DNA of 44,550 bases. Origin: an uncultured Candidatus Melainabacteria bacterium (GTDB taxonomy: Bacteria; Cyanobacteriota; Vampirovibrionia; Gastranaerophilales; Gastranaerophilaceae). The stretch is from positions 1 to 44,550 of the forward strand of contig CAKVLN010000012.1 in the NCBI GenBank assembly GCA_934757275.1. The letters run 5' to 3'. Under the pieces are notes generated by a model, which saw only the letters and a list, made by a program, of their open reading frames with translations, was not told where the DNA came from and made no database searches. The first letter of the stretch is position 1, and each line of letters opens with the position of its first letter. Of this stretch, positions 1 to 44,550 are shown one piece after another. The translations under genes were made by a program, and so were the position numbers.

Positions 1-76
1 TTTCCATTTTCTGTACCCTTTCTTTTTTATACCACACTCGCTACTTTTGTGTGTCCACTTTTTAGGGTACAGTTCA
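1..76 (+). mobile_element. Right terminus of an IS3-family-like element (body lies left of the window)
   Basis: Positions 52-76 form a 25-base terminus that starts TGTCCACTTTTT and ends ACAGTTCA. It matches, as an inverted copy, the terminus at 44475-44499 at 23 of 25 bases by eye. The CA-3' end at 76 places the element body to the left. Bases 1-51 would then be internal IS sequence, but I do not see a recognisable transposase C-terminus in any frame, so this element is diverged from the one at the right edge or is degraded. The identification rests on the shared terminus only. Confidence 0.5.
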
Positions 77-82
77 ATTGAC

Positions 83-124
83 CTCACCATGGATTACTTC
101 TTCGTTCTCACTCCTTGTAATGAC
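83..124 (-). repeat. Dispersed GTCATT-type intergenic repeat
   Basis: Read on the minus strand this begins GTCATTACAAGGAGTGAG and ends AGTAATCCATGGTGAG. It resembles the widespread intergenic repeat of the form GTCATTGCGAGGAGCGAAG...AAGCAATCC known from many bacterial genomes. A shorter degenerate copy lies at 15921-15948. It sits directly next to the IS terminus. No coding function is visible. Confidence 0.45.
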
Positions 125-172
125 TGAAAACATACCTACCAACAAAATGTCATTGCAAAAAAATTCATAAAA

Positions 173-603
173 GAAAAAGAGCCCCAAAGGACTCTATTTA
201 TATTTCAAATCTAGTGTAAAATGGAGCAAGGACTCCGTTTGCGAGCAGGAAAAGGTGACTAAATGTCACGTTTTCCGTAGAAAATGACCTAAAAGCGTCG
301 CAATTTCACGCAAGCAAATGGAGGAAAGAGACGTAGTCGAGTCTTCCTCAACAAGTCAAAGAAAAAGAGCCCCAAAGGACTCTATTTATATTTCAAATCT
401 AGTGTAAAATGGAGCAAGGACTCCGTTTGCGAGCAGGAAAAGGTGACTAAATGTCACGTTTTCCGTAGAAAATGACCTAAAAGCGTCGCAATTTCACGCA
501 AGCAAATGGAGGAAAGAGACGTAGTCGAGTCTTCCTCAACAAGTCAAAGAAAAAGAGCCCCAAAGGACTCTATTTATATTTCAAATCTAGTGTAAAATGG
601 AGC
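173..603. repeat. Tandem 188-bp repeat, 2.3 copies, abutting tRNA-Gly
   Basis: Units run 173-360 and 361-548, with a third partial unit at 549-603. The period is exactly 188 bp and the units look identical by eye. Each unit begins (plus strand) with GAAAAAGAGCCCC, which on the minus strand is the U-tract and stem of an intrinsic terminator. Each also contains the stretch TGTAAAATGGAGC, whose last six bases are the complement of the tRNA-Gly 3' end including CCA. Units also hold a hairpin (248-253/271-276 plus 255-259/265-269 in copy 1). This looks like tandem amplification of the sequence just downstream of the tRNA, as expected at an integration or recombination site. Confidence 0.85.
549..571 (-). 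terminator. Intrinsic terminator of tRNA-Gly
   Basis: On the minus strand AGAGTCC-TTTG-GGGCTCT is followed by TTTTTC. It forms a 7-bp stem with a U-tract, 27 nt downstream of the tRNA CCA end. Identical copies are present in each 188-bp unit at 173-195 and 361-383. Confidence 0.8.
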
Positions 604-673
604 GGAAGACGAGACTCGAACTCGCGACAGTCTGCTTGGAAGGCAGATACTCTACCAACTGAGCTACTTCCGC
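598..673 (-). tRNA. tRNA-Gly (anticodon UCC)
   Basis: The minus strand reads a 76-nt cloverleaf: acceptor GCGGAAG pairs with CTTCCGC, the D-arm contains AGTTGGTA, and the anticodon stem TCTGC/GCAGA has loop CTTCCAA, giving anticodon TCC. The T-arm is GCGAG-TTCGAGT-CTCGT. The discriminator is U73 and CCA is encoded (598-600). U73 fits bacterial glycine tRNAs. It is followed by a terminator at 549-571. The gene is a hot spot: the tandem repeat lies downstream and a broken copy of its 5' end lies upstream. Confidence 0.93.
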
Positions 674-784
674 ATGCCATATTCAATTTTCAAACAAGTT
701 CAGTTGGTAGAGTAGATATCTCAGATAACGTTCGGCTCAACCGCCTAAACTTTTGTTTGCTTCGTAGCTTATGCCTCACTTTGG

Positions 785-823
785 CAACTGAGCTACTTCC
801 GCATGCCATATTTAATTTTCAAA
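785..823 (-). pseudogene. Truncated 5' copy of tRNA-Gly plus promoter flank
   Basis: Positions 785-823 repeat 656-694 (offset 129) nearly identically. This covers the first 18 or so nt of the tRNA (GCGGAAGTAGCTCAGTTG on the minus strand) and the upstream AT-rich flank. Homology stops inside the D-arm, so no tRNA can form. Between the copies, at about 698-712, an inverted fragment with the D-loop sequence CAGTTGGTAGAG appears on the plus strand. Together these show rearrangement at the tRNA locus. Confidence 0.75.
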
Positions 824-957
824 TCGCTCTCGCCCATCTGTCGACATGCGACCTTTGCAATCATAAATCAAACAAAATTATTTTTCAAGACTTATTTTAA
901 AAAATTTTTAAACTCTTAACTAATGACAAATTATATTGCTTGTTATAAAATTACCGT

Positions 958-1293
958 GTGAATCTACTATTAAAAATATTATTTATATTTCTTAGTTTTT
1001 TTATATTTCATGGAACAAATATTGAAACTGTTCCTGAAATGGCTAATGCGCCAATTAATTATATCCAGCACGATTACCAAAGGGTTGTCTTTACTGCACA
1101 AAACTTAACTCAAGAGATTGTAATTCAATCTCAAAACAATGATTCACAAACCTACACTTTTGATGAAAACAGTTATTCTGCAACTAATCAGAACAAACTT
1201 TTACTAAAATCTAACAACCCTCTTCTTGCAAGAGGGAACATTCATAATTTATCGACCAACATTAAAAGTGAAATCTCTATACGAGCACCATAG
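958..1293 (+). CDS. Small exported or membrane-anchored hypothetical protein
   Basis: This 111-residue protein starts at GTG and begins with a charged-hydrophobic stretch (MNLLLKILFIFLSFFIF) typical of a signal peptide or anchor. The rest is polar and rich in Asn, Gln and Ser with alternating hydrophobics, suggesting a beta-rich extracytoplasmic domain. I do not recognise a family. There is no Shine-Dalgarno sequence; a TATAAA box lies at 944-949, eight bases before the GTG, so the mRNA may be nearly leaderless. The next gene is OadG-like, 54 bp downstream. The start is uncertain; an internal ATG at 1039 would remove the signal peptide. Confidence 0.5.
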   Translation: MNLLLKILFIFLSFFIFHGTNIETVPEMANAPINYIQHDYQRVVFTAQNLTQEIVIQSQNNDSQTYTFDENSYSATNQNKLLLKSNNPLLARGNIHNLSTNIKSEISIRAP

Positions 1294-1347
1294 CTTTCTT
1301 TTTGACATATTTTAAAGATTTAAGAATAAGTTAAAAGGAGAAAAACT

Positions 1348-1593
1348 ATGGATATAACGTTACTAAAAGACGGAGTTTTTGTAATGATTATTGGTATGGG
1401 AACAGTTTTTATTTTCCTTTCAATAATGATTGTTGCAATGAATTTGAACGGAAAAGTTCTTCAAGTTATCAATAAATATTTCCCAGAAGAAATTCCTCAA
1501 GAAAAAACAAGCAGAAAAACCGCTAAAAAAGACGATGAAGAAATAGCTTTGGCAATCGCTTGCGCAGTTGCTAAATCTAAGCTTGCATCATAA
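1348..1593 (+). CDS. OadG-like gamma subunit (sodium-pump decarboxylase family)
   Basis: This 81-residue protein has a short N-terminal lead, one transmembrane helix at about residues 8-32 (GVFVMIIGMGTVFIFLSIMI), then a charged linker and a C-terminal helix ending in the ALAIACAVAKSK pattern seen at the end of OadG proteins. In that family OadG anchors and assembles biotin-dependent Na+-translocating decarboxylases with the alpha and beta subunits. Neither partner is in this window. AAGGAG precedes the ATG. It is followed 10 bp later by a 39-residue membrane protein and a strong terminator, so these two form a short operon. The assignment is based on length, topology and C-terminal pattern. 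Confidence 0.7.
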   Translation: MDITLLKDGVFVMIIGMGTVFIFLSIMIVAMNLNGKVLQVINKYFPEEIPQEKTSRKTAKKDDEEIALAIACAVAKSKLAS

Positions 1594-1603
1594 GGAGATT
1601 TTT

Positions 1604-1723
1604 ATGGAACACGAAAATGAAACATACAAAGAAGCACACGGCTCTGGCTTTATAAGCACTATAATATTTATGATAGTCGCAGTTGGAGTAATGATAGCTC
1701 TCAGATATTTCTTACATTATTAA
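1604..1723 (+). CDS. 39-residue single-pass membrane protein
   Basis: A complete short ORF starts at the ATG at 1604 with AAGGAG seven bases upstream and ends at TAA 1721-1723. It encodes a polar N-terminus (MEHENETYKEAHGSG) followed by one transmembrane helix, FISTIIFMIVAVGVMIALRYF, split here by convention only. It lies 10 bp after the OadG-like gene and just before the terminator. The position suggests a small accessory subunit of the same membrane complex, comparable in size to small subunits known in methylmalonyl-CoA decarboxylases. That role is inference. Confidence 0.65.
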   Translation: MEHENETYKEAHGSGFISTIIFMIVAVGVMIALRYFLHY

Positions 1724-1729
1724 ATGTAG

Positions 1730-1759
1730 AAAAACCGCTTAAAATTTTAAGCGGTTTTT
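1730..1759. terminator. Bidirectional intrinsic terminator
   Basis: The sequence AAAAACCGCTTAAAA is followed at once by its exact inverse TTTTAAGCGGTTTTT. It ends the oadG-like operon on the plus strand and, with its U-tract in both directions, also the AAA+ gene whose stop is at 1769 on the minus strand. Confidence 0.9.
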
Positions 1760-1768
1760 CTTTTAGTT

Positions 1769-3271
1769 TTAGTAACCAACTTGACGTCTATCTGTTGCAT
1801 TCTTATTCTCTAAAAAGTCTTTCATCGCATTATCAAAATCCTCTTGGATAATCTTGAAATTATCTGTGTCACTCTTCTTGAAAGTCTTATTTTCCATCTT
1901 TTCATAAATTCCAGTACGTTTAAAGCCATGATGGTGAGCCTCATTTGCGATAAATTTTACATCTGCACCAGTTGCTTTTAAGTTTTCCAACTTCTTCAAC
2001 AAACCTTCAACATCAACATTTTCATCAACGGGTTTATTTTTTGTATGAATTTTGAAAATATCTCTAAGCCCATTCAAGTCTGGAGTATCAACCTTGTAGT
2101 GCTTACTGAAACGACCAGAACGGGTAATTGCCTTATCTAGCGCATCAAAATTATTTGTTGCTGCCAATACAAACACATTATCGCCTTCATTATCAATATC
2201 GGTCATAAGCGTCAAGATTTGGTTAACGATTTTGTCGCCATACTGGTCGCTGCCGCCTCTTTTTCTAGCAACTGCATCAAATTCATCTAAGAAGATAATA
2301 CTTGGTTGGCTTTCTTTTGCATCTTTAAACAATTCTCTCCAACCTTCTTCTGCCTCACCAGCCCATTTAGACTCAAGTTCTAGTCCGTTAAGACTAATGA
2401 AATTTGCGCCAGCCTCATTTGCCAAAGCTCTTGCAATATGGGTTTTACCTGTTCCTGGAGGACCGTAAAGAATTGCACCGTGGTTTGTTTCAATATTTTC
2501 GTAAGCGTCTGGATAACGCAAAGGATAGATTACATCTCTTTTAAGCGCATCTTTCAATTTGTCCAAACCACCTACATCTGCAAACGTTACGCCAGAGCTG
2601 CCTTTGTGTTTATTAACCACAAGTTTTGATAGCGTTTTTTTATTAATTTGTTCCAATTTTCCTTTTATCTCTTCCTCATAATCAAAAGATTGTGCAAAAC
2701 TTTTTCTAAAACGGCTTAAATCAGTTTTTGGCTTATCCTTGATAAGAATTTTTGTACCTTTTACATCAAGAACATCGCCATCAATTACATAAAAGCTTTC
2801 ATTAGGTTTCAACTGATTAGTCTGTTTATCGCTTGTAAACGGAATATTGAAGTCGTTTAGATTAATAACTTGAGTATCGCCAATACTATTTTTTACAAAA
2901 CCTAAATTCCCATCAAGCTTGTCATCTGCAATATAAAAAGCACGTTTTATTGCGTTTTCGCCAATATTATCTGCGCTAAGCATCTTTTTTGCACAATCAT
3001 GAACTTTTTTACCAACAAGGAGTAAATCGCCTAGTTTAAAGCTTTGCAAAACGCTTGCAATTCTATCTTCTATGGGAATTTGTTTTCCCAATTCCAATGC
3101 ACCATTTACTGGAACTGACCTAAAATTTATTGCAGCTTGATTATAATTTTTATTCAACAAGTTTAAGTCTACAACATTAGTTTGTTGTTTTGTTTCAGCG
3201 TTTTCAGCTTTCTTGTGTAAAGTTGGTGCATAACTAGTGTAATTTGTGTTTGCGATTGGACTGATTCTCAT
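1769..3271 (-). CDS. Vps4/katanin-like AAA+ ATPase with N-terminal extension
   Basis: The start is placed at the ATG at 3271 because GGAGG lies seven bases upstream; a longer in-frame ATG at 3298 lacks one. The protein is 500 residues. Residues 1-220 match nothing I recognise. A classical AAA domain follows: VTFADVGGLDKLK at about 228, Walker A GPPGTGKT 270-277, aromatic pore loop KWAGE about 302, Walker B IIFLDE 325-330, sensor Asn in AATNN about 373, and arginine-finger region SGRF about 385-388. It lacks the FtsH protease domain and membrane helices, so it is a soluble unfoldase- or Vps4-type enzyme with unknown substrate. The first residues (MRISPIANTNYTS) resemble the N-termini of tagged proteins elsewhere in the window but lack the core Phe-x-Ala. 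Confidence 0.85.
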   Translation of the reverse strand: MRISPIANTNYTSYAPTLHKKAENAETKQQTNVVDLNLLNKNYNQAAINFRSVPVNGALELGKQIPIEDRIASVLQSFKLGDLLLVGKKVHDCAKKMLSADNIGENAIKRAFYIADDKLDGNLGFVKNSIGDTQVINLNDFNIPFTSDKQTNQLKPNESFYVIDGDVLDVKGTKILIKDKPKTDLSRFRKSFAQSFDYEEEIKGKLEQINKKTLSKLVVNKHKGSSGVTFADVGGLDKLKDALKRDVIYPLRYPDAYENIETNHGAILYGPPGTGKTHIARALANEAGANFISLNGLELESKWAGEAEEGWRELFKDAKESQPSIIFLDEFDAVARKRGGSDQYGDKIVNQILTLMTDIDNEGDNVFVLAATNNFDALDKAITRSGRFSKHYKVDTPDLNGLRDIFKIHTKNKPVDENVDVEGLLKKLENLKATGADVKFIANEAHHHGFKRTGIYEKMENKTFKKSDTDNFKIIQEDFDNAMKDFLENKNATDRRQVGY

Positions 3272-3297
3272 TAGTTCCTCCTTGATGATGTACAACA

Positions 3298-3431
3298 TTT
3301 AGGCTTGTAAACCCTTTTGAGATTTTACAAGCCTAAATCAAACCTATATTTTTTAATTCTAGTTTAACAAACCTGTAATCTCACAAAATTACGACACAAC
3401 ATCATTGTCGAATTAATAATCACTCGACAAT
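3298..3431 (-). promoter_or_regulatory. Long structured leader of the AAA+ gene
   Basis: Two perfect inverted repeats lie between the minus-strand promoter at 3502-3530 and the AAA+ start: 14-base arms at 3298-3311/3324-3337 (arm TTTAGGCTTGTAAA) and 8-base arms at 3404-3411/3424-3431 (arm ATTGTCGA). Both have 12-base spacers. The first ends 27 bases before the start codon, just upstream of the ribosome binding site. They could be RNA hairpins in a leader of about 220 nt, or protein operators. Confidence 0.55.
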
Positions 3432-3501
3432 TCTTGACATTCGTAGTTTTTGAGAAATTGTTAAACAAAATTAATCCCTTTTCATTAATTGTAACTTTTA
3501 C

Positions 3502-3530
3502 ACTATATAGTATGTTTTAAAATCTGTCAA
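3502..3530 (-). promoter_or_regulatory. Sigma-70 promoter for the AAA+ gene
   Basis: On the minus strand TTGACA (3525-3530) is spaced 17 bp from TATAGT (3502-3507). A start near 3495 gives a leader of roughly 220 nt to the ATG at 3271. Confidence 0.7.
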
Positions 3531-3592
3531 TACCCCAATTGAAATGTTAACTTTTGTAAAGCTCAACAACCTTATAGAAATGAGTTTTAGGA

Positions 3593-3620
3593 TTGAGAAA
3601 GTTTGAAAACAAGTTATAAT
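3593..3620 (+). promoter_or_regulatory. Sigma-70 promoter for the EF-hand gene
   Basis: TTGAGA at 3593-3598 and TATAAT at 3615-3620 are spaced 16 bp apart, about 36 bp before the ATG at 3657. The divergent AAA+ promoter lies 65 bp away, so both may share control. Confidence 0.6.
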
Positions 3621-3656
3621 AAAAATAGTACGTCGTTTTAATGAAAGGATTCAATA

Positions 3657-4268
3657 ATGACTGGAATTAGCCTAGGGGTTACAAATACTAGTAACCAATC
3701 TTTTGGAATTAAAAATAACAATTTTTCACAAGGGAAAAATGCGGTTTATGCAACCAAAGGTGAACCTATGTACCAAAAAGAAATGGACGCAGATGAAGAT
3801 GGTGTTATTACGTTCAAAGAATTTATGGATTACTGTGACGAAAATGGTATTGGCTACAAAGAACGTGTACTAATGTTGAATAATCGCTTGACTTATCAGC
3901 TTAACAAAAAAACTGAAGAAAGTAGCGAAAAAGTTAAAGAAGAGGCTAAAAAAGCAGAAGAATCTGAAAACACAGAAGAAGAAATTAGCTCTGAAAAAAT
4001 ATACGCAAGAAAAGGCGATTCTAACTATGAAGAAGTAATTGATGGCAATGATGATGGCAAAATTACTTACGAAGAGTACATGGAATATTGCAGAAAACAA
4101 AGCGAAAATCCAGCAAATCAAGAAATTTCACCAAAAGCAGAGGCGGTAAAAACTGAAAATCCAGACACTAAAGAAGAGCAAATTGTAGTAAAAGATTACG
4201 CAAAAGCGTTCAAAAGCTACACGAACTCTGAACCAAAAGCAGAAAGTAAGATTGAAGACGAAGCTTAG
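3657..4268 (+). CDS. Two-EF-hand calcium-binding protein
   Basis: This 203-residue acidic protein has two canonical EF-hand loops, DADEDGVITFKE (about residues 44-55) and DGNDDGKITYEE (about 130-141). Each has Asp at positions 1, 3 and 5, Gly at 6 and Glu at 12. Between and after them lie Glu/Lys-rich low-complexity linkers. There is no signal peptide. The N-terminus MTGISLGVTNTSNQSFGI carries the short Ser-Phe-Gly motif shared with other proteins here. GAAAGGA precedes the start. The loops are close copies, suggesting internal duplication. Its role is unknown; a calcium sensor or effector is inference. Confidence 0.8.
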   Translation: MTGISLGVTNTSNQSFGIKNNNFSQGKNAVYATKGEPMYQKEMDADEDGVITFKEFMDYCDENGIGYKERVLMLNNRLTYQLNKKTEESSEKVKEEAKKAEESENTEEEISSEKIYARKGDSNYEEVIDGNDDGKITYEEYMEYCRKQSENPANQEISPKAEAVKTENPDTKEEQIVVKDYAKAFKSYTNSEPKAESKIEDEA

Positions 4269-4279
4269 AGCTTTGTCGC

Positions 4280-4852
4280 TTAAATTTCAATTTCACCTTG
4301 TCTAAATACGACAACTTTATCGTCTTTAAAACCCGCAACAGTAGAGGCTTTTCCTTTTGCTAAGTGTCCATAATCTGGAATTACTAAATCAACTTTATCA
4401 CCAATATACTTAACTGCCTCATCATAAGTTAGTGCAGGAGCTTCGCCAGAAAGATTTGCGCTTGTAGTTGCAAGCACTCTACCATCAATATTCTTGCAAA
4501 TATTTGCAAAGGTTTCGTTGTCTGGTATCCTTACACCAACAGTTGGAAGAGAAGAAGTTATATAATCTGGTGTTTTATCAGATTTTTCTAAAACAAGAGT
4601 CAACGCCCCTGGGAAATATTCTTTGATTAAGCGTTGCGCTTGTTTATTAATTGGTTGTTTCAAATAATCAAAAAGATTATAAAACTCATCGCTCATCAAA
4701 ATTAATGGTTTTTTGCCATCACGATGTTTAATTTCATAAATTTTTTTTACGGCTTTTTCGCTTGTCGGCAAACAACCCAAGCCCCAAACTGTATCTGTTA
4801 CATAAGCTATAACGCCATCATTTTTTAATACTTCGTTTATTTTTTCAAACAT
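4280..4852 (-). CDS. tsaC: Threonylcarbamoyl-AMP synthase (Sua5/YrdC/TsaC family)
   Basis: This family makes L-threonylcarbamoyl-AMP from threonine, bicarbonate and ATP for t6A37 modification of ANN-decoding tRNAs. The protein is 190 residues, the single YrdC-domain size, without the extra Sua5 domain. Family signatures are visible: KHRDGKKPLILM, PGALTLVL, TVGVRIPDN and ATSANLSGE. GGAGAG precedes the ATG and TATAAT (minus strand) lies upstream. It is convergent with the EF-hand gene, 11 bp between stops. Confidence 0.92.
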   Translation of the reverse strand: MFEKINEVLKNDGVIAYVTDTVWGLGCLPTSEKAVKKIYEIKHRDGKKPLILMSDEFYNLFDYLKQPINKQAQRLIKEYFPGALTLVLEKSDKTPDYITSSLPTVGVRIPDNETFANICKNIDGRVLATTSANLSGEAPALTYDEAVKYIGDKVDLVIPDYGHLAKGKASTVAGFKDDKVVVFRQGEIEI

Positions 4853-4900
4853 AACTAATTCTCTCCAGATAGTATAATTATACTCTTAAAAAACCATTAT

Positions 4901-4929
4901 TTAACATTTTTGTCTTTTTGTAATATAAT
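4901..4929 (+). promoter_or_regulatory. Promoter of the yceD-rpmF-plsX-fab block
   Basis: TTAACA at 4901-4906 and TATAAT at 4924-4929 are spaced 17 bp apart, about 31 bp before the first start codon at 4961, which has AAGGAG upstream. Confidence 0.6.
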
Positions 4930-4960
4930 TACTGTTGTGTAGAAAGATAAAGGAGAACTT

Positions 4961-5206
4961 ATGGTTCAACAATTTAATACTCCACAAAAAACAAGACAAG
5001 CAGTTATCCTTTTTTTGAAAGGTTCTGCAACTCCTGTTGTAATGTATTTTGAAAACCCACAAGCGGTTTATGCAGAATTAAAACAATTAATGAAAAGCCC
5101 AACTCCAGTTTTGGTAGAAAAAGAGCCTGTTGGTCCAATCAAAAAATTGTGCTTTGTTTCAACTCAAATCGCTGGTCTAGTATTGCAGGAAGAACCTTAT
5201 GCGTGA
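4961..5206 (+). CDS. Conserved-looking 81-residue protein, first gene of the lipid block
   Basis: This small soluble protein, with no signal peptide or membrane segment, has a predicted strand-helix-strand character (AVILFLKGSATPVVMYFE, then AVYAELKQLM, then IKKLCFVSTQIAGLVL). I do not recognise a family. Its stop overlaps the start of yceD by 8 nt (5199-5206), indicating translational coupling. Position as promoter-proximal gene of a ribosome-and-lipid operon suggests a housekeeping or regulatory role, but no function can be assigned. Confidence 0.75.
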   Translation: MVQQFNTPQKTRQAVILFLKGSATPVVMYFENPQAVYAELKQLMKSPTPVLVEKEPVGPIKKLCFVSTQIAGLVLQEEPYA

Positions 5207-5714
5207 GAAGAAACACATAAAAAATCATAACGCAGTTCTAATTGAGGACATCGAAAGAGAACACGACAAAACTTTTCACTTTCATTTTGATGGTGAAATA
5301 AAAGAACTGGAAGATTGTAATATAAAAGCTGATTTAGAATTAAAATCTTTGGGTGGTTATATAGAAGTTACTGGTCATGTTGATGGAAAAATTACATTAG
5401 AATGTGATAGATGTCTTAACAAATATACATATAATTTAAACTTTGATATTGAAGAAACTTATGCAAAGCATTCCCTTCTTGACGAGTATTCACAAGAGGT
5501 TGAGCTACAATCAGGTCAATTTATTACAGACTTAAATGGAGCAAAAGAAATTGATATTTATGACTTATTGTATCAATCTGTAATATTACAGTTACCAAAT
5601 AAAAAAGTTTGTGGTATAAATTGTAATGAGGGATTATTTGTGTCTGATGAAGATATGGAAATCCACGACGATAGAATGGACGTCTTTAAAAACATTCAAA
5701 TTAACCCAAAATAA
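5199..5714 (+). CDS. yceD: YceD/DUF177 family protein
   Basis: This 171-residue protein carries the family's CDRC pair (LECDRCLNKY, about residue 70) and a second pair CGINC near residue 146, likely metal-binding. DUF177 proteins sit immediately upstream of rpmF in most bacteria and are linked to 23S rRNA accumulation. Here the gene is coupled to the preceding ORF by an 8-nt overlap and followed by rpmF after a 97-bp spacer that contains a dispersed palindrome. The family assignment comes from the Cys pattern, size and context. Confidence 0.88.
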   Translation: MREKKHIKNHNAVLIEDIEREHDKTFHFHFDGEIKELEDCNIKADLELKSLGGYIEVTGHVDGKITLECDRCLNKYTYNLNFDIEETYAKHSLLDEYSQEVELQSGQFITDLNGAKEIDIYDLLYQSVILQLPNKKVCGINCNEGLFVSDEDMEIHDDRMDVFKNIQINPK

Positions 5715-5715
5715 C

Positions 5716-5760
5716 TGAGGTTTTCCTCAAATGTAGATTGGGCTTTTCAGCCCAACATAA
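5716..5760. repeat. Dispersed palindrome copy 1 (yceD-rpmF spacer)
   Basis: Two hairpins lie side by side: TGAGG/CCTCA (5716-5729) and TTGGGCT/AGCCCAA (5738-5755), the latter within ATGTAGATTGGGC...GCCCAACATAA. This is one of five related intergenic palindromes (others at 7367, 9572, 10431 and 18478). Confidence 0.7.
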
Positions 5761-5811
5761 CAACACAAAGAATATATAAGTAGTACAACAAAATAGAAAG
5801 GTATAGGAAAA

Positions 5812-6102
5812 ATGGCAGTACCAAAGAAAAGAACAGGGCATAGTGCTCAAGGTAAAAGAAGATCTAACTGGAAAGCAACAAAACCAGAATTGACAACTTG
5901 TCCAAATTGCGGAGCTAAGGTTTTAACTCACACAGTTTGCACAGCTTGTGGAACATACAAAGGTAAAGTAGTTTCTAACAAGGCTGAAGGTTTCCAAGAA
6001 GAAGTAAAAGAAGAAAAGAAATCTTCTAAAAAAGCTGAAAAGGTTGAAGAAAAAGCAGAAGAAGTTAAAGAAGAAACTTCAGAAGAAAAACCAGAAGCTT
6101 AG
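5812..6102 (+). CDS. rpmF: Ribosomal protein bL32 with long charged C-terminal tail
   Basis: Residues 1-55 are a standard bL32: MAVPKKRTGHSAQGKRRSN, then a zinc ribbon with Cys30, Cys33, Cys43 and Cys46. bL32 is usually about 57-60 residues; here residues 56-96 add a tail made almost wholly of Lys and Glu, with repeated EEVKEE and KAEKVEEKAEE-type segments. The tail is in frame with an ordinary stop, so it is not a frameshift artefact visible here. It is followed by a hairpin (6118-6138) and plsX, the usual rpmF-plsX order. Confidence 0.93.
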   Translation: MAVPKKRTGHSAQGKRRSNWKATKPELTTCPNCGAKVLTHTVCTACGTYKGKVVSNKAEGFQEEVKEEKKSSKKAEKVEEKAEEVKEETSEEKPEA

Positions 6103-6117
6103 TAAAAAAAGAATTAA

Positions 6118-6138
6118 GGTGCGACTTAAAGTCGCACC
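6118..6138 (+). terminator. Hairpin between rpmF and plsX (partial terminator)
   Basis: GGTGCGACT-TAA-AGTCGCACC forms a perfect 9-bp stem followed by CTGTTTTC. The U-tract is poor, so it may reduce rather than stop readthrough into plsX, or protect the upstream mRNA end. Confidence 0.55.
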
Positions 6139-6183
6139 CTGTTTTCTAAATAATCTGAATTACGGGATAAAGGGAAGAGTTAA

Positions 6184-7239
6184 ATGACAAGAATAGCTAT
6201 TGATGCAATGGGTGGAGATCACGCTCCTTTTGAAATTATTGCTGGTGCAGTATGGGCGGCAGCTGAATATGGTGTAGCGTTAGAATTAGTTGGTAAACAA
6301 GATAGAATTGAGCATTGTCTTGAAGTAATTCAAAACGAAGGCTTTCTTTCTGACTGCGGAAAAGCAGGCAGAAAAAGACGTGTTCGAGTTGATGTAAAGT
6401 CGCTAGATATCAGAATTACACATGCATCAGAAATCATTGAAATGGGCGAAGCTCCAGGTCAAGCTATTCGTAAAAAGAAAAATTCTTCTATTGTATTAAC
6501 AGTTAATTCAGTTGCTACAGGAAGTTCTGATGCATTAGTTGCAGCAGGTTCTACTGGCGCAGCAATGGCATCAAGCTTGTTCGGCTTAGGCAGAATCCCT
6601 GGTATTGATAGACCAGCAATTGCAGTAACACTTCCTACAATGAAGAAACCAATTGTTATCATTGATGGTGGTGCTAATAGCAATTGTACACCTCAAATGC
6701 TTAAACAATTTGCAATTATGGGCATGACTTTCTCTAAGAACGTTTTAGGTGTTGAAAACCCAAGAGTTGGCGTTTTGAACATTGGTGAAGAGGCTGGTAA
6801 AGGTAACGAATTAGCACAAAATACATACAACTTGTTAGAAGAAGAAAAAGAAAAATTCAACTTTATGGGTAACATTGAAGGTCGTGAATTGTTCTTGAAC
6901 CTATGCGATGTTGTTGTTTGCGATGGTTTCGTTGGTAACGTAGTACTTAAAGTTACAGAAGGCACATCATCATTGTTATTCAAGATGATTAAGAGCGAAT
7001 TTAAGTCAGATTTCTTAGGTATGCTAATCGGTATGTTAGCAAAACCTTTCATGAAAAGAATTTATGAAAAAATTAATTATGAAGAATTTGGCGGCTGCTT
7101 GCTTTTAGGCGTTAAGGGCATAACTGTTATTTCTCACGGCAGAAGTAAAGCTTATGCAATCAAGAATGCAGTAAGAGTAGCAAAAGAAGCCGTTGAAACA
7201 GGCGTTAACAGAAAGATTTCTGAAAGAATTGAAGGCTAA
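6184..7239 (+). CDS. plsX: Phosphate acyltransferase PlsX
   Basis: PlsX converts acyl-ACP and phosphate to acyl-phosphate, the donor for PlsY in phospholipid synthesis; it is a peripheral membrane enzyme. The 351-residue length is normal. Signatures: MTRIAIDAMGGDHAP at the N-terminus, ALVAAGSTGAAMA, RPAIAVTLPT, IDGGANSNCTP, and VVCDGFVGNVVLK. It lies 82 bp after rpmF, as in many genomes. A strong hairpin (7265-7302) follows, so fabH may have its own promoter. Confidence 0.96.
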   Translation: MTRIAIDAMGGDHAPFEIIAGAVWAAAEYGVALELVGKQDRIEHCLEVIQNEGFLSDCGKAGRKRRVRVDVKSLDIRITHASEIIEMGEAPGQAIRKKKNSSIVLTVNSVATGSSDALVAAGSTGAAMASSLFGLGRIPGIDRPAIAVTLPTMKKPIVIIDGGANSNCTPQMLKQFAIMGMTFSKNVLGVENPRVGVLNIGEEAGKGNELAQNTYNLLEEEKEKFNFMGNIEGRELFLNLCDVVVCDGFVGNVVLKVTEGTSSLLFKMIKSEFKSDFLGMLIGMLAKPFMKRIYEKINYEEFGGCLLLGVKGITVISHGRSKAYAIKNAVRVAKEAVETGVNRKISERIEG

Positions 7240-7264
7240 GAAACGCTAAAATTGATTTATTATT

Positions 7265-7302
7265 GAAAAATTTTGGGCAGAAATTCATACCCAAAATTTT
7301 TC
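7265..7302 (+). terminator. Intrinsic terminator-like hairpin after plsX
   Basis: GAAAAATTTTGGG (7265-7277) pairs perfectly with CCCAAAATTTTTC (7290-7302) around a 12-nt loop. The stem is 13 bp and its 3' side ends in five U, acting as a U-tract. It lies inside the presumed fab operon. Confidence 0.65.
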
Positions 7303-7510
7303 GGTGATTAAAGAAACATAAAGTGAATAGGTGAATAAGTTCGTTATATTCTCTACGCTCATAAAAATGTAGGTTGGGCATACCTGTCCAACAAAAACTA
7401 AAGAGGGTTAAACCCTCACCCGCATTCGTAAGGCTCGCATTGCTCGCCAACGACTGCTCCCTCTCCCAAGTAGAGGGGAATAGACTAAACAAAAGAGGAG
7501 TAAATATACA
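7303..7510. repeat. Repeat-rich spacer before fabH, including dispersed palindrome copy 2
   Basis: Copy 2 of the palindrome family is at 7367-7395 (GGTTGGGCATACCTGTCCAAC). At 7320-7340 the stretch AAGTGAATAGGTGAATAAGT recurs at 44186-44204 with one difference. GAGGGTTAAACCCTC (about 7403-7417) and CCTCT/AGAGG hairpins follow. No ORF is convincing here. The fabH ribosome binding site (AAGAGGAG) is at the end of the spacer. Confidence 0.6.
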
Positions 7511-8521
7511 ATGGGAAATAATACAATTCCTTTAAGGATTGCAGGCGTTGGTTATAGTGTGCCTGAAACAGTTATCACAAATGATGATTTAACAAAATTA
7601 TATGACACTTCAGACGAATGGATATATACAAGAACTGGTATCAAAGAAAGACGCTTAGTTTCTGGAAATGAAGATGCAATTGATTTGGGTGTTGAGGCAT
7701 CAAAAAGAGCTATTGAAAAATCTGGCTTGAGTGTTGACAAGATTGATATGATTATTGCCGCAACCTCTGCGCCTCCACAATTATACCCAGCACTTGCCTG
7801 CCAAGTTCAAGCAAGATTAGAAATTCCAAACCATGTTCCTGCGTTTGACATAACTGCGGCATGCTCTGGTTTGATTTATGCATTAAGCATGGCAAAAGCA
7901 TACATTGCAAGTGGCATGTACAAAACGATTTTGATAGTTGCAACCGATAACAACTCTAGACTTTTAGACTGGGCAGACCGCTCTACATCAATTCTATTTG
8001 GTGATGGTGCTGGTGCAATGGTTGTAACACAAGCAGAAGATGGCGTTGACGATATTATTTCAATTGATATTAAAGCTGACGGTTCTTTAGGCTCATTAAT
8101 TGAACTTCCATTCGCTGGTAAAAATTGTCCGCTTGTTGCACCTTGCGATGAAGTTAAACAAGGTATTGTAATGAATGGTAAAGAAGTGTACAAATTTGTT
8201 GCCAGAGTACTTCCTCAATATGTTGAAGAAATGATTGCAGATGCAAATTTAAAAGCCGAAGATATCGACTACTTAATACCTCACCAAGCAAACTTGAGAA
8301 TTATCCACGCCGTTCAAGAAAGATTAGGATATTCAGAAGAAAAAGTTGTAACAAATATTAAGTATTATGGCAATACTTCTGCAGCATCAATTCCGCTAGC
8401 TATGGTGGAAGGTGTTGAACAAGGCAAAGTTAAACTAGGTTCGACTGCAATTCTTTGCGGTTTCGGTGCTGGTATGACCTGGGGCGGTGCTATCGTAAGA
8501 TTAAGAGAAGGCATTTGCTAA
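7511..8521 (+). CDS. fabH: Beta-ketoacyl-ACP synthase III (FabH)
   Basis: FabH condenses acetyl-CoA with malonyl-ACP to start fatty-acid synthesis. The protein is 336 residues. The catalytic triad is visible: Cys118 in ITAACSG, His258 in IPHQANLRI, and Asn288 in YGNTSAAS. The C-terminal GFGAGMTWGGAIVR motif is intact. The ATG has AAGAGGAG 9-10 bases upstream. It heads fabH-fabD-fabG and is separated from plsX by a terminator-like hairpin and repeats. Confidence 0.97.
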   Translation: MGNNTIPLRIAGVGYSVPETVITNDDLTKLYDTSDEWIYTRTGIKERRLVSGNEDAIDLGVEASKRAIEKSGLSVDKIDMIIAATSAPPQLYPALACQVQARLEIPNHVPAFDITAACSGLIYALSMAKAYIASGMYKTILIVATDNNSRLLDWADRSTSILFGDGAGAMVVTQAEDGVDDIISIDIKADGSLGSLIELPFAGKNCPLVAPCDEVKQGIVMNGKEVYKFVARVLPQYVEEMIADANLKAEDIDYLIPHQANLRIIHAVQERLGYSEEKVVTNIKYYGNTSAASIPLAMVEGVEQGKVKLGSTAILCGFGAGMTWGGAIVRLREGIC

Positions 8522-8571
8522 TTCTAGGTTAAAATAAACAGAATTTATAAAAAATAATAAGGAGTTAAACA

Positions 8572-9519
8572 ATGGTGAAAAAAGTTGCGTTTTTATTTCC
8601 TGGACAAGGTTCACAAGCCGTTGGCATGGGAAAAGATTTATATGATAATTTTGACTCAGCAAAAAAAGTGTTTGATACTGCTGACAAAACCTTGAACAAA
8701 AGTATTACTACTATTTGTTTTGAAGGGCCGGAAGAAGACTTGAAACAAACAATTAATACTCAACCGGCAATTGTTACAATGTCTATTGCAGCAATGGAAG
8801 CTTTAAAATCAGAATTAAATATCAGTGCTGATTTTGTTGCTGGTCATTCTTTAGGAGAATATTGCGCAATGCACGCTGCTGGTGTTATGGATATAGAAAC
8901 AACACTAAGATTAATTCAAAAACGTGCAGATTTGATGGGCGCAACTAAAGGCGGTTCTATGGCAGCAGTTCTAAATGCTTCTGAAGAACAATTAAAACAA
9001 GGTTTAGAAGAAGGTTCTAAAGTTGGATATGTTGATGTTGCAAACTACAATTCACCAGCTCAAGTTGTTATCACTGGTGATGATAACGCAGTAAAAGTAG
9101 CTTCTGAATGGTTACTTGCAAATGGCGTAAGAAGAGTAGTTCCTCTTGCAGTATCAGGAGCTTTCCACTCTAAATTTATGGAAGGTGCCGGCAAGGAATT
9201 TGCAAGTTTTGTTTCTGAATTTGATTTAAACAATGCCACAATTCCTGTAATTACAAACGTTGATGCAGAAGTTACAACTCTTGCAGAAGACTTCAAATCA
9301 AAAATGCCGAAACAAATTTCATCTTCAGTACATTGGACACAAACAATTCAAAAAATGGTTGCAGAAGGCGTTGATACATTTATTGAAATGGGTCCAGGAA
9401 AAGTTCTTGCTGGTTTGAATAAGAAAATTGCTCCAGAAACAACTGTTTACAATGTATTCGACAAAGCATCTTTGGACGCAACTGTTAGCGCATTGAAAGA
9501 ACAAATGGCAGGGGTGTAA
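8572..9519 (+). CDS. fabD: Malonyl-CoA:ACP transacylase (FabD)
   Basis: FabD loads malonyl groups onto ACP. The 315-residue protein has the N-terminal FLFPGQGSQAVGMG, the nucleophile Ser93 in GHSLGEYC, His199 in SGAFHS, and the C-terminal IEMGPGKVLAGL. AAGGAG precedes the ATG. It lies 50 bp after fabH and 104 bp before fabG; the latter spacer holds palindrome copy 3. Confidence 0.97.
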   Translation: MVKKVAFLFPGQGSQAVGMGKDLYDNFDSAKKVFDTADKTLNKSITTICFEGPEEDLKQTINTQPAIVTMSIAAMEALKSELNISADFVAGHSLGEYCAMHAAGVMDIETTLRLIQKRADLMGATKGGSMAAVLNASEEQLKQGLEEGSKVGYVDVANYNSPAQVVITGDDNAVKVASEWLLANGVRRVVPLAVSGAFHSKFMEGAGKEFASFVSEFDLNNATIPVITNVDAEVTTLAEDFKSKMPKQISSSVHWTQTIQKMVAEGVDTFIEMGPGKVLAGLNKKIAPETTVYNVFDKASLDATVSALKEQMAGV

Positions 9520-9543
9520 AAATTTTAAAATGCCAATTTGGCG

Positions 9544-9600
9544 CCTCAAAGTGAGGGAATAATTAAATAAAATGTAGGTTGGGTTTTCACCCCAACAAAA
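9544..9600. repeat. Dispersed palindrome copy 3 (fabD-fabG spacer)
   Basis: A small hairpin CCTCA-AAG-TGAGG (9544-9556) is followed by GTAGGTTGGGTTTTCACCCC and AAC at 9574-9596. The two-part layout (CCTCA/TGAGG hairpin, then the GTTGGG/CCCAAC palindrome) is the same as at 5716-5760. Confidence 0.7.
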
Positions 9601-9623
9601 ATTAAAATAAGGAGAAGAATTAA

Positions 9624-10355
9624 ATGACAGAAAGAAAAATTGCACTTATTACAGGTGGTTCTCGTGGTATCGGTTTAGCTTGTGCTCTAGAATTAGCAAA
9701 AGCAGGTTGTGACATTATTATCAACGATATTTGTGATGCAGAAAAAGCTCAACCAGCTCTTGATGAAATCAAAGCTTGTGGTGTAAATGCTTGGTTCTAT
9801 CAATTCGACGTTTCTAATGCAGAAGCCGTTCAAGCATCTGTTGATAAAATGATTGCAGAACATGGTAAAATTGATGTATTGTTGAACAATGCTGGTATTA
9901 CAAAAGATGGTTTGTTCGTAAGAATGGATATGGAGCAATGGGAAAGAGTTATCAAAATTAACTTGACATCTGCATATTGTGTAACTCACGCTGTAATCAA
10001 GTACATGATGAAAGCTCGTCAAGGTTCTATCATAAACATGTCAAGTATCGTTGGACGTCACGGTAACGCTGGTCAAGCTAACTACTCTGCATCAAAAGCT
10101 GGTTTAATCGGTTTAACTCAAACTCTTGCTAAAGAATTTGGCGGTAGAAATATCAGAGTTAACGCAGTTTGCCCTGGATTTATTCAAACTGCTATGACTG
10201 CAGAACTTCCTAATATTGATGAATACTTAAAAGCTATTCCAATGAAGAGATTAGGAACTCCAGAAGATATCGCTAAAGTTGTTAAATTCTTGGCACTTGA
10301 TACTGACTATGTAACTGGTCAAGCTATCGAAGTTGCTGGTGGTTTAATGATATAA
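9624..10355 (+). CDS. fabG: 3-oxoacyl-ACP reductase (FabG)
   Basis: FabG is the NADPH-dependent short-chain dehydrogenase of the elongation cycle. The protein has 243 residues, a TGGSRGIG dinucleotide-binding loop (residues 10-17), NNAG near 88, and catalytic Ser141, Tyr154 and Lys158 in YSASKAG. AAGGAG lies upstream of the start. A strong terminator (10388-10418) ends the block. Confidence 0.96.
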   Translation: MTERKIALITGGSRGIGLACALELAKAGCDIIINDICDAEKAQPALDEIKACGVNAWFYQFDVSNAEAVQASVDKMIAEHGKIDVLLNNAGITKDGLFVRMDMEQWERVIKINLTSAYCVTHAVIKYMMKARQGSIINMSSIVGRHGNAGQANYSASKAGLIGLTQTLAKEFGGRNIRVNAVCPGFIQTAMTAELPNIDEYLKAIPMKRLGTPEDIAKVVKFLALDTDYVTGQAIEVAGGLMI

Positions 10356-10387
10356 TTTTGTAAGATTATACAATTCAAAACAATCAA

Positions 10388-10423
10388 AAGATGGGGAAGG
10401 CACAAGCGTCCCCATCTTTTTTT
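10388..10423 (+). terminator. Intrinsic terminator after fabG
   Basis: AAGATGGGGA and TCCCCATCTT form a 10-bp stem around an 11-nt loop, followed by an uninterrupted U-tract to 10423. Confidence 0.92.
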
Positions 10424-10430
10424 ATGATTA

Positions 10431-10460
10431 GTCGGTTGGGCATACTTGCCCAACAATAAC
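10431..10460. repeat. Dispersed palindrome copy 4
   Basis: GTCGGTTGGGCATACTTGCC and CAACAATAAC lie between the fabG terminator and the convergent hypothetical gene. GTTGGGC and GCCCAAC are the arms. It is very close to copies 2 and 5. Confidence 0.75.
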
Positions 10461-10471
10461 TTTGTAGTCTA

Positions 10472-10822
10472 TCACTTTTTCATCTTAATTGCCAAAAACA
10501 TCTGCTCGCCCAGTGCTTTTTGAGCTTTTTCTGAATTAATAAATTTTTCGGGTTGCATTTCTTTTCGTTTTTCCTTCTTTTTTTCTTGAATTTTTTCTTG
10601 CTCATTTTGAGTAACTGTCAAAAATTTGTTACTAACACAATCCTCTAATTGAGCTTTTTGTAATTCAATTTCATGCAACTTTGCTTTATCTATACTTTTT
10701 TGCCCTGTCGGTTTAATGCCATACTGTAACAATCTCCGCATAATCGCTTTTTCTTCTGCGTCAATGCTACCACCAACTGAACAAATTGAACAATTATAAA
10801 CTGATATTTTATTTACTACCAT
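10472..10822 (-). CDS. Hypothetical basic coiled-coil protein
   Basis: The likely start is the ATG at 10822 (MVVNKISVYN); a GTG three codons earlier is possible. It encodes about 116 residues. A short N-terminal part contains a CSIC pair, followed by a long Lys/Glu/Gln-rich helical region (roughly residues 45-100) predicted to form coiled coil. I do not recognise a family. It is convergent with fabG and divergent from the small tagged protein at 10978. Confidence 0.6.
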   Translation of the reverse strand: MVVNKISVYNCSICSVGGSIDAEEKAIMRRLLQYGIKPTGQKSIDKAKLHEIELQKAQLEDCVSNKFLTVTQNEQEKIQEKKKEKRKEMQPEKFINSEKAQKALGEQMFLAIKMKK

Positions 10823-10977
10823 AATACGCACCCTAAATCTAACAATATATTTATCGACAATATTTTTTAAAACTTTAATGTTTTAAAACGAAATGTTACA
10901 AAACGTTACAAAAGTTTTAAAAGATGGCAAATTTATTTTTTAGGCGTTTTTATATACCCAGAAAAAAGGAGTGTGTG

Positions 10978-11286
10978 ATGAATAATATTTCTCTTAGACC
11001 TAATTTTAATCAACCAATAAACCAAAAACCAACTTTTAAAGCAAAGCCACAAATGGTTAAAGAGGCCGTTGATTTGATGGGTAGTGTGCGCTGCTCATAT
11101 AATAACTTTGAAGCTAACATAATAAAAAGAGTGGTCACTAATATGCGCAATAAATTGAATGCAATTATTAAGCATGAACAAAATAGCGGTGATAAAATTT
11201 TCATAGAAAGTGATGTTATGGCTATTGAAAAGAAAATCGAATCAATGGAAAAACTGGCAGAAAAAAAACTTAGTGCTACTGCATAA
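10978..11286 (+). CDS. Small helical protein with N-terminal Phe-Lys-Ala motif
   Basis: The start is set at the ATG at 10978, which has AAAGGAG nine bases upstream; the upstream extension has no such site. The 102-residue protein begins MNNISLRPNFNQPINQKPTF then KAKP, so it carries the PTFKA form of the shared N-terminal motif at residues 19-23. The rest is helical and ends in a probable coiled coil (IEKKIESMEKLAEKKL). No family is recognised. A perfect terminator follows, so it is monocistronic. Confidence 0.7.
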   Translation: MNNISLRPNFNQPINQKPTFKAKPQMVKEAVDLMGSVRCSYNNFEANIIKRVVTNMRNKLNAIIKHEQNSGDKIFIESDVMAIEKKIESMEKLAEKKLSATA

Positions 11287-11306
11287 AACAATTTCAAAGT
11301 ATTAAA

Positions 11307-11345
11307 AAAAATTGTTACATTTCGACCAGAAGTGTAACAATTTTT
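11307..11345. terminator. Intrinsic terminator after the 102-residue gene
   Basis: AAAAATTGTTACA (11307-11319) and TGTAACAATTTTT (11333-11345) form a perfect 13-bp stem with a terminal U-run. Confidence 0.88.
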
Positions 11346-11425
11346 GAAGTTTATTGCAAAATTTTCTTGAAATAGTATAATTTAGTGGAATAGTGTATTA
11401 CACAATAATGAAGAGGATAAAAAAC

Positions 11426-11656
11426 ATGAGTACATTAGAAAAAGTTAAAAAAGTTGTAGTAGACCAATTAAGCTGTGATGAAGCTTTAGTTACTCCAGAA
11501 GCAAGCTTTACTGCTGACTTGGGTGCTGATTCATTAGATACAGTTGAATTAGTTATGGCTTTTGAAGAAGAATTCGGTTGCGAAATTCCTGATGAAGAAG
11601 CTGAAAAAATTCAAACAGTTCAAGATGCAGTTAACTACATCGAAGCTCACTCATAG
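11426..11656 (+). CDS. acpP: Acyl carrier protein
   Basis: ACP carries growing acyl chains on 4'-phosphopantetheine. The start is MSTLEKVKK at 11426 with GAGG upstream, giving the usual 76 residues; the longer upstream reading is not ACP-like. The attachment site is the Ser in [12 protein letters not shown] (about residue 36). The protein is strongly acidic. A terminator follows at 11676, so acpP is likely transcribed apart from or with limited readthrough into fabF. Confidence 0.97.
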
Positions 11657-11675
11657 TAAGATTTGAATTTATATT

Positions 11676-11706
11676 AAGAGGGTGAGGATTATATTTTCGC
11701 CCTCTT
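11676..11706 (+). terminator. Intrinsic terminator between acpP and fabF
   Basis: AAGAGGGTGA pairs with TCGCCCTCTT (10 bp, one G-U) followed by ATTTATTAT. This would let abundant acpP mRNA exceed fabF mRNA. Confidence 0.75.
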
Positions 11707-11784
11707 ATTTATTATATGCTTGAGCAAGAATACCTAAGCAATCAAAGATTGTGTGTGGTTTAATAATTTAAGGAAAAGGGGAAG

Positions 11785-13038
11785 ATGACTAAACGTAGAG
11801 TTGTTATAACAGGAATGGGAGCGGTTACTCCATGTGGTATTGGAGTTGATAATTTTTGGAACTCTCTTCTTAATGGAAAAAGTGGAATTTCACTTATCGA
11901 ATCTATTGATACAGAAAAACACACTGTAAAAATCGCTGGTGAAATTAAAGATAAAGATTTTAATCCTGAAGACTACATGTCTTCTAAAGACGCAAACAGA
12001 ATGGATAGATTTACTCAATTTGCAATGGTTGCAGCTGATGAAGCTATCGCAGATTCTGGTATTGATGAAGCTAATATTGACCCATATAGAATTGGTGTTT
12101 TAGTAAGTTCTGCAGCTGGTGGTTTCAAAACTTTTGAAAAGAACCACATGGCTATGATTAACAAAGGGCCTACAAAAGGTTCTCCATTCACAGTTCCAAT
12201 GTTAATCGTTGACATGGCATCTGGTCGAGTATCTATGAAACACGGCTACAAAGGTGTAAACAAAGCAGTTGTTTCAGCTTGTGCAACAGGCTCTCACTCA
12301 ATTGGTGACGCTTTCAGAACAATTCAATATGGTGATGCAGACGTTATGGTTGCTGGTGGTTGCGAAGCTACAATTACAACATTGGGTATTGGCGCATTCA
12401 CAGCTGCAAGAACTCTTTCAAAGAGAAATGATGAACCTACAAAAGCATCAAGACCTTACGACAAAGACAGAGATGGCTTTGTAATGGGCGAAGGTGCTGG
12501 TGTTGTAGTTCTTGAAGAATATGAACAAGCAAAAGCTCGTGGGGCTAAGATTTATGCAGAAATCGTTGGTTATGGTCAATCTGCAGACGCTTACGACATG
12601 GTAGCTCCTGATCCAGATGGAAACGGTGCAATCAAGGCTATGGAATTGGCTCTTGCTGATGCTGGTCTTAAACCAGAAGATATTGATTACATCAATCCAC
12701 ACGGAACAAGTACTGGTTTAGGTGACGTTGCTGAATCTCAAGCTATTGCAAAGATTTTCGGCGACAAAGAAAAAAATCCAAACTTGTTAGTAAGTTCAAC
12801 AAAGAGCATGCATGGTCACATGTTGGGCGCAACTGGTGCAGTTGAAGGTATTGTTTGTATTAAAACAATCACAGACGGTAAAGTTCCTCCAACAATCAAT
12901 CTTGACAACCAAGATGAACATGTTGCGAATCTTGATTATGTTCCACATAAAGCAAGAGATAAAAAAGTTCATGCTGCACTATCAAACTCTTTCGGTTTTG
13001 GTGGTCATAATGCTACTTTGGTATTCAAAGAAATTTAG
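11785..13038 (+). CDS. fabF: Beta-ketoacyl-ACP synthase II (FabF)
   Basis: FabF catalyses condensation of acyl-ACP with malonyl-ACP in elongation. The protein is 417 residues. Active-site Cys166 lies in VSACATGS, His306 in NPHGTSTGLGD, Lys340 in SSTKSMHGH, and His345 in GHMLGATGA. The C-terminal FGFGGHNATL is intact. An AAGGAAAAGGGG run precedes the ATG. A strong terminator follows. Confidence 0.97.
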   Translation: MTKRRVVITGMGAVTPCGIGVDNFWNSLLNGKSGISLIESIDTEKHTVKIAGEIKDKDFNPEDYMSSKDANRMDRFTQFAMVAADEAIADSGIDEANIDPYRIGVLVSSAAGGFKTFEKNHMAMINKGPTKGSPFTVPMLIVDMASGRVSMKHGYKGVNKAVVSACATGSHSIGDAFRTIQYGDADVMVAGGCEATITTLGIGAFTAARTLSKRNDEPTKASRPYDKDRDGFVMGEGAGVVVLEEYEQAKARGAKIYAEIVGYGQSADAYDMVAPDPDGNGAIKAMELALADAGLKPEDIDYINPHGTSTGLGDVAESQAIAKIFGDKEKNPNLLVSSTKSMHGHMLGATGAVEGIVCIKTITDGKVPPTINLDNQDEHVANLDYVPHKARDKKVHAALSNSFGFGGHNATLVFKEI

Positions 13039-13060
13039 TCTGAACTAATAAAATTTTGAA

Positions 13061-13095
13061 AAGAAGAACATCAAATCTGGTGTTCTTCTTTTTTT
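13061..13095 (+). terminator. Intrinsic terminator after fabF
   Basis: AAGAAGAACATCA pairs with TGGTGTTCTTCTT (13 bp including one G-U, loop AATC), followed by five more U. Confidence 0.92.
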
Positions 13096-13133
13096 ATGTA
13101 CTTGTTATTATTAATTGTTGAAAATATAAAATA

Positions 13134-13162
13134 TTGATATATTCGCCAAAACGTGCTAATAT
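13134..13162 (+). promoter_or_regulatory. Extended -10 promoter for the RNA upstream of lipA
   Basis: TTGATA at 13134-13139 and TAATAT at 13157-13162 are spaced 17 bp, with TGC immediately before the -10 (extended -10). A start near 13169 would begin 13 nt before the P1 helix of the RNA candidate. Confidence 0.6.
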
Positions 13163-13181
13163 AATTTAAGCACATTAAAAC

Positions 13182-13463
13182 AAGAATATAGGCAAAAGAT
13201 TTTGACGCATTTTAACTATCAATGAAAGGAGGTTTTTTGCTTCACTTTCGGTTGGTTATGTCAATTAAGGCGGACTTGGGTTTTTAAAACAAACTTAAAA
13301 TTCCCAATTTGACGCCGTCCTTAAATCTACGTGCGTAGCACTGATAGTTGAAATCAATGAAAAAGAATTAGCACTACTCGTAATAATGCTAATTCTAATC
13401 TACAAAATCCTACATTAATCTGTAGGTGGTAAGGGTGCTTTCATCACCATTGCCTATATTCTT
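13182..13463 (+). ncRNA. Candidate large multibranched RNA (lipA leader or independent ncRNA)
   Basis: A 468-bp gene-free gap holds about 282 nt closed by a perfect 14-bp helix: 13182-13195 (AAGAATATAGGCAA) with 13450-13463. Inside are 13214-13221/13342-13349 (8 bp, AACTATCA), 13224-13228/13245-13249, 13265-13270/13319-13324 continuing through 13271-13273/13315-13317 and 13276-13280/13303-13307, 13327-13330/13335-13338, 13364-13373/13387-13396 (10 bp perfect, AGAATTAGCA), 13409-13414/13421-13426, and 13434-13437/13445-13448. P1 is followed by ATTTT. I see no RNase P, tmRNA, SRP or common riboswitch hallmarks. It lies 43 nt before the lipA start, with its own promoter. Confidence 0.7.
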
Positions 13464-13484
13464 ATTTTAACGTATTTAAAATAA
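13462..13484 (+). other. AU-rich hairpin between the RNA candidate and lipA
   Basis: TTATTTTAA-CGTAT-TTAAAATAA is a perfect 9-bp stem whose first two bases overlap the last two of the P1 helix. It is too AU-rich and lacks a following U-tract to be a confident terminator. It could be an alternative pairing that competes with the base of P1. Confidence 0.4.
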
Positions 13485-13506
13485 ATTTCAAGTCTAAGGG
13501 GAAAAA

Positions 13507-14394
13507 ATGCCGAGATTACCAGAATATTTAAAACGACCAATAATTGATACAGAAAGAACAAAGACAGTAAGAAGAATTTTGAAGAATAAATGCCTTAATA
13601 CCGTTTGCGAAGGCGCACGCTGTCCCAATAAAAGCGAGTGTTATTCGCATAATACTGCAACCTTTTTGATTATGGGAAATGTTTGTACGAGAAATTGTCG
13701 TTATTGTAATATCTCAAGTGCAAGGCCAGAACCGTTAGAAAAAGACGAGCCTAAACATATTGCAGAGGCGATTAAAGAATTGGGCTTAAAATATGCAGTA
13801 ATAACCTCGGTAACGAGAGATGATGTGGAAGATGGCGGTGCTGAACATTTTAAAAATTGCATTGAAGAAATTAGAAAAATTTCTGATGCAAAAATAGAAA
13901 TTTTAACTCCTGATTTTAAACCAAGAGATTTGGCTCCAGAAGGGAAAGTGGAAGCATTCAACAGTTATGCACCACTTGATACAATTATCACTGCGAAGCC
14001 TGATTGTTTCAATCACAATATTGAAACCGTAAAAACTTTATTTTCTACGGCTCGACCTCAAGGAAACTACAATTGGTCGTTGGAAGTTTTAAAATATATT
14101 AAAAACAACTCTTCAATTGTAACAAAATCTGGTTTGATGGTTGGTTTGGGCGAAACATTTAAACAAATTGAAGAAACTTTGAAAGACTTAAAAGAGGCTG
14201 GCGTTGATATTTTAACTATCGGGCAATATATTCAACCTTCAAAGGCTCACTTAGAGGTTGCAAAATATTATACACTTGAAGAGTTTGAAGAATTAAAAAA
14301 CTTAGCAAGAAAAATTGGTTTTAAAAATTATCAAATTGGTCCGCTTGTAAGAAGTTCTTATCACGCAATGAGCAGCTTTAATAACATGAATTAG
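13507..14394 (+). CDS. lipA: Lipoyl synthase (LipA)
   Basis: LipA is a radical-SAM enzyme that inserts two sulfurs into protein-bound octanoyl groups. The protein is 295 residues. Both clusters are visible: the auxiliary CX4CX5C set (Cys34, Cys39, Cys45) and the radical-SAM CX3CX2C set (Cys60, Cys64, Cys67). The C-terminal RSSYHA supplies the conserved Ser ligand. AAGGGG lies upstream of the ATG. The substrate octanoyl-ACP comes from the adjacent fab pathway. No lipB or lplA is adjacent. The large RNA candidate just upstream may control it. Confidence 0.96.
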   Translation: MPRLPEYLKRPIIDTERTKTVRRILKNKCLNTVCEGARCPNKSECYSHNTATFLIMGNVCTRNCRYCNISSARPEPLEKDEPKHIAEAIKELGLKYAVITSVTRDDVEDGGAEHFKNCIEEIRKISDAKIEILTPDFKPRDLAPEGKVEAFNSYAPLDTIITAKPDCFNHNIETVKTLFSTARPQGNYNWSLEVLKYIKNNSSIVTKSGLMVGLGETFKQIEETLKDLKEAGVDILTIGQYIQPSKAHLEVAKYYTLEEFEELKNLARKIGFKNYQIGPLVRSSYHAMSSFNNMN

Positions 14395-14453
14395 CGAAGA
14401 ACTTGCAATAAGATTTATTACAAGTTAGAATATTTATAAAGAGAGAGATTTTT

Positions 14454-15911
14454 ATGCTTGCAACAGAAGAATTAATACAAGTTGGTTTTTCGCTCCATCA
14501 AGAAGGAAAACTTGAAGAGGCTGAGAATGCATATAAACAAGCATTGGCGCAAGATAGCGACAATGCAGAAATTTATAATCTCTTAGGGGTGTTAAAACTG
14601 CAACAAAAAGATGTAATTTCTGCTGTTAATTTTGTAGAAAAAGCGGTTGAAAAGCAACCAAATGCGTATTTTTATGAAACTCTTTTTCAAACTTATATTA
14701 GAGCAAAACTTTATAAGGAAATTGTCAAAAGAGCGCAAGAGGTTTTGAAAAAATTCCCAAACGATTTTTCTTTAATGTTTAATCTCGCATTGGCATACAA
14801 AAACTTAAAGAGGAATAAAGAGGCGATAAATTTTTATGAACGAGCGTTAAAAATTGACCCATCGTCTTATGATGCTTGGTTCAATCTTTCTCATCTTTAT
14901 AGTGTCGAAGCTCAAACTAATAATGCACTTTCTGCATTAAAAATTTGTCAAAAAATAAGACCTAATGATGCTGATACTGAATACTTTTTGAGCCTAGCAC
15001 TAATGAGAGTCAAAGATTATGATAAAGGCTTAAAACTTTTTGAAAATAGGGTTTGCAAGGATACTGCAATTGCTCTACAAAACAAAAGCTATCCTAACAA
15101 AGCTAGATTAGATAATCTTTGGAAGGGCGAAAACATAAAAGATAAAACGCTTTTGGTATATTATGAAGCTGGTTTTGGCGATGTAATTATGTTTGCAAGA
15201 TATCTGCCGCTAGTTGCACAAAAATGCAAAAAATTAATTTTGATGTGCCAAAAACCTCTATCAAAATTGTTTAGAGAAAATGATTTAGGCATTGACCAAA
15301 TTATTGATACTTACGTTCCAGAAAAAGATTTAGAATTTGATGTACATGCTCCCTTGTTGAGCTTGCCATACTTGCTAAAACTAAAAGGTGACAAGGTTTT
15401 TGCGTATTCAAGCGGTTATTTAAAACCTAATATGCAAATGGTTGAAGAGTATAAGCAAAAATATTTTATGAATGACAAAATCAAAGTTGGTATAAAATGG
15501 CAAGGTAATACTTATTATGACTTTGATAGAGTAATTCCTGCCGAGGAATTTATACCTCTTATGCAAGTTGAAAACACTCAATATTATTCCTTCCAAACCT
15601 TTGAAGGTTCAGAAGATTCAAAAGTATTGAAGGGTATTATTGACGTCGGTAAAGATTTAATCGATTTTTCACAGACGGCTGCGGCAATAGCAAACTTAGA
15701 TTTGGTAATTTGTAATGACACCTCATTGGCACATTTGGCTGGTGCAATGGGCATTCCTTGCTGGGTATTGTTACCATACGAGGTTAATTGGAGATGGCAC
15801 ACTGATTTAAGCGTTTGTGATTGGTACGATAGCGTGAAACTTTTCCGCCAACACAAGCAAGGCGATTGGAGTGGCGTATTTCAAGACGTTCTTGCGGAAA
15901 TGCATGACTAG
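14454..15911 (+). CDS. TPR protein with C-terminal GT9/GT41-like glycosyltransferase domain
   Basis: This 485-residue protein has two parts. Residues about 5-210 hold about six tetratricopeptide repeats (for example EIYNLLGVLKLQQKD and LMFNLALAYKNLKRNKEAI). Residues about 225-480 form a glycosyltransferase-like fold with YYEAGFGDVIMFARYLP, a central VGIKWQGN, and the heptosyltransferase-style ICNDTSLAHLAGAMGIPCWV followed by VNWRWHTD. Such TPR-GT proteins are often linked to envelope or protein glycosylation. The substrate is unknown. AGAGAGA precedes the start. It is convergent with csaB, whose product also acts on polysaccharide. Confidence 0.8.
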   Translation: MLATEELIQVGFSLHQEGKLEEAENAYKQALAQDSDNAEIYNLLGVLKLQQKDVISAVNFVEKAVEKQPNAYFYETLFQTYIRAKLYKEIVKRAQEVLKKFPNDFSLMFNLALAYKNLKRNKEAINFYERALKIDPSSYDAWFNLSHLYSVEAQTNNALSALKICQKIRPNDADTEYFLSLALMRVKDYDKGLKLFENRVCKDTAIALQNKSYPNKARLDNLWKGENIKDKTLLVYYEAGFGDVIMFARYLPLVAQKCKKLILMCQKPLSKLFRENDLGIDQIIDTYVPEKDLEFDVHAPLLSLPYLLKLKGDKVFAYSSGYLKPNMQMVEEYKQKYFMNDKIKVGIKWQGNTYYDFDRVIPAEEFIPLMQVENTQYYSFQTFEGSEDSKVLKGIIDVGKDLIDFSQTAAAIANLDLVICNDTSLAHLAGAMGIPCWVLLPYEVNWRWHTDLSVCDWYDSVKLFRQHKQGDWSGVFQDVLAEMHD

Positions 15912-15920
15912 TAAATATAC

Positions 15921-15948
15921 GTCATTACGAAAAGTGACAAAGTAAGCA
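15921..15948 (+). repeat. Degenerate copy of the GTCATT-type repeat
   Basis: GTCATTACGAAAAGTGACAA and AGTAAGCA lie in the 37-bp spacer between the two convergent stops. It matches the start and internal pattern of the repeat at 83-124. No clear terminator is visible in this spacer. Confidence 0.4.
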
Positions 15949-16875
15949 CTAACCAATTAACGCATCAAACTCTTTAGAAAAATCTTTCTGCTTGAGTTCT
16001 ACAAGTGGCAAATCATACTCTTCTGCCAACTTTTTAACTTTTATATCATAATTGATTGCTAACGCTTTTACGCCAGACTTTATAGCAACAACATTTGCAT
16101 GAAATCTCATTCCAATCAAAAACTCTAAGTCTGAAATCTTTTCAAAAACATCATTTACAGAAAGTCCCTTCAAAACTTCTACATTATTTAAGCCTTTTTT
16201 ACTCAAAATTCTCGCAAATTTTTCGCAAACCGCTAAATCAATACTGTCTTGAAAAGATAAAAGTTGAATTTTTTTATCAGAAAATCTTTTTACAATCTCA
16301 TCAGCCAAAGTATTCAAAAACACCTCATTCAGCGTTGGATAATTTCTTAATTGAACGCCAACAACGCCTTTTTTATTTTTCTTTGGCAAATCTAAATCAA
16401 AAATGGGATCATTCAATAATTCTGCTTCAATTCCCCAGCTCTTTAAAAGTTCTTGAGATTTTTTGTCACGAACAGAAATGTTTGACGCATGTTTAAGTGC
16501 AAACTTAGTTAAAATCTGTCCAATCTTTGAATTTATTGGTCCAATTCCTTGACGAAAAATTTCAACTTTTTTGCCAAAAAACAAAGCACAATAAATTACT
16601 CCCAAATAATACAAAAGGCTTTTAAAACTTGTCACGTCTTGTAAAAGACTACCGCCACCTGACACCAAAACATCAGTTTCTTTTATTGCCTCTAAAAATT
16701 TAAGCATTGGAACAGAGTTCACGCCATATAAGCTGGTTGTTTTTTCTGGGTTTGAGGAAATCAAGGTAATCTTTTCTGCACCCTTTGCTTTTAATTTGTC
16801 AACCAAAACATGAGCAATTGCCTCGTCACCGAAGTTATCAAAGCCAATATAGCCAGATACAACATATTTAGTCAT
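15949..16875 (-). CDS. csaB: Polysaccharide pyruvyl transferase CsaB
   Basis: CsaB adds ketal-linked pyruvate to secondary cell-wall polysaccharide, the ligand for SLH domains that tether S-layers or outer membranes. The protein is 308 residues. Signatures include YIGFDNFGDEAIAH at the N-terminus, VSGGGSLLQDVTS, RQGIGPINS, and MRFHANVVAIKSGV. Its start ATG overlaps the kdgK stop by one base (TAATG), so the two are translationally coupled. The link to sugar-acid genes may be operonic only. Confidence 0.9.
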   Translation of the reverse strand: MTKYVVSGYIGFDNFGDEAIAHVLVDKLKAKGAEKITLISSNPEKTTSLYGVNSVPMLKFLEAIKETDVLVSGGGSLLQDVTSFKSLLYYLGVIYCALFFGKKVEIFRQGIGPINSKIGQILTKFALKHASNISVRDKKSQELLKSWGIEAELLNDPIFDLDLPKKNKKGVVGVQLRNYPTLNEVFLNTLADEIVKRFSDKKIQLLSFQDSIDLAVCEKFARILSKKGLNNVEVLKGLSVNDVFEKISDLEFLIGMRFHANVVAIKSGVKALAINYDIKVKKLAEEYDLPLVELKQKDFSKEFDALIG

Positions 16876-17804
16876 TAAACATTCTCCAATACAGTATTTA
16901 TATAAGGTATTGATTGAATTGCGCCAAAATTTTGGGTTTGCAAACCAGAAACAACTGACGCAAATTTTGTTGCTTCTGCTGGCGCATAACCATTAGTAAT
17001 TGCATACAAGAAACCGCCGTTAAACACATCGCCAGATGCCGTTGTATCAATCGCTTTTGAGGTATTATAAAATTCTGTAAAGCTGATATCACCTTTATAT
17101 CCTGTATAATAGCCGTTATCAATATGCGATTTAACAACTACAATCTTAACACCCTTGTCCCAAAAATAATTCATTACCTTGTCAATTGAGTCAACATCAT
17201 AAAGTCTTTCGGCATCATTTTTCAAGCTCAAAAATATGATATCTAAGTAGTCAACAATTTCTTCAAAATACTCCTTCGTATCAGTAGAGTTCATAAAACA
17301 AGAGGTATAATTTGGATCATAGGCAGTCAACACATCGTTTTCTTTTGCTAATTTGAAAGCATTATGTACAAGTTCTCTTGAACTAGCAGAAAGAGATTGA
17401 ACAACACCTGTTGAATAAACCAATTTTAATTTCTTTATACAATCTTCGCTCAAATCATCGATAGAAAGCTTTGTTGCAGCAGTTTTTCTCTTGTAATACA
17501 AAAGCTCTTTTTTCTCTGGAGTTCTAGATACTATGTACATGCCGTTTTGTTCTTCATTTGATTTAATCAAAGAAGTGTCGATATGTTCTTTTTGTAAACT
17601 AGACAAGATAAATTCGCTAAAGCCATCGTTACCGACATTTGTAACATAAGTAACTTTTCCGCCCAATCTTGCAACCGCAACGGCAGTAGTTACAGTATCA
17701 CCGCCAAAAAATTTGTTAAGCGTTGAGGTGTCAGCAAGCGTTCCGTTAGAAGAAAGCTCTATTAAGCATTCACCAATAATTGCAATATCTACTTTTGGCT
17801 CCAT
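16875..17804 (-). CDS. kdgK: PfkB-family sugar kinase, probable 2-keto-3-deoxygluconate kinase
   Basis: It probably phosphorylates KDG to KDPG, the substrate of the adjacent aldolase. The protein is 309 residues, with the ribokinase-family N-terminal GGDTVTTAVAVARLG (about residues 34-48) and the C-terminal TASGDVFNGGF, whose Asp259 is the catalytic base. The PfkB family has several sugar substrates; KDG is inferred from the eda neighbour. It overlaps eda by 16 nt upstream and csaB by 1 nt downstream. Confidence 0.85.
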   Translation of the reverse strand: MEPKVDIAIIGECLIELSSNGTLADTSTLNKFFGGDTVTTAVAVARLGGKVTYVTNVGNDGFSEFILSSLQKEHIDTSLIKSNEEQNGMYIVSRTPEKKELLYYKRKTAATKLSIDDLSEDCIKKLKLVYSTGVVQSLSASSRELVHNAFKLAKENDVLTAYDPNYTSCFMNSTDTKEYFEEIVDYLDIIFLSLKNDAERLYDVDSIDKVMNYFWDKGVKIVVVKSHIDNGYYTGYKGDISFTEFYNTSKAIDTTASGDVFNGGFLYAITNGYAPAEATKFASVVSGLQTQNFGAIQSIPYINTVLENV

Positions 17805-18418
17805 TTAGTATAATCCTTTATTTCCATTAAAATTTCTTTTGTGCGGTTTGTGATTTCTTTTGGAGTGAAACCATTGTAGAAGTCACGACCGATACCAACT
17901 GCAGTTGCACCTGCTTTTATATATGTAACAGCGTCGCCTAATTTGATATTACCCATTGGCATAAGGTTTAAAAATGGCATTTGTCTTAAAATATCTTCGA
18001 TATATTGAACACCGCCCATTGCATCAGTTGGAAATAATTTTATCAATGGAATTCTTGATTTCCACGCATTATACGCTTCATTAGCCGTAGATGCACCCGC
18101 AATAAATGGAACTTGTTTGTTTTTGGATATCTTAACCATATTCATTTGAAAAATTGGTGAAGAAAAAAGTTTTGCACCACATTCTAGCGCAGCATCAGCC
18201 TGCATAGAAGTAATAATTCCGCCAGCACAAACATTTGCAAATTTTGAAACCTCTTGTATAGCTTCATAAATAGAAGGGTTTTCGACATTAATTTCCAAAA
18301 CTCTTATTCCACCTTCAACTAAAGCTTTTGCAATTTCAATTGTTTGACTAGTTTCTTTGCATCTTATAATAGGATAAATCTTATCCTGTGCAATCATTTG
18401 TATGTAATTTTCACTCAT
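17789..18418 (-). CDS. eda: KDPG/KHG aldolase (Eda family)
   Basis: Eda cleaves 2-keto-3-deoxy-6-phosphogluconate to pyruvate and glyceraldehyde 3-phosphate. The protein is 209 residues. The active-site Glu is in VLEINVENP (Glu42) and the Schiff-base Lys127 in IKLFPTDAMGG. AGAGGGT lies upstream of the ATG with TATAAT further up on the minus strand, making this the first gene of eda-kdgK-csaB. Confidence 0.92.
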   Translation of the reverse strand: MSENYIQMIAQDKIYPIIRCKETSQTIEIAKALVEGGIRVLEINVENPSIYEAIQEVSKFANVCAGGIITSMQADAALECGAKLFSSPIFQMNMVKISKNKQVPFIAGASTANEAYNAWKSRIPLIKLFPTDAMGGVQYIEDILRQMPFLNLMPMGNIKLGDAVTYIKAGATAVGIGRDFYNGFTPKEITNRTKEILMEIKDYTKWSQK

Positions 18419-18477
18419 TTGTATTACCCTCTTTGGCTATATTATATCATAATAATATGGCGATGTGGTAAAATCTT

Positions 18478-18505
18478 GTCGGTTGGGCATATTTGTCCAA
18501 TAAAA
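18478..18505. repeat. Dispersed palindrome copy 5
   Basis: GTCGGTTGGGCATATTTGTC and CAATAAAA lie between eda and the antitoxin gene. It differs from copy 4 at a few bases only. Confidence 0.7.
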
Positions 18506-18520
18506 TATACCTGCCATTGA

Positions 18521-18877
18521 TTAAGCTGATTGCAATTTTATATCATACTTATACCCCAAACCATTTAATAGTTTAAATGCAGTTTCTAAACGAGGTTGTT
18601 TATTGCCATTTACAATTTCAGATAAATTACTACGGTCAATGTTTAGTTCTCTAGCTAATCTGCTAATTTCACCACGACCACTAGATTTCACACGAGCCTT
18701 TACAACATAAGTTAAACATCTGATAAAAGTTTCTATATTACCATCTTCTAAAAATTCACTCAAAGTAAGTTCTAACCACCCACGTTGGTATTCTGGGTCT
18801 TGAAGATGTTTTATTTGCTCGTCTTCCCAATTTGGAGCTTTTTCAAGATATTCGATTTGTTCTTTAGTTAGGGTCAT
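18521..18877 (-). CDS. higA: HigA-type antitoxin (XRE HTH)
   Basis: The start is set at the ATG at 18877, with AAAGGA eight or nine bases upstream. The 118-residue protein has an N-terminal toxin-binding-type helical part and a C-terminal helix-turn-helix (EISRLARELNIDRSNLSEIV, about residues 70-90) followed by PRLETAFKLLNGLGY. This matches the addiction-module antidote family that pairs with Gp49-like HigB toxins. It overlaps the toxin stop by 14 nt. It probably represses its own promoter at 19214-19242. Confidence 0.88.
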   Translation of the reverse strand: MTLTKEQIEYLEKAPNWEDEQIKHLQDPEYQRGWLELTLSEFLEDGNIETFIRCLTYVVKARVKSSGRGEISRLARELNIDRSNLSEIVNGNKQPRLETAFKLLNGLGYKYDIKLQSA

Positions 18878-19202
18878 AATTAGTCCTTTCACAGTAATCA
18901 TTAAAATAATTATTACACTGTTTTATTACTTTTTTCTGTTCTTTTTTATCAGAACCACCAATAAACAAAATTACAACATCATCAAGGTCATAATAATAAA
19001 TACGATAGCCCTTTCCAAAATCCATACGAATTTCAGATAATAGCGAATTTTGCAACGGCTTGCAATCACCATACAAGCCAAATTTTAATTTATCAATTCT
19101 CTTGTCCACTCTTATCTGTAATGATTTGTCAAGTTCATTGTACCAGTTGAGATATGGACAAATGCCATTTGCATCGTAATAATATCTTATTTGTTTTTCC
19201 AT
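18864..19202 (-). CDS. higB: HigB/RelE-superfamily toxin (Gp49-like)
   Basis: This family comprises ribosome-dependent mRNA interferases. The 112-residue protein contains the family pattern WYNELDKSLQIRVDKRIDKL, then GDCKPLQNSLLSEIRMDFGK (Gly-Asp and Glu-x-Arg core), GYRIYYY, and the C-terminal LFIGGSDKKEQKKVI. It is encoded before its antitoxin, the HigBA order. The promoter is near-consensus, with the -10 only 11 nt before the ATG and no ribosome binding site, so translation may be weak or leaderless. Confidence 0.88.
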   Translation of the reverse strand: MEKQIRYYYDANGICPYLNWYNELDKSLQIRVDKRIDKLKFGLYGDCKPLQNSLLSEIRMDFGKGYRIYYYDLDDVVILFIGGSDKKEQKKVIKQCNNYFNDYCERTNYDPN

Positions 19203-19213
19203 TTGATACTAAT

Positions 19214-19242
19214 ATTATAGGCTAAGCCTACAAACTTGTCAA
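19214..19242 (-). promoter_or_regulatory. Consensus promoter of the higBA module
   Basis: On the minus strand TTGACA (19237-19242) is 17 bp from TATAAT (19214-19219). The -10 ends 11 nt before the toxin ATG at 19202. Expected transcript leader is about 4-5 nt. Confidence 0.8.
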
Positions 19243-19254
19243 TTCACCTAAGTA

Positions 19255-19283
19255 TTGCACTTTATGCAAAATTCCTCTATCAT
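19255..19283 (+). promoter_or_regulatory. Promoter of the cyclase gene
   Basis: TTGCAC (19255-19260) is spaced 17 bp from TATCAT (19278-19283), which ends 9 nt before the ATG at 19293. The transcript would be leaderless or nearly so. It lies back to back with the higBA promoter. Confidence 0.55.
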
Positions 19284-19292
19284 TAAATTATT

Positions 19293-21275
19293 ATGAATAA
19301 GATTAAATTTGCGTTTTCAAGTATTATTGTTCTACTTTTTTTGATTTTTGTTTATTTTATAACATACACTTTTGTTGAACCAAAAGCGTACGATTTTATG
19401 ACAAAACACGTCCTTGCTGAAAAATTGCCATTTGACACACACAAGCAGACTTATGGCAGTGATGACATTGTTCTAGTCGTTGTAGATACAAAAAGTGCAG
19501 AGCGTTACAGATGGCCTTGGCGAAGAGATTTGTATTGCAAAATATTTGACTATTTTTTGAATTATACCGATACAAAAGTTCTCGTACACGACGCCAACAT
19601 AATCAATCTTGACAAAGACTTTCCAGAGGCAGACGCAAAATTTTTCAAATCATTAAGCAAATTTGATAATCTAGTAGAAGGTTTCTTACCTCAAATTACA
19701 CCTTGGCGTGAAAGTGCAAAAGGTGAAAAATACGACAAAGCATTTAGGTCAAAGTTCGCCCTAAATGCGCAAAACAACATGAAAACTCCGCAATATTTAT
19801 ATCAGAGCCTTATGCCATTTCCAAAACCTTATTTTGACATATTGGATAATGCTGGCTCTGTTTCAATGCTTCCAGGGTTTATCAATGGTATCTCAAACGT
19901 TTACACAATGGACGAGGTTTATAGAAACCACGAATACGTCATTGGATACAAAGGAAATTTATATCCATCAATTGCAATGAAAACATTTCTAATTGCAAAT
20001 AACAATCCTCAAATGATTGTAAGCGACAAATTAATCGAGTTTCCAGAACTAAAATACCAGATAAAACAAAAAACAACAATCTTTCAATCAATCGTTCCGA
20101 TAAAATTCTATAAATTTACCCAAGAAGGTTATTCACATAAAAAGTTCTCTGCGATTGATATAATGGACTCCTTCGACAATATTCAAGCAGGTAAAAAACC
20201 TATTATTGAGCCAGAAATCTTTAAAGACAAAATCGTTGTGATTGGCGCAAATGTACCAACTGGGACTGGTTTAAATGATAATAAGAACACTCCAATGGCT
20301 ACTAATCACCCAGGAGTTGATATTCAAGCAAGCGCAATTGATAACATTTTGCACAAAGATTTCTTAAAAATTACTCCACATTTCGTTAATCTTTTGATTG
20401 TAATTTTGGGTATGCTAATCGTATACACAATCATACGGGTTTATGATTTGTTTAAGTCTATTTCATTAACCTTTTCTATACTTACAGGATATTTAATATT
20501 TAGTGCAATTTGTTTTTATTTCGGCATCGTTATAAATGTAATTACGCCAGTTGTAATGTTTATTATTACAATGATTATCGCATATATCCACAAATTTGTT
20601 ATTGAGAACCAAAGCAAAGAAAAAGTTAAATCTGCCATGGGAAAATACATGTCACAAGACGTTATGAAACGTATTGTAATGAATATAGACAATCTCGGCT
20701 TAGGTGGTAAAAAGGCAACAGTAACCGTATTATTTTCTGACATTAGAGGTTTTACATCACTATCTGAAACAATGTCCGCTGAACAAGTATCGGAAATCTT
20801 GAACGAATATTTTACAGAAATGGAACCAATAGTTGCTAAACATAACGGCATTATTAACAAGTTTATTGGCGACGCAGTCATGGCAATTTTTGGAGAACCT
20901 ATTCAAGATAAAAACCATGCTCTAAATGCCGTTAAATGCGGATACGAAATGCTATTAAAGGTTAAAGAACTTCAACGCAAATGGGCGTCTGAGGGTAAAC
21001 CCAAAATAGAAATCGGCGTTGGAATAAATACAGGCGAAGTCTTTGTCGGAAATATCGGTTCAATAAACAGAATGGAATACACAGTAATTGGCGATACTGT
21101 TAACCTAGCGAGCCGTCTGGAAAGCTACAATAAAATTTATAAAACAAGTATGCTAATAGGCTCAACGACTTATGAAGAAACAAAAAATTACATAGAAGTA
21201 ATAAAAATTTCCGACGTAGAAATTCGAGGCAAAGCTCACAAAATGGATATTTATGAAGTCTTAAAAGTTGACTAA
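19293..21275 (+). CDS. CHASE2-domain class III adenylate cyclase
   Basis: This 660-residue membrane protein has one N-terminal helix (residues 7-27), an extracytoplasmic CHASE2 sensor (about 30-355), about three transmembrane helices (363-435), and a C-terminal class III cyclase domain. Metal-binding Asp483 lies in FSDIRGF and Asp527 in GDAVMAIFG; Lys523 in INKFIGD and Asp601 in IGDTVNLASR fit adenine specificity, and Asn604 and Arg608 are the transition-state residues. All catalytic residues are present, so cAMP production is expected. No CRP-like regulator is in the window. No ribosome binding site precedes the ATG. Confidence 0.92.
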   Translation: MNKIKFAFSSIIVLLFLIFVYFITYTFVEPKAYDFMTKHVLAEKLPFDTHKQTYGSDDIVLVVVDTKSAERYRWPWRRDLYCKIFDYFLNYTDTKVLVHDANIINLDKDFPEADAKFFKSLSKFDNLVEGFLPQITPWRESAKGEKYDKAFRSKFALNAQNNMKTPQYLYQSLMPFPKPYFDILDNAGSVSMLPGFINGISNVYTMDEVYRNHEYVIGYKGNLYPSIAMKTFLIANNNPQMIVSDKLIEFPELKYQIKQKTTIFQSIVPIKFYKFTQEGYSHKKFSAIDIMDSFDNIQAGKKPIIEPEIFKDKIVVIGANVPTGTGLNDNKNTPMATNHPGVDIQASAIDNILHKDFLKITPHFVNLLIVILGMLIVYTIIRVYDLFKSISLTFSILTGYLIFSAICFYFGIVINVITPVVMFIITMIIAYIHKFVIENQSKEKVKSAMGKYMSQDVMKRIVMNIDNLGLGGKKATVTVLFSDIRGFTSLSETMSAEQVSEILNEYFTEMEPIVAKHNGIINKFIGDAVMAIFGEPIQDKNHALNAVKCGYEMLLKVKELQRKWASEGKPKIEIGVGINTGEVFVGNIGSINRMEYTVIGDTVNLASRLESYNKIYKTSMLIGSTTYEETKNYIEVIKISDVEIRGKAHKMDIYEVLKVD

Positions 21276-21291
21276 TTGTAGAGTTTTTAGC

Positions 21292-21756
21292 TTAAACGAC
21301 GATTTCAAATTTATCGGCTCTTGTTCTCATAAGAGAAACTGCAGCTTGCGAGTTCAAGAAATTTAAAGCACCCATAAAACTCTTATTGTTGCTCAAAGCC
21401 TCTCGAGCTTCTGCCATGTTATTGTTGATGGCACTTGCGGTCATTTGATTGTTAATAATCTTGTTTTGTTGCAATCTAGCTTCTGGCATAGGGAAACCAA
21501 TTTCCTCGTTCTTTTGCTCTGGCTCAACTTTGGCTGGTTGCACTTTTTCTGGCTCAACTACACTAGGTTTTGTGTTTTCAATGATTTTTGAAAAGGGGTT
21601 ATCTTTGCTAACAAAAGAGTCACGAGCCATGTCCATGACATCAGATTGAGTATCCTCACTCATTACTTGAGCTCTTTCTTGAGCACGCTTGAATATCATC
21701 TCTTTTAGAGCTGCTGCTTCATTTCTATTTACTATTGAATCAAATTTATAGCTCAT
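21292..21756 (-). CDS. Hypothetical protein, proline/glutamate-rich middle
   Basis: This 154-residue soluble protein has a helical N-terminus (about residues 8-50), a low-complexity Pro/Glu/Lys/Val linker (about 63-86), and an Asn/Ala-rich helical C-terminus ending in RTRADKFEIVV. No motif or family is recognised. AGAGGA precedes the ATG. It is convergent with the cyclase, 16 bp apart, and divergent from the ECF sigma region. Confidence 0.65.
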   Translation of the reverse strand: MSYKFDSIVNRNEAAALKEMIFKRAQERAQVMSEDTQSDVMDMARDSFVSKDNPFSKIIENTKPSVVEPEKVQPAKVEPEQKNEEIGFPMPEARLQQNKIINNQMTASAINNNMAEAREALSNNKSFMGALNFLNSQAAVSLMRTRADKFEIVV

Positions 21757-21800
21757 TTACTCGTCCTCTTATATATATAAAAACACAAATGTAAAGAAAA

Positions 21801-21829
21801 TTGACAAATCTATATATAACGAGTATATA
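21801..21829 (+). promoter_or_regulatory. Distal promoter upstream of the ECF sigma gene
   Basis: TTGACA (21801-21806) and TATATA (21824-21829) are spaced exactly 17 bp on the plus strand. It lies 330 bp before the sigma start; a second candidate is at 21947-21975. The sequence between (about 21890-21912) can fold as GTTTTAGC/GCTAAAAAC. Confidence 0.6.
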
Positions 21830-21946
21830 TTTGTTACATAAATTAACAATTTGACAAAAGTTCAATTTTTGGGAGTATGACTAGGTTTTAGCGTTTTAAA
21901 CAGGCTAAAAACGATTAATAATGTGTAAATTTATTCTTGACATTAT

Positions 21947-21975
21947 TTGTAATTTTCTGGTTTTTGGTGTACAAT
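21947..21975 (+). promoter_or_regulatory. Proximal promoter of the ECF sigma gene
   Basis: TTGTAA (21947-21952) and TACAAT (21970-21975) are spaced 17 bp. A start near 21982 would place the whole 22003-22071 structure in the leader. A TTGACA at 21937-21942 has no matching -10 at normal spacing. Confidence 0.45.
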
Positions 21976-22002
21976 AATATTGCTATTTATATTTCGGCTA
22001 GT

Positions 22003-22071
22003 GTAAAATCTTAACAGGAAGGATATTTAACCGACCTGTTTTCTTTTGCCCCATACGAGTTTAGATTTTAC
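22003..22071 (+). promoter_or_regulatory. Structured leader of the ECF sigma gene with terminator-like hairpin
   Basis: An outer 9-bp helix, GTAAAATCT (22003-22011) with AGATTTTAC (22063-22071), encloses a hairpin AACAGG (22013-22018) with CCTGTT (22035-22040). The hairpin adds an inner GG/CC pair across an AA/GA internal loop and is followed by TTCTTTT. The inner hairpin resembles an intrinsic terminator inside a leader, so attenuation is possible. It ends 90 nt before the start codon. Confidence 0.5.
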
Positions 22072-22160
22072 TTATTTAAAGAAATCATTACAACTAATAC
22101 TCCCCCTTGGTAATTTTATTTTCAAGCCGATTTCATATCATGACATCAAAGGGATATTGT

Positions 22161-22730
22161 ATGTCAAAATCTACTTACAAAAAAATGGAGATGGATAGGC
22201 TAATTTTATCTGCGCAGCAAGCAGATGGAGTGGCGCTAGAAGAGCTTGTAAAACGAGTCCAGAAGACTGTTTTTACAATGTTCAGCTATCTTGCGGACAA
22301 AAGACAAGACGTAGCAGATTTGACGCAAGAAGCCTTGATTAAAATGGCAAAAAATATTTCTTCCCTGAATGAACCAAAAAGATTTAAGGCATGGCTAAAC
22401 CAAATAGTCACAAACGTTTTTTATGATTATGTCAAGAAAAATTCTAAAGAAAATAAGGTTGAACTTGATAATAATAAGCTTTTAGAAATCAAAGACAAGA
22501 TTGGGTGCGAACCTGGTGAAAAATGTCTGTTTTCTGAAATGGAGAAGCTTATCAAAGCAGCCGTTCTCACCTTGCCAGACAATCTTAGAATTGTAATTGT
22601 ACTAAGAGAATATGAAGGCTTGAGTTACGAAGATATTTCTCGAATAACAAACACCACAATTGGAACTGTAAAATCAAGAATTTCGAGAGCAAGACTCAGG
22701 CTGCAACAAGAGTTAAAAGAATTTATATAG
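22161..22730 (+). CDS. ECF-type RNA polymerase sigma factor
   Basis: The start is set at the ATG at 22161 (MSKSTYKKMEMD) because AAAGGGA lies upstream; longer readings start at TTG or an ATG without such a site. The 189-residue protein has region 2 (VFTMFSYLADKRQDVADLTQEALIKM and WLNQIVTNVFYDYVKK; written as two parts) and region 4 (LREYEGLSYEDISRIT followed by TTIGTVKSRISRARLRL). No sigma region 3 is present. It is followed 11 bp later by a zinc anti-sigma factor, the usual ECF arrangement. Confidence 0.93.
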   Translation: MSKSTYKKMEMDRLILSAQQADGVALEELVKRVQKTVFTMFSYLADKRQDVADLTQEALIKMAKNISSLNEPKRFKAWLNQIVTNVFYDYVKKNSKENKVELDNNKLLEIKDKIGCEPGEKCLFSEMEKLIKAAVLTLPDNLRIVIVLREYEGLSYEDISRITNTTIGTVKSRISRARLRLQQELKEFI

Positions 22731-22741
22731 AAAGGAGTTTT

Positions 22742-23281
22742 ATGGAAATAACTTGTATTCAAATGGACGTATTAATATCTTTTTATATAGAAGGCGATTT
22801 AAGTAAAGCTCTCAAAGAAAAAGTTGAAGAGCATCTAAAAAATTGCCCAGCCTGCCGTGCGAAATTTGAAATAATAAGTTCTTTACTTAAAGATTTGAGA
22901 GAATCAATAGAAAACGAGCAAGAAGAGGTAGTTCAGACAGGCGCAAATAGCCAGTATAGATTATTTCAGAACAATTTGTCAGCTTACGTTGATAACGAGT
23001 TGCCAGCAGAGGAAAATATTAAAATTAAAAAGTTTACAATAAATAACAAACGAGCAAGAAAAGAATTGGAAAACACTTATAACATACGAAAATTGATGAA
23101 TGATTCTTTTAAGAAAACTAAATCAGAAAGTCGCCACGATTTTTCTAGAAATGTTATGAAACAACTCGACATGACAAACGAAGCTAATCTTGGTTTTCAC
23201 CCATTGTTAAAAGTTGCGATTGCTTTTGTAATGACAGTTTTAGTTTTATCAGCAATAATTGTTTTTTCTCTAACTCTATAG
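22742..23281 (+). CDS. Membrane zinc-finger anti-sigma factor
   Basis: This 179-residue protein has an N-terminal ZAS-type zinc-binding motif: Cys5, His31, Cys35 and Cys38, the last three as HLKNCPAC. A second copy-like segment, LSAYVDNELPAEENIKIKKF (about residues 79-98), resembles another anti-sigma helix without the cysteines. A single C-terminal transmembrane helix lies at about 155-178, with only one or two residues outside. It probably holds the upstream ECF sigma at the membrane. AAAGGAG precedes the ATG. Confidence 0.9.
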   Translation: MEITCIQMDVLISFYIEGDLSKALKEKVEEHLKNCPACRAKFEIISSLLKDLRESIENEQEEVVQTGANSQYRLFQNNLSAYVDNELPAEENIKIKKFTINNKRARKELENTYNIRKLMNDSFKKTKSESRHDFSRNVMKQLDMTNEANLGFHPLLKVAIAFVMTVLVLSAIIVFSLTL

Positions 23282-23288
23282 GGTAAAA

Positions 23289-24182
23289 CTAGTCGCATTC
23301 TCTAGATTTTAAATTTGCGATAACGACTGCAACTATCATAAATATGCAACCAATTATCTCTTTAAGCACCATTGTTTCGTGCAAAATCAACGTGCCTCCA
23401 ATAACCGCAAAAACAGATTCTAGGCACAAAATTAATGATGCAATAATTGGCAAAGTATATTTTTGTCCAAAGATTTGGAAGGTGTATGCAACACCGCAAG
23501 TCAAAACACCAGCAAAAAGCAAAGAAGATTTTGCGCTGAGAATTGCAGAAAGGGTTGGGTTTTCAAACGCCCACATCAATAATGCTGACAAAATTCCGAC
23601 AACGAAGAATTGCAGGCAACAAGCCTTTGCAGGATTGATTTTTTCTGAATAATAGTTGACCACCATAATATGGATACCATAGAAGAATGCACCCACCAAA
23701 AGCAAAAAGTCGTATATATTAAAGCCATTACCAACTTTGTAGCATAACAGATATAGCCCAATCACCGCAAGCACAATACTGAGAATAATCTTTTTTCTAA
23801 GTTTTTCGCCTAATAAGATTGAAATTATTGGAACAAAAATTATATAAAGTGCAGTTATAAAGCCAGATTTTCCAGCCGTAACATATTGCATGCAATATTG
23901 TTGTATGCTCATTGCTGTAAATAACGCTAGCCCACACCCAATGCCTGCTCTTGCAAGATTAATATGTTGATAACGCTTCAATCTTTGAGTTCTATTGTCT
24001 GGTTGCGAGAATTTTATCCATGCTATTACGGGTAACAGGCTGAAACCACCGAGTATACTTCTTACTGCGTTAAAAGTGAAAGGTCCAATATGTTCCATGC
24101 CTTCTCTTTGCGCTACAAATGATAAGCCCCAAAGTAGCGCAGTGATTAAAAGTGCAATATTTCCTAATATTTTATTTTTCAT
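23289..24182 (-). CDS. EamA/DMT-family transporter
   Basis: The start is placed at MKNKILGNIALL (24182). TATAAT (24189-24194 on the minus strand) ends six bases before this ATG, indicating a leaderless mRNA; the longer in-frame start would lie upstream of that promoter. The protein of about 297 residues has ten hydrophobic helices in two EamA repeats, beginning GNIALLITALLWGLSFVAQR. Substrate is unknown; DMT exporters often move metabolites or amino acids. Confidence 0.88.
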   Translation of the reverse strand: MKNKILGNIALLITALLWGLSFVAQREGMEHIGPFTFNAVRSILGGFSLLPVIAWIKFSQPDNRTQRLKRYQHINLARAGIGCGLALFTAMSIQQYCMQYVTAGKSGFITALYIIFVPIISILLGEKLRKKIILSIVLAVIGLYLLCYKVGNGFNIYDFLLLVGAFFYGIHIMVVNYYSEKINPAKACCLQFFVVGILSALLMWAFENPTLSAILSAKSSLLFAGVLTCGVAYTFQIFGQKYTLPIIASLILCLESVFAVIGGTLILHETMVLKEIIGCIFMIVAVVIANLKSRECD

Positions 24183-24266
24183 AGCTACATTATAAACGAA
24201 AAGAAGAATTAAACCAAAAATACGCAACTAGCAAATTTATTTTTTAGGAGTTTTATAATCTGTGTT

Positions 24267-24848
24267 ATGAATATAAACAATGTTAATCAAACAAATTTCG
24301 GTGCCAATTTTATAAATAATGTAACTATTAAAAGATTTGATAATAAAGCACACCAATATAAACCATTTAAGGCTAGTTTTGTCCAATTCGATCCAAAGAA
24401 TAAAGAAGATTTTGCTGCAATGGTTGGAGCAGTAAAATCTTGGAAGGGTGAAGATTATGCCTCAACGATTGTAGATTATGCAAACAGATTAAGAACCAAT
24501 TATTTATCTCCGAAAATACACCGCATTTATATGGTAACGACCCAGCAAGATAAATTTGATAAATTAGAAAAGTCAAAAATCTTAGGTATGGTTCAAATGC
24601 ATAGCGATTCTATTGATCCAGATGAAATTAGATATTTACAAGTTAAACCTGATCAAAAACATGGAAATAAAGAAAGAGAATTTAGACTTGTAGGTTCAAA
24701 AATTTTGTCTTCAATTAAAAAAATTTATAACGAGAAAATAACTCTTCTTGCAAGTTATTCCGCTGCAAATTTTTATGAAAAACACGGTTTTACAATAACC
24801 GAACCAGATTTACTAGAATATGAATGGGTTAATAAAAAGAAACCTTAA
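24267..24848 (+). CDS. GNAT-like protein with N-terminal Asn-Phe-Gly-Ala motif
   Basis: This 193-residue protein begins MNINNVNQTNFGANFINN, carrying the TNFGA form of the shared N-terminal motif at residues 9-13. The later part looks like a GNAT acetyltransferase fold: KILGMVQMHSD, IRYLQVKPDQKHGNKEREFR (strand-4/acetyl-CoA loop region) and a typical C-terminal SYSAANFYEKHGFTI. The canonical Q/RxxGxG/A is not clear, so activity is uncertain. TATAAT (24254-24259) lies seven bases before the ATG and there is no ribosome binding site. Confidence 0.7.
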   Translation: MNINNVNQTNFGANFINNVTIKRFDNKAHQYKPFKASFVQFDPKNKEDFAAMVGAVKSWKGEDYASTIVDYANRLRTNYLSPKIHRIYMVTTQQDKFDKLEKSKILGMVQMHSDSIDPDEIRYLQVKPDQKHGNKEREFRLVGSKILSSIKKIYNEKITLLASYSAANFYEKHGFTITEPDLLEYEWVNKKKP

Positions 24849-24947
24849 CGAAAAAAAGCAAACGCATTTTTTGTAACAAAGTGTTAAGAAAAATTCTGAT
24901 ACAAGCAATTTTCTATAAAAAAAATACTTTACATGACTATAAGTGTG

Positions 24948-24975
24948 TTGAAAAAGTTTTGGGCATGATTATATA
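24948..24975 (+). promoter_or_regulatory. Promoter of the HD-GYP-like gene
   Basis: TTGAAA (24948-24953) and TATATA (24970-24975) are spaced 16 bp, giving a leader of about 34 nt before the ATG at 25016. There is no clear ribosome binding site. Confidence 0.45.
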
Positions 24976-25015
24976 AATAATATCACCCCAAAATAAGAAG
25001 TGTGAATTGTAGAAA

Positions 25016-25768
25016 ATGACGTTTATCTCCCCAATATTTAACAAAATAAATATTCAGAATGTACCGTTTAGGGCAAATTCGACTCCAGTAGCATATCCTA
25101 GCGGACAGAATTTGCGCAAGGATTCTTTTAATTCCAATCCCCTCTACGATAATTTTGTAGATAAAAACAAACTCACCCAGCTTGCAAAAGCTAACCCTGA
25201 AATTATGAGAATTTTGAAAGAAAATAAGATTCCATTAAAGGTTAATGTTAAAGAGCTAGAAGAGCTTAAAAATGGTCACTTGATGGACACTCGTATCACG
25301 TCTGCGAAAATGTATTCAGCCCTACCTCAAGAGATGAAGGCTGAAGTTAATCTTATGGACTTACAACAAGCAGCTATGTTGCACGATTATGGCAAAGCTT
25401 TAATTCCAGAAAAAATCTTAAACAAAACTGGCAAGTTGACTGATGAAGAAAAGAAGATTATGGAGTTACATTCGGAGCTTGGGTATGAACTTCTTAAACA
25501 ACAAGGCGTTAACCAGAATGTTTTAAACATGGTAAAATATCATCACCAGAACCCAGAAGGCAGTGGTTATCCCGTGGCTGAAACTGGCTACACGCACGAT
25601 ATTGCTACACAAATTTTAGCGACTGCCGACAAATATTCTGCACTAAGAGAAAAACGAAGCTATAAAGAGCCAATGAGCCGTGAGGAAGCATTGAAAATTA
25701 TACAAGAAGATGCCAATAACGGTCAAATTGCACCAGAAATCTACAATGCATTAGAAAAGACCGTATAA
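25016..25768 (+). CDS. HD-GYP-like phosphohydrolase with N-terminal Phe-Arg-Ala motif
   Basis: This 250-residue protein begins MTFISPIFNKINIQNVPFRA, with the motif at residues 16-20. An HD domain follows: HDYGKALIPEKILNKTGKLT (His123, Asp124), HSELGYELL, HHQNPEGSGYP (His176-His177, with GYP 184-186), then ATADKYSALREKRSYKEP. This matches HD-GYP phosphodiesterases that cleave cyclic dinucleotides, but no receiver or other sensor domain is fused. No GGDEF protein is in the window. It converges on malQ with three bases between stops. Confidence 0.8.
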   Translation: MTFISPIFNKINIQNVPFRANSTPVAYPSGQNLRKDSFNSNPLYDNFVDKNKLTQLAKANPEIMRILKENKIPLKVNVKELEELKNGHLMDTRITSAKMYSALPQEMKAEVNLMDLQQAAMLHDYGKALIPEKILNKTGKLTDEEKKIMELHSELGYELLKQQGVNQNVLNMVKYHHQNPEGSGYPVAETGYTHDIATQILATADKYSALREKRSYKEPMSREEALKIIQEDANNGQIAPEIYNALEKTV

Positions 25769-25771
25769 CTT

Positions 25772-27580
25772 CTACCCTTCGCCTAAAATTTTTGCGGAAT
25801 TGTCTAAATCACGCATCAAGTCTTCGTGACCTTTGTCCAAACCTCTTTGTCTTAAAGCGGTTGCAATTGCTTTAGCAAAGTTTGGTGCTTTACCTTCTGA
25901 AACTGCTTTATAATAATCTGATTCAAAGTTTTCACCCAATCTTAAAGACCAATTACCAGTCTTTGTTCCAGGGCGGTTATAAGTTTTTGCAATTCCAAAA
26001 AAGTCAGTGAAGAAAATCTGTACACGTCTTGCAGGACTTGTAAACAATTCAGCAAAGCTTGCTGCAATAAATTTTGCCTTATCTTTTCTAATATCTTCTC
26101 TATACTGTTTTTTCTCTTTAGTTGTCGCACCCATTGGGGCAGTATCCTCTGCCAACAATTTAGTCTTTCTTAAAAAGCCTTTGTCTTTTGTATTCTTAAA
26201 TATTCCTTCAACAAATTCTAAGAAGGATTGATTGTCATGCGAACCTATCATAATTGTGTTTTTCTGCGGAGTTGTTGCACCTCTGTGGTCAAACTGTGTT
26301 ACTGAAATTCCAGAAAGCTCAAGTTTCTTCATAATTTCTTGAACCGGTTTCGTCGCATCGCCCAAATCTTCACAAATAATAGAAGACTTGTTCAAACCGA
26401 ATTTTTCAGCCGCTGGAATAATAATCTTAGTTAAAAGTGCTGCATATTCATCAAGTGAATTTTTTTTGTACTTACCCTCAACAGAATATATTCTGCCAGA
26501 ATTTTGCGGTGTCATTTTCTTTGCAGAAGTTGTATAAATAAATGGATCGATTAAACCAATAACATGGTCAATTCTAATTCCCCCTGGGAAACTTGCAAAG
26601 TAGTCTTCATATTTTTTCTTCAAAACTTCGCCCGCCTCGCCTAGTGAGCCGTCTTTATTAAAGATTTTTTCTGGGGCATAGTATTTAAAGCCCCATCTTT
26701 GGCCATCTTTTGAGAAATAATCAGGAGGGCAACCGATTGCTTTGCCTTTCAAGAACAATTTTTGATTAACCCATTCATCAACTGCTGTTTGTGCAACTGG
26801 TGAATCACCAATAATTTTAACGCCTGTTTCTCTTGCTAACTTATTAGATTTTTCATTTTCCTTCTCTAGTATCATTTGATTAAAAATATAAAAATCGTAA
26901 TCGTTTTTATATTTTGACTTTAATTCATTTATTCTATCATTAGCCTTAACTTCATCTATAGTTGAATACAAATTGCTATCTAAACTAGACCATTTTTTGC
27001 CGTCATAAAGTTCGTTTAGCAAATGGAAAATCGCACTTTGTTCGTACTTTTCTTCATTTTGTTGTTTAAACTCGATAAACTCTTTTGAGTTTTTACCGTT
27101 ATTAAACGCCTCTTTTAAAGCTACATTATAAGCTTTTCTAACATAATCGTAGTCAACATTGTTTTTGTCTGGATTATTTGCAACAATTTTGTTGAAGGTC
27201 GCTTTTGACAAAATATTACCATACTCGTCTGATGCTAATTTTTCTAACGGAATCATGAAAATGTTTTTTGCACTTGCTTCTGGTGCATAAGGTGAATTGT
27301 CTTTAGCTTTTCTCAAACCATTTGGCTCTTGCTGAATGCCAGAAATTCCATGCTCTTTCAAGAATGGAAAAAGTTTTGTTACAGTTGTTCTTGAAAACAA
27401 TGAACCAATACCTGTATTTTCTGCGCTAACTGCTGGAGCAGATGCATTGTGCAAAATTAAGTCAACTTGTTTACCCAAAAGCTCTAAACCTTGATTCAAA
27501 GAATTTGTATAAACTTTCATTTGTTTTGCGTTTGGTTTTTGACCAAAAGTTGGTGATTGAGCAATAGCCGAAATTTTCAT
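25772..27580 (-). CDS. malQ: 4-alpha-glucanotransferase (MalQ, GH77) with N-terminal motif
   Basis: The start is the ATG at 27580 (MKISAIAQSPTFGQKP), with GGAGAA upstream. Residues 9-13 read SPTFG, the shared motif. GH77 features are intact: GCPPDYFSKDGQRWG, nucleophile Asp338 in RIDHVIGL, acid/base Glu404 in CEDLGD, and Asp449 in GSHDNQS. The enzyme transfers alpha-1,4-glucans in maltodextrin or glycogen metabolism. At about 602 residues it is longer than typical short MalQ, with a lysine-rich insertion around 170-250. No other glycogen gene is in the window. Confidence 0.92.
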   Translation of the reverse strand: MKISAIAQSPTFGQKPNAKQMKVYTNSLNQGLELLGKQVDLILHNASAPAVSAENTGIGSLFSRTTVTKLFPFLKEHGISGIQQEPNGLRKAKDNSPYAPEASAKNIFMIPLEKLASDEYGNILSKATFNKIVANNPDKNNVDYDYVRKAYNVALKEAFNNGKNSKEFIEFKQQNEEKYEQSAIFHLLNELYDGKKWSSLDSNLYSTIDEVKANDRINELKSKYKNDYDFYIFNQMILEKENEKSNKLARETGVKIIGDSPVAQTAVDEWVNQKLFLKGKAIGCPPDYFSKDGQRWGFKYYAPEKIFNKDGSLGEAGEVLKKKYEDYFASFPGGIRIDHVIGLIDPFIYTTSAKKMTPQNSGRIYSVEGKYKKNSLDEYAALLTKIIIPAAEKFGLNKSSIICEDLGDATKPVQEIMKKLELSGISVTQFDHRGATTPQKNTIMIGSHDNQSFLEFVEGIFKNTKDKGFLRKTKLLAEDTAPMGATTKEKKQYREDIRKDKAKFIAASFAELFTSPARRVQIFFTDFFGIAKTYNRPGTKTGNWSLRLGENFESDYYKAVSEGKAPNFAKAIATALRQRGLDKGHEDLMRDLDNSAKILGEG

Positions 27581-27708
27581 GATTTTCTCCAAAATATACA
27601 CACATAATCTAGCGATATACGCCTTATATCAAAATCTTACTACATAAAGATATATATGCAAGTATAATTTGCCATCAAAAGTGGGAATTTATTGAACTCG
27701 GCAATTGG

Positions 27709-28785
27709 CTAAAACATCGCCTCAACTTCTGCTGGAGCAAGCTTTATTTCCTTAACTTGTTTTTTCTCGCAAGGAATAATAAAAGTAATTTTATCACGAG
27801 TTGCTTTCTTGTCTTTTTTCATAATCTCAACCAATTTTTCTGTTGGATATTTGTTATTAAGTGGTTCAAAACCGTATTTTGCAAGCAATTCCGTTGAAAG
27901 TCTATAATAAGAATAGCTGATATATTCTTTTTTATACGCCCAATCCAGTATAAAAAACATACCGAAAACTACCGCCTCGCCGTGAGTATATTTCTTATAT
28001 TTTGTTATTGTTTCCAAAGCGTGAGCAAGTGTATGACCAAAGTTCAAAATTTTTCTTAAACCGCCCTCTTTTTCGTCCAGATTAACCACTGCAATCTTTA
28101 AGTGCAAACAATATTCAATCATTCTGATTATAGTTAACGGTTCTTTCTCCATTATTTTTTCGCAGCCGAGAGTAAGAAATTCAAACAAATAGAGCGACGT
28201 TTCATATTTACAACTTTCCTCTATAAAAGCGTATTTAATAATCTCGCCCAAACCTGATAAGAATTGTCGTTTATCTAGCGTATTTAGAAAATTAATATTA
28301 ATAAAAACCGCTTTTGGCTGATAAAATGTTCCAATAATATTTTTTGCTTCATCTAAATCTATTGCCGTTTTCCCGCCTACAGAAGAATCCACCGCAGAAA
28401 GCAAAGTCGTTGGAATTTGGATATAATCGATTCCACGCATATAAGTAGAGGCAACAAAACCAGTCATATCGCCAACTACGCCACCACCAACTGCAATCAT
28501 AATATCATTTCTAGTCAAGCCGAGTTCAATGGCTTTTTTCAAAATTTTTAGATAGTTTTTGTAGTTCTTTTCTTTTTCACCATCGTTTAAGACAAAAATC
28601 TCTTCTTCTGAGAAATTAAGTTCATTAAAATATAGTTTATAAACCTTTTTAGACATAACGACCAAGCGTTTTTGTCCTCTTGTAAGTTCATAAAGTTCTT
28701 GATTAAGTTTTGCAAAGCTATCGTCTGAAATTTCAATCGGATATTCTTTGTTGTCATCAATTTGGACTTTAAGAATTTGCTTCAT
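27709..28785 (-). CDS. aroB: 3-dehydroquinate synthase (AroB)
   Basis: AroB converts DAHP to 3-dehydroquinate (NAD+, divalent metal). The protein is 358 residues. Signatures: NDGEKEKNYKN, AVGGGVVGDMTGFVAS, YMRGIDYIQIPTTLLSAVDS then SVGGKTAID, and metal-ligand His residues in LNFGHTLAHALE and YTHGEAV. It is the last gene of aroC-aroK-aroB and overlaps aroK by 17 nt. Confidence 0.96.
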   Translation of the reverse strand: MKQILKVQIDDNKEYPIEISDDSFAKLNQELYELTRGQKRLVVMSKKVYKLYFNELNFSEEEIFVLNDGEKEKNYKNYLKILKKAIELGLTRNDIMIAVGGGVVGDMTGFVASTYMRGIDYIQIPTTLLSAVDSSVGGKTAIDLDEAKNIIGTFYQPKAVFININFLNTLDKRQFLSGLGEIIKYAFIEESCKYETSLYLFEFLTLGCEKIMEKEPLTIIRMIEYCLHLKIAVVNLDEKEGGLRKILNFGHTLAHALETITKYKKYTHGEAVVFGMFFILDWAYKKEYISYSYYRLSTELLAKYGFEPLNNKYPTEKLVEIMKKDKKATRDKITFIIPCEKKQVKEIKLAPAEVEAMF

Positions 28786-29296
28786 TTATAATAAACCTTA
28801 TAATTTCATCTTCACTCATCACGCTTGTATCAATTGTATAATGCGCTTTTTGATAGTTTTCTTCTCGCTTTTTTATCAAGTCACTCAAGACTTGGCGTGG
28901 ATTTTCTTTTTGTAAAAGAGGTCTAGTTGAATCCTCTGATATTCTATAATATAGTACATCAAGGTCAGATTTCAAATAAAACACCTTGCCAAATTTCAGC
29001 AAAGTCGCTCTGTTATCAGGATTTTCAAAAGAACCACCACCTGTTGAAATAATCTTGTTTTTTCCAGTGCAAACCATTTTTATTGTGTCATATTCAAGCT
29101 TTCTGAAATAATCTTCAGAGAATTTTGAAAAAATCTCGCTAATCTTCATTCCTTGAGTTTTTTCAATAACGCTATCTATATCGACATGAATATGATTACT
29201 CAATTCCTGAGCCAGCAAAGTTCCAATAGTAGTTTTTCCGCTTGCAGGCATGCCAACTAAAATAATATTGCAAGAAATATTTTCATTATTCGCCAT
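28769..29296 (-). CDS. aroK: Shikimate kinase (AroK)
   Basis: AroK phosphorylates shikimate at the 3-position. The protein is 175 residues. The P-loop is GMPASGKTTIG (about residues 15-25), the shikimate-binding DID is near 39-41, and STGGGSFENP is the Walker-B-like region. The lid residue lies in TRPLLQ. It overlaps aroC by 11 nt upstream and aroB by 17 nt downstream, so the three are translationally coupled. Confidence 0.95.
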   Translation of the reverse strand: MANNENISCNIILVGMPASGKTTIGTLLAQELSNHIHVDIDSVIEKTQGMKISEIFSKFSEDYFRKLEYDTIKMVCTGKNKIISTGGGSFENPDNRATLLKFGKVFYLKSDLDVLYYRISEDSTRPLLQKENPRQVLSDLIKKREENYQKAHYTIDTSVMSEDEIIRFIINEANS

Positions 29297-30449
29297 AATG
29301 AGCCTTCATTTCTACAAAATTGTCACCGCCAATTTTTGTTAAAAGCTCGTCAGCCAGAATAATTGCAACTCTTGCCTCTGCAACTACCGCACAAGCAGGA
29401 ACTGCGCAAGTATCAGAGCGTTCAAAATGCGCACTTGCAGGCTGCATGTCTTTGATATCAACAGTAGCAAGTGGTTTACGCATTGTTGGAATAGCTTTCA
29501 TCGTACCTTTAATAACCAAAGCCTCGCCGTTTGTCATTCCGCCTTCAATACCGCCAGCGTTGTTGGTGTGACGATAAACAGATTTGTTCTTCACAAAGAT
29601 TTCATCGTGCATTTGAGAACCTCTAAGTGATGCAGCATCAACACCAGCTCCAACTTCCACAGCTTTAACGGCTGGAATACTCATAACGGCTTGCGCCAAA
29701 CGTCCATCAAGACATCTATCCCAATGCACGTAAGAGCCTAAGCCAACTGGAAGATTACCAAAAATAACTTCAAATTTTCCGCCCAATGTATCGCCAGCTT
29801 GAGCAGCCTCGTCAATAGCGTTACGCATTCTATCAGCAGTCAAATCATCTGCACATCTTACGTCAGACTTTTCAGCTTTTTCTTTAATCAAAGTATACGT
29901 TTTAGGATAAAAATCAAGTTTTACATTTCCGATTTGTACAACATGCGAAAAGCCCATAATACCAAACTCTTTAAGAATTTGTTTTGCTACAGAACCCACT
30001 GCAACCTCAATCGCAGTTTTTCTTGCGCTTGAACGTTCAAGCACATTTCTTAAATCTGTAAAATTGTATTTTACAGAACCTGCATAATCAGCGTGTCCAG
30101 GACGAACAGTTGTAAAAGCTTTTTCTTCAATCTTCTTTAAAGTTTCTTGCGCTGGATAATCTTGATGCTCCGTATTCATAACTTCTTGCCAATTTTCAAA
30201 ATCTTTGTTCTTGATTTCTAGGCAAATAGGCGCACCTGTTGATTTTCCAAAGCGAACGCCAGACTTAATTTCTACGGTATCTTTTTCTATTTTCATTCTG
30301 CCGCCACGTCCATAACCAACTTGACGACGAGCCAAGTCCTCATTAATAACGGAGGCTTTAATTCTGATTCCAGCTGGAATACCTTCTATAATTGCGTTCA
30401 GGCATTTACCATGACTTTCGCCTGATGTTAAAAATCTAAATCTATTCAT
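29286..30449 (-). CDS. aroC: Chorismate synthase (AroC)
   Basis: AroC converts EPSP to chorismate with reduced FMN. The start is MNRFRFLTSGESHG (30449); TATAAT (30456-30461, minus strand) ends six bases upstream, so the mRNA appears leaderless. Signatures: GESHGKCLNAIIEGIPAG, RRQVGYGRGGRM, RPGHADYAG, RSSARKTA, and GGIEGGMTNGE. The length of about 387 residues is normal. It leads the aroC-aroK-aroB operon. Confidence 0.96.
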   Translation of the reverse strand: MNRFRFLTSGESHGKCLNAIIEGIPAGIRIKASVINEDLARRQVGYGRGGRMKIEKDTVEIKSGVRFGKSTGAPICLEIKNKDFENWQEVMNTEHQDYPAQETLKKIEEKAFTTVRPGHADYAGSVKYNFTDLRNVLERSSARKTAIEVAVGSVAKQILKEFGIMGFSHVVQIGNVKLDFYPKTYTLIKEKAEKSDVRCADDLTADRMRNAIDEAAQAGDTLGGKFEVIFGNLPVGLGSYVHWDRCLDGRLAQAVMSIPAVKAVEVGAGVDAASLRGSQMHDEIFVKNKSVYRHTNNAGGIEGGMTNGEALVIKGTMKAIPTMRKPLATVDIKDMQPASAHFERSDTCAVPACAVVAEARVAIILADELLTKIGGDNFVEMKAHYGE

Positions 30450-30480
30450 AGGGATATTATATAACAAAATTATTCAAAAA

Positions 30481-30517
30481 TATAAAAGGCGGTTTTCAGA
30501 GAAAACCGCCTTTTATA
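30481..30517. terminator. Intrinsic terminator after the small exported-protein gene
   Basis: AAAAGGCGGTTTTC-AGA-GAAAACCGCCTTTT is a perfect 14-bp stem with U-tracts on both strands. It closes the pxpA-yvcK-panB-ispG operon and lies directly upstream of the aroC promoter. Confidence 0.92.
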
Positions 30518-30531
30518 TTAAAATCTTTAAA

Positions 30532-30849
30532 TTACAGATCATGCCAATTTGGAGATAGATGAATATCATGGTGATATCTATCATCATTATCAATGCTAGG
30601 GTCTAAGTATGAATAACTATTTCTTAAAAAATTAACAAATTTATTGTTGTATTTCTTTTCATACAAAGGTTCACAAGGCTTTCCATCACTACGGTTCTTT
30701 TGGATTAGAACTTGTTCTGCCGTAGCCTCTGAATAACCACCATTAATCATGTATTCAGGATCAGTAATTTGCGCAGGAGTAACATCTGCGTTTGCTCTTA
30801 CGCAAACAAGCGTAAATAAAGCTAAAACTAATAATAAATTTTTTCTCAT
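30532..30849 (-). CDS. Small exported hypothetical protein
   Basis: The likely start is MRKNLLLVLAL (30849); an ATG three codons upstream is also possible. The protein of about 105 residues begins with a signal peptide whose probable cleavage follows Ala-Asn-Ala. The mature part has one Cys (GKPCEPLYEKKY), many Asn, Asp and Tyr, and a His-rich end (DDRYHHDIHLSPNWHDL). No family is recognised. It is the last gene of the ispG operon, 11 bp after ispG. Confidence 0.7.
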   Translation of the reverse strand: MRKNLLLVLALFTLVCVRANADVTPAQITDPEYMINGGYSEATAEQVLIQKNRSDGKPCEPLYEKKYNNKFVNFLRNSYSYLDPSIDNDDRYHHDIHLSPNWHDL

Positions 30850-30860
30850 AACACCCATTC

Positions 30861-31925
30861 TTATTTAACTGAACTATATGTTTTCATTATAATCTTTTCT
30901 AACGAATTAATCAAGTCGGCTTCTGGAACTCTTGCAATAATTTCGCCTTTCTTGAAAATATACCCTTCTTTTATTGCTCCAGCAATACCAAAATCTGCGT
31001 GACGAGCTTCCCCAGGACCATTTACTGGACAGCCCATAACCGCAATTGTGATTGGCAAATCAAGGTTTTTGAACTTTTCTTCAACCTCTTTAGCCAAACC
31101 AATCAAATCGATTTGAGTTCTTCCGCAGGTTGGACAAGAAATAAAATTAATTCCTTTTTGACGAAGATTTAATGCCTTCAAAATACCAAAACCAGCATGA
31201 ACTTCTTCAACAGGTTGTTCTGTTAAAGAAACTCTAATTGTATCGCCAATACCCTCGCTCAAAAGAGTTCCTAGCCCGATTGAAGACTTGATTAGACCAG
31301 ATTTTAGTGTGCCCGCCTCTGTTACACCTAGATGAAGAGGATAGTCAACTTTTTTTGCCATCAAGCGGTAAGCCTCAATTGTAGTCGGTACATCAGAAGA
31401 TTTTAGTGAAACTTTTGTATTATAAAAGTTCAAATCTTCCAAAATTTCCAAATGTCGCATTGCACTCAAAACCATTTTTTCATGCAAAGGAATATCCATT
31501 TCTGCAAATTCTTTTTCTAATGAGCCAGCGTTAATCCCAATTCTGATAGGCACTTCATGCGCTTTTGCAGCCTCAACCACTTTTACAGTATGCTCTCTTT
31601 TGCCAATATTTCCAGGGTTAATTCTTAGAGCATGGATACCATTTTCAATACAGGTTAAAGCCAATCTATAGTCAAAGTGAATATCCGCAACCAATGGGAC
31701 TGGTGATTTTGCTACTATATCCTTAATTGCAGCTGCTGCGTCTTTATTAAGTACTGCAAGACGTACGATTTCGCAGCCCGCAGACGCCAATTCGCTTATT
31801 TGGTCAAGTGTTTTAACAACATCACGAGTATCAGTGTTGCACATTGATTGAACGCTAATTGGAGCATCGCCCCCAATTTTTACATTACCTATTGAAATTT
31901 GTTTTGATTTTCTTCTATTTTGCAT
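30861..31925 (-). CDS. ispG: 4-hydroxy-3-methylbut-2-enyl diphosphate synthase (IspG/GcpE)
   Basis: IspG is the iron-sulfur enzyme that makes HMBPP from MEcPP in the MEP isoprenoid pathway. The protein is 354 residues, the compact bacterial form. Cluster ligands are Cys264 and Cys267 in SCPTCGRTQ, Cys299 in MGCPVNGPGE, and Glu306. N-terminal barrel motifs include PISVQSMCNTDT and ADIHFDYRLA. It lies five bp after panB. Confidence 0.96.
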   Translation of the reverse strand: MQNRRKSKQISIGNVKIGGDAPISVQSMCNTDTRDVVKTLDQISELASAGCEIVRLAVLNKDAAAAIKDIVAKSPVPLVADIHFDYRLALTCIENGIHALRINPGNIGKREHTVKVVEAAKAHEVPIRIGINAGSLEKEFAEMDIPLHEKMVLSAMRHLEILEDLNFYNTKVSLKSSDVPTTIEAYRLMAKKVDYPLHLGVTEAGTLKSGLIKSSIGLGTLLSEGIGDTIRVSLTEQPVEEVHAGFGILKALNLRQKGINFISCPTCGRTQIDLIGLAKEVEEKFKNLDLPITIAVMGCPVNGPGEARHADFGIAGAIKEGYIFKKGEIIARVPEADLINSLEKIIMKTYSSVK

Positions 31926-31930
31926 TTTTA

Positions 31931-32755
31931 TTATCCTAGCTTAGCCTTTTCTTTTTCATTTAGTTCAAAAGATTCTTTTTCAGAAGGAAAAAGTTCATTT
32001 TTAACCTCTGTAATATATTCTTCAACCGCATTTTTTACAGTATTGTGCAAATCTGCATACTTCTTCACAAATTTTGGCGCAAAGTCTGTAAACTTACCCA
32101 AAATATCGTCCGTCACGACAATTTGTCCAGAGCAATATTTGCCTGCACCAATGCCAATCGTTGGAATATTCAAATTTTCTGTTATATATTTTGCGCTCTC
32201 TACTGGCATAAGTTCCAGAACAACCGCAAAACAACCAGCCTCTTCAAGTTTTTTAGCACTTTTCAAAATCTCTTCGATTTTTTCAGAAGTTTTACCCTGA
32301 ATTTTATGACCGCCAATAGTGTTCATAAGTTGAGGTGTGAAACCTAAGTGCCCCAATACTGGAATACCAGATTCTACACATCTTTTGATAAGCGTTAAAA
32401 TGTGGTCATTACAACCCTCAAGTTTAACCCCAGATGCGCCAGCTTTAATCATTTTAGAGGCATTTTCCAAACCTTGTTCAACAGATAAGTTGTAGCTCAT
32501 AAATGGCATGTCACCAACGATAAAGGAATTTTTAGCCCCTCTTGCAACTGCCTTGACAAATATCAACATCTCATCAATTGTTATGTTGTAAGTATTTTCA
32601 TATCCTAATGCCACCATTGCAAGCGAATCGCCAACAAGTATTCCATCAATTTCTGCTTGCTCCAAAACCTGCGCCGTTGAATAATCATAAGCAGTTAGCA
32701 TTGTGATTTTTTCGTTGTTATTTTTAAGTCTTTGAAATGTGTTTACAGTTTTCAT
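31931..32755 (-). CDS. panB: Ketopantoate hydroxymethyltransferase (PanB)
   Basis: PanB makes ketopantoate from 2-oxoisovalerate and methylene-THF, the first step to pantothenate, CoA and ACP cofactor. The start is MKTVNTFQRLK (32755), with AAAGGG upstream; the longer reading is unsupported. Signatures: MLTAYDYSTAQVLE, ILVGDSLAMVALG, VGDMPFMSY, VKLEGC, GHLGFTPQ and the catalytic Glu in AVVLELMP. It has a short Lys/Glu-rich tail of about 20 residues past the usual end. Confidence 0.95.
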   Translation of the reverse strand: MKTVNTFQRLKNNNEKITMLTAYDYSTAQVLEQAEIDGILVGDSLAMVALGYENTYNITIDEMLIFVKAVARGAKNSFIVGDMPFMSYNLSVEQGLENASKMIKAGASGVKLEGCNDHILTLIKRCVESGIPVLGHLGFTPQLMNTIGGHKIQGKTSEKIEEILKSAKKLEEAGCFAVVLELMPVESAKYITENLNIPTIGIGAGKYCSGQIVVTDDILGKFTDFAPKFVKKYADLHNTVKNAVEEYITEVKNELFPSEKESFELNEKEKAKLG

Positions 32756-32829
32756 AACCCTTTGTCCTATAAATAATGCAAAAAATTGCACCCTACGATT
32801 TGTAGCATGCAATTTTTAGTAAATAATTT

Positions 32830-34140
32830 CTATCTTTTAACAGTTCTTCTGTACCAATAATAAACCGCTCTAGCTACTCTGTGAGAACTATGTCTAACAA
32901 GTCCTTGCTTGTTTTCTTGCAACAATTTTTGAGAAACCACTTCAATTCCGATTGGTGCAATATTTTCCATATCCAATCTTACTGGAATTGAACCGCTCTT
33001 TGCATAGCCTTCTGAAATATTATCTGGCAAACTATCATTCACAAGCACCGCATCAACAATCTTTTTACCATTTGAGTGACTAATTAAAGCATTAACGTGG
33101 CTTGCAACTGAATAGTTATCAGTTTCCCCTGGTTGTGTCATGATGTTACAAACATAAATCTTTTTAGCCTTAGATTGAGAAATTGCCTCAACGATTCCAT
33201 CTACTAGCAAGTTTGGAATAACACTTGTGTACAAACTTCCAGGGCCTAAAATTATTAAATCAGCCTCTTTAATAGCAGAGATTGCTTCTGGCAAAGCCTT
33301 GCAATGTTCTGGTTCTGTGAATAAGCGTTTAATTTTGCCGTGCGCTTCCGGAATATTAGATTCACCATGAACAATTCTTCCATCTTCAAATTCTGCTGCA
33401 AGTTTCATATCATCTAAAGTTGCAGGAAGAACCACACCACGGATATTCAAAACATTTGAAGATTCTTTTACCGCTCTAACCATATCGCCAGTAATGGCAC
33501 AAAGCGCAGTTAGGAATAAGTTACCAAAACTATGACCTTCCAAACCTTCCCCATTTTTGAAACGGTATTGGAAAAGTTCTGTAATCATATCCTCGTCGTC
33601 AGCCAACGCAGCAATACAGTTTCTGATATCACCTGGTGGAAGAATACCCATTTCTTCACGAAGTCTGCCAGAACTTCCGCCATCATCACCAACTGTAACG
33701 ATTGCAGTAACGTTGTTTGTGTATTTTTTTATACCTCTAAGTAACATTGAAAGTCCAGTACCGCCACCAATTGCAACGATTTTAGCACCTTTATTCAATT
33801 TTCTTCTTCTGTATAATTTTTCAAGAATTGAACTGTTGCCTTTTACAGAATCCATGTCCATAATTGACAAAGTTGTTTTTTGCCAACCCTTAAAGAAGAT
33901 TCCGCCGCCGATTAGAATAAAAATAGCGGCTAAAACGTTAGATGGCAAAACTAAAGCAGCTTTTCTTATCAGCTCCAAAGTCAAGTATATCGGTCTTACA
34001 TTGGCTAAAACCATAAAACCTAATACAATCATGATTGAACCTAAGAAAATTAAAAGAAACCATCTTTTAACCTCTAGCCCTGGCAAAAGCCAACCAGCAT
34101 CTTTTTTTAAATCAACATTCTCTTTAAAATTAAAAGCCAT
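32830..34140 (-). CDS. yvcK: YvcK/CofD-like protein with N-terminal membrane hairpin
   Basis: The start is MAFNFKENVD (34140) with GGTGGA upstream. YvcK binds UDP-sugars and is required for growth on gluconeogenic carbon and for cell-wall homeostasis. The core from about residue 115 has IVAIGGGTGLSMLLRGIKKY, VTVGDDGGSSGRLRE, PPGDIRNC, and LGPGSLYTSVIPNLL. Two transmembrane helices (about residues 24-46 and 66-86) precede the core, so the enzyme is membrane-anchored, unlike the soluble B. subtilis form; such fused forms are known in some lineages. Confidence 0.93.
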   Translation of the reverse strand: MAFNFKENVDLKKDAGWLLPGLEVKRWFLLIFLGSIMIVLGFMVLANVRPIYLTLELIRKAALVLPSNVLAAIFILIGGGIFFKGWQKTTLSIMDMDSVKGNSSILEKLYRRRKLNKGAKIVAIGGGTGLSMLLRGIKKYTNNVTAIVTVGDDGGSSGRLREEMGILPPGDIRNCIAALADDEDMITELFQYRFKNGEGLEGHSFGNLFLTALCAITGDMVRAVKESSNVLNIRGVVLPATLDDMKLAAEFEDGRIVHGESNIPEAHGKIKRLFTEPEHCKALPEAISAIKEADLIILGPGSLYTSVIPNLLVDGIVEAISQSKAKKIYVCNIMTQPGETDNYSVASHVNALISHSNGKKIVDAVLVNDSLPDNISEGYAKSGSIPVRLDMENIAPIGIEVVSQKLLQENKQGLVRHSSHRVARAVYYWYRRTVKR

Positions 34141-34142
34141 AA

Positions 34143-34937
34143 TTAATCCACCCAACCTGAAGCTTTAGCGTTAATATAATTTACTGGAGCAGGAGTTATT
34201 AAATTTCTTGCCTGTTGTACTAACTCTAAAGAATTTTTGTATTTATTTGAAAAATGTATTGTATCAACTTCAACAAAACTCAAACCTCCTAAGTTGTTAC
34301 GAATTTGAGAGGTGTGAAGAAGATGTTGAAAACGCTTGATTAATTCATAATTGTTTGTATTATCTGGAATAGAATAATCAATCGTCAAATCTGCGTTATA
34401 AGTCTTTTCTAGGCTTAATTCTTTTGCAACTTGTATATTTACATAATCGCCAACTTTTGTTGTAATATCACCCGCTGGAGCAACGTAAACTAGCCAATCT
34501 GAGCATTTTTTAATCGCTTTTGCAATTCCTGCTGAGAAAGTGAAATCTTCACCAGCCATTTTGTACATGGCACCGTGTGGTCTAACGTGTTCAATGCTCA
34601 AGCCATAAGCTTTTGCAAAAGACATAATAGCTCCAACTTGATAGACAACAAGAGCTTCAAGTTCGTCCTCTTTAAGTTCAACTGGTCTATAACCAAAACC
34701 TTGAATATCATTAAAGCCAATATGCGCACCGATTGCAACATTTTTTTCTTTAGCTTTAAGCATAGCTTCCTTGATAGTTACAGGGTCGCCAGCGTGGAAA
34801 CCGCAAGAAATATTCACAGAACTTACATAATCTAAAAGTTCATATTCTCTACTGTTTTTATAAATACCGTAAGCCTGCGCCAAATCGCAGTTAAAATCTA
34901 TATTCTTGATTGGTTTTCTTTCAATAACGTCCTGCAT
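34143..34937 (-). CDS. pxpA: LamB/YcsF family protein (PxpA-like 5-oxoprolinase subunit A)
   Basis: The family hydrolyses 5-oxoproline together with PxpB and PxpC. The 264-residue protein shows the N-terminal pattern DFNCDLAQAYG, NISCGFHAGDP, IGAHIGFNDIQGFGYRPVEL, YQVGAI and VRPHGAMYKM. The C-terminal third is diverged from typical PxpA and no pxpB/pxpC is adjacent, so a different substrate is possible. AGGGGAGA precedes the ATG. It leads the operon pxpA-yvcK-panB-ispG; only two bases separate it from yvcK. Confidence 0.8.
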   Translation of the reverse strand: MQDVIERKPIKNIDFNCDLAQAYGIYKNSREYELLDYVSSVNISCGFHAGDPVTIKEAMLKAKEKNVAIGAHIGFNDIQGFGYRPVELKEDELEALVVYQVGAIMSFAKAYGLSIEHVRPHGAMYKMAGEDFTFSAGIAKAIKKCSDWLVYVAPAGDITTKVGDYVNIQVAKELSLEKTYNADLTIDYSIPDNTNNYELIKRFQHLLHTSQIRNNLGGLSFVEVDTIHFSNKYKNSLELVQQARNLITPAPVNYINAKASGWVD

Positions 34938-34963
34938 TCCTATCTCCCCTAAACTACGTTCTT

Positions 34964-34992
34964 ATTATACAACAAAATAAGAATTTTGTTAT
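34964..34992 (-). promoter_or_regulatory. Promoter of the pxpA-yvcK-panB-ispG operon
   Basis: On the minus strand TATAAT (34964-34969) is preceded at 17 bp by ATAACA (34987-34992), a weak -35. AACAAAAT/ATTTTGTT (34971-34990) can fold as a weak hairpin that could end the upstream gene. Confidence 0.45.
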
Positions 34993-35025
34993 AACCAAAT
35001 GAAAAGAATAGGAATTTGTTATTTA

Positions 35026-36021
35026 TTATGAACTACCCCAATCAAATACAGAACTTATTGCATCATCAATCAAAGATTGTATAGATTGAATTTCGGTGTT
35101 AATAGATTCGAGTTCTGTAGATAAATTGTCTATATCAATATCTAAATAATCTTCTTTTTCAGAAATTCTAGCTTTTTCTGCGTTGTACCACGCAGTAACT
35201 TCTTCTCTAACTTCTGAATTGTTGTTTTGTTCAACAAGTCCACTTGTAATATAGTATGTTAATGAAGTATCTGGCTCGTAGTTACCTTCGTCATTTACTG
35301 TTGCAAGTTGGAAAGTTCCACTTGAGATTGCATCACTTACATAATCAGAATTTGTACCCATGTCATTGTTATATTCAGTTGTCCACCCATTCGCAGCCGC
35401 AGCTTGGAAGATTGGATAGTAGAAATCAACAATTGATTGAATTTTAGAAGTCGTTGTTGCAGTATTATCAACTGTTACAGTTGTACCAGTGCTTTCACCA
35501 GTGATTGTTTGAACTCCATTTGCCTCATAACTTGTGCTATTTTGAGATTTGCCATCAATAGCATTTTTAAATTGGTCTTCTGTAAACCCTGGGAGAAGTT
35601 TTGCCAAAATTGCAGGAATTTGGTCTGTTGAGAATGTTCCACCTCTACCTTGAGAATCCATTGCAGAAGATCCTAACACACTTGTAATTGCGTCTGCATA
35701 AGCCTTGCTCATTACAACTTGACCTTTATAATCAGTCAAGATCATGGAGTTTTGGCTCTTCAATGGTTGTGAACCATTAAGAATACTGCTATAATTTGCG
35801 CCATATCCCATCAAATAACTATAATTAATCTTATTATACTTGCCGTTTGCATAATAAGAAATTTGCTTAGCCTTCAATTTGCTATTATATTCTTGCGAAA
35901 GTTGGGTTTGCTCTCTTGATATTGCCATCTTTTGCATTGAATCAATAGAGATGCCATACTCGCAATCGGCTTTGCGGGCTGTCAATGTTAAAAGTCTAAT
36001 TTGTGAGCAGGCTAATCCCAT
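35026..36021 (-). CDS. Large hypothetical protein with conserved-looking helical N-terminus and coiled-coil C-terminus
   Basis: This 331-residue protein starts MGLACSQIRLLTLTARKADC and continues with a basic amphipathic helix to about residue 50. A Ser/Thr/Gly-rich middle (about 90-250) contains TGESTGTTVTVDN-like beta segments. The C-terminus (about 265-320) is a coiled coil with IDIDNLSTELESINTEIQSI. There is no signal peptide or membrane helix. I know of no function. The layout (amphipathic N-terminus, low-complexity core, coiled coil) is reminiscent of secreted or appendage-associated proteins, but this is only suggestive. AAAGGAAG lies upstream of the start. Confidence 0.65.
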   Translation of the reverse strand: MGLACSQIRLLTLTARKADCEYGISIDSMQKMAISREQTQLSQEYNSKLKAKQISYYANGKYNKINYSYLMGYGANYSSILNGSQPLKSQNSMILTDYKGQVVMSKAYADAITSVLGSSAMDSQGRGGTFSTDQIPAILAKLLPGFTEDQFKNAIDGKSQNSTSYEANGVQTITGESTGTTVTVDNTATTTSKIQSIVDFYYPIFQAAAANGWTTEYNNDMGTNSDYVSDAISSGTFQLATVNDEGNYEPDTSLTYYITSGLVEQNNNSEVREEVTAWYNAEKARISEKEDYLDIDIDNLSTELESINTEIQSIQSLIDDAISSVFDWGSS

Positions 36022-36179
36022 TTTTTGCTTCCTTTATTTTGTCCCTTTTACATGTTTATCGGCACATTTCGCCAAAACTTTAGCGATTTTGGAAAATTTT
36101 TTACAAATCTTTACAATAAGGCAATTTCTTAAAACTTTTCGTTTTATACATGTTAGAAGTAATTAGTGCAGGAGTTCGT

Positions 36180-37328
36180 ATGACTACGATTGATTCAATT
36201 CAAAACCTTCCAACTATTCAAAACGGCAACGTCGTAAATACTCAACCAAAAGTAAGCTTTAGGGCGTCAGCAGTTGAAAACAACGAAATTGACACCTTTA
36301 TAAAGCAACAAAATAGTGAAAAGAAAAAGGCAAAGAAACAACAAAATTTGAACACTGGCATTCAACTTGCAATTCTCGGTATCTTTGGTTTGATGGCAGG
36401 TTTGCAAATGAAATCAATGGGTATGTTCAAAAAAGTTAAGATTAATTTTAAAGACTTAACCAAAGAAAAAAATCTAGCAGAAATGGCACTTCCTGATAGC
36501 CAACGTAAGGCGGCAGAAAGAGTTGCAAACAGAATTGAACATTATGATGAAGTAATCAAAAAAGGTGGCAAAGACGGTACTGCAATTTTATTCTACGGTC
36601 CTCCAGGGACAGGTAAAAATACATTTGCCTATGCAATCGCAAAGAAATTCCCAAATTCTAAGTTCTTAGATATGGATATTTCAAAAATGAACTCTATGTG
36701 GCATGGTGAATCTGAAAAGAATATCCTAGGCACAATGGAAGCTACAATAAAATATGCAAAAGAACACCCTCAAGAAAAAGTTTTTGTATTCCTTGATGAA
36801 ATCGATTCTGTTATGATGCAGGATAGAAGTAGCGGTGCAAAACTTTCTCAAGACATTTTGAACGCTTTCAAAAAAGGTTTTAATAGCTTAACAGGTGAAA
36901 AGAATATCATTGTAATGGGTGCAACAAACTTAAAACTAGACCCTAAAAAAGCGTTAATGGAAGGTAAAGTTCTTGATACTGCTATGGTTGATAGATTTGC
37001 CCAAAAAGTTCTAGTTGATTTACCAACAAAAGAACAAATAAAAGAAGGTATTTCAAAATTTTATCAAAATCCTAAACGTACGATGGTTGATGATGCAATG
37101 AAGGATATCAACAATCCAAAATGGGACAAGATAGCAGAATTTTTATCAAATGAAAAACGTCAAACTTCTTTCAGAAAATTGACAGATATCTTAGGTTCAG
37201 CAGCAGAAAGTTCTCAAGTAGGTAAAAATGTTACATTTGAAGATGTAATAAAAGCTATTCAAACAAACAAAGATAGTTTGTATGCAACAGATGCAGAAAT
37301 TCAAGCATTCTTAAATTCAGTAAAGTAG
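36180..37328 (+). CDS. Membrane-anchored AAA+ ATPase A, Walker A with GKN
   Basis: The start is the ATG at 36180 (MTTIDSIQNLP), with GGAG upstream. The 382-residue protein has the KVSFRA motif (residues 24-29), one transmembrane helix (about 59-77), and an AAA+ domain: Walker A GPPGTGKN (140-147), pore loop MWHGESEK, Walker B VFVFLDEID (201-209), sensor GATN (247-250), and a possible arginine finger in DRF (271-273). The residue after the Walker A Lys is Asn instead of the Mg-coordinating Ser/Thr. It is followed 13 bp later by a second AAA+ protein of the same layout. Confidence 0.87.
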   Translation: MTTIDSIQNLPTIQNGNVVNTQPKVSFRASAVENNEIDTFIKQQNSEKKKAKKQQNLNTGIQLAILGIFGLMAGLQMKSMGMFKKVKINFKDLTKEKNLAEMALPDSQRKAAERVANRIEHYDEVIKKGGKDGTAILFYGPPGTGKNTFAYAIAKKFPNSKFLDMDISKMNSMWHGESEKNILGTMEATIKYAKEHPQEKVFVFLDEIDSVMMQDRSSGAKLSQDILNAFKKGFNSLTGEKNIIVMGATNLKLDPKKALMEGKVLDTAMVDRFAQKVLVDLPTKEQIKEGISKFYQNPKRTMVDDAMKDINNPKWDKIAEFLSNEKRQTSFRKLTDILGSAAESSQVGKNVTFEDVIKAIQTNKDSLYATDAEIQAFLNSVK

Positions 37329-37341
37329 AAGGAGTCAGCAG

Positions 37342-38601
37342 GTGACACAGTTTAATACAGTAAGTTCAATAAACTTCAAAGCAACTAGCAATGGCGTAAA
37401 TTACAATAAACGCTATACCCCTCCCATGCCAGAAAACAATCAAGATGACATGTTTTTAATGCAAGCAATGGAGCAACAAAAAGCCGTTAAAAAAGAAAAA
37501 AGTAAAGAAAGATGGTATAAAACTGGTGTTTTGGCGCAAGTTGGCATGGCAGTAGCATTTTTAGGCATGTTAGGCACAAGTCTTGTTGGACTAAAAAAAG
37601 GCGGTGCAACTGGAGCGTCAAGAAATCTTAAATTGGAATGGAAAAATATTGCTAAAGATACAAATTTCCCAAAATTGGAAGATGACTGTGTTAACCCAAA
37701 AGTTAGAGAATTTATATCTACAATGAAGAAATCTGCTGGGCTTTCTGAAAAAGCAGCAAAAGCCGCTGGCGTAAAACGTCCTGAACAATGCATTTTGATG
37801 TATGGACCTTCTGGCACTGGTAAAACTTTCTCTGCTAAGATGCTTGCAAAAGAAATTGGCGCAGAATATACAGAAGTTCAATTTGCTGATGTTTCTTCGC
37901 CATATATCGGTCAAACCTCTGTAGAAATTCAAAACGTATTTAAACAAATAAAAAATCAAGCCGAAAAGAACCCAGATAAGAAGTTCCTAGTTGGTTTTAA
38001 CGAAATAGACGCCTTGCTTGTTCCAAGAGAAAAATGTGGTGCAAATAGCTTACATTTGGCAGAAAATAGAACTGCCTTCTTGAACGGCTTAGATGATATT
38101 GCGAACTTGAAAAATATAAAAATCGTTGGTACAACAAACGTTTACCCAGAATCTGGCAATTTGGACAAAGCGTCATTGAGCAGATTCAAGAATATGATTG
38201 AGGTGCAATTACCAACTGAAAAAGAACTAAAAGCCTCTTTGAAATTCCACTTGAGAGATAGTGAAAGCGTTTCTAAGCAAAAATTCTTTGAAAACAATGA
38301 AGCTGAGATTGATAAATTTGTAGAAAAATTGCACGAAAACAAATACTCTCAAAGAGATGTAGAAGATTTGGCTGACAAAGCTCGCAATGAGTTTGCAAAT
38401 GTCTTAGAAACTTCTAAAGATATTGATGCAGAAAAATTTAAACTTAAATATTTAGACAAAGCTTTTGATTTGAAAGGACCTACAACAGGTTCAATCTCTT
38501 CTGAACCAGTGGTAGTCACTTCAACACCACGCCTTCCAAAACCAACTCAAAAAATGAGCTTGTGGCAAACTATAAAAGCTACCATATTTGGTAAATCATA
38601 A
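37342..38601 (+). CDS. Membrane-anchored AAA+ ATPase B, Walker B with Asn for Asp
   Basis: The start is GTG at 37342, with GAAGGAG about ten bases upstream. The 419-residue protein has the SINFKA motif (residues 9-14), one transmembrane helix (about 62-84), and an AAA+ domain with Walker A GPSGTGKT (155-162), pore-loop region PYIGQTS, and Walker B FLVGFNEID (215-223), where Asn220 replaces the usual Asp. Sensor GTTN and a possible Arg finger (LSRF) are present. The C-terminus is Pro/Thr-rich and ends in a short hydrophobic-basic segment. It is coupled to ATPase A, probably as a heteromeric partner. Confidence 0.87.
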   Translation: MTQFNTVSSINFKATSNGVNYNKRYTPPMPENNQDDMFLMQAMEQQKAVKKEKSKERWYKTGVLAQVGMAVAFLGMLGTSLVGLKKGGATGASRNLKLEWKNIAKDTNFPKLEDDCVNPKVREFISTMKKSAGLSEKAAKAAGVKRPEQCILMYGPSGTGKTFSAKMLAKEIGAEYTEVQFADVSSPYIGQTSVEIQNVFKQIKNQAEKNPDKKFLVGFNEIDALLVPREKCGANSLHLAENRTAFLNGLDDIANLKNIKIVGTTNVYPESGNLDKASLSRFKNMIEVQLPTEKELKASLKFHLRDSESVSKQKFFENNEAEIDKFVEKLHENKYSQRDVEDLADKARNEFANVLETSKDIDAEKFKLKYLDKAFDLKGPTTGSISSEPVVVTSTPRLPKPTQKMSLWQTIKATIFGKS

Positions 38602-38862
38602 ATTTCGTTTTAAGTTCTTAAAACGTGATAATTTTAAGCAAATAGCTACGCTATACATGCTTTGTATATACGATTTTAAAACTTCGTTACATTCGCCTTA
38701 AAAAAGGCAATTTTGAAAAACGAAAATACTTTATATAAATGTAAGCAAGATAAAGAAAATAAGGAAAACAAATTTTAAAGCTGAAAGTCAAAACGTTAGA
38801 CAGTAAGCTTGATACAAGATTTCTTTTTATACTCTCTCTTAATATCCTCGTGTTTATTTAAT

Positions 38863-38896
38863 GTTTGCCATAAATCATTTGGCAAACTTTTCTTTT
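38863..38896 (+). terminator. Intrinsic terminator downstream of the AAA+ pair
   Basis: GTTTGCCA (38863-38870) and TGGCAAAC (38880-38887) form an 8-bp stem followed by TTTTCTTTT. It lies 260 bp after the ATPase B stop, so either the operon has a long 3' UTR or it ends a separate short RNA. Confidence 0.7.
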
Positions 38897-39155
38897 GTTT
38901 ACTTTATTTCAGCCTCTCATTAAACACTAAAAACAAATAAAATGTGCCCTAATCGTCATCGGACACATTTTACTAATTATTTCGTCATTGTTGTAGGGTC
39001 TGCATAGCGGGTATTGGGAATACCCGCTCCCTAGTCTTATTATAAATTATTCTTTTTATTTTTCAAGCGTTTTTATTCTTTTTCATACGTTTTCTAAATC
39101 TGTATTGCTACGTTATAACAAAAAATTTCTTTTTTTTTAAATTTATATACAACAC

Positions 39156-39184
39156 TTGACTAGCTATTAAAAATAATAAATAAT
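39156..39184 (+). promoter_or_regulatory. Promoter for the four-hairpin RNA candidate
   Basis: TTGACT (39156-39161) is spaced 17 bp from AATAAT (39179-39184). A start near 39191 coincides with the first base before hairpin 1. Confidence 0.45.
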
Positions 39185-39190
39185 AAGCAT

Positions 39191-39302
39191 GTAGGGAGAA
39201 CCCTAAGAAAGACCAATTTTCTTAGAGTTCTACTTCACACCTACAAGTGTGAAGTTGTTAGAATTAATCTAACTAAAAGCTCTAGTACAACTAGGGCTTT
39301 TA
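39191..39302 (+). ncRNA. Candidate small RNA with four consecutive hairpins
   Basis: Hairpins follow one another with short links: 39197-39210/39218-39231 (13 of 14 pairs, 7-nt loop GACCAAT), 39233-39240/39247-39254 (8 bp, CTTCACAC), 39257-39261/39269-39273 (5 bp, GTTAG), and 39276-39286/39290-39300 (11 bp including a G-U, AAAGCTCTAGT), the last ending in UUUU as an intrinsic terminator would. A promoter-like pair lies just upstream. No ORF is present and the next plus-strand gene is 1.8 kb away. Family unknown. Confidence 0.6.
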
Positions 39303-39386
39303 CTATTGTTACCAATAATAACTTCATGGCTTCCCCCCTCCAATCATTTTCTTCACCACTCGTGTGTTGGAGGGTTGTAAGCGTAG

Positions 39387-41000
39387 CTATTCAAAAAACT
39401 CTTTCGCCGCATCATAGTTTGCATTTCTTATATCATCTTCTGAAACTTTAGCTTGATAGCGACCGTTATAAGATTCAAATTGGAATTTTAAAAAAGCCTC
39501 AATTGCCAAATCTTTTTCCGACATATCAGGTTTTTCTTTTCTTAGCTTGTCAACAAACTCCATATAATTCGTATCTACTGCACTTGTTTTTGCGCTAAAA
39601 CCTATTCCATTAACTTTTTGTTTGTAATCTGGGTCATTTTTTACTGCCTCAGAATACAATCTATATTCTGAATAAAAGGTTACAACCTCTTGCAAAAGTG
39701 GTGACATTTTTTCAGACAAAATCGTATGAGCAAATTCATGCACCATAACAGAAGCAATCTCAGGTTCGCTCAATGTATTAGTATCTACTTCAATACAATC
39801 AGCTCTGTTAATTCCGACAGAACTCTTCTTTGTGTCATGTTCCGCTAAAGTTTTGTTACTCAAAACCTCTATATATTTGTCCTGCAATTCTTGAGGGAAG
39901 GTTTTGATATTATCAAGCATATACTGTCCAGCTGATAACATTTTATACAAGCCTACCTTATCTTTTGCGAAAATTTCATTATTACTTGCACTTCTGCCTT
40001 GACTTTGTACATATCCAACTTTATCAAGATTTGTAACTGCATCTAAAAAAGAAGTTAGTTCAAGTTTTTCCTTAGAAGTTTTGCTATAATGACCATTATT
40101 TGTAAAATATGCTCTTTCTAGTTCATCAAGTTTTCCATCACCGTTCAAATCAAAAATTTCCATGCCAGATTTGAGTTTTCCAGTTTTTGCGTCCTCCACA
40201 ATTTCATCAAACGAAACAGAATCACTACCATTAGCAAACAATTCTTTGATTTCTTCGCTAATAACTTTATTGCCAGTCTCATCTGTTATATCCATATTTT
40301 CTAACTTTTCATGCGCAAGTTTAGTTTCTTCTTGTGCAATTTTGTTGTACATAGCCATTTTGTCTTGTTTTGTGATTTTGCCATCAGAAGTATCAGCTTT
40401 ATCAAGTTCTTTAAGGTTATTTTCTAAATCAGAAAGTCTTGCATAACCCACATTCTTGTTCAAAAATTTTTCTTCGACCTTGTCGATTTTGCCATCACCA
40501 TTTAGGTCAAAAACCTCCATACCCTTTTTGACATTTTTATCTTTGTCATAAAAATCTGAATGTTTTATAGATTTATATTCCAAGCCAAAAAGTTCTTTAA
40601 GCTCTGGCGTCATAACGGTTTGTCCGTTTTCATCTTTGTATTTTTCTACAAGGTTAGAAATAGCCTCTTCCTCTTTCGTAGGATTAGCCTTAATCATTTT
40701 GCCTAAAAAATTAACAACATCTTCTGGCGTAATATTATTTTTCTGAACTTTTTTATCTTGAAGAAATATTTGTATGTCTTGTTTTGTAATAACTCCTTCT
40801 GTTCCATTCTCTTTATCAAGTTTTTCTAGTGAAACCCTTTTGTTTTCAGATTTCAGAATTTTATTCGTAGCATTATTGGTAAGATAATCAAACAAAAAGA
40901 TTTCTTTTTTACTCTCTTTGAAATCAGATTTCCTTATTAAGAATTGTCTATTATTAATATCAAATTTAATTTCGTTATTATTAACTTCAGACATAATCAT
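39387..41000 (-). CDS. EF-hand protein with HExxH metallopeptidase domain
   Basis: The start is the ATG at 41000 with AAAGG upstream; the ATG two codons later is equally possible. The protein has about 537 residues. Two canonical EF-hands, DLNGDGKIDKVE (about 165-176) and DLNGDGKLDELE (about 285-296), plus two degenerate ones (DTSDGKITKQD and ENGTEGVITKQD) fill the N-terminal two thirds. Near residue 421 lies VMVHEFAHTIL, a zinc-peptidase HExxH, followed by EVVTFYSEYRLYSEA with candidate third-ligand Glu. No signal peptide is visible. Calcium-regulated proteolysis is a reasonable inference; the substrate is unknown. Confidence 0.82.
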   Translation of the reverse strand: MIMSEVNNNEIKFDINNRQFLIRKSDFKESKKEIFLFDYLTNNATNKILKSENKRVSLEKLDKENGTEGVITKQDIQIFLQDKKVQKNNITPEDVVNFLGKMIKANPTKEEEAISNLVEKYKDENGQTVMTPELKELFGLEYKSIKHSDFYDKDKNVKKGMEVFDLNGDGKIDKVEEKFLNKNVGYARLSDLENNLKELDKADTSDGKITKQDKMAMYNKIAQEETKLAHEKLENMDITDETGNKVISEEIKELFANGSDSVSFDEIVEDAKTGKLKSGMEIFDLNGDGKLDELERAYFTNNGHYSKTSKEKLELTSFLDAVTNLDKVGYVQSQGRSASNNEIFAKDKVGLYKMLSAGQYMLDNIKTFPQELQDKYIEVLSNKTLAEHDTKKSSVGINRADCIEVDTNTLSEPEIASVMVHEFAHTILSEKMSPLLQEVVTFYSEYRLYSEAVKNDPDYKQKVNGIGFSAKTSAVDTNYMEFVDKLRKEKPDMSEKDLAIEAFLKFQFESYNGRYQAKVSEDDIRNANYDAAKEFFE

Positions 41001-41157
41001 GCTACCTTTACTTATATAAAACAATTAAAATTGAAGAATTTTACAAGTCTAAATTTTCTTTACAAATTGTAACAAAACCATACCAAAATTGTTCGTTAAC
41101 CCTCTTCATTTAACTTTGAAACCAAAATATGCTAAAATCAAAAAAAGAGGTAGAACA

Positions 41158-41700
41158 ATGAAAAGATGTCGTTGGGTGGACGAAAAATCGCCAATATATA
41201 TTAAATACCACGATGAAGAGTGGGGCGTTCCAAAGTACGACGACAAAGAGCTTTTTGAACTTCTAATTTTGGAGTCCTTTCAAGCGGGACTTTCGTGGAT
41301 AACTGTGCTCAAAAAGCGTGAAGCATTTCGTGTTGCCTTCGACAATTTTGATGTAAAAAAAGTCGCAACTTATGATGAAAACAAAATTAACGAACTTTTA
41401 AACAATGAAAAAATTATTCGTTCAAAAAGCAAAATAAATTCTGCTATTAGTAACGCCAAAATTTTCATTGAAATTCAAAAAGAATATGGAAGTTTTTCTA
41501 ATTACATCTGGGGTTTTACCGAAAATAAAATCGTTAAAAACACTACTGGCGCACAATATGTAAGCACTCCGCTTTCTGACAAAATCTCAAAAGACTTAAA
41601 AAAGCGTGGCATGAAATACGTCGGAACGGTGATTATTTATTCTTATTTGCAAGCAATAGGAATTGTTGATGACCACGAAAAAGATTGTTTCAAATACTAG
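41158..41700 (+). CDS. tag: DNA-3-methyladenine glycosylase I (Tag)
   Basis: Tag removes 3-methyladenine from alkylated DNA. The start is MKRCRWVDE (41158), with AGAGG upstream. The protein is 180 residues. The zinc-snap ligands are present: Cys4, His18 (KYHDEEWGVP), His173 and Cys177 (DDHEKDCF). The helix-hairpin region FQAGLSWITVLKKREAFR is typical. Its stop codon and that of the convergent transporter overlap in the palindrome CTAG. Confidence 0.96.
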   Translation: MKRCRWVDEKSPIYIKYHDEEWGVPKYDDKELFELLILESFQAGLSWITVLKKREAFRVAFDNFDVKKVATYDENKINELLNNEKIIRSKSKINSAISNAKIFIEIQKEYGSFSNYIWGFTENKIVKNTTGAQYVSTPLSDKISKDLKKRGMKYVGTVIIYSYLQAIGIVDDHEKDCFKY

Positions 41701-42524
41701 TTCAAAATAATTATCACTGCGCCTATTGCCATAATTATTGAGCCAATAAGTTTCTCTTTGAGATTGTTCTCCTTAAAAAGATTTGCGCCCAAAAACACAC
41801 TCAATATGGTTGAAAGCTGGAATAAAGCCAAAGCATAAGCAACATTCATTTTTGCGAAAACATAATTTGTAGAGTATTGCATAATGCCGACAGAAAGTAT
41901 TAAAAGCAACTGATATCGATATGATTTGATGACAGGTTTGTGTCTTGAAATCAACAAAAATATGAGCGAAAATACCAGCCCTGAAAACGCCCACAAAAAG
42001 AATGCATTAACTACACCCGATAACAGAATAATTTTCTTTATAAAAATTGCCTCTGTACCTGAAAAAAACAAAGCCATAACCCTATATAAAATAGCTCTTT
42101 TATCAACTTTTGTTTTATTATTTACACCCAAAACAAAATATGTTCCGCCAATAATTAACGCAATTCCCAACAAAGCGTTTAAACTCGGTATTTCCCCCAA
42201 ATAAATAAAACCAATAATCATTGCAACAATTGGTTTGTAAGAATTTATTGGAGCAATTGCAGATAAATCGCCTAAAGAAAGAGCTTTTATTATAAAATAG
42301 TTGCCTAAAGCACCCAAAAAGCCCATAATCAAGACGTTTGCCAAAATTTCAGACGAAATTGAGATTTGATTAAGAAAAAACAAACCGCAAATTGACAAGC
42401 CCAAATAAGTGTAGAAATTTATAACAGATGATTTTTGTTCTTTGTTTGTCAAAAGTTTCTGAAAAACATTCAAGTAGGAATTTGAAATTATTCTAGTTAT
42501 AACACCTGTACAAATTGTTAGCAT
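41697..42524 (-). CDS. Second EamA/DMT-family transporter
   Basis: The start is set at MLTICTGVITRI (42524), because TATAAT (42531-42536, minus strand) ends six bases upstream; the longer in-frame reading crosses that promoter. The protein of about 275 residues has nine to ten hydrophobic helices with EamA features such as MGFLGALGNYFIIKALSLGD and PIVAMIIGFIYLGEIPSLNA. The substrate is unknown. It is not closely similar by eye to the transporter at 23.3-24.2 kb. Confidence 0.83.
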   Translation of the reverse strand: MLTICTGVITRIISNSYLNVFQKLLTNKEQKSSVINFYTYLGLSICGLFFLNQISISSEILANVLIMGFLGALGNYFIIKALSLGDLSAIAPINSYKPIVAMIIGFIYLGEIPSLNALLGIALIIGGTYFVLGVNNKTKVDKRAILYRVMALFFSGTEAIFIKKIILLSGVVNAFFLWAFSGLVFSLIFLLISRHKPVIKSYRYQLLLILSVGIMQYSTNYVFAKMNVAYALALFQLSTILSVFLGANLFKENNLKEKLIGSIIMAIGAVIIILN

Positions 42525-42647
42525 AATAAAATTATAAGATAAAAATATGCATACAAAAAGAAAAAAGCATCTTAAAAAATAATAAGTGTATTTTATACTC
42601 TTTTTAAAATCATTCAAAAGTATTAGTATTATTTACATACAACCCTC

Positions 42648-42676
42648 TTGAGAATGTATTAAGTGTATGGTATAAT
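42648..42676 (+). promoter_or_regulatory. Sigma-70 promoter of the phosphodiester glycosidase gene
   Basis: TTGAGA (42648-42653) and TATAAT (42671-42676) are spaced exactly 17 bp. Expected start near 42683, giving a leader of about 170-180 nt. Confidence 0.8.
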
Positions 42677-42682
42677 AAGAGT

Positions 42683-42852
42683 AGAAAGAATAAATATTTT
42701 TTCAAGCCTGTTTAAAAAACAGAGAAAGGAACGGTAAATTAAAAAGTTTTCTGCAACGAGCGAGGTTAATATCGCTTAAAGAATTTACCCCCAGAGTGTT
42801 ATAGCCCCACACCACTCTCAAATAAAAAAGGTATCCTGCAACTTAAAAACAA
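42683..42852 (+). promoter_or_regulatory. Structured leader of the phosphodiester glycosidase gene
   Basis: The leader can form CTGTTT/AAACAG (42708-42722), a long-range helix GGTAAATT (42733-42740) with AATTTACC (42782-42789) enclosing AGCGA/TCGCT (42759-42763/42772-42776), and AGAGTG/CACTCT (42793-42798/42813-42818). CTGCAAC occurs twice (42751 and 42836). The last segment overlaps the region before the start codon. It may be a riboswitch or other cis-acting leader; I cannot match it to a known class. Confidence 0.5.
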
Positions 42853-44100
42853 ATGGTGAAAGCGATGGATACGATATTAGTAAACAGATTACAAAGACCC
42901 CAATTAGAAAAGACTGCAACAAGTGCCGCAGGTATTGGCATTGCCTTATGCTTGATGCTCTCTCAAAACTTACTAATATCCGCAAAAGACATTAGAGTAG
43001 AAAACTTAACAGGAATTTCACCAAGCTTAAATTACATTCAAGAAAGACAAAAAGACCAAGAAGTCGCATTTGAGCAAGAAATTACAAGTAAGTATAAAAA
43101 TTCAAAAATAGTTAGTGTTGAGAAAGGCGTTAAACATGTCAGAATGATAAGATTTTATAACAATAAACCCGTCCGAATTAATATAGTCGAACTATCAAAA
43201 GGTGTAAACGAGGACTTAGTAATAGAACCAGCGATTGCCTCTGGAACTTTAGCTTCTAAATCTAAAATCTCTAACATCGCAAACAGAGAAAACGCAATAG
43301 TTGCAATCAACGGGGGCTATTTCAAACCTCAAACAGGAGTTCCACTAGGGACTTTGATGATAAACAAGAAAGTTTACACAGGACCAATTTATGACAGAGT
43401 GGCTATGGGAATTTTCGACAACGGATTTGATATGGCTAGAGTTCAGCTTAGAGCTCAAGTGGAAACAAACAAAGGAGGGTTAAAAATTGATAATATCAAT
43501 CAGCCTAGAATGTTGTCAACTCATACAATCGTCTATACGTCGGATTGGGGCGAATATTCTCCGCCTTGTCCAAAGTATGGGGTTCAGATAGTTGTCGAAA
43601 ATGGCAAAGCAACTAGAATGTCTTATGGGGCAAATCGAATACCTAAGGACGGTTTCGTAATTGTTGGTGCAGAAAAGAACTTAAATAGTATCAAGGACGC
43701 AAAAAGGTTTAAACTAAATGTAAAAATCAATCCTGAGTGGAAAGACGTAAATCATATTATTAGTGGTGGACCATATTTGATAAAAAATGGTGATATCTAT
43801 GTAGATATGACAGCGCAAAAACTTGGCTCAATTGGTGGCAGAAACCCTAGAACTGCAATAGGATACACAAGAGATAACCATTTAATTATGCTAACAGCCG
43901 ATGGAAGAGAAGGCTCATCAATAGGCTTAACGCTTGTAGAACTTGCAAATTTGATGAAAGAGCTTGGCTGTGTAAATGCGATGAACTTAGATGGCGGCGG
44001 CTCAACGGTAATGTTTGTAAAAGGACAAGTTGTCAATAAACCCGCAGTACAAGGCGGAATTCCTCTTTCTCACACCTTGACGGTAAGAAAGATTAGCTAA
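42853..44100 (+). CDS. Exported phosphodiester glycosidase-family protein (NAGPA domain)
   Basis: This 415-residue protein (or 411 if it starts at the ATG at 42865, which has GGTGAAAG upstream) has an N-terminal hydrophobic anchor (about residues 22-44) and a C-terminal NAGPA domain. Signatures: AIVAINGGYFKPQTGVPLGT, ISGGPYLIKNG, GGRNPRTAIGYT, ADGREGSSIGLTL and NLDGGGSTVMFV. The family uncovers GlcNAc-1-phosphodiesters and in bacteria is linked to exopolysaccharide or wall phosphodiester sugars. It probably acts outside the cytoplasmic membrane. It may relate to the pyruvylated polysaccharide implied by csaB. Confidence 0.9.
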   Translation: MVKAMDTILVNRLQRPQLEKTATSAAGIGIALCLMLSQNLLISAKDIRVENLTGISPSLNYIQERQKDQEVAFEQEITSKYKNSKIVSVEKGVKHVRMIRFYNNKPVRINIVELSKGVNEDLVIEPAIASGTLASKSKISNIANRENAIVAINGGYFKPQTGVPLGTLMINKKVYTGPIYDRVAMGIFDNGFDMARVQLRAQVETNKGGLKIDNINQPRMLSTHTIVYTSDWGEYSPPCPKYGVQIVVENGKATRMSYGANRIPKDGFVIVGAEKNLNSIKDAKRFKLNVKINPEWKDVNHIISGGPYLIKNGDIYVDMTAQKLGSIGGRNPRTAIGYTRDNHLIMLTADGREGSSIGLTLVELANLMKELGCVNAMNLDGGGSTVMFVKGQVVNKPAVQGGIPLSHTLTVRKIS

Positions 44101-44145
44101 AATTACTTTCCATAATACATTAATCCCCTATGGAAGTAAAAACTA

Positions 44146-44174
44146 CCCCTTTCTGATTAATCGGAAAGGGGTTT
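44146..44174 (+). terminator. Intrinsic terminator after the glycosidase gene
   Basis: CCCCTTTC-TGATTAATCG-GAAAGGGG forms an 8-bp stem (extendable inward through a G-U) followed by UUU. Confidence 0.75.
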
Positions 44175-44185
44175 GAGTTTATAAA

Positions 44186-44474
44186 AGTGAATGGGTGAAT
44201 AAGTCAATAAGTTCATTTTAGTAATTTTTTATGTTTAATGCGTTTAATAAACGCATAGATTAATGTCCTTTTCTTTCTCTTTTGTTGCGAGATAAAGAGA
44301 AAGAAAAGGACCAAAAGAAAGAGAAAGCACGCTTTTGTTTCCTACAACCTTACGGTTGTTTCTTTCTAGCAGGCAGAGCCTGCACTCTTACGTTCGCTAT
44401 CGTGGCTAACCGCCACACGCTCACGGCGTATAGACGCTAATTGAACGACTTTAGTGCCCTCCCTCGGGGGAGGG
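44186..44474. repeat. Repeat-rich gene-free region before the right IS end
   Basis: It contains GTGAATGGGTGAATAAGT (also near 7322), the near-palindrome ATGCGTTTA-A-TAAACGCAT (44238-44256), and a perfect 15-bp inverted repeat GTCCTTTTCTTTCTC/GAGAAAGAAAAGGAC (44265-44279/44297-44311). It also holds small hairpins ACAACC/GGTTGT and GCAGGC/GCCTGC, and CCCTCCC/GGGAGGG at the end. No ORF is convincing. It looks like accumulated repeat debris next to an insertion site. Confidence 0.6.
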
Positions 44475-44550
44475 TGAACTGTCCCCCAAAAAGTGGACAT
44501 TTAACTCGCAAGTAAAAAATTTCTATACTCAATCGGAGTCATTTTGTTTT
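44475..44550 (-). mobile_element. IS3-family element, left edge (body continues past the window)
   Basis: The 25-base terminus at 44475-44499 starts TGAACTGTCCCCC and ends AGTGGACA. One base further, a minus-strand reading frame of a transposase ends at TAA 44501-44503. The body runs to the right edge. The terminus is the inverted match of 52-76. Confidence 0.8.
44501..44550 (-). CDS. IS3-family transposase (OrfB), C-terminal fragment
   Basis: The minus strand encodes 15 residues before the stop, NKMTPIEYRNFLLAS. The TPIEYRNF ending is typical of the DDE transposase OrfB of the IS3/IS150 group. Only the C-terminus is in the window, so it is partial because of the window edge. Confidence 0.8.
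   Translation of the reverse strand, partial: NKMTPIEYRNFLLAS

Follow-up and report, generated by a model that had tools for sequence, protein, structure and literature searches.

A short N-terminal tag shared by proteins of otherwise unrelated folds is a real feature of the Gastranaerophilales and their relatives, best explained as a targeting signal, and we read it tentatively, with a probability of roughly 45%, as an export signal for a second, filament-less flagellar-type apparatus. The observations behind this are the conservation of the tag, its N-terminal position, its presence on unrelated folds and in apparatus-bearing genomes, and the occurrence in related genomes of the same order of GH77 paralogs that lack it. 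The window is the whole stretch of 44,550 nucleotides that was analysed. The original prediction, that diverse proteins share an N-terminal tag peculiar to the lineage, is supported within limits, the core being conserved in several families and enriched at N-termini.

Form and conservation of the tag

The tag has two parts: a start of the type M-[KR]-I-x-[PA]-I (more broadly M-[KR]-[IV]-x-[PA]-[IV], with hydrophobic residues near positions 3 and 6) and, in front of the fold, F-[KRG]-[AGS] as an aromatic core, the two being joined by a variable-length, polar linker that is probably disordered. The core Phe lies between residues 8 and 60 across the proteins seen; it is at 12 in MalQ, 18 in HD-GYP, 20-34 in 25 AAA+ A proteins (before 30 in 23 of them), and at 46-60 in the family of the AAA+ ATPase encoded at 1769-3271 only. 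Tagged folds include AAA+, DEAD/DSHCT helicase, GH77, GT1, alpha-amylase family, HD-GYP-like, GNAT-like and 5'-nucleotidase. Their leads are polar, Ser/Asn/Thr/Pro-rich and acid-poor, although this observation is circular because leads of a polar, acid-poor kind were what the selection rule asked for. The two halves co-occur in group A (start motif in 11/23 tagged against 78/609 untagged proteins) and in group B (13/41 against 65/774); in group D the start is not tied to the core (0/19 tagged). The tag was not among the motifs found by a de novo search.

All seven motifs first proposed in the window are present at their genes (Table 1). The AAA+ ATPase at 1769-3271 had been said to share a similar start without the core; this was mistaken, as the core lies further downstream, and four of six homologs checked have FKA at residue 46 (L048) or FKG at 60 (L103, L092, L093). 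The others are L106, with FGY at 14, and L088, without the core. The proposed absence of signal peptides agrees with our inspection by eye, in which no Sec-type hydrophobic stretch was seen in the window's tagged N-termini. In AAA+ A the tag is followed by a hydrophobic segment, as seen by eye, and then by the AAA domain. The GNAT-like protein matches Acetyltransf_7 with a score under the family cut-off.

Table 1. Tagged proteins of the window and one untagged neighbour.
Protein	Tag	Core Phe	Positions	Strand	Gene
AAA+ ATPase	MRISPI start, core INFRS	F50	3116..3271	-	1769-3271
EF-hand protein	MTGISLGV...QSFGI	F16	3657..3710	+	3657-4268
102-aa protein without Pfam family	...KPTFKA	F20	10978..11043	+	10978-11286
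GNAT-like protein	MNINNVNQTNFGA (TNFGA)	F11	24267..24305	+	24267-24848
HD-GYP-like protein	MTFISPI...VPFRA	F18	25016..25075	+	25016-25768
GH77/MalQ protein	MKISAIAQSPTFGQ (PTFGQ)	F12	27539..27580	-	25772-27580
AAA+ A	...KVSFRA	F27	36180..36266	+	36180-37328
AAA+ B	MTQFNTVSSINFKA (INFKA)	F12	37342..37383	+	37342-38601
MGLA/MGMAASQAR-family protein, divergent from AAA+ A/B	untagged		35026..36021	-	

Homologs were compared for five of the eight tagged window proteins (HD-GYP, MalQ, AAA+ A, AAA+ B and the AAA+ at 1769-3271). The EF-hand, 10978 and GNAT-like proteins have no homolog among the fetched loci compared, so resemblance is the sole ground for assigning them a tag. After removal of identical N-termini and short proteins, the best 120 of 707 HD-GYP matches keep F18 in 112/112, R/K19 in 111/112 and P6 in 107/112, with a mean entropy of 2.73 bits at linker residues 21-34, and the best 120 of 727 MalQ matches keep F12 in 46/46. 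For AAA+ A, F[KR][AGSRQ] falls within residues 6-60 in 31/36 homologs; the five without a core are L029, L030, L032, L034, whose start is possibly miscalled, and L036, which is no ortholog. AAA+ B has the core in 14 of the 17 distinct proteins that match it better, the remaining three showing FKN, FKN and FSA. The 5'-nucleotidase family is also tagged: 25 of 88 distinct N-termini (best 120 of 1219 matches, identical N-termini removed) lack the broad core, two of them being truncated, and several of those without it carry YGY or FGY instead. A start M-[ND]-[LIF]-x-[IV] is kept in 18 of these 25, as counted by eye. Across several families the core is kept while the linker drifts. The expectation that orthologs would behave in this way held for HD-GYP, MalQ and AAA+; of the 35 AAA+ A homologs from outside the Lachnospiraceae, however, four distant ones lack the core in our home-made gene calls.

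N-terminal enrichment and the flagellar-type apparatus

Genes were called with a home-made procedure (ORFs, with starts chosen on a Shine-Dalgarno-like score). Under the strict rule, F[KRG][AGS] has to be preceded by a lead that is polar and poor in acidic residues, and N-termini are compared with internal segments of the same proteins; the broad rule was fixed only after examples had been viewed. The window was kept apart from the group counts, a stretch from a flagellin-bearing genome (G209) was left out, and group A includes G010, which yielded only a single FliP and a single FlhB. All p-values are guides only, since orthologous stretches are not independent.

Within the window, the strict rule matches 5/46 N-termini against 1/181 internal segments (p=1e-3) and the broad rule 9/46 against 3/181, two of these nine (FQR at 31931 and FTA at 1039) looking like chance matches. 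The window is richer in tags than the sampled apparatus-bearing groups, where 3.6-5.0% of genes follow the broad rule. The predicted enrichment at N-termini held under the broad rule in the three T3SS-bearing groups, with 23/632 against 28/3215 internal segments (p=1e-6), 41/815 against 42/3840 (p=2e-11) and 19/422 against 37/2141 (p=1e-3), but not in the T3SS-less group, with 5/476 against 15/2383 (p=0.23). Outside the window, broad-rule tags are found on 83/1869 genes of the sampled T3SS-bearing genomes and 5/476 of T3SS-less class members (p=2e-4). The strict core does not separate them (29/1869 against 3/476, p=0.18) and is slightly enriched even in the T3SS-less group (3/476 against 2/2383 internal segments, p=0.035). 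The core first proposed, a literal F[GKR]A, shows enrichment in the group to which the window belongs (19 observed, 8.7 expected) but not in the other three (7 against 10.1, 15 against 10.7 and 9 against 8.7 expected), so the core is broader than originally written. Control tripeptides deviate as well, F[AGS][GKR] reaching 60 against 38.3 in group B and [AGS][GKR]F 46 against 30.0 in group C. As the co-occurrence of T3SS and tag is one between clades, the common descent of their genomes or their base composition could explain it. No enrichment of tagged genes is seen around apparatus genes (12/279 against 29/536 and 6/128 against 17/504).

For secretion, one of the roles first suggested for the tag, the genomes themselves supply a candidate machine. 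In a survey of 194 genomes of the class, FliP occurs in 137, FlhB in 138 and flagellin in 51, all 51 being FliP-positive, so that 86 of the 137 FliP-positive genomes have no PF00669 match. Ten flagellin-less genomes were searched; FlhA-family and FlgE/F/G-like proteins were found in all ten and FliF in nine (not in G115). FliN, FliO, FliJ-like and FliK-like proteins also accompany the apparatus, which in the genomes inspected is a second set, without a filament. FlhB is present in 27/27 genomes of AAA+ A relatives searched. A gene for a stand-alone FlhA cytoplasmic domain (FlhA-C) is directly followed by a tagged or tag-like GH77 gene in three of five genomes read, and coordinates place a GH77 gene directly downstream of it in G145 and G174 too. 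The flagellin-less apparatus alters how 'incomplete flagella' in Gastranaerophilales genomes may be read.

Export and its alternatives

Under the export reading, the tag would be read by the second apparatus, made up of FliPQR/FlhA/FlhB paralogs and rod- and hook-like proteins and lacking flagellin, which would pass tagged proteins, unfolded, out of the cell. On the model of the bipartite signals carried by early flagellar subunits, the start half may engage the gate and the Phe core may serve for docking. Known relatives of the 5'-nucleotidase family are extracytoplasmic, and none of its 88 distinct N-termini (best 120 of 1219 matches) shows 10 hydrophobic residues in a row among its first 40, an observation in favour of export. 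The conservation of the tag, its broad-rule enrichment in T3SS-bearing groups together with an apparatus without flagellin, the co-occurrence of start and core, and the GH77 gene beside the FlhA-C gene point the same way. Export is weakened by the lack of tagged-gene enrichment near apparatus genes, the failure of the strict core to separate genomes with and without T3SS, the core-less AAA+ A and nucleotidase homologs and the tag's escape from the de novo search, the unlinked start in group D, and a core unlike the flagellar gate recognition motif. Many tagged proteins, such as the AAA+ and DEAD helicase proteins, are moreover ATP-dependent and sensible only in a cytosol, the cell's own or that of a target, which speaks against export.

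The main rival, a cytoplasmic docking tag, is rather unlikely in our view. The Phe core would bind a hub, which might be a membrane site, a condensate or the stand-alone FlhA-C-like protein; unrelated enzymes would thereby be gathered inside the cell, and none would be exported. The mostly ATP-dependent or metabolic cargo, the three GH77 genes that follow an FlhA-C-only gene and the lack of tagged-gene enrichment around apparatus genes all suit such a hub; tagged genomes without an FlhA-C-only match (G029, G053, G035) and the tagging of nucleotidases that show no Sec-like stretch count against it. Even as a docking tag it would represent an unusual lineage-wide sorting of enzymes in bacteria.

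Should the tag instead serve for export, one could read from sequence what this uncultured gut order secretes, and its dozens of labelled families form a natural data set for what type III signals look like. A bolder form of the export reading, which we regard as doubtful, has Gastranaerophilales, which are non-photosynthetic gut cyanobacteria, placing a consensus signal for the filament-less machine on about 3-4% of their proteins, namely on glucan enzymes such as MalQ and on AAA+ ATPases, helicases, HD-GYP proteins and nucleotidases, and sending ATP-dependent enzymes into another cell. Type III signals are generally described as having no consensus; were this form true, there would be one with a consensus, readable genome-wide.

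It is improbable that the tag serves a different export route, whether type IV-pilus-like, T1SS or undescribed. The type III link rests on co-occurrence, and several pilin-like proteins with FTLAEVLITLGIIG starts were noticed by eye in the fetched loci, but the window's tagged N-termini show, again by eye, no Sec-like or prepilin-like stretch, and T1SS signals are usually C-terminal. We give very little weight to a processing or turnover tag, in which a protease would cut just ahead of the Phe or a Clp protease would be fed by the disordered lead: a gene judged by eye to be clpP-like is found close to flhB2 in L037, L040, L042 and L044, and Phe at an N-terminus is known to destabilise proteins, but the conserved start half would have no role. 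Equally remote is the absence of any signal, with F-[KRG]-[AGS] arising by chance in Asn/Ser/Ile-rich N-termini of an AT-rich genome or through shared descent within a few families, as the noisy tripeptide counts and deviating controls might suggest; it is already contradicted by core conservation in HD-GYP, MalQ and AAA+ families, where the Phe is invariant among variable neighbours, and the core is far rarer in internal segments of the same proteins.

Likeness to known signals

The tag lies in the first tens of residues, where type III signals are located, and tagged genomes own FlhB/FlhA/FliPQR, as in the setting of early flagellar subunits. The flagellar gate recognition motif has the pattern FxxxPhi, whereas the tag core is F-[KRG]-[AGS], and early flagellar signals sit on axial proteins, the tag on enzymes. 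As described in PMC8983047, early flagellar subunits such as Salmonella FlgD combine N-terminal hydrophobic residues with a gate recognition motif at least 30 residues in; the tag similarly has a small hydrophobic start, a spacer and a second element downstream, but its Phe is often nearer the start (F12, F18, F20-34). Precedent for export comes from Chlamydia, where a reporter assay showed type III secretion driven by the N-termini of GlgA, GlgB, GlgX, GlgP and MalQ (PMC4829429). Like these, the tag is N-terminal, involves no signal peptide and occurs on glucan enzymes including MalQ; unlike them, it has a consensus conserved across families, none being named in the portion of that report used here. 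Tagged glucan-type proteins here are GH77, one alpha-amylase-family protein and one GT1 protein; untagged GH77 paralogs exist. The oomycete RxLR and powdery mildew Y/F/WxC effector motifs belong to eukaryotes and come after a Sec signal peptide, whereas the tag stands on bacterial proteins without one. The resemblance is that of a short motif near the N-terminus common to many proteins (PMC2886064, PMC7644090).

As a separate observation on the window's gene order, the untagged MGLA/MGMAASQAR-family gene is divergent from AAA+ A/B both here and in 29 fetched loci. The family is lacking in the T3SS-bearing genomes G030, G033, G039, G045, G051 and G056, and every genome in which it was seen has FliP or FlhB.

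Conservation of a two-part N-terminal signal

Unrelated proteins, in genomes with a flagellar-type export apparatus (T3SS), carry a conserved two-part N-terminal signal (the tag): a start resembling M-[KR]-I-x-[PA]-I, a polar linker and a core F-[KRG]-[AGS]. The seven motifs originally described are all present in the window, where Pfam assigns the tagged proteins to AAA (three ATPases), EF-hand, HD_5/HD and Glyco_hydro_77; the GNAT match of the GNAT-like protein is sub-threshold, and a Pfam scan of protein 10978 returned no family. The third ATPase (1769-3271, minus strand), previously described as lacking the core, contains INFRS, with F at residue 50. Among six homologs (L numbers are fetched loci, G numbers genomes), FKA lies at 46 in L048, FKG at 60 in L103, L092 and L093, and FGY at 14 in L106, while L088 has no core. 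With the core so far from the start in this family, the linker can be long, and the homolog comparison raises support for regarding the family as tagged. Elsewhere in the window (18521-19202), two small overlapping genes resemble by eye a toxin-antitoxin pair, the toxin of RelE/HigB type and the antitoxin of HTH type.

The prediction that orthologs keep the motif while the linker drifts agrees with the homolog comparisons. HD-GYP (112 distinct N-termini from the best 120 of 707 matches, mean pairwise identity 0.65) has F18 in all 112, R/K next in 111 and P6 in 107, with a mean entropy of 2.73 bits in linker 21-34 vs 1.09 for the whole protein. MalQ (best 120 of 727 matches) has F12 in 46/46 distinct N-termini, nearly every one of which begins M-[KR]-[IV]; the residues following F12 vary (G/T/A, R/Q), and positions 4-11 average 1.83 bits vs 0.71 for the whole protein. 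AAA+ A relatives were found at 36 loci, many from Candidatus Gastranaerophilales, the others from uncultured (cyano)bacterium or Melainabacteria MAGs, plus a distant Lachnospiraceae match (L036). From these relatives the window is taken to belong to Gastranaerophilales, an order of non-photosynthetic Vampirovibrionia. F[KR][AGSRQ] falls inside residues 6-60 in 31/36; the core is missing from L036 and from L029, L030, L032 and L034 (distant, 35-43% identity). In 25 distinct orthologs, a subset selected on downstream features, it is FRA (12), FKA (11), FRR (1) or FKS (1), at residues 20-34. AAA+ B, assigned by better match, has the core in 14/17 distinct proteins, the others reading FKN, FKN and FSA. 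One family from beyond the window was also compared: the L116 5'-nucleotidase (best 120 of 1219 matches), with a broad F core in 63/88 distinct N-termini. Of the 25 that lack it, two are truncated and 18 retain the start. YGY or FGY replaces the F core in several members (L116:11533-13164; P0241-P0360); aromatic residues in general, not Phe alone, may therefore define the core.

Enrichment at N-termini

Four groups of genomes were compared: A (G013, G027, G017, G007, G010, G024), B (seven with one FliP and no flagellin), C (six without apparatus) and D (G029, G053, G035). A weight matrix was built from HD-GYP, MalQ, AAA+ A and a small number of AAA+ B proteins; applied to proteins outside this training set at threshold 4, it gave N-terminal matches vs internal-segment expectation of 24 vs 5.4 (A, including window proteins close to the training set), 16 vs 6.7 (B, including one G209 stretch), 9 vs 6.5 (C) and 12 vs 4.6 (D). 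Under a broad rule, fixed after examples had been seen and applied, window excluded, to home-made gene calls on sampled stretches of incomplete MAGs, N-terminal vs internal counts were 23/632 vs 28/3215 in A (p=1e-6), 41/815 vs 42/3840 in B (p=2e-11) and 19/422 vs 37/2141 in D (p=1e-3); C showed no significant enrichment (5/476 vs 15/2383, p=0.23). The strict core, likewise fixed and window excluded, gave 11/632 vs 5/3215 (A), 14/815 vs 8/3840 (B), 4/422 vs 5/2141 (D) and 3/476 vs 2/2383 (C, p=0.035). Taken literally, the F[GKR]A of the original prediction is enriched in one group, A (19 observed vs 8.7 expected); the corresponding counts are 7 vs 10.1 for B, 15 vs 10.7 for C and 9 vs 8.7 for D. 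Start and core are associated in A, where 11/23 tagged and 78/609 untagged proteins have the start, and in B, with 13/41 and 65/774 respectively, and not in D (0/19).

A second export apparatus

FlhB/SctU (PF01312) was found in 27/27 searched genomes of AAA+ A relatives, with two matches in 25 (one in G001 being a fragment), as was flagellin. Among 194 genomes of the class, 138 have FlhB, 137 FliP and 51 flagellin; all 51 are FliP-positive, leaving 86/137 FliP-positive genomes without flagellin. Comparison of the rows by eye puts flagellin in every one of the 46 genomes that have two FliP matches. One of the two FliP genes sits, by reading, in an operon of flagellar type together with FliQ, FliR, FlhB and FlhA (L039, L041); the second set is tabulated below. 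PF00771, PF01514 and PF22692 are absent from six T3SS-less genomes searched.

Components of the second set and stand-alone FlhA genes
Feature	Locus and coordinates	Remark
FliN/M-like, FliO, then FliP, FliQ, FliR	L107, L110
FlhB adjoining sigma-like gene	L115, L116
FliF, FlhA	L192, L193
FliE/FlgB/FlgC-like		by reading
FlgE/F/G-like; FliK-like, FliJ-like		FliK-like and FliJ-like below Pfam cut-off
Stand-alone FlhA cytoplasmic-domain gene, ~490 aa	L187:9223-10701, L188:7710-9188, L191:9304-10782	tagged/tag-like GH77 directly downstream
Stand-alone FlhA cytoplasmic-domain gene, ~490 aa	L189:8299-9771, L190:9374-10840	no tagged/tag-like GH77 directly downstream

The literature searched yielded no description of this apparatus; the portions consulted of PMC5877343 and PMC3787301 mention flagella, partial in some. 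Rod/hook-like proteins accompany the flagellin-less apparatus in G049, G080, G139, G145, G153, G174 and G031 (loci L107, L110, L115, L116, L192, L196, L197). Flagellin_N matches also lie within very long open frames of 1,440-1,801 aa (G012:C15:17977, G024:C1:22935, G006:C8:301).

Possible roles of the tag

We infer as the most likely reading, at a probability of 0.45, that the tag marks proteins for export by the second apparatus and stays uncleaved; its hydrophobic start would engage the export gate and its Phe core would dock. Counted for such a link is the co-occurrence of tag and apparatus (broad rule, T3SS+ 83/1869 vs T3SS- 5/476, p=2e-4), in a comparison whose groups are clades, with lineage and function inseparable; the strict core gives no significant difference (29/1869 vs 3/476, p=0.18). 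Also counted for the link are small tagged proteins close to flhB2 (L037:11170, L040:9372, L044:14867, L075:9586) and the tagged or tag-like GH77 genes that follow the stand-alone FlhA gene in L187, L188 and L191; in G145 and G174 coordinates place a GH77 gene, its N-terminus unread, at this position. Counted against the link is that stretches around the apparatus genes are not enriched in tagged genes (group B, 12/279 vs 29/536; group A, 6/128 vs 17/504). This lack of clustering and the ATP dependence of the cargo favour the main rival, a tag for docking within the cytoplasm, which is the less likely reading. For the export reading, an analogy is offered by early flagellar subunits, whose signal likewise has two parts; the tag differs from it in spacing and core (PMC8983047, seen in part). 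The part consulted of PMC4829429 describes type III signals on Chlamydia glycogen enzymes, MalQ among them, a parallel to tagged GH77/MalQ.

Tagged GH77 occurs, among scanned proteins, in the window, L050, L073 and L187. Untagged copies, whose fold begins at once, are encoded in G049 (L131:518) and G145 (L204:10287); the second GH77 of G049 (L187) has a tag-like start and core FER, and those of G153 and G080 (L188, L191) have FRR. Such tagged and untagged copies in related genomes are compatible with the tag having been gained by extra copies. Other carriers are a 900-916 aa GT1 protein (L061, L189), an alpha-amylase-family protein (L040), a 5'-nucleotidase (L116), an amidohydrolase (L133), an AAA+ protein (L051), a DEAD/DSHCT helicase and, in a separate gene, an HNH protein (both L069), and a sub-threshold kinase match (L071); many tagged proteins matched no family in the Pfam scan.

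A family starting MGLAxSQxRxLxLTARK (window member 35026-36021) occurs in 116/194 class genomes, with up to 15 matches each, and by eye every such genome is in the FliP- or FlhB-positive rows; T3SS-bearing genomes without it exist (e.g. G030, G033, G045). In 29 fetched loci its gene neighbours AAA+ A/B in divergent orientation. Two members had no match in a Pfam scan, and a structure model has long terminal helices; its members may serve as axial or secreted components. Small tagged proteins with a MIS[AS]VS start occur around FliP2 (L110:4218, L108:7520, L109:5488, L111:13711); they include the ones near flhB2 in L037, L040, L044 and L075, which by eye resemble glycine-rich membrane hairpins.
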